The translations under genes and the position numbers were made by a program. A stretch of DNA of 39,583 nt from Candidatus Woesearchaeota archaeon (GTDB lineage: Archaea; Nanobdellota; Nanobdellia; Woesearchaeales; ARS49): positions 1-39,583 of the forward strand of contig JACQMY010000038.1 in assembly GCA_016203305.1 (NCBI GenBank), given 5' to 3'. Below, one piece after another: positions 1 through 39,583 of the stretch (positions within the stretch are counted from its first letter, which is position 1; each line of letters starts with the position of its first letter). Below the pieces are notes generated by a model that was not told the DNA's origin, made no database searches, and was given only the letters and a program-made list of their open reading frames with translations.

Positions 1-2
1 GG

Positions 3-18
3 ATATATTTATATACTT
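3..18 (+). promoter_or_regulatory. TATA box of the first wHTH gene
   Basis: A/T-rich ATATATTTATATACTT tract centred about 26 nt upstream of the ATG at 38. At the usual archaeal TATA-to-TSS distance the transcript would begin at or next to the start codon, so it would be leaderless. Confidence 0.6.
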
Positions 19-37
19 TTCGCCCGTTGCTGTTATT

Positions 38-370
38 ATGTCAGACAAATCATTATTGCTACAATTCACAGGTGATTCGCCTATTTTCAAGATTGTGGAT
101 TTCCTTTTGGAAAATAAGGGTTTTGATTTCTCGAAAAAGGATATCATTGAAGGAGCCGAAATTTCAAGAGCTGCTCTTTTCAAATGTTGGTCTGAGATGG
201 AATCTTATGGTTTGGTGAAAGTTACGCGCAAGTTTGGCAAAACAGTGCTCTATACTTTGAACGCGGAAAATCCGCTTGTGAAACGGCTTGTTGATTTGGA
301 ATTGGAGTTGATTCGGCAATCGATGATAGTTGCGAAAAAGAAGAAGGAAGAGCGTGTTGTGGCATGCTAG
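38..370 (+). CDS. Winged-helix transcriptional regulator
   Basis: A 110-residue protein with a compact helix-turn-helix region at about residues 12-70. It contains a recognition-helix-like stretch (EISRAALFKCWSEMESYGLV) and a wing (KVTRKFGKTVLYTLN), followed by a helical tail ending in a lysine-rich segment. This is the layout of archaeal single-domain wHTH regulators. The reading of the fold is from sequence pattern; the regulated genes are unknown. The ATG at 38 is chosen because a TATA box lies about 26 nt upstream; an overlapping ORF in another frame starts at 27 but shows no domain. The gene ends 11 nt before the convergent dCTP deaminase gene, so it is monocistronic on the right; what lies to the left is outside the window. 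Confidence 0.75.
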   Translation: MSDKSLLLQFTGDSPIFKIVDFLLENKGFDFSKKDIIEGAEISRAALFKCWSEMESYGLVKVTRKFGKTVLYTLNAENPLVKRLVDLELELIRQSMIVAKKKKEERVVAC

Positions 371-381
371 ATTAATTGGTA

Positions 382-1545
382 TTAAGCCGCTTTCTTGTTT
401 GGTGGTTGGAGTTGTTTGCCAAGGGTTGGCCCGGTTTGGTTTGCGTAACTGCTGCTGAGGTCTTTGTCTCCGTATCCCATGGGTTCTCCGTTATCTTTGC
501 GGGGGATTGCTTTCATGCGTTCGAAGCGTTGCAGGGCGATGAGTTGTCCATTGAATATGGTGAATGGGCTTCCGTGGAGGCGGGCTTCGAGTGTGAGTGC
601 GCGCTGGAATTTTGGATCAGTCCATCCTGCGTAGTGTGTTCTTCCTTCAAAGGAATCATCGTCATATGCGTCCAATGCTCCGCACATGTCGATTGGAAAT
701 TTCGCTATTTCGCCTGTTGCGAGAATGTAGAATGCTCTACTCTCAATTCTTAGTTCACCGTTAACGCTGATGGGTTCTACAAACTTGTCTCGTTCATCGT
801 AATGGTAGCCTTTGTCTTCGCATAAATGGTAGTCGAGATGGTTGCCTCTTCTGGCGCGATACACAGTTGTGCCTTGGCGCAAATCTACGCCCATGAGGAC
901 TCCTCCTTTTTTTAGGCGTCCGTTGAGAGAGACCGGCTCTCCTGTGTGGTCGAGGAGGAGTGGTTCTTTCTGGTGCTGCATTATTATTTCTGATTCGTCG
1001 AGTTGTGCTGGTCCGTAGAGGATGCGGAGTTGGCTGATGGGCGTTCCTTTTTTGACCATGAGGTTCCAGCTGTGTGGGGTTAGTTTGACGTAGAGTTTTC
1101 TTTTGCCTGGAAGCACTGTGTTGAAGCGTGGGATTCCTTGTGTGAGGATGCAGGTGAGCGTGTCAGCTCTTCCAGTGCTGCTTTTCGGATTGGTGTAGCC
1201 TTCGTATCCTTCTTGAAGGTTTGTTGATTCAAGCAAGGGGATTATATAGGTGTGGTCGAGGAGTAAGCGTGTTTTGCTGTCGTCTCTCAACTCTGCTTCT
1301 CCGATTTTGTATCGTTGCGCGGTTTTTTCTATGTCTTCATCTTCTCGTGGGAGGAATCCTGAGTGGACCATGATGGCATAGTCTCCCAGACGGAGGTCGA
1401 CGCTGGATGGTTGTACTTGTTTTGGCGCTAGAGGCATTGCTGTTGAGAGCATTCCGCATTCGAATGCCTTGATAAGGTCTTGTCGCGGAAGTACGCCGTG
1501 CGTTTTTGGTTTATCGAAGAGTTCTGTCTGCACTTCTTTTGTCAT
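382..1545 (-). CDS. dcd: Double-domain 2'-deoxycytidine 5'-triphosphate deaminase
   Basis: Deaminates dCTP to dUTP in pyrimidine deoxynucleotide supply. The protein is about 387 residues and reads as two dUTPase/DCD-fold halves. The N-terminal half carries PSSVDLRLGDYA and NPKSSTGRADT; the C-terminal half carries GVDLRQGTTVYRARR, ESRAFYILATGEIAKFP and FNGQLIALQRFERM. This tandem form, about twice the length of the usual single-domain archaeal dCTP deaminase, is the one seen in alphaproteobacteria-type enzymes (the DCD family annotated as 2'-deoxycytidine 5'-triphosphate deaminase). I place the start at the ATG at 1545, 27 nt downstream of a TATA box; a GTG two codons upstream at 1551 is the alternative, and GGAG precedes both. 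The gene follows the histidine phosphatase on the same strand after about 88 nt and has its own promoter. Family assignment is confident; the transfer history is inference. Confidence 0.85.
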   Translation of the reverse strand: MTKEVQTELFDKPKTHGVLPRQDLIKAFECGMLSTAMPLAPKQVQPSSVDLRLGDYAIMVHSGFLPREDEDIEKTAQRYKIGEAELRDDSKTRLLLDHTYIIPLLESTNLQEGYEGYTNPKSSTGRADTLTCILTQGIPRFNTVLPGKRKLYVKLTPHSWNLMVKKGTPISQLRILYGPAQLDESEIIMQHQKEPLLLDHTGEPVSLNGRLKKGGVLMGVDLRQGTTVYRARRGNHLDYHLCEDKGYHYDERDKFVEPISVNGELRIESRAFYILATGEIAKFPIDMCGALDAYDDDSFEGRTHYAGWTDPKFQRALTLEARLHGSPFTIFNGQLIALQRFERMKAIPRKDNGEPMGYGDKDLSSSYANQTGPTLGKQLQPPNKKAA

Positions 1546-1567
1546 GGTCACTCCTGCTTCTTCAACT

Positions 1568-1577
1568 GTTTATATTC
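1568..1577 (-). promoter_or_regulatory. TATA box for the dCTP deaminase gene
   Basis: GAATATAAAC on the minus strand, centred 27 nt upstream of the ATG at 1545. It indicates a separate transcript start for dcd even though the upstream gene has the same direction. Confidence 0.5.
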
Positions 1578-1597
1578 ATTTTCACACTGTATCCTAT

Positions 1598-1615
1598 ACA
1601 CTCCAATGTGAGTGT
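1598..1615. terminator. Hairpin between phosphatase and dCTP deaminase genes
   Basis: Perfect inverted repeat ACACTC-CAATGT-GAGTGT (6-bp stem, 6-nt loop) just downstream of the phosphatase stop and upstream of the dcd TATA box. It could be a 3'-end stabiliser, a weak terminator or a regulator site; no T tract follows. Confidence 0.3.
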
Positions 1616-1633
1616 TATCACCAGAAGGAACGA

Positions 1634-2203
1634 TTATTTGGGTTCAACGCCGCCGAGCATTTCGAACGTCATTGTTTTTGTGTCAACTTTTATTAATCCG
1701 CAGTCGTGTATTTTGAGTTCTTTGCCTAGCAGTTCGCGTGCTATGCAGGTTATCGGCCCGCTGTGTGCAACGACTAGAACAGTATCCGTGTTTAACGTTT
1801 TGGTGTGCGCAAACGCGTCCAGTATTCTTTTTTTGAATGAGTTGTATGTTTCTGCTTTTGGCAGGTTGTTTTTGTAGCTTTGTGTTAGTGCCGCTAGTTC
1901 TGGGTGTTTTTGTTGTGCTTCTTCTTTTTTCATTCCTGTTAGTGTGCCGTAGAAGTTTCTTTCTCGCCAGGTTTTCACAACTTGTGCTGGCAGGCCTAGT
2001 CTGCGTGCAATAATTTGTGCGCTTTGTTGTGCTCTTTTTCTTGGACTGCTGATTATTTTTTTGATTTTCATGTCAAGGAGTTTTTTTGCCAGGTTGTCGG
2101 TTTGTTTCCTGCCTTTTAGAGTTAGATGGTCGTCGTAGTCTCCGCCGTACCGGTTTTCTACGTCTCCTGTTGTTTCTCCGTGGCGCATGAAATAGATGAT
2201 CAT
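1634..2203 (-). CDS. Histidine phosphatase family protein (phosphoglycerate-mutase-like)
   Basis: A 189-residue member of the histidine phosphatase superfamily. The catalytic RHG motif is in MRHGETTGD (His8). The second half of the active site is in VLVVAHSGPITCIARELL, with the second catalytic His. The conserved acid/base region reads WRERNFYGTLTGM, and SSPRKRAQQSA matches the usual SspL.RA.QTA block. Substrate cannot be deduced; relatives include cofactor-dependent phosphoglycerate mutases, alpha-ribazole phosphatases and sugar-phosphate phosphatases. The ATG at 2203 lies 26 nt from a palindromic TATA element at 2223-2234, giving a leaderless transcript. It is transcribed divergently from the galT-like operon. 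Confidence 0.85.
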   Translation of the reverse strand: MIIYFMRHGETTGDVENRYGGDYDDHLTLKGRKQTDNLAKKLLDMKIKKIISSPRKRAQQSAQIIARRLGLPAQVVKTWRERNFYGTLTGMKKEEAQQKHPELAALTQSYKNNLPKAETYNSFKKRILDAFAHTKTLNTDTVLVVAHSGPITCIARELLGKELKIHDCGLIKVDTKTMTFEMLGGVEPK

Positions 2204-2222
2204 ATGCTACAGCGAGGCCACT

Positions 2223-2234
2223 GCCTTATAAGGC
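2223..2234 (-). promoter_or_regulatory. Palindromic TATA element of the phosphatase gene
   Basis: GCCTTATAAGGC is a perfect 12-bp palindrome whose centre is the TATA box, about 26 nt from the phosphatase ATG. Its symmetry could allow a dimeric repressor to compete with TBP, or it may simply be a BRE/TATA mirror. Confidence 0.45.
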
Positions 2235-2244
2235 TTCCCACAGC

Positions 2245-2254
2245 TTTATATATG
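2245..2254 (+). promoter_or_regulatory. TATA box for the galT-like operon
   Basis: TTTATATATG on the + strand. The predicted transcript start is near 2275, leaving an untranslated leader of about 50 nt before the ATG at 2326. Much of this leader is heptamer repeat, unlike the leaderless neighbours. Confidence 0.45.
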
Positions 2255-2296
2255 CTACAGACTAATTACTACAAACAGGCTAATGGCCAATGGCTA
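2255..2296 (+). repeat. Heptamer array in the galT leader (six units)
   Basis: Consecutive 7-nt units CTACAGA, CTAATTA, CTACAAA, CAGGCTA, ATGGCCA, ATGGCTA. They share units (CTACAAA) and the GGCCAATGGCTA type with other arrays in the window. Confidence 0.55.
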
Positions 2297-2325
2297 AAAA
2301 GAGGCATATTGTGGGGAAGCTATAA

Positions 2326-3255
2326 ATGGGTGAACTTCGTAAAGACTACTTGTTGGATCGTTGGGTAATTATTTCCTCAGGCAGGGGTAAGCGTCCGCAT
2401 GAGATTGAAAAGCAGGAGGTTGAGCATGTTGAGAAGTGTCGCTTCTGTCCTGGCAATGAGTCTATGACTCCTCCTGAGATTGGCAGGGTTCCGAAGAATG
2501 GCAGTTGGGCTGTTAGGTGGTTTGGGAATCCGTTCGCCGCATTAAATGCAGAGGGCCAGGTTAGTCCAAAGACGGATAATCGTTTTTTCACGTTTGCAAG
2601 TAGTTATGGTGTGCAAGAGGTTATTGCGGAAACTCCCCGGCATGATAGGCAGTTGGCTGATTTGAGTGTTGAGGAGATAGAGCAGGTGTTGCACGTGTAT
2701 GCTCGCAGGATTGTAGAGCTTGAAAAGTTTCCAAATATTGAGTATGTTTGTGTTTTCAAGAATCATGGTTTGCTTGGCGGCACGTCATTAGTTCATAGTC
2801 ATTCTCAGGTTTGGGCAACTGGTGTTCTCCCATTAGAGGTTCAAGCCAAGCTTAATGCAATGGCGCGTTTTCTTCAGTGCCCGTATTGCGCGATCGTTGA
2901 AAAAGAGAGAAAGGGTAGCAGGTTGTGTTTTGAGAATGAAGCTTTTGTTGCTTTTGCTCCGTACGCGTCAAGGTTTAATTATGAGTGTTGGATTTTTCCC
3001 AAGCAGCATGTTGGACGGTTGGAGGATGTGAATTTTGCATCATTGGCAGTTGTTTTGCGTCAGGTTTTGCAAAAGATCGGCAGGTTGGACTATAATTTGT
3101 TGGTGTTTTACGGCCCTAAGGGTCGCGATTTTCATTTTCATGTTGAGGTTTGTCCTCGTGTTGGCATTTGGGCGGGCTTTGAGTTGGGAACAGGCATTAT
3201 TGTTAACTCAGTCTCTCCTGAAGACGCAGCTAAGTATTACAGAGGTGTAGCATAA
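2326..3255 (+). CDS. galT: Galactose-1-phosphate uridylyltransferase-like HIT-superfamily nucleotidyltransferase
   Basis: Would transfer a nucleotidyl group between hexose 1-phosphate and UDP-sugar, or act as an NDP-sugar phosphorylase. The 309-residue sequence begins DYLLDRWVIISSGRGKRP, has a zinc-type CRFCPGNE near residue 38 and CPYC near 187, and the active-site HSHSQVWAT (the HxHxQ signature of GalT). DFHFHVEVCPR forms the late metal/His region. In archaea such proteins usually lie beside alpha-glucan genes, and here the next gene is a debranching-type glucosidase, so a role in glucose-1-phosphate/NDP-glucose handling for glycogen is as likely as galactose use. The stop overlaps the next start by one base (TAATG), so the two genes are probably translationally coupled. 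Confidence 0.85.
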   Translation: MGELRKDYLLDRWVIISSGRGKRPHEIEKQEVEHVEKCRFCPGNESMTPPEIGRVPKNGSWAVRWFGNPFAALNAEGQVSPKTDNRFFTFASSYGVQEVIAETPRHDRQLADLSVEEIEQVLHVYARRIVELEKFPNIEYVCVFKNHGLLGGTSLVHSHSQVWATGVLPLEVQAKLNAMARFLQCPYCAIVEKERKGSRLCFENEAFVAFAPYASRFNYECWIFPKQHVGRLEDVNFASLAVVLRQVLQKIGRLDYNLLVFYGPKGRDFHFHVEVCPRVGIWAGFELGTGIIVNSVSPEDAAKYYRGVA

Positions 3256-4895
3256 TGTCTTTCATTCTTTCCAACTGTAATGGCTCTTTTGCATTGCTCG
3301 GAATTCAGAGTCGTTTTCGTGGCGTTTTTTTCGCGGACGAAAATGAGGTGTTGTCATCGATCGCTGACATCCGTGTGAAGGGTGCTGAAAAGTATGATTT
3401 TTGGAGTGCATCAAAAGGCAAGTCTACGTTCTGGTTTGCCAATAAATTACCCGCGTTTTTCCATGAGGGATCTGCTGCTGATGTTTTGCTGGATTGCAGG
3501 AAGATTTTTGACAATCGTGAGTGGGGGCGGAATTATCAGTTCGTGCAGGATGGTGATGTTTTGCTCGTGCGCTATGATAAGCGTGATGATCACAGGGAAA
3601 CCGAGACTGGTGAGTATGGTTTTTGGATTGCGTTTACTGGCTGCAAGTTTGAGAAGATTGGCGAGTGGGTTGAGGAAAAGCTTTCTTTTGATGAGCAGCG
3701 TAGGAGTCCTCCTTTTTCCAGGCATTTTTTCAGGGCTTTGCGCGCTTCTGGTTCTTTTTGTGTTGCTTTTGCCAGGGGTCGTGATGATGCTGCGTTGCTT
3801 GCAAGGCGTTCTTGGAAGAACAGGCAAAAACTGGCGAAGGAGGCAGAGGGTGTTGCAAAAGAAGTTGCAGGTAGTGGTAGTTTGTCCGAGCAGTACTCGC
3901 GTTATAGTCTTGCTTGTTTGCAGTCTGGTCAGGGTTTGTATGCTGGCTTGCCGTGGTTTTGCCAGCGGTGGGCGCGTGATGAGTTGGTTTCGGTAAAGGG
4001 CTTGTGGCTTTCTGGTCAGAAGACTTTTGCAAAGGCTGTCTTGTTTTACTGGCTTGAGCGTTTGTTGCCTGGTGGTAGGTTGCCTGGAACTTTGACGTCT
4101 ACTATTGCTGATGTTGGCTGGTTGTTTGTTCGTTTGGAGGAAGTTGCAAAGGAACTCTCTGCGCGTGAACGTTCGTTTGTGCTTGCCAAGCTTGATTATT
4201 ATTTGCAGCAGGTCAAGTTGAAGGATGGCTTGGTTACAAATAATCCGAAAGAGACGTGGATGGACAGTCTGTATCGTGGTGGTGCGAGAGTTGAGATTAA
4301 TGCGTTGTTGCTTGCTTCCTGCCGTTTGGCAAGGGTTTTGAAGAAGAAGCTTCCCTTGGAGCAGAAGCTTCGTGATGCAGCAAGAAGGGCTTTCTTGAAA
4401 AAACAGCCGAAGGGTGTTTACTTGGCTGATGGCTCTGCTGATGATGTTGTGCGGCCAAACGTGTTCATTGCCGCTTATGTTTATCCTGAGTTGTTGTCCA
4501 GGAAGGAGTGGCTGGAGTGTTTTGATTTTGCTTTGTCGAGATTGTGGTGTGATTGGGGTGGCTTGTCTACTTTGGATAAGGCTCATATGGATTTCATCGA
4601 TCAACATACTGGTGAGGATCCCAGAAGTTATCATAATGGGGATAGTTGGTTTTGGTTGAACAATCTTGCAGCTATCGTGTTGGCTCGTTTTGATGCGAAA
4701 AGGTATAAGAAGTATGTTGAGCAAATATTTGATGCGAGTGTTAAGTCATCTTCACTTGGGGTTCAGGGCCATTTTCCTGAGCTTTCAAGTGCGAAGGAGC
4801 TCAAGGCAGAGGGTTGTTTGTCTCAAGCATGGAGTGCTGCTATGACTTTAGAGTTGATTGAAGCTATCGATAAGTTATTTAAGAAAGGCGTCTAA
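3255..4895 (+). CDS. Glycogen-debranching-type amylo-alpha-1,6-glucosidase (GDE C-terminal fold)
   Basis: A 546-residue cytoplasmic protein. The second half has the (alpha/alpha)6-barrel signatures of the glycogen debranching enzyme catalytic domain: NPKETWMDSLYRGGARVEIN matches the usual TWMD...GKPVEVNALW block. YHNGDSWFWLNNLAAIV matches YH.G..WPWL, and STLDKAHMDFIDQHTGEDP lies between them. The N-terminal 230 residues would be the beta-sandwich domain seen in archaeal and bacterial GDE proteins. It would hydrolyse alpha-1,6 branch glucose from glycogen. There is no signal peptide. It is coupled to the galT-like gene, and the two make a small glucan-processing unit. A long open frame on the opposite strand (3447-4724) is a compositional shadow. 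Substrate preference is inference. Confidence 0.75.
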   Translation: MSFILSNCNGSFALLGIQSRFRGVFFADENEVLSSIADIRVKGAEKYDFWSASKGKSTFWFANKLPAFFHEGSAADVLLDCRKIFDNREWGRNYQFVQDGDVLLVRYDKRDDHRETETGEYGFWIAFTGCKFEKIGEWVEEKLSFDEQRRSPPFSRHFFRALRASGSFCVAFARGRDDAALLARRSWKNRQKLAKEAEGVAKEVAGSGSLSEQYSRYSLACLQSGQGLYAGLPWFCQRWARDELVSVKGLWLSGQKTFAKAVLFYWLERLLPGGRLPGTLTSTIADVGWLFVRLEEVAKELSARERSFVLAKLDYYLQQVKLKDGLVTNNPKETWMDSLYRGGARVEINALLLASCRLARVLKKKLPLEQKLRDAARRAFLKKQPKGVYLADGSADDVVRPNVFIAAYVYPELLSRKEWLECFDFALSRLWCDWGGLSTLDKAHMDFIDQHTGEDPRSYHNGDSWFWLNNLAAIVLARFDAKRYKKYVEQIFDASVKSSSLGVQGHFPELSSAKELKAEGCLSQAWSAAMTLELIEAIDKLFKKGV

Positions 4896-4916
4896 TATGG
4901 CACTGAGGTGACGATG

Positions 4917-5642
4917 ATGAAGAAACTTACAATTGTTGCTATTGTATTGTTGTTGCTTGCCGCGTGTGAGACGCGTATTATTATGCCGCAGCCTGGCGAG
5001 CAATCTGATACGTTGAGCGTTCAGGGCTCTAGCGAGTTTGAAGTTGCTCCTGATTTGGCAAGGGTTCGTTTTCGTGTTGAAACCAATAGTTTGACTGCGC
5101 AGGATGCTCAGAATAGGAATCGTGAAGTTAGCACTGCTGTTCGTTCTGCTTTGTTGCAGTCTGGTGTTCGTGAAAATGAGGTTGAAACAACTGGCTATCA
5201 TGTTGAAAAGATTCAGGAGTGGGATCCTGATACTAACAGGATGGTTGAGCGTGGTTATCGCGCTAGCAATTCGTTCATGGTGAGCATTAAGGACTTGTTG
5301 AGTGTTGGCAAGTTGTTGGATGTAGGAGTCCAAGCTGGTGCGAATAACGTGGAGAGCATTTCGTTCGAGCTGTCTGATGCAAGGGAGAAGGAAGTTAAGA
5401 CCGAAGCATTACACCGTGCTGCTCAGAATGCGCGTGAGAAGGCTGTTGCTTTGGCAGAAGGAGCTGCTGTTTCTCTTGGCAAGGTTCGTAGCGTTCAGGA
5501 GAATAGTTATTACGTGACGCCTTATGCGCGGTATGACGTTATGGAAAAGGTGGCAATGGGCGCGCCTAGTGCTCCAACTCCGATTGCGCCTGGCCAGGTT
5601 AAGGTTAGCGCGCAGGTTAGCGTTGCGTATGAGGTAGGATGA
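4917..5642 (+). CDS. SIMPL domain (DUF541) lipoprotein
   Basis: About 241 residues with an N-terminal signal (MKKLTIVAIVLLLLAAC) ending in a lipobox, so the mature protein is probably lipid-anchored outside the membrane. The rest is a SIMPL/DUF541 domain: VQGSSEFEVAPDLARVRFRV at the start, repeated amphipathic segments, REKEVKTEALHRAAQNAREKA, and a final QVKVSAQVSVAYEV strand. The biochemical role of the family is not established. The Shine-Dalgarno-like GAGGTGA at 4905-4911 fits the ATG at 4917 best (5-nt spacing); ATG at 4914 and GTG at 4908 are alternatives. The gene follows the debranching gene after about 20 nt and overlaps the next gene by four bases. Confidence 0.8.
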   Translation: MKKLTIVAIVLLLLAACETRIIMPQPGEQSDTLSVQGSSEFEVAPDLARVRFRVETNSLTAQDAQNRNREVSTAVRSALLQSGVRENEVETTGYHVEKIQEWDPDTNRMVERGYRASNSFMVSIKDLLSVGKLLDVGVQAGANNVESISFELSDAREKEVKTEALHRAAQNAREKAVALAEGAAVSLGKVRSVQENSYYVTPYARYDVMEKVAMGAPSAPTPIAPGQVKVSAQVSVAYEVG

Positions 5643-6523
5643 AAAGTTTTGTTTTTCTTTTTTTGTTGATTGTGGCGTGCGCGCCGCAATTGGCACCCAA
5701 ACTGGTTGAGTGTACTGAGGAGGTAAAATTGTGTCCTGACGGCTCTGCTGTTAGCAGAATTCCTCCAAGCTGTGGATTTGCGCCGTGTCCAGCACAGTCG
5801 TTCTGTAATGTTGATGATGATTGTGCTTGTGGCACGCATAAGGATACTGGCGAGTGTTTTGTTGGCAGTAAGGAGTTTGTTAATGTTGAAAAGCAGTGTC
5901 CTGACTTTTGCACTGGTATTGCCGGTCATTTGGAAACTAGGTGCGTTAAGAACGAGTGCAAAACGGTGCAAAGAACCACAAATTACACACTACCAACTAC
6001 TGACGAAGAGCCAACAGCCAACGTTCAAGACTTATCATCTGCTCACTGGCAGTGCGAGTCTGGCAAATGGGTGGGTTCTCCTGAGCAGTGTGCAGAGAAT
6101 GTGTGTGTTTCAAATAGTGACTGCCAGATTTTGGGCGTGAAGGGTGTTTGTGGTCCTTACAAGATTGTTGTTCCTAAGAGCATGCATAAGCCGCCAGTGT
6201 TTTACGAGGGCAGGTGTGGTTCTGAGAAGTGCAGCTTGGTGATGGCCATGTGTGCCGAGCCTGGAATGCTGCCTGTCATTAGGAATGTGAAGTGTGATTC
6301 TGGCAGGTGTGTTGGTGTTTACGATGTTGCTCAGAAGGAATGCGATTCTGCGCAAGATTGTGTCAAAAATTCTTGTTGTCACGCGACTGCTTGTGTTCCC
6401 AAGTTTGCCTCGCCAAGCTGTGAGGGTGTTGCCTGCACGATGGATTGTAAACCAGGAACGTTGGACTGCGGTGGCTCTTGCGGGTGTATTGATGGCAGGT
6501 GTGTTGGCGTGAAAGCGGAGTAA
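5639..6523 (+). CDS. Cysteine-rich surface lipoprotein with repeated C-x4-DC motifs
   Basis: I do not recognise a named family. The 294-residue protein has a lipoprotein signal (MKSFVFLFLLIVAC) and 35 cysteines. A recurring motif, Cys followed five residues later by Asp-Cys, appears in FCNVDDDCACG, VCVSNSDCQIL and ECDSAQDCVKNSCC, suggesting tandem small disulfide-bonded modules. Residues 113-133 form the core of the longest cysteine-free stretch between the signal peptide and the C-terminus (31 residues); they coincide with a 63-nt heptamer array, so they look like an in-frame insertion. The start overlaps the SIMPL gene stop (ATGA), so the pair is probably co-translated and exported together. 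The last 145 nt overlap the 3' end of a convergent gene. A redox or adhesive role on the cell surface would be a guess. Confidence 0.7.
   Translation: MKSFVFLFLLIVACAPQLAPKLVECTEEVKLCPDGSAVSRIPPSCGFAPCPAQSFCNVDDDCACGTHKDTGECFVGSKEFVNVEKQCPDFCTGIAGHLETRCVKNECKTVQRTTNYTLPTTDEEPTANVQDLSSAHWQCESGKWVGSPEQCAENVCVSNSDCQILGVKGVCGPYKIVVPKSMHKPPVFYEGRCGSEKCSLVMAMCAEPGMLPVIRNVKCDSGRCVGVYDVAQKECDSAQDCVKNSCCHATACVPKFASPSCEGVACTMDCKPGTLDCGGSCGCIDGRCVGVKAE
5975..6037 (+). repeat. Heptamer array inside the cysteine-rich lipoprotein gene
   Basis: Nine 7-nt steps including ACTACCA, ACTACTG, ACGAAGA, GCCAACA, GCCAACG. 63 nt is both 9 heptamers and 21 codons, so the frame is kept. It encodes a Cys-free T/P/E-rich linker. 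Confidence 0.5.
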
Positions 6524-7017
6524 GTAACGCCGTTTTGTTGCAGATGTAAAAGCGCTGATGGTTGGATCAGAAGGTGTGCTGCGTTGAGTGAGAGTATGCT
6601 TGGCCTGTCTAGGTGGGCAATTGTTTTTTCTGCGAGTTTTTTTGTTCGTTCGTGTAGTGATTCTTGTTGTTGAGGAGTTAGTTGTTCGTATGCTCGACGG
6701 GTGTCGTTGTTGATGGTTGCTGAGATGTCGTTTGTGCGCGGTGGCAGGTATCCTTTGCCCAGGTAGAGTGCGTATGATGGTAGTATGATGTCGTATGCTT
6801 CTTCAAGTGAGATGATTTGGTGTTTGCTTGCGTGGGCCGTGTGGATGAGTTGCTCTTCTATAGTTTCCGCCTCAGGCAGCACAAAGTCATCGTCAAAGAT
6901 GTTTGCGACGATAACACGCCTGTTCAGGAGTGCATTCAGTGGTTTGATTGGCGGTTGTTCCGCAACCACGGTATAACTGATAACTCCTTTGCAGTCAAGC
7001 TGCCACACGAGCGTCAT
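6379..7017 (-). CDS. Uncharacterised protein
   Basis: I do not recognise this 212-residue protein. It is mostly helical and soluble by appearance, with an acidic central region (FDDDFVLPEAETIEEQL), a segment IISLEEAYDIILPSYALYLGKGYLPPRTND, and a helical stretch RRAYEQLTPQQQESLHERTKKLAEKTI. The last 48 residues are low in predicted structure and lie antisense to the cysteine-rich lipoprotein gene, so the true protein core is probably residues 1-165. Support for expression is a TATA element (GACTTATAAG, 7041-7050) about 28 nt upstream of the ATG. The HEPN gene lies upstream on the same strand about 70 nt away. Confidence 0.5.
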   Translation of the reverse strand: MTLVWQLDCKGVISYTVVAEQPPIKPLNALLNRRVIVANIFDDDFVLPEAETIEEQLIHTAHASKHQIISLEEAYDIILPSYALYLGKGYLPPRTNDISATINNDTRRAYEQLTPQQQESLHERTKKLAEKTIAHLDRPSILSLNAAHLLIQPSALLHLQQNGVTYSAFTPTHLPSIHPQEPPQSNVPGLQSIVQATPSQLGEANLGTQAVA

Positions 7018-7040
7018 GAAAAATAAGAATGCATTTTTGT

Positions 7041-7050
7041 CTTATAAGTC
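7041..7050 (-). promoter_or_regulatory. TATA box for the uncharacterised 212-residue protein
   Basis: Minus-strand GACTTATAAG centred about 28 nt from the ATG at 7017. Confidence 0.4.
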
Positions 7051-7087
7051 TAAAGGACTTGAAGTCTGGTTTTGAGATCTATTGCGA

Positions 7088-7513
7088 CTATTTTGTTTGT
7101 TCTTTCAGTCCATTAAGAATTTGCAGCGCATGTTTCTCAACAAAATCGAATAGGTCGAGCGCTTGAGGGAGTGTGACCCGATAACCACGATAGTAAGCAT
7201 CGTTTCGAATGGTTGTGAATCTTTCGACGTGGGCAAACGTGGGGTCATTTTGATCTTTGAATATTTCCATGCTTGCATCATGAGACCGGGATTCATAGCC
7301 GAGGAGCAGCCATTGCGCGTCAGCGATTTGTTTTAACGCTTTGTATGCGTTTTCAAAGATTGTTGTTGCGAGGATTTCTTTGGCAGGTATGAGTTTTGTT
7401 GCTTTGATTGTTTCCTCAGCTGATTCGATGAGAGCACGTATTTTTGGCAAATCAACGTCTTTTTTGCGCAGCTGAGTCTTTTTGATAAGTTTTTCGATAG
7501 TGTCTTGGTTCAT
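7088..7513 (-). CDS. HEPN-like protein, putative toxin of an HTH-MNT/HEPN pair
   Basis: A 141-residue all-helical protein. The key block is RNDAYYRGYRV at about residues 103-113. It occupies the position of the catalytic Rx4-6H motif of HEPN ribonucleases but has Tyr-Tyr-Arg where the His would be expected; this RNDAxYRG variant is one I associate with HEPN-like proteins of DPANN archaea. It is encoded directly after the nucleotidyltransferase gene with a 4-nt ATGA overlap, the usual arrangement of MNT/HEPN toxin-antitoxin modules, where the MNT AMPylates and silences the HEPN RNase. Whether this variant still cuts RNA is unknown. Confidence 0.65.
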   Translation of the reverse strand: MNQDTIEKLIKKTQLRKKDVDLPKIRALIESAEETIKATKLIPAKEILATTIFENAYKALKQIADAQWLLLGYESRSHDASMEIFKDQNDPTFAHVERFTTIRNDAYYRGYRVTLPQALDLFDFVEKHALQILNGLKEQTK

Positions 7514-8106
7514 GGTTTTACTTCCAAAAGGCCGAAGAGAAGGATCCCGTTTGCAATGTTCACAAAGAGGTTCTTATCAACAGATTTCCTGCTGTAGAGG
7601 TGGAATTTAAAGTGGCGTCCGGTTTCTTGTTCGAAAGCGAGGAGGTGTTTGACTTCAGGGACTCTCTGGAGCTCTATGATTTGGAAAGGTGTTCCATTGT
7701 CAAGTTCGACTGCAATATCGATATCTGACCCTGCTGCGTCTTCACCTTTGCGATAGCTCCCGAAGAGAATGATCGAACGAGGTTTCCAAACGTGAACAGC
7801 GTGATCGACAACTCCGCTCTTATAGACTTTGATGAGATTGTTTCCAATCTTGTATCCTAGTGCGGCGTGATTTTCTCGGTTGAATTGGATTCGCAGTAGG
7901 TTTGAGATGCTTCCTTTTGTAACGTACTTTGTAGCTGCCAGTTGTTCGACCGCTCTGCTTGCAGTGCTTTTTGGAACCTTGGCCTTTTTTGCAAGTTCAG
8001 CAAGGGAGAATGTATCGAACGGGTTGCTCGCAAGGAAGTCAAGCACGATAAGCGCTGTCTTTGCGAGATCCTTCCGTTCCTTTTTTCGAACAATCGTTCC
8101 TTTCAT
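7510..8106 (-). CDS. HTH-fused minimal nucleotidyltransferase (MNT) antitoxin
   Basis: A 198-residue protein made of an N-terminal winged helix-turn-helix (about residues 14-75; SLAELAKKAKVPKSTASRAV is the recognition region) fused to a minimal nucleotidyltransferase domain. The MNT signature GSYRKGEDAAGSDIDIAVE has Gly116-Ser117 and the metal-binding Asp128 and Asp130. In MNT/HEPN systems this partner neutralises the HEPN protein; the HTH suggests that it also represses its own operon. The ATG at 8106 lies between two copies of a palindromic operator (8087-8100 and 8107-8120), and a TATA box sits at 8131-8140, giving a leaderless transcript. The Shine-Dalgarno-less start supports this. Confidence 0.8.
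   Translation of the reverse strand: MKGTIVRKKERKDLAKTALIVLDFLASNPFDTFSLAELAKKAKVPKSTASRAVEQLAATKYVTKGSISNLLRIQFNRENHAALGYKIGNNLIKVYKSGVVDHAVHVWKPRSIILFGSYRKGEDAAGSDIDIAVELDNGTPFQIIELQRVPEVKHLLAFEQETGRHFKFHLYSRKSVDKNLFVNIANGILLFGLLEVKP
8087..8100. promoter_or_regulatory. Operator site 2 of the MNT/HEPN operon
   Basis: CGAACAATCGTTCC, an imperfect copy of the 8107-8120 palindrome, lying inside codons 3-7 of the MNT gene. Its centre is exactly 20 bp from the other site, which places both on the same DNA face. Confidence 0.5.
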
Positions 8107-8120
8107 GGAACAATTGTTCC
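8107..8120. promoter_or_regulatory. Operator site 1 of the MNT/HEPN operon
   Basis: GGAACAATTGTTCC, a perfect 14-bp palindrome directly abutting the MNT start codon and downstream of the TATA box, where a bound HTH dimer would block transcription initiation. Confidence 0.65.
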
Positions 8121-8130
8121 GATTTTGGGA

Positions 8131-8140
8131 TATTTAAACC
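8131..8140 (-). promoter_or_regulatory. TATA box of the MNT/HEPN operon
   Basis: Minus-strand GGTTTAAATA, about 28 nt from the MNT ATG. Confidence 0.55.
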
Positions 8141-8169
8141 TTTCGGTGGGAAAGCTCATAATAGCTTGA

Positions 8170-8988
8170 TTATTGAATTCTTTTCACTTTGATCCCTTTT
8201 TCTTGGTAAAGAGTGAGCATGGACGGTTCTGGTCCGATGAAGTGGGCGTAGCCGACTGCGATGAGAGTTGGTACTGCGACAAGGTGTTCCAAGCTCCGGT
8301 ATGCCATGAGCTGGTTGCGTTTGATGACGAGTGGTTCTTGCGCAGGTCTGATTTTTTGTACACGGAGGGCTTGTTCGTCTCCAGATTGGTATGCCGCATC
8401 TGCTTCGTTGAGCATGCGTTCAAGCATCTCAACATCACATTTGGCGAATTCTGGTTTTAGTCTTGCAAGCATGAGCCCGATTTGCAGTGCTTGGTGGACT
8501 TTTACAAGGTAAGGATATCTTTCTTCGTGTGTTTCCAGAGCATAGCAAGGAATGCTTTGTGTTCTTGCAACGTCCATGATGTTGCCGTCTACTCCAGGGA
8601 GTATTCCTGCCCTGAACTCTTCAGGAGTATGGATGCCGAAAATTCTCGCTGCGAGTTGCATTACTTTTGTTTTAAGATCGGAGTCTGCACAGCTTTCCCG
8701 AAAAGCATGGTATGCATCAAGGGTTGCAAGTTGAATATCAATTGTTTCTTGGTGCGTCGGAATATCTGGTGTGATTTCAAAGCATGCGCGTTTGATGCTT
8801 TCAAGAAGTCTTGCTATGTCTCTAGTGTACGTTTTCGGCTCGTCGTGCTTTGTGGCGACTGCGCAGGAGACGATCTTCTTGCCGTCTGGTTTCTCATATG
8901 CAAGCTCCCAGACGAAAGGAAGTTTTTGTTGGAGCGGTGTTGTTATTTCTCGCAGACGTTTGATCCAATATTGTCCGTCAGTATCCAT
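8170..8988 (-). CDS. TraB/GumN-like protein lacking the N-terminal motif
   Basis: The C-terminal part of this 272-residue protein matches the TraB/GumN (Tiki-like) family: IKRNQLMAYRSLEHL corresponds to the conserved RN...W block, and VAVGYAHFIGPEPSML followed by LYQEKGIKVKRI matches the family's VvvGa.HL.Gp.g...lL...Gy.V signature, including the GxxH dyad. The matching N-terminal GxxH expected of Tiki-type metalloproteases is not visible; the first 90 residues look different (KPDGKKIVSCAVATKHD). It may be a truncated or recombined member, so catalytic activity is doubtful. The gene overlaps the GH15-like gene by 11 nt as the last cistron of a five-gene minus-strand operon. Confidence 0.55.
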   Translation of the reverse strand: MDTDGQYWIKRLREITTPLQQKLPFVWELAYEKPDGKKIVSCAVATKHDEPKTYTRDIARLLESIKRACFEITPDIPTHQETIDIQLATLDAYHAFRESCADSDLKTKVMQLAARIFGIHTPEEFRAGILPGVDGNIMDVARTQSIPCYALETHEERYPYLVKVHQALQIGLMLARLKPEFAKCDVEMLERMLNEADAAYQSGDEQALRVQKIRPAQEPLVIKRNQLMAYRSLEHLVAVPTLIAVGYAHFIGPEPSMLTLYQEKGIKVKRIQ

Positions 8989-9937
8989 TCGCCACTCTCC
9001 ACAAACTCATCGCCCATGCTAGTGGGGTGTTTTCATTATGTTCTGAGGTTCCGCCGTAGTACAATTCAGGAAGTTCTCCTTGCGAATTTGCCGCATTCTT
9101 TGTTTTGTTCAAATAGTGGTAGTGTTTTGCTGGTTGTTTGAGTTGTTTGTAGATTGTTGCCAGCCAGGGAAGACCCAGTGTCCATTCTGCTTCTTTTCCA
9201 TTATTGTAATATTTGTCTCCAACATAGCGGATGACTCCTTTTTCTCTGATGAGGTGCTGTTCTACATTTCTCAGTATTGCTTCACGTTCTTTTGGTGTGA
9301 CAATGTTGTACGGGTAGATTAGAGAAAGTAGTGCTAAATCAACATCTTTCGTAACACTTTCTTTTGGCAATAGTGTTCTCAATGCTTGTTCTCCGTGCGC
9401 GATCATGTGCAGTGGAACATTGACAATGTCCTGCACTGCAAGCAGGCCTGCCAGGCATGCTCCAACCGAGCTTGCGTGCACTTCTTCGTTTTCTTCCCAC
9501 ATTCCGTTGTCTGCATCGTGCCAGTATTCTATTGCTTGCAAGTAATCTACGAGTTTTTGTATTATTTCTTTGTCTCCTTTTCTTAGTTTTAGCTTTTTTT
9601 TGTTGTGCAGGTCTCCTATTTTCCAAAGTAGTGCTCCCATGGCATCGTTCTGCTTGTTGCCCCATTCTTCCCAGATTTCTTTTCCGTCTGGCTCGTATCT
9701 TGGATGGATGTATCTCCATTTGTCTTTTGGGTGTGGTTGTTTGATCATCCAGTCTATTTTGTATTCGTGTTTTTTGAGAATGTCTAAGAGTGCGTGGATT
9801 GTTTTTTCCGCCACTTGCCAACTGCCAATAGCTTCGTGTCCCAGGAGTGTGTAGATGTTGTCTCGTATCCAGACGCGGTGGTAGCCTGTTTTTTGGCTGT
9901 TTGCCGCTGCGAAGAGCCCGTTTGGGTATTGTATCAT
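8978..9937 (-). CDS. Short GH15 glucoamylase-like protein
   Basis: An (alpha/alpha)6-barrel protein of about 319 residues related to glucoamylase/phosphorylase kinase alpha (GH15). Signatures: HRVWIRDNIYTLLGHEA near the start, EEWGNKQNDAMGALLW, DADNGMWEENEEVHASSVGACLAGL (region of the general acid Glu), and ELYYGGTSEHNENTPLAWAMS near the C-terminus (region of the second catalytic Glu). It lacks the N-terminal beta-sandwich and is about half the length of typical archaeal GH15 enzymes, and it has no signal peptide. I choose the ATG at 9937, preceded by GGTGAG and 4 nt after the upstream stop; the ATG at 9991 would overlap the upstream gene by 50 nt. Likely acts on intracellular alpha-glucan or an oligosaccharide. 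Confidence 0.75.
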   Translation of the reverse strand: MIQYPNGLFAAANSQKTGYHRVWIRDNIYTLLGHEAIGSWQVAEKTIHALLDILKKHEYKIDWMIKQPHPKDKWRYIHPRYEPDGKEIWEEWGNKQNDAMGALLWKIGDLHNKKKLKLRKGDKEIIQKLVDYLQAIEYWHDADNGMWEENEEVHASSVGACLAGLLAVQDIVNVPLHMIAHGEQALRTLLPKESVTKDVDLALLSLIYPYNIVTPKEREAILRNVEQHLIREKGVIRYVGDKYYNNGKEAEWTLGLPWLATIYKQLKQPAKHYHYLNKTKNAANSQGELPELYYGGTSEHNENTPLAWAMSLWRVANGY

Positions 9938-9941
9938 TAGC

Positions 9942-10301
9942 TCACCGTTGCTGTTGGTAGATCTGATTGAGCTTTTCTCGCACGTTTTCATCTTGTGCGC
10001 GTTCTTCTAGGGCAGAAATGAGTGGTTGGGGTATAGGTGTGTTGTGTGTGATGAGAGAATCGATTGCATCAAAGCAGGTGCGTTCTGTTAACCAGGGGTG
10101 TTGTCGGTAGGCGTCTGCAAGTTCGTTGGCGTTTTGATGACGTTGTTGTGGCGTGCGTGCGTTTCGCAAATGGTAAGCTGCGCTGTCTGCGCGGACGAGG
10201 TCGCGGGTTGTTAGGATGCTGTAACAGGTTCCTATGCCTATGGCTGCGTATACTGTTATGTTTGCCAGCGTGGGTGTTTTGCGTTTTTTGGTTTCTAGCA
10301 T
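9942..10301 (-). CDS. Small single-pass membrane protein
   Basis: I do not recognise this 119-residue protein. One hydrophobic segment lies near the N-terminus (residues 14-30, ITVYAAIGIGTCYSILT), preceded by basic residues (KKRK). The remaining 85 residues form a soluble helical domain rich in Arg, Gln and Glu, probably anchored at the membrane. It is cistron three of the minus-strand operon, two nucleotides after the stop of the upstream coiled-coil membrane gene and 4 nt before the GH15 start, so expression is tied to those genes. Confidence 0.6.
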   Translation of the reverse strand: MLETKKRKTPTLANITVYAAIGIGTCYSILTTRDLVRADSAAYHLRNARTPQQRHQNANELADAYRQHPWLTERTCFDAIDSLITHNTPIPQPLISALEERAQDENVREKLNQIYQQQR

Positions 10302-10303
10302 GT

Positions 10304-10783
10304 TTATCTTCTTAAGTTTCTGAAAAGCAGGGGTTCTGCTACTGTTATCATTGCGAAGTATGCTGCCGGCACTAGAAAGATTAGTCCTACGGGGTTATTG
10401 TCGTTTAGGAGCGCTGCTCCCATCGTGCCGGCTGCGATAGTGGTTGCTGCGTTTGCTCCTGTTGCAAATACGTTTTTTGTGCGGCGGTGTTGGTCGAGTC
10501 TTCGTTCAAGATCAGGTGTGTTTTGTCCTTGTTCGTACTGGGTGATTTCTTGCTGAACTCGGGCAAGTTGTTCGCGAAGTCGCTCGTATTCCGAGGGGTC
10601 AACCGGGCTTCCGAAGCGGTATGCCAGCCAGTCTTCGTCTTTGCGTCCGAGTGATGTTAAGTCTCCTTTGATGCGGGCGCGTTCTGCGTATGCTTGGCTC
10701 ATTGGGTCAACGAGTTGTTCGTATAACTGCGCATACGGTCGTGCTGCCCAGTCCATGATCCGCATGATGGTCTCGTCTTTCAT
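10304..10783 (-). CDS. Coiled-coil membrane protein, paralogue B
   Basis: A 159-residue protein of unknown family: an N-terminal amphipathic start (MRIMDWAARPYAQLYEQL), a charged coiled coil (about residues 60-100), then a hydrophobic C-terminal region with two segments (ATTIAAGTMGAALL and VGLIFLVPAAYFAMITVAEPL). It aligns along its length with the next gene upstream, which has WILRPYAQLV at the start and MAVPAVYFAMLAFAE at the end. The two starts and stops overlap by 4 nt (ATGA), so this is a tandem duplication translated as a pair. A hetero-oligomer in the membrane is a reasonable guess; function is unknown. Confidence 0.65.
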   Translation of the reverse strand: MKDETIMRIMDWAARPYAQLYEQLVDPMSQAYAERARIKGDLTSLGRKDEDWLAYRFGSPVDPSEYERLREQLARVQQEITQYEQGQNTPDLERRLDQHRRTKNVFATGANAATTIAAGTMGAALLNDNNPVGLIFLVPAAYFAMITVAEPLLFRNLRR

Positions 10784-11238
10784 TGGTTTCTCCTCTCTTC
10801 TGCAAACGCGAGCATTGCGAAATAGACTGCAGGCACTGCCATGAGGTTGGCTGCTGGGTTGTCTACGAAGTATCCAATTGTTAATGCAGCGAGGCTGGTT
10901 GCTGTGTTTGCCGCGAGCGCGATGTCGCTTTTGCGGGCTTCATATAAGCGTGTTCTGGATTTGACCTCGTCAGTTAATTCTCCTCTGGTGTGTGCGGCAA
11001 CCTCGTTTTCAACTTTTTTAATTTCTTTTTCTAGGAGGTTTAAGTCTTCTTCTGTAACATTTGGCTCGATTCCGTATTTGCAGTCGTCTTTGTGGTCGTA
11101 TCTTAATGAGTCGAGCTCTCTTGTGCGTCTCTCCAGTTCTGCAACTGCTTGTTTGCGTGGGCTGGTTATGCAGTTTACTAGCTGAGCGTATGGTCTCAAT
11201 ATCCAATCTCGTACCCGTCTTGTTAGGTCCTCTTTCAT
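10780..11238 (-). CDS. Coiled-coil membrane protein, paralogue A
   Basis: A 152-residue paralogue of the next gene. Order of parts: amphipathic N-terminus (RVRDWILRPYAQLVNCI), long charged coiled coil (ELERRTRELDSL through KEIKKVENEVAAH), then two C-terminal hydrophobic segments (AANTATSLAALTIGYFV, AANLMAVPAVYFAMLAF). No named family recognised. It is the first cistron of the operon that ends with the GH15-like and TraB-like genes. Its TATA box lies within a 7-bp inverted repeat 26 nt upstream, implying a leaderless mRNA. Confidence 0.65.
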   Translation of the reverse strand: MKEDLTRRVRDWILRPYAQLVNCITSPRKQAVAELERRTRELDSLRYDHKDDCKYGIEPNVTEEDLNLLEKEIKKVENEVAAHTRGELTDEVKSRTRLYEARKSDIALAANTATSLAALTIGYFVDNPAANLMAVPAVYFAMLAFAEERRNQ

Positions 11239-11247
11239 GAGTATTTG

Positions 11248-11272
11248 AAGGCTTTTGCCATTTATAAGCCTT
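11248..11272 (-). promoter_or_regulatory. TATA box framed by an inverted repeat
   Basis: AAGGCTT (11248-11254) and AAGCCTT (11266-11272) are inverted copies that frame the TTTATAA core (11261-11267), 26 nt upstream of the operon's first ATG at 11238. The arrangement could bind a symmetric repressor. Confidence 0.45.
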
Positions 11273-11340
11273 TCTATTTTTTACCACTACGAGGTGACTA
11301 TATGAGCGCTCTCTTTATAAATGGCTTAATCGGCATAACC

Positions 11341-11352
11341 TTTATATATACT
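11341..11352 (+). promoter_or_regulatory. TATA box for the tandem RskA-like genes
   Basis: TTTATATATACT on the + strand. The predicted transcript start near 11373 leaves a short leader containing a Shine-Dalgarno-like GAGGTG (11375-11380). Confidence 0.5.
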
Positions 11353-11386
11353 GTTCATGTTTATGCGTACTAAAGAGGTGTATAGG

Positions 11387-11410
11387 ATGAGTCGGGTGTA
11401 TCTCAGATGA
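11387..11410 (+). CDS. Possible seven-codon leader ORF
   Basis: ATG at 11387 is preceded at 6 nt by GAGGTG and encodes MSRVYLR before a TGA that overlaps the ATG of the following gene (ATGA). The Shine-Dalgarno match favours this ATG over the downstream one, so ribosomes may reach the secreted-protein gene by re-initiation after this peptide. It may equally be a chance frame. Confidence 0.35.
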   Translation: MSRVYLR

Positions 11411-12189
11411 AGTTGATTGTTCCTGTTGTAATTGTGCTTGTGCTAGCGATTGCTGTTGCAGGAATTCATGACGTTGGCTGGGGTGGTTATGCTGGCGAGG
11501 CTGCAAAGTTGCGCAGGTCTGAGGATCCTTTTAGCCGTCAGAACTATTTTGGCTTGAACTATTCTCGTTCGTTGGTCAATTTTGGAATGACCGGTCCGAA
11601 TTATAAAATTACCAACACTGGTCGCAGGGGCGCGTTTTCCTCTGTTTTCAACCTGGATACAAACACGTTTTACGCTCAAGGTCGTAATCCTGGCAGGATT
11701 AGCAATTTTGACCCTAACGTGCGTGGTTTTGCTCAGTTGGATGTTTTCGCAGAATTACTGCCGTTTGAGGCTGTCGAACTTGAAGTTAACGATAAGCCAG
11801 TTGGTCCTCGTGGTTCTGCGCGCATTATAGGTCGAGGTAATGAATATGGTGCCGGTCTTAACAACCAGGTTACACGTTCGCAAGTGTTTATCCAGGCGAA
11901 AAACCTTCCTCCGCCTTCGATGAATTATGCTTACGAGATATGGCTGGCTGATGAGGAGTCTGGTTACTCTTTGAGCTTGGGCATCATGGATGTTGGTGCA
12001 AAGTTCACCGGCCAATTCATGATGGAAATGACGCGCACGCTTGCTGGCTTTGATAGCATTATGATTACTAAAGAGAATTATCCTGATGTTGACCCGACTC
12101 CTGGCGAGGTTGTTTTGCTTGGGAGCCTTGGACCTACTCGTGATCGTTTGAACATGCTTGGTGCGGATGCTACGGAGTGGTTGCGATGA
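11407..12189 (+). CDS. Secreted protein with RskA-like C-terminal domain, copy 1
   Basis: A 260-residue exported protein with an N-terminal hydrophobic signal (residues 2-19). The C-terminal 100 residues resemble the extracellular anti-sigma-K (RskA) fold: YEIWLADEESGYSLSLGIM, then DSIMITKENYPDVDPTPGEVVLLG, the usual Y.vWL.d...l....l...d...vTvE.....P.g..vl.G pattern. Archaea have no sigma-K, so the domain is probably a general extracytoplasmic module. The N-terminal half is Asn/Gly/Arg-rich and unrecognised. The gene overlaps its paralogue by four bases. The start follows a possible seven-codon leader ORF. Confidence 0.65.
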   Translation: MKLIVPVVIVLVLAIAVAGIHDVGWGGYAGEAAKLRRSEDPFSRQNYFGLNYSRSLVNFGMTGPNYKITNTGRRGAFSSVFNLDTNTFYAQGRNPGRISNFDPNVRGFAQLDVFAELLPFEAVELEVNDKPVGPRGSARIIGRGNEYGAGLNNQVTRSQVFIQAKNLPPPSMNYAYEIWLADEESGYSLSLGIMDVGAKFTGQFMMEMTRTLAGFDSIMITKENYPDVDPTPGEVVLLGSLGPTRDRLNMLGADATEWLR

Positions 12190-12800
12190 AAAGGCTTGTC
12201 GCTATTCTGCTTATCTTTTCACTATTTAGCGTTCCAGTTCTGGGATATGTCTTGAAGGAGTATAAGACTTCGGTTGTTGCCGAGCGTCGTTTGGGTGAGG
12301 AGCGCGTTACTCATTATGATCCTCGCGTGCAGATTGGCAAGATTAACACGGTTGCTCACTTGGAGCCGCACTACACTGACATTGGTGTTGGTGTTGGCCG
12401 TGGCGGTTATGCTCCTGTCTACCCTCGTGGCACTGCCAAGGTTGAGAGTTCTGAATGGCATGGTTATCCTAGAGGTAATGTCGTCATTAAAGTCAAGGAA
12501 CTTCCATACACAGAGCGCACTGGTGAAATGTTCGAGGCTTGGCTTGTTGATTTGGAGACTGGTTATCGGTTGTCTGTTGGGACGTTTTTGACTTTGCTTG
12601 GTGGTGTTGGCGAGCTGCGCTATAGTGCAAATACTTATTTTGATGCGTATGATGTTGTTGAGGTTACTGTTGAGCCGTTGGGCGATCTTGATCCGACTCC
12701 TGGAGCTGTTGTCTTGTCAGGCCCGATTGCAAAGCCGGATTATTATAACCCGCCTGCAAAGTCTTCAAAGATGTTGACGGATGTTATTAGGGATGTTTAG
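12186..12800 (+). CDS. Secreted protein with RskA-like C-terminal domain, copy 2
   Basis: About 204 residues, starting at the ATG at 12186 that overlaps the previous stop (ATGA). Signal peptide MKRLVAILLIFSLFSVPVLG. The C-terminal domain is closely similar to that of copy 1: FEAWLVDLETGYRLSVGTF followed by DVVEVTVEPLGDLDPTPGAV. The region before it, with a Gly/Tyr-rich stretch, differs between copies. Both are probably displayed outside the cell as a co-translated pair. The 3' end overlaps the convergent NAD kinase stop by four bases. Function unknown. Confidence 0.65.
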   Translation: MKRLVAILLIFSLFSVPVLGYVLKEYKTSVVAERRLGEERVTHYDPRVQIGKINTVAHLEPHYTDIGVGVGRGGYAPVYPRGTAKVESSEWHGYPRGNVVIKVKELPYTERTGEMFEAWLVDLETGYRLSVGTFLTLLGGVGELRYSANTYFDAYDVVEVTVEPLGDLDPTPGAVVLSGPIAKPDYYNPPAKSSKMLTDVIRDV

Positions 12801-13474
12801 AACTTAACAATTCTTGCTTTCTCTTTGCTTTGTTTTATCTTTACTTTGTCTCCTTCTTTCAGAATTATCATTTTTGGATTGTTGTCAGCTACAAGGTGTG
12901 CTTCTCTGCGCGTGATGGTGAGTGTGAGCGTTTTATTCGATGGTATTTGTAAGGGCTTGTGTTGTTCTGTTGTGTTGTTGAACGCTATGCCGATGCCTTT
13001 GTTTATGGTCTCTCGTGTGATGCTTTGGTAATATCCTGTGCTGCCGAATGGTGTTGCCACTACTATGCCGTCTCCGATGTATTCCTGTCGTTTGCCGTTT
13101 AATGCCAGCGTCCAGCGTAGTGCGTGTGTTGGCTCTTTGTTTCTGATTGTTATGTCGTTTGTCGCAAGTAGTTTTTTTCCGTTTATGTTTGCTTCAAGTT
13201 TTGGCATTGTTGTTATTTTATATTTTTTCTTCCTTAATAGTTCTAGTGCGTGGTCTATTGGGAGGTTGTGGCATTTTTTGCAGATTTTGCTGTATCTGAA
13301 AAGCGTCTTGGGTATTCCTGGATATTCTCTTTCTGCCCAGAGGAAGGTTCCATCTCCGCCGTAGGAAATTACAACTTCTGGTTTTTTCTCGTCGTACTCA
13401 AATCCGGAGCGTTCAATTTCTTTTTTTAGCTGGACTTTGCTTTCTGGCGTTTTTCCAAAGATCGCTATTCTCAT
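12797..13474 (-). CDS. nadK: NAD kinase
   Basis: Phosphorylates NAD to NADP. The 225-residue sequence is short but has the family signatures in order: ISYGGDGTFLWAE (GGDG phosphate-binding motif), ATNDITIRNKEP (the NE/D..I block with the catalytic-region Asn-Asp), YIGDGIVVATPFGSTGYYQS (the glycine-rich D-G..VATP.GSTAY block), and a C-terminal beta domain. It is the last cistron of the transketolase operon, about 55 nt after the zinc-ribbon microprotein. NADP supply fits the pentose-phosphate context. Confidence 0.9.
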   Translation of the reverse strand: MRIAIFGKTPESKVQLKKEIERSGFEYDEKKPEVVISYGGDGTFLWAEREYPGIPKTLFRYSKICKKCHNLPIDHALELLRKKKYKITTMPKLEANINGKKLLATNDITIRNKEPTHALRWTLALNGKRQEYIGDGIVVATPFGSTGYYQSITRETINKGIGIAFNNTTEQHKPLQIPSNKTLTLTITRREAHLVADNNPKMIILKEGDKVKIKQSKEKARIVKF

Positions 13475-13482
13475 TTCTTCAT

Positions 13483-13531
13483 CCTACTGCCTTCTTCCTA
13501 CAACCTTCGTCCTAATGCCTTCTTCCTCGTC
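13483..13531 (+). repeat. Heptamer array (seven units) before NAD kinase
   Basis: Perfect 7-nt register: CCTACTG, CCTTCTT, CCTACAA, CCTTCGT, CCTAATG, CCTTCTT, CCTCGTC. It lies between the zinc-ribbon stop and the NAD kinase start, so on the mRNA it appears as the complementary GGA/GAAGG-type repeat. Confidence 0.75.
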
Positions 13532-13643
13532 ATAATGGCTCGTTGCACGTACAGCCCAATATTGTGTTTCCGCACGCGCATATGGTGCAGTTTGGACATT
13601 CAGGTGTTAGTAGTGGCGAATAATTGCAGCTTGCGCATCTCAT
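13530..13643 (-). CDS. 37-residue zinc-ribbon microprotein
   Basis: The ATG at 13643 overlaps the transketolase stop (ATGA), and the frame runs 37 codons to TGA at 13530. The product has eight cysteines: MRCASC near the start, CPNCTICACG in the middle and GCTCNEPL at the end. This is the spacing expected of one or two tiny zinc-binding sites (CxxC...CxxC...CxC...CxC). It resembles the small zinc-ribbon proteins common in archaea, though I cannot name a family. Translational coupling to the transketolase C-subunit and its position before NAD kinase argue that it is real. A nucleic-acid or protein-binding accessory role is inference. Confidence 0.65.
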   Translation of the reverse strand: MRCASCNYSPLLTPECPNCTICACGNTILGCTCNEPL

Positions 13644-14815
13644 TTTAGCCACCTTGTTAGCGTGCTTGCCATTGCTAGGCGTGTTTTTTTCTTTTCAAGC
13701 TCTTCTGCAAGTGTTTCCTTTTTGAATACTTCTCTGATCCACGTGCTGAAGTCGTTTTTGTTTTTGTTGCAGTGTTGTAGGAATGTTGTGTCGTCCATGG
13801 TGAGCAGTGCGCGGTGTAGTCCTGGGATGTTTTTGATGATTCCTCCTCCGCTAATGCGGAAAGGAAATGAGGTTTCAATCATTCCATGCTGTTCTGGTAT
13901 GATGGTGCAGATATTTTCGCATTTTTGGAGTATTGCTTCTTTTACAGCAGTCATTATATGGTCCGCTGTTAGTCCATAGTGTGCTCTTAGTTCTTCTGGT
14001 GTTCCGCTTTGTCCGTGCTTGTTTAGCGCTATGATTCGCATGGGCATGGGCGATTGTTGTCCTATGAGTTCTGCTACTGCGTTTCCTAATCCGTTGGTCG
14101 CTTCTTCTGCCGTGACTACACAACCTGTGAGTTTTGCGCTGCTTAGCAGTGTATGTTTGTCTAGTGGTTTTATTGTGTGGTTGTTGATCACTGTGCATTC
14201 AATGTCTTGTTTTGTCAACCTTTCAGCTGCTTGTAGTGCTTCGTGGACCATATTTCCGCATGCGATGATTGTGCAGTCTTTTCCTGTTGTCATGATTTCA
14301 GCTTTGCCAATTGTGAACTGGCTGTTTTTTGTCACTTCAGGTTGTTTTTCTCTTCCTATGCGTATGTACGTTGGCCCGTGAATTATTGCTGCGGCTATTG
14401 CTGCTTTTCGTGCTTCGTGCGCGTCTGCCGGCGCGATTATGGTGATGTTTTGGAGGGTTCTTACTAGGGAAATATCTTCAAGTGTGTGTATTCCTTCTTT
14501 TCCGCTGCTTAGCCCTGCGTGGGTTCCTATGATTTTGATGTTGCTGTTGTTTATGCTTGCTATCTTTAGTTGTTCAAATGTTCTGCCTGGGTTGGCGTGC
14601 GAGATTGCATAAACGTTTTTTCCCTCTTTTGCCAGTCCCATTGCAATGCCGATCATGTTTTGTTCTGTTTTGCCGCATTGGATGAATCTTTCAGGGTGTT
14701 TTTTGGCAAATGTTTTTGCGCGGGTGCTTTCCGCGTTGTCCGGACTAAGCACGACTATGTCGTGGTGTTTTGTTATCTCAAGTAGTCCGTCTGCTATTGC
14801 GTCTCTAGGTTGCAT
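13640..14815 (-). CDS. Transketolase C-terminal subunit with an added NDFxxW module
   Basis: A 391-residue protein. Residues 1-290 are the pyrimidine-binding and C-terminal transketolase domains: GKTEQNMIGIAMGLA keeps the catalytic Glu (Glu51) that activates the thiamine ring, THAGLSSGKEGIHTLEDISLVR and PTYIRIGREKQP match the family, though the aromatic block usually seen as SFA.F is replaced by SHANPGR. Residues 316-376 (FPFRISGGGIIKNIPGLHRA, MDDTTFLQHC, NDFSTWIREVF) are an extra module shared with two proteins of the GH57 operon. It pairs with the N-terminal subunit, whose stop overlaps by 11 nt. With Rpe, RpiB and aldolase nearby, a non-oxidative pentose-phosphate role is expected, but see the N-subunit for missing residues. 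Confidence 0.8.
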   Translation of the reverse strand: MQPRDAIADGLLEITKHHDIVVLSPDNAESTRAKTFAKKHPERFIQCGKTEQNMIGIAMGLAKEGKNVYAISHANPGRTFEQLKIASINNSNIKIIGTHAGLSSGKEGIHTLEDISLVRTLQNITIIAPADAHEARKAAIAAAIIHGPTYIRIGREKQPEVTKNSQFTIGKAEIMTTGKDCTIIACGNMVHEALQAAERLTKQDIECTVINNHTIKPLDKHTLLSSAKLTGCVVTAEEATNGLGNAVAELIGQQSPMPMRIIALNKHGQSGTPEELRAHYGLTADHIMTAVKEAILQKCENICTIIPEQHGMIETSFPFRISGGGIIKNIPGLHRALLTMDDTTFLQHCNKNKNDFSTWIREVFKKETLAEELEKKKTRLAMASTLTRWLK

Positions 14816-15584
14816 GGAGTTCTGCTAGTGCTATTTTTTCTTGTGCTTTTGTTGGGGCTTTGTGCCAGACTTTGTTTTCTATGAAGCTCACTCCCTTGCC
14901 AGGGGTTGTGTGACAGATTATTGCTGTTGTCTTGTTGTTTTTTGCTTCTTCTATCGCTTCTATTATGTGTGGAATGTTGTGCCCGTCTGTTTCTATGACG
15001 TTCCAGTTGAACGCTTCGTATTTTTTGCGGAGGCTTTCTAATGGCAGGATGTCTTCGGTATGGCCGTCTGCTTGTATTCCGCTTCGATCTATGATTGTTG
15101 TGAGTTTTAGCCTGTGGCTGCCTGTAAACAGTATGGCTTCCCATAAATTGCCTTGTTGGTGTTCATAGTCTGCCAGCAAGCAATAGGTGTGGTGTGTTTT
15201 TCCGTCCATTTTTGCAGCGAGTGCCGAGCCGATTGCTATGCTGAGGTTTGCCTGGTTGAATTCTACGCCTGGAACTAGCGTGCTTGGTTGTCCTTGTAGT
15301 CGTGATTCGAACTGTCTCAAGGTCAATAGGTCCTTTTTTGCGAAATATCCTGCGTGTGCGAGTGTTGCGTATAGTGCTGGAGCAACTTGCCCGTTGCTTA
15401 CAAATAGTCTGTCGCGTTCTTTCCAGTCTGGCTTTCTTGGGTCATGTTTGAGTATGCCGAAATATAGTGCAACTAGTATGTCTACAACGGCTAGCGAGCT
15501 TGCCGTGTCGCCACTTTCTGCGCGCGTGAGCATTCTGATGATGTCTTGACGAATATGGTTCGCAATAAGTGAAAGGTCTTTCAT
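14805..15584 (-). CDS. Transketolase N-terminal subunit, cofactor site degenerate
   Basis: A 259-residue protein clearly homologous to transketolase N-subunits (SLAVVDILVALYFGIL, VAPALYATLAHAGYF, LQGQPSTLVPGVE, DGHTEDILPLESLRKKYEAFNW, PGKGVSFIEN). Key positions differ: the thiamine-diphosphate motif GDG is ADY (residues 138-140; the metal-binding Asp139 remains), the Asn ligand in the DRNGLQ block is Ser168, and the usual active-site histidines are Asp26 (GHxG block), Gln66 (KGHxAPALY block) and Gln99 (LQGHP block). The TGSLGQG loop is FNQANL. It may bind thiamine diphosphate poorly, bind another cofactor, or act as a non-catalytic partner. Operon: it follows the TrmB gene and overlaps the C-subunit. 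Confidence 0.75.
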   Translation of the reverse strand: MKDLSLIANHIRQDIIRMLTRAESGDTASSLAVVDILVALYFGILKHDPRKPDWKERDRLFVSNGQVAPALYATLAHAGYFAKKDLLTLRQFESRLQGQPSTLVPGVEFNQANLSIAIGSALAAKMDGKTHHTYCLLADYEHQQGNLWEAILFTGSHRLKLTTIIDRSGIQADGHTEDILPLESLRKKYEAFNWNVIETDGHNIPHIIEAIEEAKNNKTTAIICHTTPGKGVSFIENKVWHKAPTKAQEKIALAELHAT

Positions 15585-15627
15585 AGCATCTCTTTTTAAC
15601 GAGAATTAGGCGGGCGTGTTTATAAAG

Positions 15628-16368
15628 CTATTTCTCGGCGGTCTGCCATACCGACTCAAAGAATTCTTTGAACTGGCTGGTGATTTCTTGGGAAGTGATG
15701 AGGATTGCCATTGGGTTTTCCGTGTATGATTGGATTACGAGTTTGTCCCTGAAGATTGCGATGTTGCTGGGTATTGGGTAGTTGACAAATCTGAGTGTTG
15801 CACGAGCGATTTTTTTGAGAAATTCTTTGTGTTTTACATGTACTATTCCGTGTACGTTGAGTTTTCTCTCGTAACGGTACTTGTCGTAGGGGATGAATAT
15901 TTTTTGCGCGATTTCTTCGTATCTCGCCCCAACTCCTCCGAAGAAGTAGTATTGCTCGCCAGGGCTTGCTTCTGCGATGAGCTCCCATAGCATGGTTTTG
16001 ATTGCGGGGAGTCCTGTGAAGATCTCTGCACTCTGTGTTGCCTTGATTTCCGCGTATCGTGCGAGAAGTTTTGGAAGTTGTTCTTCGAGTTCCTTCTTTT
16101 GTTGTGCAATGGTGTTTTCCCTTTTCGCGAGGTAGTCTTTTAATTTCGCAGGAGAAGTTGGCTGGAAATATTTGGTCTTGTTTTTGATGGTGTGTGATAC
16201 AAGGCCTTTCTCCATTAGCTTGTTGAGGATTTCGTATACTTTTGAGCTGGATATTTTGGATTCTGCAATCAGGGGGCCGCTGGTTGTTTGTCCGAGTGAT
16301 AGTAGGCTGAGATAAACCCTGATCTCTCCTTTTGTCAAGCCCAATTCTTCAAGAAAGTGTTCGCTCAT
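15628..16368 (-). CDS. TrmB-family sugar-responsive transcriptional regulator
   Basis: A 246-residue TrmB-type regulator. The N-terminal winged helix (LGLTKGEIRVYLSLLSLGQTTSGPLIAESKISSSKVYEILNKLMEKGLV) is typical. It is followed by a coiled-coil dimerisation segment (about residues 78-110) and a C-terminal TrmB effector/PLD-like domain (about residues 112-240). Members respond to sugars and control sugar uptake and glycolytic genes in archaea. It is encoded directly upstream of the transketolase operon and divergently from a substrate-binding lipoprotein, so both are candidate targets. A TATA-like GATTTAAGAA lies 26 nt upstream of the ATG. Confidence 0.85.
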   Translation of the reverse strand: MSEHFLEELGLTKGEIRVYLSLLSLGQTTSGPLIAESKISSSKVYEILNKLMEKGLVSHTIKNKTKYFQPTSPAKLKDYLAKRENTIAQQKKELEEQLPKLLARYAEIKATQSAEIFTGLPAIKTMLWELIAEASPGEQYYFFGGVGARYEEIAQKIFIPYDKYRYERKLNVHGIVHVKHKEFLKKIARATLRFVNYPIPSNIAIFRDKLVIQSYTENPMAILITSQEITSQFKEFFESVWQTAEK

Positions 16369-16390
16369 GTGATGGTGTGGTGAGCGTCTT

Positions 16391-16400
16391 TTCTTAAATC
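16391..16400 (-). promoter_or_regulatory. TATA box for the TrmB gene
   Basis: Minus-strand GATTTAAGAA about 26 nt from the ATG at 16368. Confidence 0.4.
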
Positions 16401-16432
16401 TTTCTATTGCTCCTCACTAAGGGGGAAATAAG

Positions 16433-16444
16433 AATTAAATACTC
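16433..16444 (+). promoter_or_regulatory. TATA box for the substrate-binding protein gene
   Basis: AATTAAATACTC, about 28 nt upstream of the ATG at 16467, in the 98-bp divergent region shared with TrmB. Confidence 0.5.
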
Positions 16445-16466
16445 TTAGTTATCTGATAGTGGTAAC

Positions 16467-17579
16467 ATGAAACTCGGAGTGTTTTGTAAATGCACAGTTT
16501 TGTTCTTCATTCTACTGTTGATTGGGTGCACGCAGAAGGAAGAGGTTCTGCAAATAGGAGTGATAGCGTCTCTCGATGGTGTTGGCTCCTATTTTGGCCA
16601 GCAGGAAGTGCGCGGCGTTGAGTTGGCTCTCGAGGAGTTGAATGCTAATGGGGGAGTTCGTGGAAAGCGGGTTGAGCTTGTGATTGAAAACAGCAAAACC
16701 GAGCAAACAACTGCCGTTACTTCGTTGAATAAACTGGTTGGCATTGATGGAGTGAAATTTGTAATTGGTGATTCGTGGGCTACGACGACGTTCCCGCTTG
16801 TTCCTGTTGCCACTGAAAACAATATCGTGTTGATATCACCGATAGCAACTTTGGATGAGTTAAGCCAGGATGACTTTTTTTTCAGGACTATGCCGATAAC
16901 GAAAGATATGGTTGTTCCATTGGCGGATTACGCTTACAATAGAATGGGCGTTCGAAAAGCAGGAGTTATTTTGTCCGAGACTCCTTTCGGTCGGGAGCAT
17001 GCCAGGGATTTCAGGGCGGCATTTGAAAAACTAGGTGGCAGGATTGTTGGTGAGGAGTTCATTGATATGAACGGGCAGGATGTTCGTTCAGAGTTGAGCA
17101 AGTTGAAAAGTCATGATCCTGATGTGGTTTTTAATCTTCATTCCGCTGGAATTATGGGGGTTGTTCTAAAGCAAGCGGCAGAAGTAGGTTTGGATGTGAA
17201 ATGGCTGGGCGCGGTTGGAACGGAGAATGCCATTCTGATCAAGGAATATTCCGCTCTTGCCGAGGGCATTGTTTATCCGTACCCGTATGATGCAAATTCA
17301 GAGCTTCCATCTGTCAGATCATTCATTGATGCGTATCAGAAGAAATATGGTGAGCTTCCTGACAATACTGCTGCGAATAGTTATGATGCTCTAAAAATTC
17401 TTGCCGCAGCTATCGAACAGGCCGGCGAGGATCCTGTTGCGGTAAAGCATGCTTTGTTGTCGTTCAAGGACTATCCAGGTGGCAGTGGCTTGTTGACGTT
17501 TGATAAGAATGGTGACGTGAAGAAGGAGATTTTCATCAAAACTGTCAGGAATGGAAAGTTTGTGAAAGTGAGCAGTTAA
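16467..17579 (+). CDS. ABC-type branched-chain-amino-acid-like substrate-binding lipoprotein
   Basis: A 370-residue exported lipoprotein with signal FFILLLIGC ending in a lipobox. The mature part is a type I periplasmic binding fold of the LivK/AmiC kind: IGVIASLDGVGSYFGQQEVRGVELALEELN, GDSWATTTFPLVPVATENNIVLISPIA, FFRTMPITKDMVVPLADYAYNR, and a final ANSYDALKILAAAIEQAG. Ligand unknown; related proteins bind amino acids, amides or other small polar molecules. No permease or ATPase gene lies beside it, so it either serves a transporter encoded elsewhere or is a sensor subunit. It is transcribed divergently from the TrmB gene. Confidence 0.85.
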   Translation: MKLGVFCKCTVLFFILLLIGCTQKEEVLQIGVIASLDGVGSYFGQQEVRGVELALEELNANGGVRGKRVELVIENSKTEQTTAVTSLNKLVGIDGVKFVIGDSWATTTFPLVPVATENNIVLISPIATLDELSQDDFFFRTMPITKDMVVPLADYAYNRMGVRKAGVILSETPFGREHARDFRAAFEKLGGRIVGEEFIDMNGQDVRSELSKLKSHDPDVVFNLHSAGIMGVVLKQAAEVGLDVKWLGAVGTENAILIKEYSALAEGIVYPYPYDANSELPSVRSFIDAYQKKYGELPDNTAANSYDALKILAAAIEQAGEDPVAVKHALLSFKDYPGGSGLLTFDKNGDVKKEIFIKTVRNGKFVKVSS

Positions 17580-17621
17580 ATCGTTGTTTTCTTCTGAACA
17601 ATCCAGAAACTATCCGGTTTT

Positions 17622-17633
17622 CTCGTCGACGAG
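17622..17633. promoter_or_regulatory. 12-bp palindrome upstream of the tRNA promoter
   Basis: CTCGTCGACGAG, a perfect palindrome next to the tRNA TATA element (GAGTATATTA, 17631-17640). A binding site is possible; no partner is known. Confidence 0.3.
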
Positions 17634-17640
17634 TATATTA
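17631..17640 (+). promoter_or_regulatory. TATA box for the tRNA gene
   Basis: GAGTATATTA about 30 nt upstream of the first tRNA nucleotide at 17666. Confidence 0.5.
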
Positions 17641-17665
17641 ATTAGTAAAATAAAGAAACTGCTGC

Positions 17666-17785
17666 GCCGGGGTCGTCTAACCCGGTAGGACAGCAGCCTG
17701 AAACGCTGTATTCCGAAAGGAAGTCAGGGTTCAAAAACTTTGCGGTGATTCATGTTGCGTAGGGTTGATCATCCCTGCCCCGGCG
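17666..17785 (+). tRNA. tRNA with GAA anticodon (Phe by anticodon), T-loop intron and 15-nt variable arm
   Basis: Acceptor stem GCCGGGG/CCCCGGC with G73; D stem GTCT/GGAC around a loop containing GG; anticodon stem GCAGC/GCTGT with loop CTGAAAC, anticodon GAA at 17700-17702 preceded by T33 and followed by A37. The variable region (17710-17724) is 15 nt with a TTCC-GAAA-GGAA hairpin, the class II form normally limited to Leu, Ser and a few others. The T arm is split: CAGGGTTCAAA, then a 36-nt insert, then TCCCTG; removing the insert gives a perfect CAGGG/CCCTG stem with a TTCAAAT loop. No CCA is encoded. A Phe anticodon in a class II body with G73 (a Ser-type discriminator) is contradictory, so the amino-acid identity is uncertain. 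Confidence 0.8.
17736..17771 (+). other. 36-nt non-canonical tRNA intron in the T loop (position 59/60)
   Basis: A bulge-helix-bulge can be drawn: outer helix CAGGG/CCCTG, central TTCA/TGAT (three of four pairs), 3-nt bulges AAA and CAT, inner helix ACTTTGCG/CGTAGGGT (8 pairs with wobbles). Cutting between bulge nucleotides 2 and 3 yields an intact 7-nt T loop. Confidence 0.75.
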
Positions 17786-17810
17786 CGCCTTCTTAATATT
17801 AGTTCTTCCG

Positions 17811-17859
17811 CCTTCGTCCTACTTCCTAATACCTTCACCCTACTTGCTAAGTGCCAACA
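17811..17859 (+). repeat. Heptamer array (seven units) at the end of rpe
   Basis: Units CCTTCGT, CCTACTT, CCTAATA, CCTTCAC, CCTACTT, GCTAAGT, GCCAACA. It shows the CCT-type and GCCAACA-type units adjoining in the same register. The last units encode the final residues and stop codon of the epimerase. Confidence 0.7.
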
Positions 17860-18466
17860 GCCTTTTGTATGCTTGTTTCGGCTTTTCCGCTTCCTGTATC
17901 GCGCTTGTTGCAATTGCGAAATTAGCTCGTGCTCGCGCCGCTATTGCGCAGGTGTTTGTGCGTATGCCGCCGTCCACTCCGATAGTAATTGTTGGGTTGT
18001 GCGAGCGTATTTCCTTGATTTTTTTGAGTGGCTGTTTCGTGAATGCTGCGCCACTATGTCCGGGACGTACGGTCATCACGAGAACGCTGTCTGCATGGAC
18101 CAAGCTATCTTTGTGTCTTTTAACAGCAGTCTCTGGGTTGAAGGCGATGCCGCTTTTCATTCCGGTTATTCTTATGTCTTCCAGTGTTTCTGGCGCGTGT
18201 GCGCTGGCCTCTGCATGAATTATTAGCTCTTTTGCTCCTAGTTTTGAGAATGGGATGACATATTTTTCTGGATGGTACGCCATCAGGTGTACTTGTACTT
18301 CTTGTTCTGGGAAGTGTTTTTTGAGGGTTTGCAGGCCAATGGTTTTGTTGTCAACAAACTTTCCGTCCATTATGTCGAGATGTATTTTTTTGGCCCAGGA
18401 CAATGTATTCAGTTGCTGTTTTAACTCTTTAAGTGTTGTTGCCAGTACTCCTGGGATGATGTTCAT
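17840..18466 (-). CDS. rpe: Ribulose-phosphate 3-epimerase
   Basis: Interconverts ribulose 5-phosphate and xylulose 5-phosphate. A 208-residue TIM barrel with IHLDIMDGKFVDN (metal and catalytic Asp), VQVHLMAYHPEKY (His ligand), VLVMTVRPGHSGAAF (the M.V.PG..GQ loop with Gln replaced by Ala) and ITIGVDGGIRTNT (catalytic Asp and phosphate loop). The last six residues (LLALSK) and the stop come from a heptamer array, replacing the native C-terminus. It overlaps the upstream membrane gene by 4 nt and shares its transcription unit with rpiB. Confidence 0.9.
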   Translation of the reverse strand: MNIIPGVLATTLKELKQQLNTLSWAKKIHLDIMDGKFVDNKTIGLQTLKKHFPEQEVQVHLMAYHPEKYVIPFSKLGAKELIIHAEASAHAPETLEDIRITGMKSGIAFNPETAVKRHKDSLVHADSVLVMTVRPGHSGAAFTKQPLKKIKEIRSHNPTITIGVDGGIRTNTCAIAARARANFAIATSAIQEAEKPKQAYKRLLALSK

Positions 18467-18999
18467 TTGCGTCCTGTGACTTTGACTGTTGGCCAGAGCC
18501 AGAGGAATAGTGCGTTGATTGCAAGAGCCTCGAGCAGGAGAAGTATTAGCTTGCTGGCGTGGTCTTTCACAGAGTATGGTGTTGCTTGCAGGATTACTTC
18601 TTTTTTGGGTTCCTTGCCTGTTATTGTTTTTATTGTGTTGTGCCTGTAGCGTGCTGCTTCGATTACTTTCTCAGTGAGCATTAAACAAGGGGCTTTTTGT
18701 ATGACAAGGCAGTGTTTTGTGTTTACCGTTAATTTTTCTATTATTTTTTGTCCTGCTATGCTCCAGCGTAATCGTTGTTGTTCTCCTGGTGTTAATTTTA
18801 TTTCTTTTGCAAATTCTTGTTGGAGTTTTTTGAAGTCTTCTGGTGTTATGTTTGTTGACTTTGCTAGGAAGTCTGCGTGTTCTTGGTAGAGGTTTGCGAT
18901 TCGTTTTTCTGTTGTTGTTAGTCCTATTGTTATTATTATGTACAGTACGAGAGTTATTGCTGGCAATATTCCAACGAGCCAGGTTTTTTTGTGTTTCAT
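18463..18999 (-). CDS. Two-pass membrane protein of unknown function
   Basis: A 178-residue protein with one hydrophobic helix near the N-terminus (residues 7-28, VGILPAITLVLYIIITIGLT) and one near the C-terminus (LILLLLEALAINALFLWLWP). Between them lies a helical domain of about 120 residues that probably faces outside if the N-terminus is inside. No family recognised. It overlaps the rpe start by 4 nt (ATGA), so it is co-translated with the epimerase. Confidence 0.6.
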   Translation of the reverse strand: MKHKKTWLVGILPAITLVLYIIITIGLTTTEKRIANLYQEHADFLAKSTNITPEDFKKLQQEFAKEIKLTPGEQQRLRWSIAGQKIIEKLTVNTKHCLVIQKAPCLMLTEKVIEAARYRHNTIKTITGKEPKKEVILQATPYSVKDHASKLILLLLEALAINALFLWLWPTVKVTGRK

Positions 19000-19000
19000 C

Positions 19001-19423
19001 TTAGCCTAGTTTTCTTATTCTCCTTTTATGTCTTTCTTCTCCGGAGAACGGAGTGGCAAGCCACGTTAGTACTATCTTTTCTGCTTTTTTATTACTTAAC
19101 TCCCATCCGCTTAGGCAGAGTATGTTTGCGTCGTTGTGCTTTCTGCTTAGCTTGGCATTTGTGAGCGTCCATACTGGTGTTGCCCGTATTCTTTTGTGTC
19201 TGTTTGCCGCTATGCATATTCCTTCTGCGCTTCCGCATACCAGGATGCCTTTTCCTTCTTTTTGTACTACTGTTGCTACTTTTTTTGCATAGTCTGGGTA
19301 GTCGTCTGTTTTGATGAGTTTGTGCGCGCCGTGGTCTTTGACAGGGTGGCCTTTTTTCTGCAGGAATGCTTTCAAGTGTTCTTTTAGCTTGAATCCTGCG
19401 TGGTCTGCTGCAAGATGTATCAT
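19001..19423 (-). CDS. rpiB: Ribose 5-phosphate isomerase B
   Basis: Interconverts ribose 5-phosphate and ribulose 5-phosphate. About 140 residues: IHLAADHAGFKLKEHL at the start, GILVCGSAEGICIAANR with the catalytic-type Cys of the RpiB CG.G.G loop, and LSRKHNDANILCLSGWEL matching the REHNDANVL block. The ATG at 19423 is chosen because it overlaps the upstream stop (ATGA) and begins at the conserved first strand; the longer open frame from 19495 adds unrelated residues. It sits with rpe two genes downstream, completing the pentose-phosphate isomerase pair. Confidence 0.9.
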   Translation of the reverse strand: MIHLAADHAGFKLKEHLKAFLQKKGHPVKDHGAHKLIKTDDYPDYAKKVATVVQKEGKGILVCGSAEGICIAANRHKRIRATPVWTLTNAKLSRKHNDANILCLSGWELSNKKAEKIVLTWLATPFSGEERHKRRIRKLG

Positions 19424-19854
19424 GTGATTGCTCCAGTTATGTCTACAACGCCAAGTACGAGCAGGTAGACGATTGCTACGCTTGCTAGATTCCATAAAAG
19501 CGGTGCTAGCGGTAATTTTTGGTCGGTGATGCGTCCTAGCGCGAAGATGGGTGAGAATAGGCCGACGAATAGGACTAGGAGTTCTAATGGGATGTTGCGC
19601 GGGGTTGCCGCTGTTAGGTTGGTCAGTGCTCCCAGTATGATCTGTATGATTGCTGCCAGGACGAACACAAAGCTCATTATTTCGTATCGTTCTTCCACCG
19701 ATGCGTGTGCAAAAAATGAGATTAGGGAGAATCCTGAAACTAGTGATAGGATTAGTAGCAGATAGGGTTGCGTGATGGCAAAGGATGGTGCGGTGACAAG
19801 CGTTCCGATAAAGATGGCATGAATAGCAAATCCAAGTGTTCTGCTGAAGCTCAT
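19420..19854 (-). CDS. Four-pass membrane protein of unknown function
   Basis: About 144 residues with four hydrophobic helices (around FAIHAIFIGTLVTAPSF, YLLLILSLVSGFSLISFF, IMSFVFVLAAIIQIILGAL and the C-terminal LLVLFVGLFSPIFAL/LLWNLASVAIVYLLVLG regions). No family recognised. The ATG at 19854 overlaps the cutA stop (ATGA); the open frame extends 7 codons upstream to 19875. It is co-transcribed with cutA and rpiB. Confidence 0.6.
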   Translation of the reverse strand: MSFSRTLGFAIHAIFIGTLVTAPSFAITQPYLLLILSLVSGFSLISFFAHASVEERYEIMSFVFVLAAIIQIILGALTNLTAATPRNIPLELLVLFVGLFSPIFALGRITDQKLPLAPLLWNLASVAIVYLLVLGVVDITGAIT

Positions 19855-20165
19855 CGAATCACCTTCATGCTCCAATCTAGATATTCTTTACTTATCTTGC
19901 TGATGGGAACTGCAATAATGCAGGGGTTTTCGTAGCAATGTAATTTCTTGACTGTTTTCTCGAGCTTTTTGTATTTTGTATCAAATGTTTTGATGATCAT
20001 CATGCATTCTTTGTCGTGTTGGAATTTTCCTTTCCAGATGTACTGGCTGTGCATGCCTGGCAGAATGTTCACGCAGCTTGCGAGTTGTTGCTTTATTAGC
20101 GTGGCTCCTATCATTTCTGCATCTTTTTCATCAGCGGTTGTTACGTAAACGAGGATAGGTTTCAT
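19851..20165 (-). CDS. cutA: Divalent-cation tolerance protein CutA1
   Basis: A 104-residue CutA1 protein with the conserved order VYVTTADEKDAEMIGATLIKQQLASCVNILPG, SQYIWKGKFQHDKECMMIIKT and a C-terminal ENPCIIAVPI...YLDWSMK. Family members form trimers with a ferredoxin-like fold resembling PII proteins; the link to copper tolerance is from bacteria and the exact role in archaea is unclear. Its start abuts the vapC stop, so it belongs to the same transcription unit as the toxin-antitoxin pair and the pentose-phosphate isomerases. Confidence 0.9.
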   Translation of the reverse strand: MKPILVYVTTADEKDAEMIGATLIKQQLASCVNILPGMHSQYIWKGKFQHDKECMMIIKTFDTKYKKLEKTVKKLHCYENPCIIAVPISKISKEYLDWSMKVIR

Positions 20166-20561
20166 TCAGAGTACCTCGAGTCCTGGTATGCGTGAGAAAT
20201 GTTTTTTGTTGTTTGTTTTTAGGGCAAAGCCTTCTTCAAGAGCGATTGCTCCAATTAGGAGGCCTTTGATGTCGATAAGGCTTCCTTGTTTTTTTAGCTG
20301 ACCGTGTATTTCTGCAGCTTTTCTTGATGCGGGCAGCGTCAGGGGTAATATGAGTAGTTGATTGATGAATTCATGAAGTTTGGCAGAATTTTTTTCTTTA
20401 TAGGGCGACTCTTGTGCACCTACGTAAAGTTCGAATGCGTTAATTGTAGTTGTCGCAAACAGAGTGTTTTCTTCCTCTTGCTGCACGAACGTTACTGCGG
20501 GTTCACGTCCTTTGATAAACTCTATTATGAAGTCGGTGTCTAGAATGAGGGGATTTCCCAT
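20166..20561 (-). CDS. vapC: VapC-type PIN-domain toxin with an altered acidic site
   Basis: A PIN-domain RNase-like protein of 131 residues. Visible acidic residues, counting from the GTG at 20567, are Asp10 and Asp12 in LILDTDFIIEF and Glu46 in INAFELYVGA. In the third block, where the family has D-x-x-I-A, the sequence reads IDIKGLLIGAIAL, so the expected Asp is Gly102, with Asp99 three residues earlier. The final block is LKTNNKKHF. Activity is therefore uncertain. The ATG at 20561 (after GAGGGTGG) is preferred; both candidate starts overlap the antitoxin gene. Confidence 0.75.
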   Translation of the reverse strand: MGNPLILDTDFIIEFIKGREPAVTFVQQEEENTLFATTTINAFELYVGAQESPYKEKNSAKLHEFINQLLILPLTLPASRKAAEIHGQLKKQGSLIDIKGLLIGAIALEEGFALKTNNKKHFSRIPGLEVL

Positions 20562-20770
20562 TTCCACCCTCTTTTGAGCACTTTTTTGAGTTTTTTATCA
20601 TCAAATTCTTTCCATATTCCGGCATAGGAACTTATTTTTTTTGGCCTGAGAAGTGTGAGTGCGCGATCGAGTGATACGGGTTCTTTCAGTTCTTCCTGGA
20701 TCTTGCCGGCATAGCCGACTAGCCATTTGTAGTTCTCCTCGCTAATCTTTATTGTTTTAAGAGTAGTCAT
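20540..20770 (-). CDS. vapB: VapB-type antitoxin
   Basis: A 76-residue partner of the PIN toxin. The N-terminus TTLKTIKISEENYKWLVGYAGKIQEELKEPVSLDRAL is a ribbon-helix-helix-like strand plus two helices; the C-terminal half (FDDKKLKKVLKRGWKWEIP) would wrap the toxin. This is the pattern of archaeal VapB antitoxins that start with TxKTIxIs. It is encoded just upstream of vapC with an overlap of about 22 nt. The start lies next to three tandem AGTGGTA motifs, likely its own operator. Confidence 0.7.
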   Translation of the reverse strand: MTTLKTIKISEENYKWLVGYAGKIQEELKEPVSLDRALTLLRPKKISSYAGIWKEFDDKKLKKVLKRGWKWEIPSF

Positions 20771-20796
20771 AGTGGTATGAGTGGTAATAGTGGTAT
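20769..20796 (-). promoter_or_regulatory. Three tandem AGTGGTA motifs, probable VapB operator
   Basis: AGTGGTA occurs at 20771, 20780 and 20789, a 9-bp period; the outer two are ATAGTGGTAT repeats 18 bp apart. They lie between the antitoxin start and its TATA-like GCTTAAATACC (about 20792-20802). Confidence 0.5.
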
Positions 20797-21708
20797 TTAA
20801 GCTTTTCCTGACGAACCGAACAATTGTATTCGGTGTTCGACGACTTGTTGCATTAGCTCTCTTGCTGGTGCGAGTATGTGTCTTGGGTCGAAGTCTTCTG
20901 GTTTTTCAGCTACGAATTTTCGAACTGCTGCGTCAAACGCCAACCTTAAGTCCGTGTCGGTATTTACTTTGTTGATTCCGTTTTTGACAGCAAGCGCTAC
21001 TTGGTCGTCTGGCACTCCTTCGGGTTTGCCGAGGTGTGCTCCGTAGCGTGCTGCTAGTGTAACAAGCCAGCTTGGCACTCCGCTTGCGCCGTGCAAAACA
21101 AGCGGCATGTTTAGTTTTTGTTTGATTGTTTTTAGCAGGTGTATGTCTAATCGTCCGCTGCCTGAGAATTTATACGCGCCATGCGATGTACCAATTGCGA
21201 TTGCCAGAGCGTCTACTCCTGTTTTGTCCACAAATTCTACTGCCGCGTCTGGGTCTGTGTAAATAATTTGTCTGGAAACTATTTTTTCTTCCGCTCCTCC
21301 GATGGTTCCCAGCTCTCCTTCCACTCCTATTCCTTTTTTGCTCGCCCAGCCGACAACTTTTTTTGTGTTTTTCACGTTTTGCTCGAATGGAAGGTGGCTT
21401 CCATCATACATGATGCCTGTCCAGCCTTTTTTGATGCATGCTTTTATCAGGTCGAGATCTCTTCCGTGGTCGACGTGCAGGCATACCGGTACTTTTTGGT
21501 CTGCTGCTGTTTCTGCTAGTGCTTTTAGGTAGTCTTTGCCTGCGTATTCAAGGGCACCTTGGCTTGTTTGTAGGATGATCGGGCTTTTTTGAGAAACTGC
21601 TGCATTCATGACTGCTTGGCAGATTTCCATGTTGTTGATGTTGAACGCGCCTACTGCATAGTTTTCCTTGTTTGCTTTCGCGAGTATTTTTTTGAGGGTT
21701 ATGAGCAT
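20797..21708 (-). CDS. fba: Class II fructose-bisphosphate aldolase
   Basis: Zinc-dependent aldolase joining or splitting fructose 1,6-bisphosphate and triose phosphates, or tagatose bisphosphate. A 303-residue TIM barrel with VGAFNINNMEICQAVMNAA, PVCLHVDHGRDLDLIKACI (zinc His and catalytic Asp), GVEGELGTIGGAEEK, IAIGTSHGAYKF (zinc His), LVLHGASGVP (zinc His) and INKVNTDTDLR (phosphate loop). Archaea usually use the DhnA-type class I FBP aldolase, so a class II enzyme is of bacterial character. Last gene of the amylase operon, overlapping the sugar kinase by 10 nt. Confidence 0.92.
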   Translation of the reverse strand: MLITLKKILAKANKENYAVGAFNINNMEICQAVMNAAVSQKSPIILQTSQGALEYAGKDYLKALAETAADQKVPVCLHVDHGRDLDLIKACIKKGWTGIMYDGSHLPFEQNVKNTKKVVGWASKKGIGVEGELGTIGGAEEKIVSRQIIYTDPDAAVEFVDKTGVDALAIAIGTSHGAYKFSGSGRLDIHLLKTIKQKLNMPLVLHGASGVPSWLVTLAARYGAHLGKPEGVPDDQVALAVKNGINKVNTDTDLRLAFDAAVRKFVAEKPEDFDPRHILAPARELMQQVVEHRIQLFGSSGKA

Positions 21709-22667
21709 TTGTTCACCTTTCCTGCTTTTTGTGCTTGTTTCTCGATTTGCTTTCGTGTTAATAATGTGTTTGTCGCGCCATAGTGTTGTATTACTGAGTT
21801 TGCTTGTGCTGCTCCCCAGCGTAACGCTGTTGGCACGTCTTTTCCGAGCAGGCGGGCTGCTACAAACGTGCTCGCAAAGCTGTCTCCTGCTCCTGTTGGC
21901 TCAACAACAGGAACGTCTTTTGGAGTTACGTGCCAATGGTCTTTTCCATCATAAGCGTCTGCTCCGTTTGGTCCGTCTGTTATGACAACAAGTGGTACAT
22001 ATTGGTGTAGTTCTTTCAGTAGTGCTGATGTTTGTTTGTTCGTGCCAGATAGTGCTTGTGCTTCTTCTTTATTCAGGACCAGTATCTTGCACGCGTCAAG
22101 GACGTGTTTGAGCTTTTTAGGTCCTAGTTCGCATAGGTAGATTGATGGATTCCAACTCATTGGGATGTTTTTTCTTTTTGCGTATTTTGCGATTTCTTGT
22201 GCTGTTTTCCAGCTTTGTCCTAGGAAGCTTCCGAGGTAGAACCAGTTTGCTTGTAGTTTTTTCCACGGTACTTCTTCTGGCATGAAGGTGTTGTTTGTTC
22301 CTCTGTATGAGAATATTGTTCTGTTTTTTATTCCGCTGAGTATGCATGAGAGTCCTGTTTCTCCCGCTCTTGGTCCGAGGAAATTGATCTTTTCTTGTGC
22401 GAGTTCTTTTAACAACGCATCTCCCCGTTGGTCTTTTCCTATTTTGCCGAGATATCCTGTTTTAAACCCTAGTCGTGCGAGATTTACTGCAGTATTTGCG
22501 CCTCCTCCGCCCAGGCAGGTGTGTGTTTTCTCGACTATTATCTTGCCGCCGACTGGCACAGCGATGTCCTCGTGTCCGTGTACGCGTAGGACTTCCACTC
22601 TATTGCTATGTGTTACCATAAATATGTCCGTGCTTGCTGATCCTATTGTGATAACTTGGTATTTCAT
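21699..22667 (-). CDS. PfkB-family carbohydrate kinase
   Basis: A 322-residue ribokinase-like kinase. LGGGGANTAVNLARLGFKTGYLGKIGKD is the PfkB substrate/lid region, LNKEEAQALSG is the N.EE block, LVVITDGPNGADAYDG is the T.G..G block and EPTGAGDSFASTF contains the catalytic Asp of GAGD. The phosphate donor and sugar are not predictable; encoded between the glucan enzymes and aldolase, it may make a hexose or hexose-1-phosphate product that enters glycolysis. It overlaps its neighbours by 4 and 10 nt. Confidence 0.88.
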   Translation of the reverse strand: MKYQVITIGSASTDIFMVTHSNRVEVLRVHGHEDIAVPVGGKIIVEKTHTCLGGGGANTAVNLARLGFKTGYLGKIGKDQRGDALLKELAQEKINFLGPRAGETGLSCILSGIKNRTIFSYRGTNNTFMPEEVPWKKLQANWFYLGSFLGQSWKTAQEIAKYAKRKNIPMSWNPSIYLCELGPKKLKHVLDACKILVLNKEEAQALSGTNKQTSALLKELHQYVPLVVITDGPNGADAYDGKDHWHVTPKDVPVVEPTGAGDSFASTFVAARLLGKDVPTALRWGAAQANSVIQHYGATNTLLTRKQIEKQAQKAGKVNKCS

Positions 22668-23254
22668 AGTGCTGCCAGTATTATTATGGTTGTTCCTACG
22701 CCTGCCACTATTCCGAGTGCTAGATAGCTTGCGATAGTGAGTAGGTTGTTGGGAAGTTCTTTTGTATGCGCGAGCGTTAGCAGTGTTTTGTATGGGCTGT
22801 TTACGCGTTGTGGTTTGTGTGCGAGTGTTAGTTCTGTTTTGTGCGGGCTAGTAATTGGTTTTTGCTGGTGTGTTAATGTGAGGTCTGTTTTGTGGCAGGT
22901 TACTATAATTTTCGGTTTGAGCTTGATGGGTGTTGGCGTTTTTGGGTTTGTTTCTCTGGCGGGTATAATCGTTGTGGTGGTTTCTTGTGGGAGTTCTTTT
23001 GCTGGTTCTGGCCCTATGGCCTCGTCTATGATGCGTAGCATGTCTCCTTTGCTTGCTTGCTGGACTTCTCGAGCAAGTGTGTCATTTTTTATGACGTGTT
23101 TTATCCAGTTTGAGAAGTCGTTGTTATGTGGTGTGACGTGGTGTTTGTAAGTGTTATCGTCCATGTTTTGTAATTCTTTGGCTAGTTCTGCCAAATTCTT
23201 TATGGGTGTTCCTCCTTTTAGCCAGAATATCTTTTCTGGCGGCGCGTTGGTCAT
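22664..23254 (-). CDS. Membrane-anchored NDFxxW-module protein with KTxLTLxH repeats
   Basis: A 196-residue protein of three parts. Residues 8-66 form the same module as in the transketolase C-subunit and the next gene: FWLKGGTPIKNL, MDDNTYKHHV, NDFSNWIKHVI, LAREV. Residues about 110-168 are basic and proline-rich with three copies of a KTxLTLxH motif (HKTDLTLTH, HKTELTLAH, YKTLLTLAH) at about 17-residue spacing. The C-terminus is one transmembrane helix (LLTIASYLALGIVAGVGTTIIILAAL), a tail-anchored arrangement that would hold the module on the cytoplasmic membrane face. The module resembles one I associate with DUF5752; the name needs an HMM check. Overlaps both neighbours by 4 nt. Confidence 0.65.
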   Translation of the reverse strand: MTNAPPEKIFWLKGGTPIKNLAELAKELQNMDDNTYKHHVTPHNNDFSNWIKHVIKNDTLAREVQQASKGDMLRIIDEAIGPEPAKELPQETTTTIIPARETNPKTPTPIKLKPKIIVTCHKTDLTLTHQQKPITSPHKTELTLAHKPQRVNSPYKTLLTLAHTKELPNNLLTIASYLALGIVAGVGTTIIILAAL

Positions 23255-23586
23255 CTGATCAGCTCTTTTACTAGTTTTTTGAGTATTGCTCGCTGCGCGT
23301 CTATTCTGTTGTGAACGTGCCTTATTTCGTCTGCGAGTTCTTTGTTCTCAAACACGTGTTCGATCCAGTTGCTGAAGTGGTTTTCCGCTTCGTTGACGTA
23401 TTGTTTGAAGTGTTCTTCACTCATTGTTTCAAGTTCATCGATAAGCTCGAGTACTGTTCTGATTTTTCTTCCGTCGTGTAGGTTGAAGCTTTTGGTTTCT
23501 GGCGCTTTTCCTAGTAGTTTGGTGGTTATTCTTACGGCAAGTGTTTTTTGTGGGCTTTTGGTCTTAGCGGTTTTTGTTTTTTTCAT
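23251..23586 (-). CDS. Soluble NDFxxW-module protein
   Basis: A 111-residue protein that is little more than the module: a basic N-terminal tail (MKKTKTAKTKSPQKT), then about residues 33-92 with FNLHDGRKIRTVLELIDEL, MSEEHFKQYV, ENHFSNWIEHVFENKELADEI. Here the usual Asp of NDF is His. A final helix follows. The gene sits between the GH57 amylase and the membrane-anchored module protein with 4-nt overlaps on both sides, so it is made with them in fixed proportion. A scaffold or regulator of the glucan enzymes is a hypothesis. Confidence 0.65.
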   Translation of the reverse strand: MKKTKTAKTKSPQKTLAVRITTKLLGKAPETKSFNLHDGRKIRTVLELIDELETMSEEHFKQYVNEAENHFSNWIEHVFENKELADEIRHVHNRIDAQRAILKKLVKELIR

Positions 23587-24794
23587 GCGTTCACCTCTAT
23601 TGGTCGTAGTAGTTTGGTAAACTTGGAGAATACTCCTTGTTGTTTTTTGAGTTGCATTTCAAAGTCTTGCAGGATGTTCATGTAGGTGATGAACGCATCG
23701 TATGGTGTGTCGTATGGGTTGAAGTATTTGTGCACGTCTCCGTCGTTGAACCATTTGGTGCACATGTAGTAGAAGTGGTCGCTGGTGGTTAACTTTCTCC
23801 AGGTGTCGAGTTGTTTTTTGCTTATATTTTTCTTTAATTCGTAGACTTTCTTGGCAGCTGCTTGCTGCATTTTGTTTCCTAGCCATGCTGTTGTGTCGCG
23901 TTCAATATCTGCCCAGCTTATGGTGTTTGGTATGTCGAGTGTTTCTTTTGGAGCAACTTTTGCTAGTTCGCTGGGTGTGTGGAAACTTATGTTGTGTTGT
24001 TTTAGCGCCGCTGGCAGGTGTTTTAGGAAGTTGAATATTCCTGTGTCGCTCCATTGGTGTTCTCCAAATGTTTCATAGTCCATGAATAGGTTGATCGTGT
24101 CTCCCAGTATTGGCGCCAGCCAGTTTGCGTACTTTTCTGCTGTTAGTGGCCATCCACTCCAGTGTTTGTTGCTGAATCTGAATGCTATGTCGTCTGACAA
24201 TCGGTAGTTCTTTAGCAATAGCTTGATGTTTTTGCACCCTGCTGGCTGGTAGATGTAGTTTGGGCTTCTCCAGCCGAGCGCGCCGTCCCATCCTTCTGCG
24301 AGCACTGCTTTGTAGCCCATGTTTTCTGCTTCTTTCGCCAGTTCATTGTTGTATATGAGTTCTGTGTTTCTGAATACTGTTGGTTTTTGTCCGAATTCTT
24401 GCTTGATTGTTTTGTGGTGTTGTCTTACTTGTTCTCTGAATTCTTCTTTGTCGTGTAGGAAGCTTAGTGAGTGGTGGCTGGTCTCGTTCAGGAACTCGAT
24501 GGAGCCTGTTTCCGCTAGTTCTTTGAAGCTTTCTAATACTTCTGGCGCGTATTGTTTGAATTGTTCGAGTGCTGTTCCGCTGATGCTGTATGATGCCTTG
24601 AAGTCTTCATGTCTGTGGATGAGCTCAGAGACGATTCTGTTCGCAGGGATATAGCACTTTTTGGCTACTTTTTGCATGACTTCTTGGTTTTTCTTTTGGT
24701 CGAAGTAGTCTGCATGTTTGCCTATTTCGAATAATGTGTACTTGCGTAGCCTGAATGGTTGGTGGACTTGGAAGTACAAACAAATGTTAGTCAT
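23583..24794 (-). CDS. GH57 alpha-amylase/glucanotransferase-type protein
   Basis: A protein of about 403 residues of the GH57 family. Signatures: ICLYFQVHQPFRLR (the HQP motif), TSHHSLSFL, PTVFRNTELIYNNELAKEAENMGYKAVLAEGWDGALGW (region of the nucleophile), and INLFMDYETFGEHQW (the acid/base Asp motif). The length fits GH57 enzymes acting on cytoplasmic alpha-glucan. No signal peptide. I choose the ATG at 24794, preceded by AAGGGGGAAAA; an ATG seven codons upstream is open. It is in the operon after the glycosyltransferase. Confidence 0.88.
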   Translation of the reverse strand: MTNICLYFQVHQPFRLRKYTLFEIGKHADYFDQKKNQEVMQKVAKKCYIPANRIVSELIHRHEDFKASYSISGTALEQFKQYAPEVLESFKELAETGSIEFLNETSHHSLSFLHDKEEFREQVRQHHKTIKQEFGQKPTVFRNTELIYNNELAKEAENMGYKAVLAEGWDGALGWRSPNYIYQPAGCKNIKLLLKNYRLSDDIAFRFSNKHWSGWPLTAEKYANWLAPILGDTINLFMDYETFGEHQWSDTGIFNFLKHLPAALKQHNISFHTPSELAKVAPKETLDIPNTISWADIERDTTAWLGNKMQQAAAKKVYELKKNISKKQLDTWRKLTTSDHFYYMCTKWFNDGDVHKYFNPYDTPYDAFITYMNILQDFEMQLKKQQGVFSKFTKLLRPIEVNA

Positions 24795-24832
24795 TTTTCC
24801 CCCTTTTGTAGTCATTCATGGTAGTGCGCTTT

Positions 24833-26053
24833 TTAATGTTTTCCTCTGTATGGGTGTTGGTAGACTTCCTTGATTTTTCTTGCAGGTTCTTCAAGGTTGA
24901 ACTTTTGGATTTCTCTGAGAGTGTTGTGCGTGAGTTCTTCTCGTAGTGCAGTATGCCTGAGAACGCTGACTATTTTGTTGGTCATTTCATTGACGTCCCA
25001 GAAGTCGACTTTGAGTGCGTGGGTGATTACTTCTGATGCGCCGCTTTGTTTGCTGATGATGATGGGTGTGCCGTTTTTCATGCTTTCCAGGGCAACCAGT
25101 CCGAATGGCTCGCTGACCGATGGCATTACGTATATGTTTGCCGTTTGGAATGCGTGGTGAACGTCTGCTCCTTTTAGCATGCCTGTGAAGACTACTTTGT
25201 CCGCGATGCCCAGTTCTGCTGTCCGGTGAAGTATGCGCGGCAGCATGTCTCCATCTCCTGCTATGATAAAGCGTGCGCTTGGCTCGTAATCTAGAACCCT
25301 TTTGGCCACTTCAACAAAGTAGTCCGGTCCTTTTTGGATAGTTATTCTTCCTAGGAAGAGCACTGTTTTGTGTTCCTTGAGTGGGATGCTTGGGTGTTGT
25401 GGCAAAGGCTCATTGTCTATTCCCCAGTGGACTACGTTGATCTTGTCTGCTGGAATGTTATAATGCTTGATGATGTTGTTTTTGCTGAACTGGCTGTTTG
25501 TTATGATGGTGTCTGCTTCCTTGAGGCCGAGCCATTCGATGTGGCTGATTCTTGGGTCTGGGTTGTTTGCTGTTCTGTCGAACTCTGTTGCGTGTAAGTG
25601 CACGACAAGTGGTTTTTTGCTGGTTTTTCTCGCAATTATGCCTGCTTGGTAGGTCATCCAGTCGTGGCAGTGAATGATGTCATGTGTTTCCTCTTTTGCG
25701 ATTTGTGCGGCTGCTGCTGTGTAGCGCGCGACTTCATCAAAGACGTTTTGCCCGTAGAGGTGTTTGTTTTTTGATTGGGTGTGCTGGTAATAGTGTTCGT
25801 ATTCTTTGCTGGTTAGGTATGGTGTGAGCGGGCTTTTTATTGTGCGGAGGCGGAGGTGCTTTATCTTTTCGTGCGCTCCGACTAGTTTGACGAATTTTGC
25901 AGTGGCTCCTTCTGGTGCGAAGGGCATGACGAATGTGACGTTTGTGTTGTTTTTGCTGAGTCCTTTGCAGAGGTCGTAGCATGCTGTTCCGAGTCCTCCT
26001 GATTTGAATGGCGGGAACTCCCAGCCAAACATGAGCACGTTGATTTTACTCAT
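24833..26053 (-). CDS. Glycogen-synthase-like GT4/GT5 glycosyltransferase
   Basis: About 406 residues, GT-B fold. N-terminal domain begins INVLMFGWEFPPFKSGGLGTACYDLCKGL, with the KxGGL-like acceptor loop of glycogen synthases; CHDWMTYQAG is the H-D-W block. The C-terminal domain has LFLGRITIQKGPDYFVEV, FIIAGDGDMLPRI and SVSEPFGLVALESM, the E-x7-E donor-site motif. It probably elongates a cytoplasmic alpha-1,4-glucan from an NDP-glucose. The ATG at 26053 lies inside the end of the wHTH gene (ATGAGTAA overlap); a start at 26071 is also open. Confidence 0.88.
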   Translation of the reverse strand: MSKINVLMFGWEFPPFKSGGLGTACYDLCKGLSKNNTNVTFVMPFAPEGATAKFVKLVGAHEKIKHLRLRTIKSPLTPYLTSKEYEHYYQHTQSKNKHLYGQNVFDEVARYTAAAAQIAKEETHDIIHCHDWMTYQAGIIARKTSKKPLVVHLHATEFDRTANNPDPRISHIEWLGLKEADTIITNSQFSKNNIIKHYNIPADKINVVHWGIDNEPLPQHPSIPLKEHKTVLFLGRITIQKGPDYFVEVAKRVLDYEPSARFIIAGDGDMLPRILHRTAELGIADKVVFTGMLKGADVHHAFQTANIYVMPSVSEPFGLVALESMKNGTPIIISKQSGASEVITHALKVDFWDVNEMTNKIVSVLRHTALREELTHNTLREIQKFNLEEPARKIKEVYQHPYRGKH

Positions 26054-26339
26054 GTCGTGCCCCCGGCACATTCGTTCTACGTCCTTCTTCCTTCCACCTT
26101 CGTCCTACATCCTTTTGCCTTCGTCCTTCTTCTTTCAACCTGTAGATTTTCACGTACTCACTTAGAAATACTGGCTCGATTTTGCCTGTGCCGATGAGGT
26201 GGATTAGGTGTCCGTCAACGGTTCTCCAAGTGAGGCCGGTTTTTGCAGCTATCTGGTTGACCGTGCGCTCTCCCTTGGAGAACTCGTTGAGGATCAACTG
26301 GCGTATCTCAGGGTAGGTCTTTCTCTTTTTCCGTATCAC
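26046..26339 (-). CDS. Winged-helix regulator with a heptamer-encoded C-terminal tail
   Basis: A 97-residue protein. Residues 8-66 form a helix-turn-helix plus wing (YPEIRQLILNEFSKGERTVN, QIAAKTGLTWRTVDGHLIHLIGTG, EYVKIYRL), an archaeal regulator fold. Residues 68-91 are Arg/Glu/Lys-rich, with GRR at 72-74, 79-81 and 86-88, an exact 7-residue period. This is the translation of the heptamer array at 26069-26145 (three heptamers equal seven codons). It is the first gene of the operon that carries the glycosyltransferase, amylase, module proteins, kinase and aldolase, and is a candidate regulator of it. TATA box CTTTATATAT lies 26 nt upstream. Confidence 0.75.
   Translation of the reverse strand: MIRKKRKTYPEIRQLILNEFSKGERTVNQIAAKTGLTWRTVDGHLIHLIGTGKIEPVFLSEYVKIYRLKEEGRRQKDVGRRWKEEGRRTNVPGARHE
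26069..26145 (+). repeat. Heptamer array (about eleven units) inside the wHTH gene
   Basis: Units include CCTTCTT, CCTTCCA, CCTTCGT, CCTACAT, CCTTTTG, CCTTCGT, CCTTCTT, CTTTCAA. On the coding (-) strand it is GAAGG-rich and encodes the Arg/Glu/Lys tail of the regulator. Boundaries are within 1-2 nt. Confidence 0.75.
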
Positions 26340-26360
26340 AACACATTCACAAGAGTGTTC

Positions 26361-26370
26361 ATATATAAAG
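26361..26370 (-). promoter_or_regulatory. TATA box of the glucan operon
   Basis: Minus-strand CTTTATATAT centred 26 nt from the wHTH ATG at 26339. It would drive the seven-gene transcript ending at 20797. Confidence 0.55.
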
Positions 26371-26483
26371 AGTATTTAAAGGTTATGCTTATTCTAACCA
26401 TAAGTATAGTTTATTATAGATTTAAGTTATGCTTAAAATTTGGAGCGGAGTTTATACGGCAAATCACAGAAGAATGCCATGAA

Positions 26484-26906
26484 TTAAATCCCTGACAAGA
26501 TATACTTTATGGCGAGTAAAATTACTGCAAACAACAAAGGACCCATCACCATAAAGGCCGCTATTTTAGCTAATATGACAGGTCTGCTGGATCGTTCATA
26601 TCTAACTATGTCAGGAATCATGCAAGATAGCCATGCGCCAAGTGCCAAAAATGGAGCCAAGCCAATTCCTACAGTTGGTCTTCCGATAATGCGGCTTGAT
26701 GTTGAAAGCCCGCTCTCGATAATCAAGTATGCGGAGAAAATGAAGAGTACTTCTGCCCATGCTGTGCATAGCATCCAGAACAGAAAGCCATTTTCAGCTT
26801 TTTTTGTTGTGCCTGGGAACATTAGCAGAATGAGAAAATACCAGATTGCCGAGACTGTAATCAAAATCCCGCCAAAAAGTACGAACATTCCCCTTAACTC
26901 GTTCAT
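26484..26906 (-). CDS. Four-pass membrane protein
   Basis: A 140-residue protein with four hydrophobic helices (MFVLFGGILITVSAIWYFLIL, FLFWMLCTAWAEVLFIFSAYLII, GIGLAPFLALGAWLSCMI, ILAKIAAFMVMGPLLFAVILLA). No family recognised. The + strand here is A-rich, the reverse of the G+T-rich bias of the rest of the window, so the gene may be a recent arrival. A TATA element (about 26929-26940) lies 28 nt upstream of the ATG. An overlapping + frame (26509-26997) is its shadow. Confidence 0.6.
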   Translation of the reverse strand: MNELRGMFVLFGGILITVSAIWYFLILLMFPGTTKKAENGFLFWMLCTAWAEVLFIFSAYLIIESGLSTSSRIIGRPTVGIGLAPFLALGAWLSCMIPDIVRYERSSRPVILAKIAAFMVMGPLLFAVILLAIKYILSGI

Positions 26907-27004
26907 GAACTTGGTATGCTCGCAGTATTTAAAAATCTGGTTGCAAAGATTGGAATTAACGATTACAGTGGCAAAAGATGTGAAAACGAACAGCTAAATG
27001 TTGA

Positions 27005-27046
27005 CTGACTTCCTTCATCCTTTGTCCTACAACCTTCTACCCTTTG
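27005..27046 (+). repeat. Heptamer array (six units) at the end of the PEBP gene
   Basis: Units CTGACTT, CCTTCAT, CCTTTGT, CCTACAA, CCTTCTA, CCCTTTG. It runs into the last codons and stop of the PEBP-family gene. Confidence 0.65.
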
Positions 27047-27549
27047 CGAGAATACGTTCCCATCAATGTCGCTTCTTCAAGAACGTGTCCTTCTATTGCA
27101 GATAGTAGTTTTTTCTTGTCAGATCCTGATGCTAGGTCTAGCATGTTGTCAAGCGCGTAGAGTTTGAAATAATATCTGTGTTTTCCTGATGGCGGGCATG
27201 GTCCGCCGTATCCTTTTCTGCCCCAGCTGTTTTTGCCACCCACTCCAATTAAGCCCGCTATTTTCTTAGTGTTTGGTGGTATGTTCCATGCTATCCAGTG
27301 GTCCCATGTGCCCATTGGTGCGTCTGGGTCGTCCATTATTAGTGCAAGCGATTTTGCTTGTTGTGGAATTCCTGTTATCTCCAAGGGCGGTATTGCGTCT
27401 TTTCCGTCGCACGTGTATTCAGATGGTATTGTTTGTCCTTCGTTGAATACGCTGGTGAGTTTCATTGTGGTGTTGTTTATTGCATTGGTATAAAAAGCTG
27501 GCGAACACGCAGCTAGAAGGATTATGCTAAGTAAAATGTGGCCTTTCAT
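27037..27549 (-). CDS. PEBP (YbhB/YbcL-like) lipoprotein
   Basis: A 170-residue phosphatidylethanolamine-binding-protein-family member with a lipoprotein signal (MKGHILLSIILLAAC). Conserved blocks: IPSEYTCDGKDAIPPLEI, SLALIMDDPDAPMGTWDHWIAWNIP (the D-P-D.P motif and H-W block) and YGGPCPPSGKHRYYFKLYALD (the GP.PP.G.HRY motif). The family has a small anion-binding pocket; the role in prokaryotes is unsettled. The last residues and stop lie in a heptamer array. A single-gene unit by position. Confidence 0.88.
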   Translation of the reverse strand: MKGHILLSIILLAACSPAFYTNAINNTTMKLTSVFNEGQTIPSEYTCDGKDAIPPLEITGIPQQAKSLALIMDDPDAPMGTWDHWIAWNIPPNTKKIAGLIGVGGKNSWGRKGYGGPCPPSGKHRYYFKLYALDNMLDLASGSDKKKLLSAIEGHVLEEATLMGTYSRKG

Positions 27550-27590
27550 TTATCTTTGAATGTCTTTTTATCGTTTTAATTCTTTCCCCC

Positions 27591-27640
27591 AAGTAGTTGG
27601 TAGTAAGTAGCCATTAGTACTACAAACTACTTTCATCCTT
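27591..27640. repeat. Inverted repeat with heptamer-like units upstream of 27685
   Basis: AAGTAGTTGGTAGTA (27591-27605) and TACTACAAACTACTT (27618-27632) pair at 14 of 15 positions around a 12-nt loop. CTACAAA also occurs in the array at 2255. It sits just upstream of the TATA box of the next gene, so it may be regulatory. Confidence 0.5.
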
Positions 27641-27643
27641 ATA

Positions 27644-27653
27644 GTTTATATAC
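27644..27653 (+). promoter_or_regulatory. TATA box for the gene at 27685
   Basis: GTTTATATAC about 36 nt upstream of the ATG, or about 30 from the GTG alternative at 27679. Confidence 0.5.
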
Positions 27654-27684
27654 AACCAAGTTGGCAGTCTTATTGTGAGTGAAG

Positions 27685-28230
27685 ATGTTTACAACAATTA
27701 TAGAGGATATTCTAGAGCAATATTCTGGCTTGCTTTCTGATGCTGGCGGGCGTGCTTTCATCGCACGGTGTGTGCGTGAGGGATATACCAGTAATCCTGA
27801 ATATCAGGATATTGCTGCAAGTTTTTTTGAACATAAGGATGTTGACGATGCTGGTATTTCTTTGGGTTCTCGTGTGCGCGAGTTGGAGGTTGCTGCTGCT
27901 ATCGCTCCTCGTTTGGCTAGGAGAATTGTAAAGTCTGGTTCTGCTGAGGAAGAGAATATGTTCGACTGCGAGGCAGAGGGTTTGTTCGCGCATGCCGCTT
28001 GTGTTGCAGAGTCAATGTTTGATTTTGGCAGGGTGGGTATGTATCAGCGGTTGAATGAGTTTATTGAGTATGGTCCTGGTGGTCCTGATTTTGATGAGAG
28101 CTTGCTGTTTTATGCTGCTGACCTGAAGACTGAACGTGGCGTGTATGCTTTTGGTGAAAACCGGGATTATATTCTTCGTTGTGCTAATTTTTTGCGTGAG
28201 CGTCGGGAGCGCAAACGTCTGGTTTTTTAG
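27685..28230 (+). CDS. Uncharacterised helical protein
   Basis: A protein of about 181 residues that I do not recognise. It is acidic and all-helical in appearance, with no transmembrane segment: MFTTIIEDILEQYSGLL, REGYTSNPEYQDIAASFFE, LEVAAAIAPRLARRIVKSG, and a C-terminal RCANFLRERRERKR. A stretch of small helices with Arg/Glu pairs could be a repeat fold. The ATG at 27685 is in frame with GTG at 27679 and either may start. It has its own promoter and ends with a 4-nt overlap against the convergent CBS gene. Confidence 0.55.
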   Translation: MFTTIIEDILEQYSGLLSDAGGRAFIARCVREGYTSNPEYQDIAASFFEHKDVDDAGISLGSRVRELEVAAAIAPRLARRIVKSGSAEEENMFDCEAEGLFAHAACVAESMFDFGRVGMYQRLNEFIEYGPGGPDFDESLLFYAADLKTERGVYAFGENRDYILRCANFLRERRERKRLVF

Positions 28231-29081
28231 CGTCTTGGTTTCGCGTAATCTTTTAGAATGTCTTTGAGCGTCAAAATGCCTACGGGCTGGTTGTTTTTCA
28301 CCAGGATTATGCTGCACACTTTTTCTTGCTGCATTTTTTTGACGATGTTTGGTATGGTTTCTTCTGGGTTCGTGCAGCACGTGCTTTTTTTTGTCATGAA
28401 GTTTTTCACAGGCAGGCTGGAAAGGCTGGTTTTTTCTCCGTGTTGGTAGCCTGTGTGTTTGCCTTGCTGGTGACTTGCCGCTTTGGACAGGTGTTGGCGT
28501 TCAGAGTTCCAAAGTTCCTCGCTGTTTAGTATGTCGCTCATGCTGACCATGCCGAGGAGTTGGTTTTTTTCGTCGGCAATCGGCAGGTGGTCGATTCCTT
28601 CGCGGTTTAGCGCGCTGACTGCTTTTGCTATTGAATCGTCAGGTGTGCAGGTAAGCGGTTTTTTGCTTGCGAGCTTGTCGCACGTGATTCCTTTGTATTC
28701 TTTCGCTATTGCTAGAGCGACGTCTTCTGCTGTTACGATTCCAAGGACTTCTTTGCCGTCGAGTACTGGCAGGGCGTGAGTGTCTCCTGTGATCATTTTT
28801 TTGCAGATTTCAGGGAGTTCCGCGTCAGAGGCGAGCGTGGGCACATAGAAGGGGGTTTGTGCTTTGCTGCGGTGTTTGATCAGGTTGTTTACTTTCATTG
28901 TTTGAGAGTCGCCTTTGTTGTTGGCAAGGGAGTGTTTTTCTACCATGCCAAGATATTTTTTCCCGTCAAATACTACTGCGCTGTACGTGCTTCCTTTTTT
29001 GAACTTGCCTATTAGTTGTGCTACTGTGTCTTGTATGTCGATTGATATGTATGCGTGCATTAGATCTTGTGCTGTTGTCAT
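28227..29081 (-). CDS. Four-CBS-domain protein
   Basis: A 284-residue protein made of four CBS motifs in two Bateman pairs (about residues 1-55, 69-122, 130-190 and 220-280). Examples: DTHALPVLDGKEVLGIVTAEDV, IDHLPIADEKNQLLGMVSMSDIL and VCSIILVKNNQPVGILTLKDILKDY. CBS pairs bind adenine nucleotides or other ligands and often sense energy charge or ionic state. There is no fused catalytic domain, so it probably regulates another protein. A Shine-Dalgarno-like GGTGA precedes the ATG. It is divergent from the P-type ATPase across the longest heptamer array. Confidence 0.88.
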   Translation of the reverse strand: MTTAQDLMHAYISIDIQDTVAQLIGKFKKGSTYSAVVFDGKKYLGMVEKHSLANNKGDSQTMKVNNLIKHRSKAQTPFYVPTLASDAELPEICKKMITGDTHALPVLDGKEVLGIVTAEDVALAIAKEYKGITCDKLASKKPLTCTPDDSIAKAVSALNREGIDHLPIADEKNQLLGMVSMSDILNSEELWNSERQHLSKAASHQQGKHTGYQHGEKTSLSSLPVKNFMTKKSTCCTNPEETIPNIVKKMQQEKVCSIILVKNNQPVGILTLKDILKDYAKPRR

Positions 29082-29128
29082 AGGTCACCTTTTTGAATCC
29101 AGTATTGGCGATTGTTATAAACTTTTCT

Positions 29129-29261
29129 AAGGGTGAAGGTGTAAGGTAGAAGGGTGAAGAAAGTCCACATTCTTCTTCCTTCCGCCTTCGTCCTACACCC
29201 TACGTCCTACATCCTTCGTCCTAATACCTACAACCTAATACCTTCGTCCTTCAACCTCACC
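29129..29261. repeat. Heptamer array of 19 units with an orientation switch
   Basis: Five purine-type units (AAGGGTG, AAGGTGT, AAGGTAG, AAGGGTG, AAGAAAG) are followed without loss of register by TCCACAT, TCTTCTT and twelve CCT-type units (CCTTCCG, CCTTCGT, CCTACAC, CCTACGT, CCTACAT and so on). 133 nt, exactly 19 x 7. The two arms can fold on each other. Confidence 0.8.
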
Positions 29262-29272
29262 CTAAAGATAAC

Positions 29273-29283
29273 CTTTTAAACAC
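29273..29283 (+). promoter_or_regulatory. TATA box for the P-type ATPase gene
   Basis: CTTTTAAACAC, centred 27 nt upstream of the ATG at 29304; a leaderless mRNA is expected. Confidence 0.5.
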
Positions 29284-29303
29284 AACTTCTCTTGTGGTTG
29301 GTG

Positions 29304-31916
29304 ATGGCTGATTATTATTTGTTGCCAGAGAAAGAGGTGTTGGCAAAACTGCAGTCTTCTTCGCAAGGCTTGTCTTCTGTTGAGGCTCAGGAGCGTTTGA
29401 AGGTTTACGGTCCTAATCATATTAGGGAAATTCCTCCTGAAAGCCCTTTTTGGATTTTTGTTGATCAATTTAAGAGTCCTATGATGTGGATTCTGATCGT
29501 TGCCATGCTTGTTGCCCTGGTTGCGAGGGAGTTTGTTGATGTTGGCGTTATTGGTGTTATTGTTGTTTTGAATGCTGTTCTTGGTTTTGCGCAGGAGTAT
29601 CGTGCTGAGCGAGCGATCGAAGCGTTGAAGAAGATGATTTCTTTGAAGGCTGTTGTTTTGCGTGATGGAGCGATGAAGGAGGTTGATGCTTCTGATGTTG
29701 TTCCTGGTGATATTCTGGTTGTTAACACTGGCAGCAAGGTTGCTGCTGATGCTCGTTTGTTGGAAGCTGTGAATGCGAAGACGCAGGAGGCTTCTTTGAC
29801 TGGGGAGAGCATGCCTGTGCGTAAGGCGGTTGAGTCAATTTCCAAGGAGGTTGCTATTGGTGACCGTCATAACATGTTGTTTGCTGGTACTTTGGTCATT
29901 GATGGTCATGCTAAGGCTGTTGTTGTTGGTACTGGCATGCAGACTGAGATGGGTAAGATTGCTGCCTTGATTCAGGAAGCCGCTCCTAGCGAGACTCCGT
30001 TGCAGCAGCAATTGAGTCGTTTGAGCGTGAATATTGGGATTGGTGTTGTTTGTTTGGCCGTTGTTATTTTTGTTGTTGGAGTGTTGCGTACTGATCAGCC
30101 GGCTACTGTTTGGTTGTTGACTGCTATCGCGTTGGCGGTTGCCGCCATTCCTGAGGGCTTGCCTGCTGTTGTTACTGTTGGTTTGTCTGTTGGTGTTCAG
30201 CGTATGGCGCGGAAGAATGCGCTGGTGCGTTATTTGCCGAGTGCTGAGACGTTGGGCGCGTGTACTGTTATTTGTTCTGATAAGACTGGTACTTTGACTA
30301 AGAATGAGATGACTGTTAGGAAGTTGTACGTGAACAGGCAGGTTGTGGAAATTGCTGGTGTTGGCTACTCTCCTGAAGGTTACTTCAGCAAGGATGCGAA
30401 TGAGTTTGAGTTGTTGTTGCGCATTGGTGCTTTGAATAATGATTCAGAGCTTCATTTGGAGAATGGGTTGTGGCAGGTTGTTGGCGATCCTACAGAGGCT
30501 TCGTTGTTAGTGAGTGCAAAGAAAGGCAAGTTAGATGTTGAAAAATTGCATGATGATTTTCCTAGGAAGGACGAGTTGGAGTTTACTAGCGAGCGTAAGC
30601 GTATGACGACGGTTCATGTTGTGAAGGGCAAGCGGGTTGCCTACACTAAAGGCGCTCCTGATATTTTGCTTGATCTTTGCTCGAAAATTCTTGTTAATGG
30701 TCGTGTTGAGCGTTTGACGCGTCAGGAGAAGTCCAAAATTTTGGCTCAGAATGAGGCGTTTGCCAGGAATGCTTTGCGCGTGTTGGGTTTTGCGTTTAAG
30801 GAGCTTGTCTCTAAGGATGGAAAGAATTCGTATGAGAATGATTTGGTTTTTGTTGGTTTGCAGGCTATGATTGATCCTCCTCGTTTGGAAGTGAAGGATG
30901 CAATTGCGCGTTGTGAGTCTGCTGGCATTAAGGTCGTGATGATTACTGGCGATCATGCTGTGACTGCTCAGGCTGTTGCTCGCGAGCTTGGCATTGAGGG
31001 TAAAGCTGTTACTGGCATGGAATTGGACAAGATAAACTTGGAGCAGGAAGTTGATGGTATTGCAGTTTACGCGCGTGTTAATCCTGAGCATAAGTTGAAG
31101 ATTGTTGATGCGTTGAAGAAGAGGGGTCATATTGTTGCCATGACTGGTGATGGCGTGAATGATGCTCCGGCTTTGAAAAAGGCTGATATTGGTATCGCTA
31201 TGGGCCTTTCTGGTACTGATGTTGCGAAGGAGGCGTCTGCAATGATTTTGGCAGATGATAATTTCACAAGTATTGTTCGGGCAGTTGAGGAGGGCAGGCG
31301 TATTTATGATAACATTCAGAAATATGTTGCTTACTTGTTTGCCGGCAATATTGGCGAGGTTTTGGTGATTGTTGGGTCGGTTTTGCTTGGCATGCCTTTG
31401 CCTTTGCTTGCTATTCAGATCTTGTGGGTCAATCTTGTTACTGATGGTTTGCCTGCTTTGGCTTTGAGTGTTGATCCTTTGGAAATTGATGCCATGGCTC
31501 GGCCGCCTAGGCATCCGCGTGATAGCATTTTCAGGGGCATTGGCCAGTACGTTACTGTTTATCCTTTGATTTTGACCATTGGCACGTTGTGGTTGTTTGA
31601 TTACTTCCAACTGCAGGGGATGGCAAAGGCGCAGACGATTGCGTTCACTAGTTTGGTTTTCTTTCAATTGTTTCAGGGTGTGAGTGTTCGCTCGGTTAGG
31701 CGTTCTGTTTTTAGTGCCGGTCTTTTTGCTAACAGGTATTTGTGGCTTGCTGTTCTTTCGTCTGCTGCTTTGCAGGTGTTTATCGTGTCGACTCCTTTCT
31801 TGCAGGGTATTTTCAAGGTTACTTCGTTGTCTTTGGTTGAGTGGGGTGTTGTTGTTCTGTTCTCACTTTCTGGTTTTGCTTATTTGGAAGTGCATAAGGT
31901 TTTTGCAAGGCAGTAA
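29304..31916 (+). CDS. P2-type cation-transporting ATPase (Ca2+-ATPase-like)
   Basis: An integral-membrane ion pump of about 870 residues. Order: N-terminal cation-ATPase domain (YYLLPEKEVLAKLQ), actuator with LTGESMPV, TM4 with AAIPEGLPAVVTVGLS (the PEGL ion-binding motif), phosphorylation site ICSDKTGTLTKNEMTV, nucleotide domain with KGAPDILLD, hinge VAMTGDGVNDAPALKKADIGIAMG, and a C-terminal bundle with LWVNLVTDGLPALALSVDP. These place it in the P2 group (SERCA/PMR1-like Ca2+ or H+/Na+ pumps); the transported ion cannot be fixed by eye. ATG at 29304 fits the promoter; TTG at 29292 is also open. Confidence 0.92.
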   Translation: MADYYLLPEKEVLAKLQSSSQGLSSVEAQERLKVYGPNHIREIPPESPFWIFVDQFKSPMMWILIVAMLVALVAREFVDVGVIGVIVVLNAVLGFAQEYRAERAIEALKKMISLKAVVLRDGAMKEVDASDVVPGDILVVNTGSKVAADARLLEAVNAKTQEASLTGESMPVRKAVESISKEVAIGDRHNMLFAGTLVIDGHAKAVVVGTGMQTEMGKIAALIQEAAPSETPLQQQLSRLSVNIGIGVVCLAVVIFVVGVLRTDQPATVWLLTAIALAVAAIPEGLPAVVTVGLSVGVQRMARKNALVRYLPSAETLGACTVICSDKTGTLTKNEMTVRKLYVNRQVVEIAGVGYSPEGYFSKDANEFELLLRIGALNNDSELHLENGLWQVVGDPTEASLLVSAKKGKLDVEKLHDDFPRKDELEFTSERKRMTTVHVVKGKRVAYTKGAPDILLDLCSKILVNGRVERLTRQEKSKILAQNEAFARNALRVLGFAFKELVSKDGKNSYENDLVFVGLQAMIDPPRLEVKDAIARCESAGIKVVMITGDHAVTAQAVARELGIEGKAVTGMELDKINLEQEVDGIAVYARVNPEHKLKIVDALKKRGHIVAMTGDGVNDAPALKKADIGIAMGLSGTDVAKEASAMILADDNFTSIVRAVEEGRRIYDNIQKYVAYLFAGNIGEVLVIVGSVLLGMPLPLLAIQILWVNLVTDGLPALALSVDPLEIDAMARPPRHPRDSIFRGIGQYVTVYPLILTIGTLWLFDYFQLQGMAKAQTIAFTSLVFFQLFQGVSVRSVRRSVFSAGLFANRYLWLAVLSSAALQVFIVSTPFLQGIFKVTSLSLVEWGVVVLFSLSGFAYLEVHKVFARQ

Positions 31917-31917
31917 A

Positions 31918-32001
31918 TCTTCATCCTACAATCTAACACCTTCGTCCTAATGCCTTCTTCCTTCATCCTAACACCTACAACCTTCGCCCTAATGTCTTAG
32001 A
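31918..32001 (+). repeat. Heptamer array (twelve units) between convergent genes
   Basis: Twelve consecutive 7-nt units in perfect register: TCTTCAT, CCTACAA, TCTAACA, CCTTCGT, CCTAATG, CCTTCTT, CCTTCAT, CCTAACA, CCTACAA, CCTTCGC, CCTAATG, TCTTAGA. It fills the whole gap between the ATPase stop and the stop of the convergent membrane protein. Confidence 0.8.
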
Positions 32002-32002
32002 A

Positions 32003-32413
32003 TTATTTTCTCTTTTTTCTTTTCTTTAGCGCTTCTAGTTCTTTTTTGAGGTCTCTTAGGTCATCGTCGTATGTTTCAACGCTGTAGCTTTTTTTGAAAT
32101 CTGTGATGCTCATCACTATTCCGCTTACGTTCACGAGGATGCCAAACGCGACTCCTAGAAGATAGTGCGTGTTGAGGTGGATCCATATTAGGTTTGCCAG
32201 ACTAAGTGCGAATAGGATGCTGCTTAGCTGGTATGCCCATGGTTCTTCTATCCAGAGGCCTAATAGTATGAGTGCTCCTGCAAGTATTCCCAGGATTATA
32301 ATGACTAGCTCTATTGCCGCTCCTGTTTTCATTCGTGTTTCCAGGAGCAACGCTGTTATCATGCTTAGCCCTAAAAGGATGGTGACGATTAGTGGTTTTG
32401 ATTGGTGTTCCAT
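32003..32413 (-). CDS. Four-pass membrane protein with a charged C-terminal coiled coil
   Basis: A 136-residue protein with about four transmembrane segments (VTILLGLSMITALLLE, AIELVIIILGILAGALILLGLWI, YQLSSILFALSLANLIWIH, YLLGVAFGILVNVSGIVMSI) and a cytoplasmic tail DDDLRDLKKELEALKKRKKRK. No family recognised. The strongly basic end suggests membrane-proximal nucleic-acid or lipid contact, which is inference. The tail ends right at a heptamer array. Confidence 0.6.
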   Translation of the reverse strand: MEHQSKPLIVTILLGLSMITALLLETRMKTGAAIELVIIILGILAGALILLGLWIEEPWAYQLSSILFALSLANLIWIHLNTHYLLGVAFGILVNVSGIVMSITDFKKSYSVETYDDDLRDLKKELEALKKRKKRK

Positions 32414-32469
32414 GCCGCTTTTTGTCCTAGAAGGGCTTAATATGTTTTTCTATTCTGTAGGAGTGACAA

Positions 32470-33522
32470 TCATGGTTGTGCATTAGGGAGTTTTCCGTTC
32501 TGTTGTGCATGCCAGGTATATGCGCGCTTGCGTATGTCTGCGTGTTGGTCGCATTGTTGTCTTAGTTCGAGAAGGTGCCGCAAGTCATTGTCGCTTGATA
32601 CAATGTTTACTTTTTTGCGAGGCGGATGGTCGACAGCATAGCTTGTGAGAACTACATGAATGTCTGTTTCTAGTGCGCATGCTTTTGTGCCGAATCTGCG
32701 GTCTATTTCACGTAGCGCTTGAGGCGCATTTTGTCGGCAAGCACCATCTAATTTGTAGCCAACCATGCGTAACAGTATTGCACCTACCGCTTTCTGAAAG
32801 CAGCCTACAAAATAGTTCTCTATTGTTGTATCGCGCATGTTGTGCGTGCCAATGCTTGGTCCAAAGATGGATCTGAGAAGCAGTCTGTATGCTTCTTCAG
32901 CCCTGTTTCGGTCTAATCGGAGGTATCCGAGCTGGGTTTGCATTTCCCCTGTCATGCTATCGCCAGGTTCAAGCAGCACGTTGAGTAATGCGTAAATCCC
33001 GGATCCTTTTTCTCTGAGGTCTTTGATTTCAAGAGGGTCCCCAAGGGTTTCTCGATGAGTTAGTGCTTGGTTGACCGTGTTATACCACTCTGGGTGAGAT
33101 TCTCTTGTGAGAAGGTATGCCTGGTTTTTCGGGAGTGCGGTTGCTAGAATTCCGCAGATTTTTCGTTCTCTTTTCACGGTTTCATCGTTAGGATTTAGGA
33201 CAGTCACTCGATTCCCGAGGGCTTCAAGTATTGCTCTTCCATTGTAGTAGATGCGTTGAAGTTGTCGGGTGTCGCACGCCAGTGTAGGGCCCTTTCTTCT
33301 TATCCCTGGCTCTGCAGAATTGTTTTTGTCTAATTCTCTTTTGACGTGTTCTTCAATTAGAACGGTCCCTCTTCTGCTTATGAACCGTACAAAGTCTGCA
33401 ATGTGCGCATGTCCTAGTGCGCTCGTGTCAAGAATTACAATGTCATCGAGAGGCTTAAACTCTTCTACGCGGCACTTGTTTGCATCTCTGTATGAGACTT
33501 TTTGTACGGAATACATCTTCAC
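32470..33522 (-). CDS. PIN-like nuclease domain protein with a large insertion
   Basis: A 350-residue protein. The start has a PIN-type strand and helix (DIVILDTSALGHAHIADFVRF, Asp32), then GTVLIEEHVKREL with acidic residues. Near the C-terminus is ALETDIHVVLTSYAV and VNIVSSDNDLRHLLEL, matching the PIN D...A and T-D-x-D blocks. Between them is a helical insertion of roughly 200 residues (about 70-270) I do not recognise. PIN enzymes are metal-dependent RNases. It is monocistronic with a TATA box (about 33544-33557) 28 nt upstream. Confidence 0.6.
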   Translation of the reverse strand: MKMYSVQKVSYRDANKCRVEEFKPLDDIVILDTSALGHAHIADFVRFISRRGTVLIEEHVKRELDKNNSAEPGIRRKGPTLACDTRQLQRIYYNGRAILEALGNRVTVLNPNDETVKRERKICGILATALPKNQAYLLTRESHPEWYNTVNQALTHRETLGDPLEIKDLREKGSGIYALLNVLLEPGDSMTGEMQTQLGYLRLDRNRAEEAYRLLLRSIFGPSIGTHNMRDTTIENYFVGCFQKAVGAILLRMVGYKLDGACRQNAPQALREIDRRFGTKACALETDIHVVLTSYAVDHPPRKKVNIVSSDNDLRHLLELRQQCDQHADIRKRAYTWHAQQNGKLPNAQP

Positions 33523-33543
33523 TCAATTAGCTTGCATTGTTGA

Positions 33544-33557
33544 CGTTATTTAAACCT
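33544..33557 (-). promoter_or_regulatory. TATA box for the PIN-like gene
   Basis: Minus-strand AGGTTTAAATAACG, 28 nt from the ATG at 33522. Confidence 0.5.
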
Positions 33558-33602
33558 TCCTATATTGATCACTATATAATGATTACAAACTTCAATCCAA
33601 AT

Positions 33603-33612
33603 AATTATATAC
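33603..33612 (+). promoter_or_regulatory. TATA box for the thioredoxin reductase gene
   Basis: AATTATATAC centred 26 nt upstream of the ATG at 33634. Confidence 0.55.
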
Positions 33613-33633
33613 TGCTTTTTTCGCGCTGGAATC

Positions 33634-34548
33634 ATGGAAGATGTTGTCATAGTTGGAGCTGGCGCTGCTGGCTTGACTGCTGCAGTGTACGCAGGCAGAA
33701 AAAGACTGAAAACGATTCTCGTAACCGGTCCGAATATTGGTGGCGAGACTAATTCAACGAATGACATTCAGAATTATCCTGGCTATGAGGGTCCTGGTCC
33801 TGAGCTGATGAAGAAGTTTTGGGAGCAAGCCAAAAAGTGGGGCGCTCAGATTTTGGAAGCCCGTGTGACAAAAATTACAAAGCCGAAAGATTTTGTGTTA
33901 GAACTTGATAATGGTCAGAAGCTTGAATCAAAAACAGTCATTCTTTGTTACGGTCGTGAGAGGAGAAAGCTTAACATTCCTGGCGAGGACAAGTTTTTCG
34001 GTCGGGGCTTAAGTACTTGCACGACGTGCGACTCTCCATTATTTCCAAACAAGGAAACTGCAGTAATTGGTGGTGGCAATAGTGCCGTTGAAGGTGCGTT
34101 GGAGCTTGCAAGAATTGCGAAAAAGGTTTATATTGTTCATAGGCGGGATGTGTTTCGCGCTGATGAGGTTACTGTTGAGAAGGCAAGGCAGGAGCCTAAG
34201 ATTGAAATCATCACGAATGCTGTGCCTGTTGAGATTAAGGGCGACAAATTTGTTAAGTCTTTGGTGATTGAGGATGTTAACTCAATGCAAAAACGTGAGC
34301 TTCCTTTGCAAGGGGTTTTTTCTGAGATTGGTTGGGAGACTCATACCTCCATGGTGCAGGGTTTGTTGGAAACTAATGCTGCTGGCGAGATTATGATTGA
34401 TGCTCATTGCCGTACGAAAACAAGTGGTTTGTATGCTTGTGGGGATTTGACGTGCATTCCTTACAAGCAAACTGTTATCAGCGCGGGTCATGGCGCTACT
34501 GCTGCTTTGGAAGCTTACAAGTTTGTTACGGGCGGCAAAGGTCATTGA
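33634..34548 (+). CDS. trxB: Thioredoxin reductase
   Basis: FAD-dependent NAD(P)H:thioredoxin disulfide reductase, 304 residues. FAD-binding VVIVGAGAAGLTAAVYAGR, redox-active pair CTTC (Cys129, Cys132) followed by DSP instead of the usual DG, NADPH-binding VIGGGNSAVEGALELA and VHRRDVFRA, and the C-terminal GLYACGDLT...QTVISAGHGATAA FAD block. It would reduce thioredoxin or glutaredoxin-like proteins in the cytosol. No thioredoxin gene lies alongside. The stop abuts that of a convergent lipoprotein gene. Confidence 0.93.
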   Translation: MEDVVIVGAGAAGLTAAVYAGRKRLKTILVTGPNIGGETNSTNDIQNYPGYEGPGPELMKKFWEQAKKWGAQILEARVTKITKPKDFVLELDNGQKLESKTVILCYGRERRKLNIPGEDKFFGRGLSTCTTCDSPLFPNKETAVIGGGNSAVEGALELARIAKKVYIVHRRDVFRADEVTVEKARQEPKIEIITNAVPVEIKGDKFVKSLVIEDVNSMQKRELPLQGVFSEIGWETHTSMVQGLLETNAAGEIMIDAHCRTKTSGLYACGDLTCIPYKQTVISAGHGATAALEAYKFVTGGKGH

Positions 34549-35082
34549 CTATCGATTGAGTAATAGCCAGCCGAATAGGCTGTGTAGTCCGTCTTTGAAC
34601 TCATCAAGGATGGTTCTTCTTCGTGGTGCTCGTGTTTCAAGTACGCGGCCATAGAATTCTCGTGGGCTGAAGTAAATTGTTCTGGTCGCGTACGTTGGAT
34701 TTTTGTCTGTTTGCCTGTGAGGGATTACCTGCGCTTGCACTAGCCAAGGATGGTTTTCTTCTGCTCGCGTGTAAAGTTCAATAAACGTTCCTCGTTGTTT
34801 TTCAAAATGATCTGGATCTAGTTCGTAGAATTGTTCGTCAGTTATAGCGCGTGTTCCGACTAGTTCTTCAAGTGCTATCTTGAAATGTGTGGCGAATTGC
34901 TGGTGCTCAGGGGAGTTTGGTGTGATTGGCCTGCCAATGTAGCTTTCGCACGCGCGCGTGCTTTGTTCGAATCGTTCAGTTCTTTGTTTGCAATCGTAAA
35001 CGCATTGTGGTCCCACGCATCCGTTGCCAGAAAGCGCTGCCACAACAACTGCCGCATAGACTATTCTCATTAGTATTTGCAC
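34549..35082 (-). CDS. Lipoprotein of unknown function
   Basis: A 177-residue protein with a signal peptide (MRIVYAAVVVAALSGNGC) and a likely lipobox Cys, followed by CVYDCKQRTERFEQSTRAC with a few more cysteines. The remainder (ALEELVGTRAITDEQFYELD, PRRRTILDEFKDGLHSLFGWLLL) is unrecognised; a hydrophobic stretch ends the protein. Its stop directly abuts the trxB stop and it is divergent from the small Cys-rich peptide gene. Probably anchored outside the cell. Confidence 0.6.
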   Translation of the reverse strand: MQILMRIVYAAVVVAALSGNGCVGPQCVYDCKQRTERFEQSTRACESYIGRPITPNSPEHQQFATHFKIALEELVGTRAITDEQFYELDPDHFEKQRGTFIELYTRAEENHPWLVQAQVIPHRQTDKNPTYATRTIYFSPREFYGRVLETRAPRRRTILDEFKDGLHSLFGWLLLNR

Positions 35083-35144
35083 ATCCTGGTGTGTTCAAAA
35101 AGATTATGACACAAGTGTGTCGTTACACCCGAGTGCAGGGTTGG

Positions 35145-35156
35145 TTTTTTATATTG
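35145..35156 (+). promoter_or_regulatory. TATA box for the small Cys-rich peptide
   Basis: TTTTTTATATTG, centred 25 nt upstream of the ATG at 35176. The imperfect palindrome GACACAAGTGTGTC at about 35108-35121 lies upstream, between the divergent starts. Confidence 0.45.
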
Positions 35157-35175
35157 TTGAACGTTGTATTCGTTC

Positions 35176-35409
35176 ATGGAGCATCGTGCACATGATTTAT
35201 TCAAGATGGCATTGAGCGTTGCATTGCTCCTGCTGTTCGTTTCTGTTGTTGAGGCGAGGCGTTCTGAATCTTGTCAGTGTTTTCTTCTTCCAGGATGTTC
35301 GTTTGATGATGGAAAAGGTTACAGATATCGTGAGTGCAGGGGCAGTTGTGCTGCGTATGGTGGCTGGACTCGAGATTATAGTTGTTATCAGAATTCAACA
35401 GGAGGCTAA
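35176..35409 (+). CDS. Small secreted six-cysteine peptide
   Basis: A 77-residue precursor starting at the ATG at 35176. The N-terminal half is a signal segment (MALSVALLLLFVSVVEA), and the mature part has six cysteines in about 35 residues: ESCQCFLLPGCSFDDGKGY, RECRGSCAAYG, YSCYQNSTGG. The spacing suggests a disulfide-stabilised mini-domain. I recognise no family; an extracellular binding or antimicrobial peptide is possible but unsupported. The TATA box at 25 nt supports expression. A heptamer array follows the stop. Confidence 0.5.
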   Translation: MEHRAHDLFKMALSVALLLLFVSVVEARRSESCQCFLLPGCSFDDGKGYRYRECRGSCAAYGGWTRDYSCYQNSTGG

Positions 35410-35410
35410 A

Positions 35411-35524
35411 GGTCCAAGGTGGAAGGATGAGGAACGTCTATCTTCGCCCTTCAGCCTAATACCTACAACCTTCGCCCTAATGCCTACGTCCTAATACCTT
35501 CCGCCTTCGTCCCACAATCTAGAA
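35411..35524. repeat. Heptamer array with inverted left arm
   Basis: Left purine-type units (GGTCCAA, GGTGGAA, GGATGAG, GAACGTC) are followed by forward units TCTTCGC, CCTTCAG, CCTAATA, CCTACAA, CCTTCGC, CCTAATG, CCTACGT, CCTAATA, CCTTCCG, CCTTCGT, CCCACAA, TCTAGAA. Fills the gap between convergent stops. Confidence 0.78.
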
Positions 35525-35860
35525 TTCTTCTTTCATGACGTCTTTCAGGAGTCCTTTGCGTCGCAATAACTCGATTTGGATTGGCCTGTATTTGAAGATA
35601 ACATCTCCTTTCTCATCTCCGCCTAGTTCCCATGGCTCAATCAGGAGAATGTCGCCGTCGCGAACCCATAATTTTCGTTTTAGTCTTCCGGGGATTCGGC
35701 ATATTCGGTTTTTTCCGTCCATGCAGCGAACTTTCATCCTGCTTCCGCCTACGCGTTGCTCGCATATTCCCAGAACTTGTTTGCCGCGCGGTATGGGTGT
35801 TCTTCTTATTTCTTCTTCTTGCTGTTGTTGTTGCGCTGCAACGTCTTCTCTCTTGCTCAT
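35519..35860 (-). CDS. eif1A: Translation initiation factor aIF1A
   Basis: A 113-residue factor that binds the small ribosomal subunit A site with aIF1 and aIF2 during start selection. It has a charged N-tail (MSKREDVAAQQQQQEEE), then the OB-fold: GKQVLGICEQRVGGSRMKVRCMDGKNRICRIPGRLKRKLWVRDGDILLIEPWEL, the eIF1A signature including RIPG and the K...W..GD block. The C-terminus continues GDVIFKYRP. The ATG at 35860 is 28 nt from the TATA box; an ATG at 35908 would fall upstream of the promoter. Confidence 0.93.
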   Translation of the reverse strand: MSKREDVAAQQQQQEEEIRRTPIPRGKQVLGICEQRVGGSRMKVRCMDGKNRICRIPGRLKRKLWVRDGDILLIEPWELGGDEKGDVIFKYRPIQIELLRRKGLLKDVMKEEF

Positions 35861-35881
35861 TAGTTCGTGCTTCAGAGAGGT

Positions 35882-35894
35882 CTGTTTATAAGGC
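35882..35894 (-). promoter_or_regulatory. TATA box for the aIF1A gene
   Basis: Minus-strand GCCTTATAAACAG, 28 nt from the ATG at 35860. Confidence 0.55.
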
Positions 35895-35919
35895 TTTCTA
35901 GATGACAAATAGGTGTGGA

Positions 35920-36729
35920 CTATTTCAAACTCAAATTATGTAGCGTGCATAGTTTTGTGAATCTTTTATTCATTGCCTTGCGTGCCAAAGTGTATGCTTT
36001 GGTGTGGTTTTTGAATTTTTGTTTTGCGTGCTGGGTTGCTTCCTTGATTAGGTAGCTTTTGTTGCTTACGAGGAATTTGAAGTATTTCCATGCGAGCTTC
36101 ATCTTGTCGAATATGCTTCTTTTGTGTGGGTTGAGTGCTTCTCTTAGTATGCTGAACTGGCCGTACATGTTTGCCGCTTTTTCTTGGTTGAGGTATTGTG
36201 TGAGGTCGAAGTTTTTGAAGTGTTGTAGCGCTTCAAGCACTTCTTGTTGGTTTCCGCCGAAGAACGTTGTTAGGTGGTATGCGATTTTGTGTACGTGTTT
36301 GTCGCGGAGTCTTTTTTTTGCTCTCTCGGTAACCGTGATAATGTCTGGTTGTTTTTCTACTAGTTGGCAGGTCATCACGTGATCGAGGAAATAGTGGCCT
36401 TCTTCTGGGAAGCTTTGTCCGTTGTAGAGTTTGAGTATTTCTTCTGCGTGGCTGGTGTTTGGTGTAACGTAGTGTTTGTCCAGGGTTTTGTCCATTTCTT
36501 CATGCATTGCCATGCCTAGTGCTAATGGTGCATATTTTGGGTCTGTTTTGACGAGGTATTTTAGGAATGCTTCTGCTTTCCAGTGGAGTCCTTTTACCAC
36601 TCCGAATTCTTCTAAGTCTGTTAAAACGCTGCCTATGGCGAATAGTGCGAATGCTCTGCTTTCTTTGTTGAGTTTGTATCGTTCAAAGAGTTTTTTGCAA
36701 CTGTGTATGTGTAGTGCTGGCGCTGGCAT
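35920..36729 (-). CDS. Zinc-dependent phospholipase C-like protein
   Basis: A 269-residue helical protein. The N-terminus MPAPALHIHSCKKLF, the block FAIGSVLTDLEEFG with GLHWKAEAFLKYL, and YAPLALGMAMHEEMDKTLDKHYV have the spaced His/Asp pattern of the zinc-dependent phospholipase C/S1-P1 nuclease-like fold. No signal peptide is visible, unlike secreted phospholipases, so substrate and location are uncertain. The C-terminal half (IFDKMKLAWKYFKFLVSNKSYLIKEATQH) is basic. A Shine-Dalgarno-like GGGGAG precedes the ATG. Family call is tentative. Confidence 0.45.
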   Translation of the reverse strand: MPAPALHIHSCKKLFERYKLNKESRAFALFAIGSVLTDLEEFGVVKGLHWKAEAFLKYLVKTDPKYAPLALGMAMHEEMDKTLDKHYVTPNTSHAEEILKLYNGQSFPEEGHYFLDHVMTCQLVEKQPDIITVTERAKKRLRDKHVHKIAYHLTTFFGGNQQEVLEALQHFKNFDLTQYLNQEKAANMYGQFSILREALNPHKRSIFDKMKLAWKYFKFLVSNKSYLIKEATQHAKQKFKNHTKAYTLARKAMNKRFTKLCTLHNLSLK

Positions 36730-36775
36730 GTTCTCCCCACTGGACTTTTGTGCACGGAGAGCTTAAAAACCTTTT

Positions 36776-36817
36776 GGCTATTTAGTGGTAGCTAAAGGCG
36801 AATAGCCAATGGCCAAT
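36776..36817 (+). repeat. Heptamer array (six units) before the exonuclease gene
   Basis: Units GGCTATT, TAGTGGT, AGCTAAA, GGCGAAT, AGCCAAT, GGCCAAT, ending just before the ATG at 36822. The GGCCAAT/AGCCAAT type is also present in the galT leader. Confidence 0.5.
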
Positions 36818-36821
36818 TGAC

Positions 36822-37568
36822 ATGATCCAGAACTCCTTCATCCTGCTTCCGGGTATTCGTCAGCGTTCTGAACAGCGTTTGTGGCAGGAAGTTGATGGTT
36901 GGGATTCTTTTTTGTCAGCATCTTGTGTTAGGGGTGTTAGCAGTGCTAGAAAGGAGCGTTTTGACTTGCATTTGCGCGATGCAAAGCTTCATTTGAAAGA
37001 AGGGGATTCGAAGTTTTTCGCCATGCAGGTTCCTTTTTCTGAGCAGTGGCGTTTATGGCAGACTTTCAAGGAAGAGGCTTGTTTTCTTGACATAGAAACC
37101 AACGGTTACTATTCCGGCATAACTGTTGTTGGCATTAGCGATGGGGTTGAGGTGCATTCTTTTGTGCGTGGCTTTAATTTGGATCGTTCTTTGTTGATTA
37201 AAGAATTGTCAAAGTACAAGTTGCTTGTTACGTTTAATGGCGCTTCGTTTGATCTTCCTGTTATTGAACGGTTTTTTGGCTTTCGTCCTTCTGTTCCTCA
37301 TGTTGATTTGAGGTTTGTTTGTCAGAAGCTGGGCATAGTTGGCGGGTTGAAATCTATTGAAAAGCAACTTTGCATTCGTCGTCGTGCAGAGGTTGAGGGT
37401 TTATCTGGTGAGGATGCTGTGTACTTATGGGAGCAGTGGCGTTCAACTGGTGATCGTGACCATTTGGACAGGTTGGTCTGGTACAATGAGGAGGACGTGT
37501 TGAATCTTTTGCCGTTGGCAAAGAAGATGATTCCTGAGTTGTGGGCAAAAATAAGGATGAAGGTATAA
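36822..37568 (+). CDS. RNase H-fold (YprB-like) 3'-5' exonuclease
   Basis: A 248-residue protein. Catalytic blocks of the DEDD exonuclease fold are visible: CFLDIETNGYYSGITVVGI (Asp90, Glu92), LLVTFNGASFDLPVIERFFG (second Asp), VPHVDLRFVCQKLG and WYNEEDVLNLLPLAKK (final Asp). This is the domain called RNase H-like/YprB in archaea and bacteria, which acts on nucleic acid 3' ends. The last residues (KIRMKV) and stop are encoded by a heptamer array. The gene follows its own heptamer-containing leader. Confidence 0.8.
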   Translation: MIQNSFILLPGIRQRSEQRLWQEVDGWDSFLSASCVRGVSSARKERFDLHLRDAKLHLKEGDSKFFAMQVPFSEQWRLWQTFKEEACFLDIETNGYYSGITVVGISDGVEVHSFVRGFNLDRSLLIKELSKYKLLVTFNGASFDLPVIERFFGFRPSVPHVDLRFVCQKLGIVGGLKSIEKQLCIRRRAEVEGLSGEDAVYLWEQWRSTGDRDHLDRLVWYNEEDVLNLLPLAKKMIPELWAKIRMKV

Positions 37569-37657
37569 GGCGGAAGGTCGAAGAACTTTTGTCTTCACTC
37601 CTCTTCCACCTTCATCCTACAACCTAGTACCTACGCCCTAATACATTCACACTATGG
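37555..37657. repeat. Heptamer array with inverted left arm between convergent stops
   Basis: Purine units GGATGAA, GGTATAA, GGCGGAA, GGTCGAA, a short centre, then CCTTCAT, CCTACAA, CCTAGTA, CCTACGC, CCTAATA, CATTCAC. The left arm encodes the exonuclease C-terminus and stop; the right arm reaches the stop of the opposite gene. Confidence 0.75.
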
Positions 37658-37939
37658 TATCGGTACGTTTTGAACGGTCTGGTTGATTGTGTGTACGACA
37701 TAGCCGACTGCAGGGTTGATGCCAAAGAGGTCTTGTCCGGTGAAGACGCTCAAAACAATGCCTGCTGCTACTAGGAAGAGTCCCAGTGAGACTAGGAATC
37801 GTGCTGCTCGTATGATGAGTTTGAGCGCTACTATTGCTATGAAAATCATTCCGATGATGATTAGTACTTCAGGTATTCCCATTATTGGCTTTAAAACAAC
37901 TTTACTATATCTCTTTTGCGGTTCTTTAGTAAGCGACAT
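37652..37939 (-). CDS. Small two-pass membrane protein
   Basis: A 95-residue protein with a basic N-terminus (KEPQKRYSKVVLKP) and two hydrophobic segments (IMGIPEVLIIIGMIFIAIVALKLI, FLVSLGLFLVAAGIVLSVFTG). No family recognised. It ends in a heptamer array and starts 138 nt from the divergent surface-protein gene, with a 12-bp inverted repeat in between. Confidence 0.55.
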   Translation of the reverse strand: MSLTKEPQKRYSKVVLKPIMGIPEVLIIIGMIFIAIVALKLIIRAARFLVSLGLFLVAAGIVLSVFTGQDLFGINPAVGYVVHTINQTVQNVPIP

Positions 37940-37974
37940 AAGTGAGTTATATCATTCGATCGCTTGCTAAGGTT

Positions 37975-38014
37975 TGCCAGACATAACATTTCTAGGTCTT
38001 ATTTATGTCTGGCA
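37975..38014. promoter_or_regulatory. 12-bp perfect inverted repeat in a divergent promoter region
   Basis: TGCCAGACATAA (37975-37986) and TTATGTCTGGCA (38003-38014) are exact reverse complements separated by 16 nt. They lie between divergent starts, so an operator fits better than a terminator. Confidence 0.5.
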
Positions 38015-38040
38015 TTATTCACTCTCGTTTCTTTAAAAAG

Positions 38041-38050
38041 GTTTAAATAC
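38041..38050 (+). promoter_or_regulatory. TATA box for the LamG surface protein
   Basis: GTTTAAATAC, about 31 nt upstream of the ATG at 38077. Confidence 0.5.
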
Positions 38051-38076
38051 TCAAAAAGGGTTTTTTGTTTGGGATT

Positions 38077-39583
38077 ATGAAAAAAGGGGAAATAGTGAAG
38101 CCCTTGGTAGGGATGCTGTTAGTCATAGTCCTTGCGTTCTTGTTTTTGATTGTTCCTTTGAAGAGTCCTACTGGCTTGCAGACGGCTGATCAGCCTCCTT
38201 TGTCTGCAGATGCATATTATGTTGTGGACGGTTCTTTTACAGTAGATTTATTGCAATACTTTTCTGGTCCAGAAGGCCAGTCGTTGACTTTTGTGGTGGA
38301 AGATGCAGCAGTAGTGCTCGATGGTAGTATGTTGACATTTACTCCTCCTGTTGGTTTTTCTGGTGATTATGTTGTGAATATTCAAGTGAGTGATGGTGTT
38401 AATACTGTATACAAGCCAATTACGTTCGTCGTACAACCTACGTCCTACGTCATACAACCTACTGGCCAACAGCCAACAGCCGATAGCCAAGAGTTGCGTG
38501 GCCAACTGCAAACTACTGATCAACAAACAGAAGAGTCAACCGCGCTAGAACTCACACCAAGCGCACCTGCAAGTGAGCCAACAATTTCTGACATAACGAT
38601 TTCTGCTGTTCCAACGCATGACGCGCCGATCCTGAACAGTACTGATGGTTCTGGCGCCACTGGCAATAACGCTTCAACAAGTGAGAATTTGACTGTTTTT
38701 GTCATTAACGCGACTGATGCAGACGGAGACGCGGTACAAAACATTACGGACTGGAGACTCAACGGACAGTCAATCGCAGTTCTAAACATGCCTTTTGAGA
38801 CGAATGTCACCGTGACGACCGCAGGCGCGGTCAGGGATTATGGTATGGGGGCGAATAATGGTACGTTGGGTGGCGGAACTGCCGCGTCTGTACCTCTTTG
38901 GAATGCTGCGGGACAGGTCGGTGGGGCATATACGTTTGATGGGGTTAATGATTTCATTGAGACAAACGCTGCTGCAGGTAATTTCACCGCTGCTTCATCA
39001 TTCTCGGTTGAGGCGTGGGTTAATTCGACGCTTGATAATGCCGACAGAGTAGTGGTTGGTAAAGTGGCAGGTGGTGATGTTGGTTGGCATCTTAGGATCA
39101 CCATTCCGAATGCAGCTAGGTTTATTTTGGCCAGCAGCGGTGGTGTTAACAAGGGATCAGATACTGCTGTGCTTACTGCAGGGTATCACCACCTCGTTGG
39201 CACATGGGATGGAGCGACTGCGAGGACGTATCTTGATGGCGCGCTCAGTTCTTCCCCGTTTAGCAGTGGTGTACCGGGCACGATCACGAATACGGTGACG
39301 CTCAAGGTTGGCAAGGATGATAGTTTGCCTGGCTACTTCAGAGGGACAATCGATGAAGTCAGAGTTTACAATAGAAGCTTATCAGCAACACAAATACGAC
39401 AGCTTTTCCTTGATGGCAATGGTTCTCGTCATCCTGTGACTTTTGTTGCTAATGAAACAGCTGTTGGTGATGTTTGGAGTGTTGCTGTTACTCCGAATGA
39501 TAATCAGAATGCGAGTGATGGTAGTACTGTTTTGAGTAATAATGTTACGATTTTGAATGCTGATCCGAGTATTGCTCAGGTCA
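38077..39583 (+). CDS. LamG-domain surface protein, 3' part beyond window
   Basis: Open to the end of the window (at least 502 residues). A signal/TM segment (residues about 10-27, VGMLLVIVLAFLFLIVPL) precedes a cadherin/Big-like beta domain (about 43-112, ending FTPPVGFSGDYVVNIQVSDG). Residues 116-143 are a Pro/Thr/Gln linker encoded by a heptamer array, and about 170-250 include TVFVINATDADGDAVQNITDW. Residues about 290-440 are a LamG/concanavalin-like domain (TFDGVNDFIET, SFSVEAWVNSTL, GTWDGATARTYLDG, GTIDEVRVYNRSLSATQI). It would be a large extracellular adhesin or glycan-binding protein. Repeated units probably continue downstream. Confidence 0.8.
   Translation, partial: MKKGEIVKPLVGMLLVIVLAFLFLIVPLKSPTGLQTADQPPLSADAYYVVDGSFTVDLLQYFSGPEGQSLTFVVEDAAVVLDGSMLTFTPPVGFSGDYVVNIQVSDGVNTVYKPITFVVQPTSYVIQPTGQQPTADSQELRGQLQTTDQQTEESTALELTPSAPASEPTISDITISAVPTHDAPILNSTDGSGATGNNASTSENLTVFVINATDADGDAVQNITDWRLNGQSIAVLNMPFETNVTVTTAGAVRDYGMGANNGTLGGGTAASVPLWNAAGQVGGAYTFDGVNDFIETNAAAGNFTAASSFSVEAWVNSTLDNADRVVVGKVAGGDVGWHLRITIPNAARFILASSGGVNKGSDTAVLTAGYHHLVGTWDGATARTYLDGALSSSPFSSGVPGTITNTVTLKVGKDDSLPGYFRGTIDEVRVYNRSLSATQIRQLFLDGNGSRHPVTFVANETAVGDVWSVAVTPNDNQNASDGSTVLSNNVTILNADPSIAQV
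38423..38506 (+). repeat. Heptamer array (twelve units) inside the LamG protein gene
   Basis: CGTTCGT, CGTACAA, CCTACGT, CCTACGT, CATACAA, CCTACTG, GCCAACA, GCCAACA, GCCGATA, GCCAAGA, GTTGCGT, GGCCAAC. 84 nt is 12 heptamers and 28 codons, so the frame is preserved. CCT-type and GCCAACA-type units meet in register. Confidence 0.75.

Follow-up and report, generated by a model that had tools for sequence, protein, structure and literature searches.

For decades, heptanucleotide tandem repeats have been seen in bacteria with no mechanism to account for them; they are on record from cyanobacteria, Xanthomonas, and Beggiatoaceae (PMC4692102, PMC4679880). One survey found them to be the most frequent class of long repeat in the majority of genomes, and the stretch contacted by polymerase has been proposed to measure 7 nt (Mrazek 2007, as summarised in PMC4679880). 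The GGGNATC-type heptamers of Xanthomonas and Nostoc are reported to use both strands equally, without a leading or lagging preference; the Xanthomonas form, (GGGANTN)n, comprises ~185 intergenic sets per genome that have heterogeneous units, nearby inverted pairs, and different genes in sister species (PMC4692102). The TAACTGA repeats of Beggiatoaceae, Cyanobacteria, and Bacteroidetes, most of them perfect, sit immediately before start codons, and a translational role has been proposed for them; the passages found do not take up replication polarity (PMC4679880).

Here we describe degenerate heptamer arrays in a 39,583-nt stretch of DNA (the window) and in the genome to which it belongs (G000; 1.13 Mb in 40 contigs). 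The host is archaeal by S9 and endonuclease dU matches, the S9 scores lying just under the curated NCBIfam cut-offs; archaeal SSU rRNA was not found in the bin. Heptanucleotide repeats being familiar from bacteria (STRR, LSSR), the kind of element is known, and the remark in the first-pass annotation of the window that it knew of no described element like this is not supported. Moreover, many bacterial phyla have CCTTCNN arrays, most often containing long runs of identical units (this pattern scan of other genomes excluded G000). Like cyanobacterial STRR and bacterial 7-nt LSSR, the G000 arrays have a 7-nt period and are dispersed, intergenic, sporadic between relatives, and of several families per genome. 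Unlike these, they almost never have identical neighbours (12 of 1905 pairs), lie nearly absolutely on the G-rich strand, and belong to an archaeon as judged by S9. They resemble the Xanthomonas sets in the features listed above, but differ from the GGGNATC-type repeats, which use both strands, consist mainly of four units, and have G-quadruplex tracts (PMC4692102). The ACTGANN units of the congener G001, which include ACTGATA, are of the same heptamer class as TAACTGA, whose mostly perfect, start-codon-proximal copies set it apart. The tandem repeats of Borgs are likewise archaeal, genome-wide, and fast-evolving, with a composition bias tied to the replichore strand, but they are perfect, have many unit lengths, are each unique, lie about half in ORFs, and belong to giant extrachromosomal elements (PMC9879509). 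REP/BIME elements with RAYT are also short, dispersed, and intergenic, with hairpins; G000 has no RAYT over the cut-off, its elements have heptamer tails, and most of the arrays have no hairpin.

The window contains 36 matches to four CCT at exact 7-nt spacing, and none was found in 100 dinucleotide-preserving shuffles. Genome-wide, this pattern gave 757 matches versus 9 for a reversed-pattern control. The excess at lag 7 that had been proposed as a check extends genome-wide: CCT-CCT pairs on the G-rich strand number 1276 at lag 7, 1073 at lag 14, 866 at lag 21, and 691 at lag 28, against ~20-50 (about 30) at other lags. Five CCT in phase occur 508 times in G000 and never in 58 relatives, including one congener. 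Almost the whole genome was joined from stretches (1,131,376 bases). A model of three unit classes and seven positions, trained on G000 and run on the reversed genome as a control, identified 233 arrays scoring >22 (31 in the control), 202 scoring >25 (18), and 164 scoring >30 (5); 163 arrays have at least five CCT units. Most arrays are intergenic, and the 7-nt period is strict at many dispersed loci. Contigs C7, C10, C11, C14, and C27 have an end within an array or no more than ~100 bp from one; the assembly is therefore probably interrupted by arrays, whose true number may be higher.

The first-pass annotation listed about 13 loci in the window as one family in which units of a second type sit next to the first type without a change of register. 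Nine of them (13483, 17811, 26069, 27005, 29129, 31918, 35411, 37555, and 38423) are significant under the unit model, and the other four (2255, 5975, 27591, and 36776) fall below its threshold; there the 7-nt phase is loose, and the sequence is made up of inverted repeats or of a small number of ACTAC/GCCAA-type units (Table 1). A single dispersed family with two or more unit types in one register is supported genome-wide, and the model places the second unit type in register at 17853-17859 and 38465-38492. The heptamer-like runs within ORFs, at 5975-6023 and 38437-38492, read as low-complexity protein segments, and are possible array-derived insertions in genes.

Table 1. Heptamer arrays, hairpin arms, and inverted repeats in the window (contig C23 of G000).
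Feature	Position	Strand	Evidence	Context
Weak B/C-like run	2255..2296	+	Read in sequence; below model threshold	Between galT promoter and start
Weak B/C-type run (ACTACCA ACTACTG ... GCCAACA GCCAACG)	5975..6023	+	Read in sequence; below model threshold	Inside ORF 5639-6523
A-type array (TCTTCAT CCTACTG CCTTCTT CCTACAA CCTTCGT CCTAATG CCTTCTT CCT)	13476..13527	+	Unit-model score 39.7; pattern matches	Abuts start of minus-strand gene 12797-13474
A-type array, then C-type units (GCTAAGT GCCAACA)	17804..17859	+	Score 35.6	Last units enter 3' end of minus-strand gene 17840-18466; array unit contains stop TAG
A-type array, 10 units	26069..26138	+	Score 45.8	Upstream of minus-strand glycosyltransferase gene
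A-type array, short, 4 units	27012..27039	+	Score 21.3	Between convergent ORFs
B-type inverted repeat (GTAGT arm / TAGTACTA / ACTAC arm)	27591..27632	.	DNA fold z -3.65; same head type at ~10 other places	Upstream of plus-strand gene 27679/27685-28230
AGG arm	29126..29160	-	Fold z -3.48	5' half of hairpin head of array 29164..29254
A-type array, 13 units	29164..29254	+	Score 70.7	Upstream of Ca-ATPase gene
A-type array, 12 units	31918..32001	+	Score 61.1	Occupies whole gap from Ca-ATPase stop to stop of minus-strand gene 32003-32413
AGG arm	35399..35426	-	Weak fold, z -0.19	Upstream of array 35441..35517
A-type array, 11 units	35441..35517	+	Score 59.5	Ends at stop codon of minus-strand gene 35519-35908
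C-type inverted repeat (GGCTATT ... AATAGCC GGCCAAT)	36776..36817	.	Read in sequence; fold not significant, z -1.23	Just upstream of gene 36822-37568
AGG arm (AAGGATGAAGGTATAAGGCGGAAGGTCGAAGA), copy of genome-wide conserved head	37550..37584	-	23-head alignment; fold z -4.34
A-type array, 7 units	37602..37650	+	Score 31.0	After head 37550..37584
Composite array, A-type then C-type units (CCTACTG GCCAACA GCCAACA)	38437..38492	+	Score 26.5	Inside ORF 38077-39582

Each unit in G000 is composed of a conserved 5-nt core and a free 2-nt tail. The three classes, A (CCTWM+NN), B (ACTAC+NN), and C (GCCAA/GCTAA+NN), share the layout N-C-Y-W-M-N-N; position 2 is C in 97-98% of units of every class, and the last two positions are the freest. 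Arrays start with T-first units, TCTTCNN holding the first place in 95 of 137, and within them CCTTC prevails early and CCTA late. Neighbouring units are alike at positions 1, 3, 4, and 5 and unlike at positions 6 and 7. Among 1905 neighbouring pairs, 12 are identical versus 45 in within-array shuffles. When tails are dealt anew among same-core neighbours, 90 pairs with identical tails are expected and 12 are seen, a depletion of about sevenfold; pairs with one tail mismatch are also fewer than expected (132 versus 195), and those with two mismatches more numerous (349 versus 207). Units at distance 2 or 3 show no depletion of identical units. A depletion graded by the number of tail mismatches would be expected if slippage removes matching neighbours, and stability selection would look alike. 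The arrays had been set apart from slippage-made microsatellites and from CRISPRs, and both distinctions hold: identical neighbours are depleted and tail positions differ, and a 7-nt period with a restricted unit vocabulary is unlike constant repeats of tens of bases with unique spacers.

Nearly all arrays lie on the G-rich strand, defined by the positive GC skew of their own contig: 161 of the 163 arrays with at least five CCT units do so, as do 230/233 of those scoring >22 and 201/202 of those scoring >25. The bias is weaker for B-type (16:4) and C-type (33:4) runs. Judged from GC skew, this is presumably the leading strand. Arrays are 40% C and 6% G on a strand with otherwise more G than C, so the polarity is not compositional. 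The earlier claim that CCT is always on the plus strand is true of the main window arrays, but the three AGG arms in Table 1, which are the upstream halves of hairpin heads, are short and reverse-oriented. Its companion claim, that polarity ignores flanking genes, applies across G000, where the orientations of genes beside arrays are the same as at gaps in general. A leading-strand excess of cores was looked for in the coding DNA of G000 and none was found, and a KOPS/Chi-like signal was rejected on these grounds. Full-text literature searches, which covered few subscription papers, turned up no report of such arrays in these archaea, nor of any heptamer arrays with a polarity relative to replication. 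The nearly absolute polarity and the rule against identical neighbours appear to be new, and their combination points to a replication-linked DNA process and not to a gene-control signal.

Some arrays have recurrent hairpin heads. About 23 open with a conserved arm like GAGGTTGAAGGTATAAGGTGGAAGGATGAAGA, which faces the array as an inverted repeat in an alignment of the 23 heads; other recurring heads are of the GTAGT type (~10) or TTAGTACTAAT (4), and most arrays have none. Two stretches of the window, 29127-29195 and 37551-37625, gave better folds than any of 200 shuffles. On contigs C9, C19, C24, and C27, a recurrent palindromic CGGAAATTGAAAATTTCCGACATGTAGT or its partner adjoins B-type heads. 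Arrays also have runs of units in common: 29, 17, and 9 shared runs of five, six, and seven units are found versus 7.6, 2.0, and 0.5 under a simple first-order Markov model, a modest signal against a simple null. The recurrent heads and shared runs are signs of copying between loci.

Towards plus-strand genes, arrays commonly end ~30-50 bp or more short of the start codon, a distance that can accommodate a promoter, and towards the stop codons of opposite-strand genes they run right up to the stop. Of 98 cases, 30 have their stop codon TAG formed by the final unit, CCTAnnn. TAG accounts for 54 of the 74 stops that lie inside an array or <12 bp from one, compared with 25% genome-wide. Truncation of genes by arrays was rejected, as 19 of 21 genes that end inside arrays align to within 5 aa of the C-terminus of their G001 orthologues. 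The stop codons of G000 and G001 are too diverged to distinguish a TAG that seeded an array from an array that replaced a stop.

Comparison with relatives shows that the arrays are not conserved in place. G001 has a median 59% amino-acid identity to G000 over matches, and its 26 syntenic gaps corresponding to array-bearing gaps of G000 have either no array or other heptamers (e.g., TCTGATA ACTGACG TCTGATA); the presence/absence check thus did not recover the same array at orthologous loci. In 0.39 Mb of G001, 21 arrays were found, which lie 20:1 on the G-rich strand and several of which open with a T-first unit; the reversed control gave none. A distant relative from another family, G072, has ACTTC+NN arrays that reach 41 units, with a core that hardly varies, a free tail, and long identical unit runs. 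Their strand is consistent per contig (p about 7e-5) and is mostly the G-poor one. The polarity therefore has no universal sign, and its link to a particular parental strand is weak. The search pattern had no forward match in G029 and G071, of the same genus as G072; judged from the sequences, this is an apparent second case of sudden lineage-specific amplification. Arrays are also present in G008, G002, and G096, and in another family of the order, genome G189 has a CCAAATC/CCAAATT heptamer array (contig C23, 3554-3662). A viral source was rejected, the only IMG/VR match being a perfect CCTAATA repeat.

We tentatively prefer, among the possible readings, that these are lineage-specific degenerate heptamer arrays made and spread by replication-linked copying, with one polarity relative to the fork. 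At forks, when pyrimidine-rich DNA of one polarity is exposed in single-stranded form, segments of existing arrays would be copied ectopically by template switching that would need only the 5-nt core as microhomology, and copying in this state would fix the orientation; occasional fold-back copying could give rise to the inverted heads. Slippage would delete perfect tandem duplicates, leaving mainly arrays whose neighbours differ in their tails, and core units would keep being copied because only core-matching units re-anneal. Counted for this reading are the polarity, which is linked neither to gene orientation nor to strand composition, the core/tail rule, the shared runs, the 23 heads, the lack of a core excess in leading-strand coding DNA, and a fast turnover, which follows from the absence or different class of arrays at the syntenic gaps of G001. 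Counted against it are the sign in G072, the merging of TAG stops with arrays, which simple insertion does not explain, and the fact that binding-site selection also gives conserved cores. Also counted against it is that no birth, insertion, or unit-gain event was seen in the genomes compared, which are not close strains. More than 200 natural copies that obey two sharp rules (polarity with the fork, and a kept core with a changed tail), together with a congener in which another core has the same polarity, open the way to testing whether replication produces the arrays, whether they are shielded from slippage, or whether a protein reads them.

Reading by a protein, the main rival, is conceivable but rather doubtful. 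Each heptad would be the site for one subunit of an ssDNA-binding protein or primase-like factor, with five contacted and two spacer bases; the polarity would come from only one template strand being exposed at the fork, and the tails would alternate to stop slippage. The core/tail organisation, the near-absolute polarity, and the use of a different core with the same layout in each species fit such sites, and CspB is reported to bind heptamer repeats with one protein per heptamer (PMC4679880). However, the sites are not conserved between congeners, single cores in coding DNA lack polarity, the sign differs in G072, and no candidate protein emerged. Spacing is also irregular (CV 1.14 versus 1.03 for random gaps), and a regular spacing of arrays was tested and not found. 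We regard as unlikely a functional replication-polar DNA code, in which a 5-base word in every 7 bases is read by an oligomeric factor on the exposed fork template, differing tails stop slippage, and the word has been rewritten independently in related archaeal lineages.

Ordinary heptanucleotide simple-sequence repeats, generated by polymerase slippage with orientation-dependent stability and later decayed by point mutation, are a reading that we disfavour for G000 and consider distinctly improbable. Among long repeats, heptamers are the class that many bacteria favour (Mrazek 2007, as summarised in PMC4679880), long identical runs exist in G072 and in many bacteria, and occurrence is sporadic and lineage-specific, all as slippage would have it. 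Yet in G000 the tails of neighbours actively differ, array starts have their own grammar with TCTTCNN first, and mutational decay would strike all seven positions, including the nearly invariant position 2.

A mobile hairpin element of the REP/IS200 type, carrying heptamer tails and moved by a Y1 transposase on single-stranded DNA, is very unlikely. Inverted heads at many loci, one Y1 gene in G000, and the strand bias expected for single-stranded transposition agree with it, but most arrays have no head, and by score the protein belongs to IS200/IS605 (100.9 bits against a cut-off of 55), its REP-associated score (20.9) falling below the cut-off of 80. Y1 was not found in G001, G008, G002, and G096, which all have arrays, and is present in G004, G010, G012, and G013, where the array pattern gives no match. 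Neither the type of Y1 nor its distribution among 20 relatives, where it does not follow the arrays, fits mobilisation by RAYT/REP, which is in effect refuted as a general cause. The G000 gene (L120, 1465-1929 on contig C4) is a single stand-alone IS200/IS605-type TnpA gene with no accompanying array.

An RNA element (3'-end, terminator, or regulator), a 3'-end role having been among the initial suggestions, would fit arrays that directly follow stop codons or precede promoters, but it is hardly credible because array orientation ignores transcription; no Rfam family matched in the window. Reverse transcriptases were also dismissed as a source of arrays, since no link to arrays was seen for the two that G000 encodes. 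These genes (L121, 1192-2385 on contig C16, and L122, 1303-2370 on contig C34) each have an ORF upstream and contain the motif LGNLTSQ, which we take to be associated with diversity-generating retroelements, and on this basis the two loci look like candidate members of that group.

Follow-up and report, generated by a model that had tools for sequence, protein, structure and literature searches.

Class II tRNAs whose anticodon disagrees with their body have been described in bacteria. Bacterial allo-tRNAs (Mukai et al. 2017, reviewed in PMC7609411) have serine identity, carry many different non-serine anticodons and are extra to the normal tRNA set; their acceptor and T arms are of the 8/4 or 9/3 type, and they occur in Clostridia, Proteobacteria and Acidobacteria (PMC7609411). 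The anticodon is ignored by seryl-tRNA synthetase (SerRS), and in E. coli such allo-tRNAs do insert serine despite their non-serine anticodons (PMC7609411). Non-canonical introns of archaeal tRNA genes, including those at position 59/60 in the T loop, have also been described, with Nanoarchaeota among the hosts (PMC4090602).

The gene analysed here combines the two features and belongs to a large, apparently undescribed family of intron-split, serine-type tRNA genes in Woesearchaeota. A search that covered open-access papers found no description of such a DPANN family, and the novelty of the family is therefore provisional. The window, i.e. the whole stretch of 39,583 nt that was analysed, corresponds to contig C23 of a genome of 1.13 Mb whose completeness is rated at 100%. 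The DPANN host proposed by an earlier, sequence-only reading of the window is indeed a Candidatus Woesearchaeota archaeon.

A tRNA gene split in its T loop

The gene and its surroundings comprise the following features (window coordinates; BHB, bulge-helix-bulge):

17665-17785, + strand: full class II tRNA gene, from direct reading of the sequence, with the T loop as its sole break
17622-17633, + strand: palindrome CTCGTCGACGAG, a possible operator, adjoining the TATA box (sequence)
17634-17641, + strand: TATA-like box TATATTAA, about 27 nt upstream of the 5' end of the gene (sequence)
17666-17672, + strand: acceptor stem, 5' strand (sequence, covariation)
17675-17691, + strand: D arm, with GG present in the D loop (sequence, covariation)
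17693-17709, + strand: anticodon arm, loop CTGAAAC, anticodon GAA at 17700-17702 (five stem pairs, all covarying)
17710-17724, + strand: variable arm of 15 nt, TTCC-GAAA-GGAA, a GAAA-capped hairpin (class II, serine type)
17725-17729, + strand: T stem, 5' strand (sequence, covariation)
17730-17735, + strand: 5' portion of the T loop, TTCAAA, positions 54-59 (sequence)
17736-17771, + strand: intron of 36 nt at 59/60, predicted to be spliced, with hairpin motif ACTTTGCGGT...
17730-17733 and 17766-17769, + strand: central BHB helix, TTCA/TGAT (sequence)
17734-17736 and 17770-17772, + strand: BHB bulges, 5' (AAA) and 3' (CAT) (sequence)
17737-17741 and 17761-17765, + strand: outer BHB helix (sequence)
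17772-17777, + strand: T60, invariant across the family, and T stem 3' strand (17773-17777)
17778-17785, + strand: acceptor stem 3' strand (17778-17784) and discriminator G73 (17785) (sequence)

The acceptor strands (17666-17672 and 17778-17784) form a perfect 7-bp stem, and C17665, at position -1, is able to pair with G73. The class II body with its 15-nt GAAA-capped variable arm, G73 and the anticodon GAA are thus as first described. G73, the class II variable arm and the serine-type acceptor and D arm are those of a tRNA-Ser, and the variable arm is as long as in tRNA-Ser(UGA) and tRNA-Ser(CGA) of the same genome. The anticodon GAA is neither NGA nor GCU, as would be expected for serine. 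Conversely, a tRNA-Phe would combine GAA with A73 and a short class I variable loop. Selenocysteine tRNA (UCA, archaeal 9/4 acceptor domain) is excluded by GAA and a 5-bp T stem, and the nematode nev-tRNAs are leucine-type, whereas the window gene is serine-type and archaeal. Serine identity elements with a non-serine anticodon are the mark of allo-tRNAs, but the window gene has a 7/5 arrangement, or 8/5 with C-1:G73, instead of a 12-bp acceptor domain (8/4 or 9/3).

In the window gene, 43 nt separate the two T-stem strands, and removal of 36 of them (17736-17771) yields the loop TTCAAAT and the predicted splice-junction sequence CAGGGTTCAAATCCCTG. The 59/60 intron with its BHB, and the restoration of the T arm by its removal, are therefore borne out, and ARAGORN calls the spliced form as tRNA-Phe(gaa). 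By contrast, ARAGORN called no tRNA in the unspliced gene, and the unspliced precursor scores 19.1 bits against the Rfam tRNA model, below the cut-off of 29. Across the family, a tRNA was called in 69 of 75 spliced versus 1 of 75 unspliced sequences. As an excision shifted by 3 nt still gives 67 calls out of 75, ARAGORN backs the existence of the insert and not its exact ends; these rest on the BHB and the restored TTCAAAT.

The insert has the build of an archaeal BHB intron (two 3-nt bulges flanking a 4-bp helix, with excision restoring the tRNA), with three of the four central pairs in the window copy (U-U at the T-stem side). Among 106 family members, most of which keep an intact strict BHB, the central helix has four pairs in 90 and three in 11. 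It is open in the isolated minimum-energy fold of the window T arm, which may be expected of a helix of 3-4 bp. Excision restores TTCAAAT in 93 and TTCGAAT in 8 of the 106 members (together 101), and compensatory changes occur in the central helix of relatives (CTCA/TGAG, TTCG/CGAA), the intron tracking differences in the T loop.

Both the splicing endonuclease and the ligase are encoded in the same genome. The single EndA gene (C5:5617; 177 aa, with N-terminal and catalytic domains) is by sequence nearest to 1A79, the Methanocaldococcus jannaschii enzyme, a homotetramer which prefers a strict BHB. There is also one RtcB gene, whose two matched pieces (G000:C29:26287-29100; L254, L255) lie within one 990-aa frame, probably with an intein. 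In addition, initiator tRNA-Met (G000:C21:1622-1663, L202) and tRNA-Lys(UUU) (G000:C37:27926-28040, L173) of this genome carry 59/60 T-loop introns with a TTCA/TGAA helix; the RF00005 search of the genome listed neither. As both tRNAs are essential, T-loop introns of this design must be removed in the cell. The intron had been considered notable for a DPANN archaeon: it is real, but 59/60 introns are known in archaea including Nanoarchaeota (PMC4090602) and are present in these two tRNAs, so that the intron alone is not remarkable. T-loop introns also occur in canonical tRNA-Ser genes of relatives (L214, L215, L216, L218, L239, L248, L252).

Two functions of the intron itself were considered and abandoned. 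A C/D-box guide was dropped on inspection because the introns are mostly 28-43 nt long and without clear C/D boxes, and a role as antisense of the anticodon loop was rejected (p about 0.6). Introns are slightly more complementary to the 5' strand of their own anticodon stem than crosswise (3.17 nt versus 2.91 nt, p 0.0002), but the D stem gives about half that excess, so relatedness may explain it.

Counting tRNA-Phe and tRNA-Ser genes, as the sequence-only reading had proposed, gave a class I tRNA-Phe (L032), which has the anticodon GAA, A73 and an intron at about 28/29. It also gave four serine tRNAs, namely tRNA-Ser(UGA), (CGA), (GGA) and (GCU); L100, the GCU gene, contains two introns. This census rests on searches. 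With the class I tRNA-Phe and all four tRNA-Ser present, the window gene is an addition to the normal set. A recoded serine tRNA standing in for a missing tRNA-Phe was thus rejected, as was a missing tRNA-Ser(GCU) with a hidden anticodon. Two other peculiarities of the set are L013 (G000:C24:46624), with anticodon UAU and an intron, apparently a tRNA-Ile reading AUA without a modified CAU, and a divergent tRNA-Gln(CUG) with decayed tRNA-Gln-like copies next to tRNA-Gln genes (L034, L102, L103; G000:C7). The closest tRNA body to that of the window gene is tRNA-Ser(CGA) of the same genome (75% identity, no gaps); tRNA-Phe reaches 58% and two tRNA-Leu about 50%.

The canonical tRNA-Phe makes the window gene dispensable for Phe decoding, as would suit a pseudo-tRNA or an odd tRNA-Phe. 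G73 and a long variable arm, however, are wrong for Phe, being at odds with PheRS determinants, and the proposal of an 'unusual tRNA-Phe' fails on the class I gene. It had also been argued that a second, canonical tRNA-Phe, combined with a lack of reads across the splice junction, would indicate a pseudo-tRNA. The second gene exists, but a pseudogene is argued against by multi-copy conservation with covariation: the stems are all intact instead of decayed, and the family is conserved in many genera. As far as sequence allows, both versions appear refuted, and we regard them as highly improbable.

A covarying family with shifting anticodons

When 57 related genomes were searched at the DNA level, homologues turned up, several per genome, with the same T-loop insert and other anticodons, a family that could not be revealed by the single sequence read earlier. 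In an alignment of 21 of them all helices covary: 24 of 38 pairs show two-sided changes, and 93% of cells are paired, versus 36-50% when the 3' partners are slid. A covariance model finds four family copies in this genome (C23, C22:4187, C37:18480 and C37:9912), besides the split tRNA-Lys at C37:27926, and has matches in many families of the order and, in at least one case (L217), in a genome from a different order; tallies of these matches are not copy counts, because ordinary tRNA-Ser also match, at lower scores. Named relatives with the motif are mostly Candidatus Woesearchaeota. From the fetched loci we parsed 106 distinct members, genes with serine anticodons having been set aside beforehand (the set therefore contains no seryl anticodon). 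G73 is present in 103 of them.

The anticodons of the 106 members are GAA (33), GAU (16), CAG (16), GAG (15), AAG (13), CAA (3), GAC (3) and GUC (2), with CUC, AAC, UAG, ACG and GCC occurring once each; as the members are related, these counts are not counts of independent events. Position 35 is A in 101 of the 106, while positions 34 and 36 vary, and all NAN anticodons pair with U-centred codons (Phe, Leu, Ile, Val). It is this contrast of position 35 with its neighbours that carries weight. Position 33 is U in 90 members and C in 16, and position 37 is A in 92. The body closest to that of the window gene in the tree (L065, support 100/97) carries AAG rather than GAA. The conserved feature of the anticodon is A35 and not any codon, the anticodon being unstable even between closest relatives. 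Similarly, copies located divergently from the Cbf5/TruB gene in three genomes carry GAC (L136), GAA (L142) and CAG (L117). Eight of the ten canonical tRNA-Ser genes tested form their own supported group in the tree.

Family copies are found in various genomic contexts. The neighbours of the window gene encode a periplasmic binding protein and a ribulose-phosphate epimerase, and contexts elsewhere include S7/S12, a RAD50-like ATPase, Cbf5 and others, with no association with one protein family in the contexts read. Orthology of the S7-adjacent copies of this genome and G001 is doubtful, as their orientations differ. In G009 (C17:48000-75000; L196, L197), a paralogous protein array, with starts of the form MSDERLRxLERxW, surrounds three family copies. 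Other pairs of copies lie about 110-140 nt apart (L198, L199). Extra two-hairpin insertions occur between the T stem and TTC in L174 (G000:C37:9912-10107), L082 and L092 (G009), and L151 and L160 have a similar one in the 3' part of the T loop. The 3' flank of the window gene (17791-17850) has stretches of 82-89% identity at about ten other sites in the genome.

Such a distribution raises the possibility of a selfish repeat derived from tRNA-Ser, which would spread through genomes and be excluded from translation by its intron. Its many copies, scattered beside unrelated genes and sometimes tightly clustered (five within 1.9 kb at G137:C38:1601-3472, L195), would fit, as would the extra hairpin insertions of some copies. 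But covariation keeps five arms and the BHB, and a perfect T loop is restored, and a parasite needs neither. Moreover, we noticed no target-site duplications or associated mobility gene in the family contexts read, and a search of IMG/VR for a viral origin returned no exact motif match. We thus consider a selfish repeat unlikely. This comparative evidence shows instead that selection maintains the window gene as a spliceable tRNA gene, of serine type but with a non-serine anticodon.

Promoters and a leader copy of the anticodon arm

A 20-nt promoter stretch of the window gene also precedes the family copies C37:18480 and C37:9912 and a protein gene at C3:24017; its reversed control gave 0 matches in the same genome. 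The stretch is also found before C22:29968 (L207), a non-tRNA transcript without tRNA or Rfam match. In relatives, a TATA-like box and, after it, an A-rich stretch (e.g. AAAGAAAGAAAA) lie at an unchanged distance from the gene.

Two subtypes can be distinguished. In the first (52 of 106 members, window gene included), the intron bears the motif CTTKCGGT and the promoter lies immediately 5' of the gene; the second (54 members) has other introns. A single clade for either subtype was unsupported in a tree of 77 columns, which are too few. A leader repeating the anticodon arm of its own locus, usually 42-58 nt upstream of the gene, is present in 41 of the 54 members of the second subtype versus 1 of the 52 with CTTKCGGT (among others, in L126, L130, L131, L135-L138, L177-L182, L185-L187 and L227-L249). 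The window copy has no such repeat. The exact 7-nt loop of the gene itself occurs upstream in 42 loci, versus 2.7 expected from mismatched pairs and at most 12 in 20,000 permutations. Identity is high over the 5 nt before and the 2-3 nt after the loop and then falls to the control level, which delimits a 14-nt block (positions 27-40). A hairpin and an A-rich stretch precede this block. In L249, the leader is almost an entire 5' tRNA half. Duplication accounts for the origin of the leader, but not for drift elsewhere while 14 nt stay exact.

That the leader copy tracks the loop of its own locus suggests that the loop is recognized by something other than codons. One speculative and rather improbable scheme is that of locus-specific RNA modules: a serine-charged tRNA-like RNA miscoding hydrophobic codons, as a regulated toxin or proteome modifier, would be kept under control by another small element, RNA or DNA, with the identical 14-nt anticodon-arm sequence, forming a matched pair at each locus. 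The subtype of the window would have lost the leader or never had it, and has the conserved CTTKCGGT intron hairpin instead. Whatever its role, the co-evolving copy is a concrete, testable handle on function.

A broader alternative, which we hold tentatively as a real possibility, is that the product does not decode at all: a spliced, possibly serine-charged tRNA-like RNA could act as a seryl donor, an anticodon-nuclease decoy or a regulatory RNA, its loop being a recognition sequence. This would suit the 16 copies with C33, the way anticodons turn over among closely related members and at Cbf5, the special promoter in common and, in half of the family, the match of the leader to its own loop. 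It sits less well with a constant A35 between variable positions 34 and 36, which fits pairing with U-centred codons, and with Y32, a mostly U33 and A37, which are ordinary features of a decoding loop.

Possible decoding, its consequences and known systems

The reading we prefer, with a probability of roughly 45%, is that the window gene is a functional tRNA gene under regulation, in a family found throughout Woesearchaeota, and that its product is spliced, serine-charged and allo-tRNA-like and places serine at U-centred codons. The window gene would be transcribed from its own promoter, EndA would recognize the T-arm BHB and excise 36 nt at 59/60, and RtcB would ligate the ends into an 84-nt class II tRNA. 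Given the serine-type variable arm and G73, SerRS (one clear gene in this genome, C21:10672) should charge it with serine regardless of the anticodon. The GAA copy would then insert serine at UUC/UUU, and the family as a whole at codons with a middle U (Phe, Leu, Ile, Val). Sequence comparison establishes the gene, the BHB, the restored T arm, the serine-type body, the conservation of the family, the splicing genes and the single clear SerRS; transcription, splicing of the window copy, serine charging and decoding we infer from them.

A35, U33 and A37 favour decoding. Against it, C33 (16 of 106) is unusual in a decoding tRNA, normal tRNAs already read every codon concerned, and a cell that constantly inserted serine at Phe and Leu codons should suffer. 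A role beyond decoding is favoured by the C33 copies, by this likely harm, by the turnover of anticodons and by the leader copy. On balance, the available sequences seem to place decoding slightly ahead of a non-decoding role. Family members would thus either misplace serine at codons for water-repelling amino acids or work outside translation. The initial observation is confirmed, and its interpretation as a whole partly supported.

If the family decodes, a major DPANN lineage has a standing set of tRNAs that would replace hydrophobic residues by serine, and its genetic code would therefore be ambiguous under some conditions. If it does not, tRNA-like RNAs serving some other purpose form a large family in archaea. 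The split T loop hid the window copy from both the Rfam tRNA model and ARAGORN, and tRNA counts of these genomes are therefore likely wrong.

Among known RNAs, archaeal tRNA-Ser has in common with the window gene G73, the GC...GCG acceptor and the length and shape of the variable arm, but the family set has no serine anticodon and carries A at position 35, where tRNA-Ser has G or C. Non-canonical BHB introns of archaeal tRNAs share the splice position 59/60 (PMC4090602) and the motif, but the tRNAs that carry them are ordinary decoders, whereas body and anticodon disagree in the window gene. The leader-bearing half of the family recalls the CreT/CreA RNA toxin-antitoxin system (PMC8501985), with a small upstream RNA-like element having a short, locus-specific match to the adjoining RNA gene; the window copy differs in having no such leader. 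Nematode nev-tRNAs (Hamashima et al. 2012, reviewed in PMC4033280) resemble the family in their class II body, class I anticodons and many copies, but they are animal nuclear genes without a T-loop intron, and nev-tRNA(Gly) decodes GGG as leucine (PMC4033280). Bacterial allo-tRNAs are the closest known kind, with nev-tRNAs next; unlike allo-tRNAs, the Woesearchaeota family is archaeal, intron-split, of the 7/5 type (8/5 if -1:73 pairs) and nearly always has A35.
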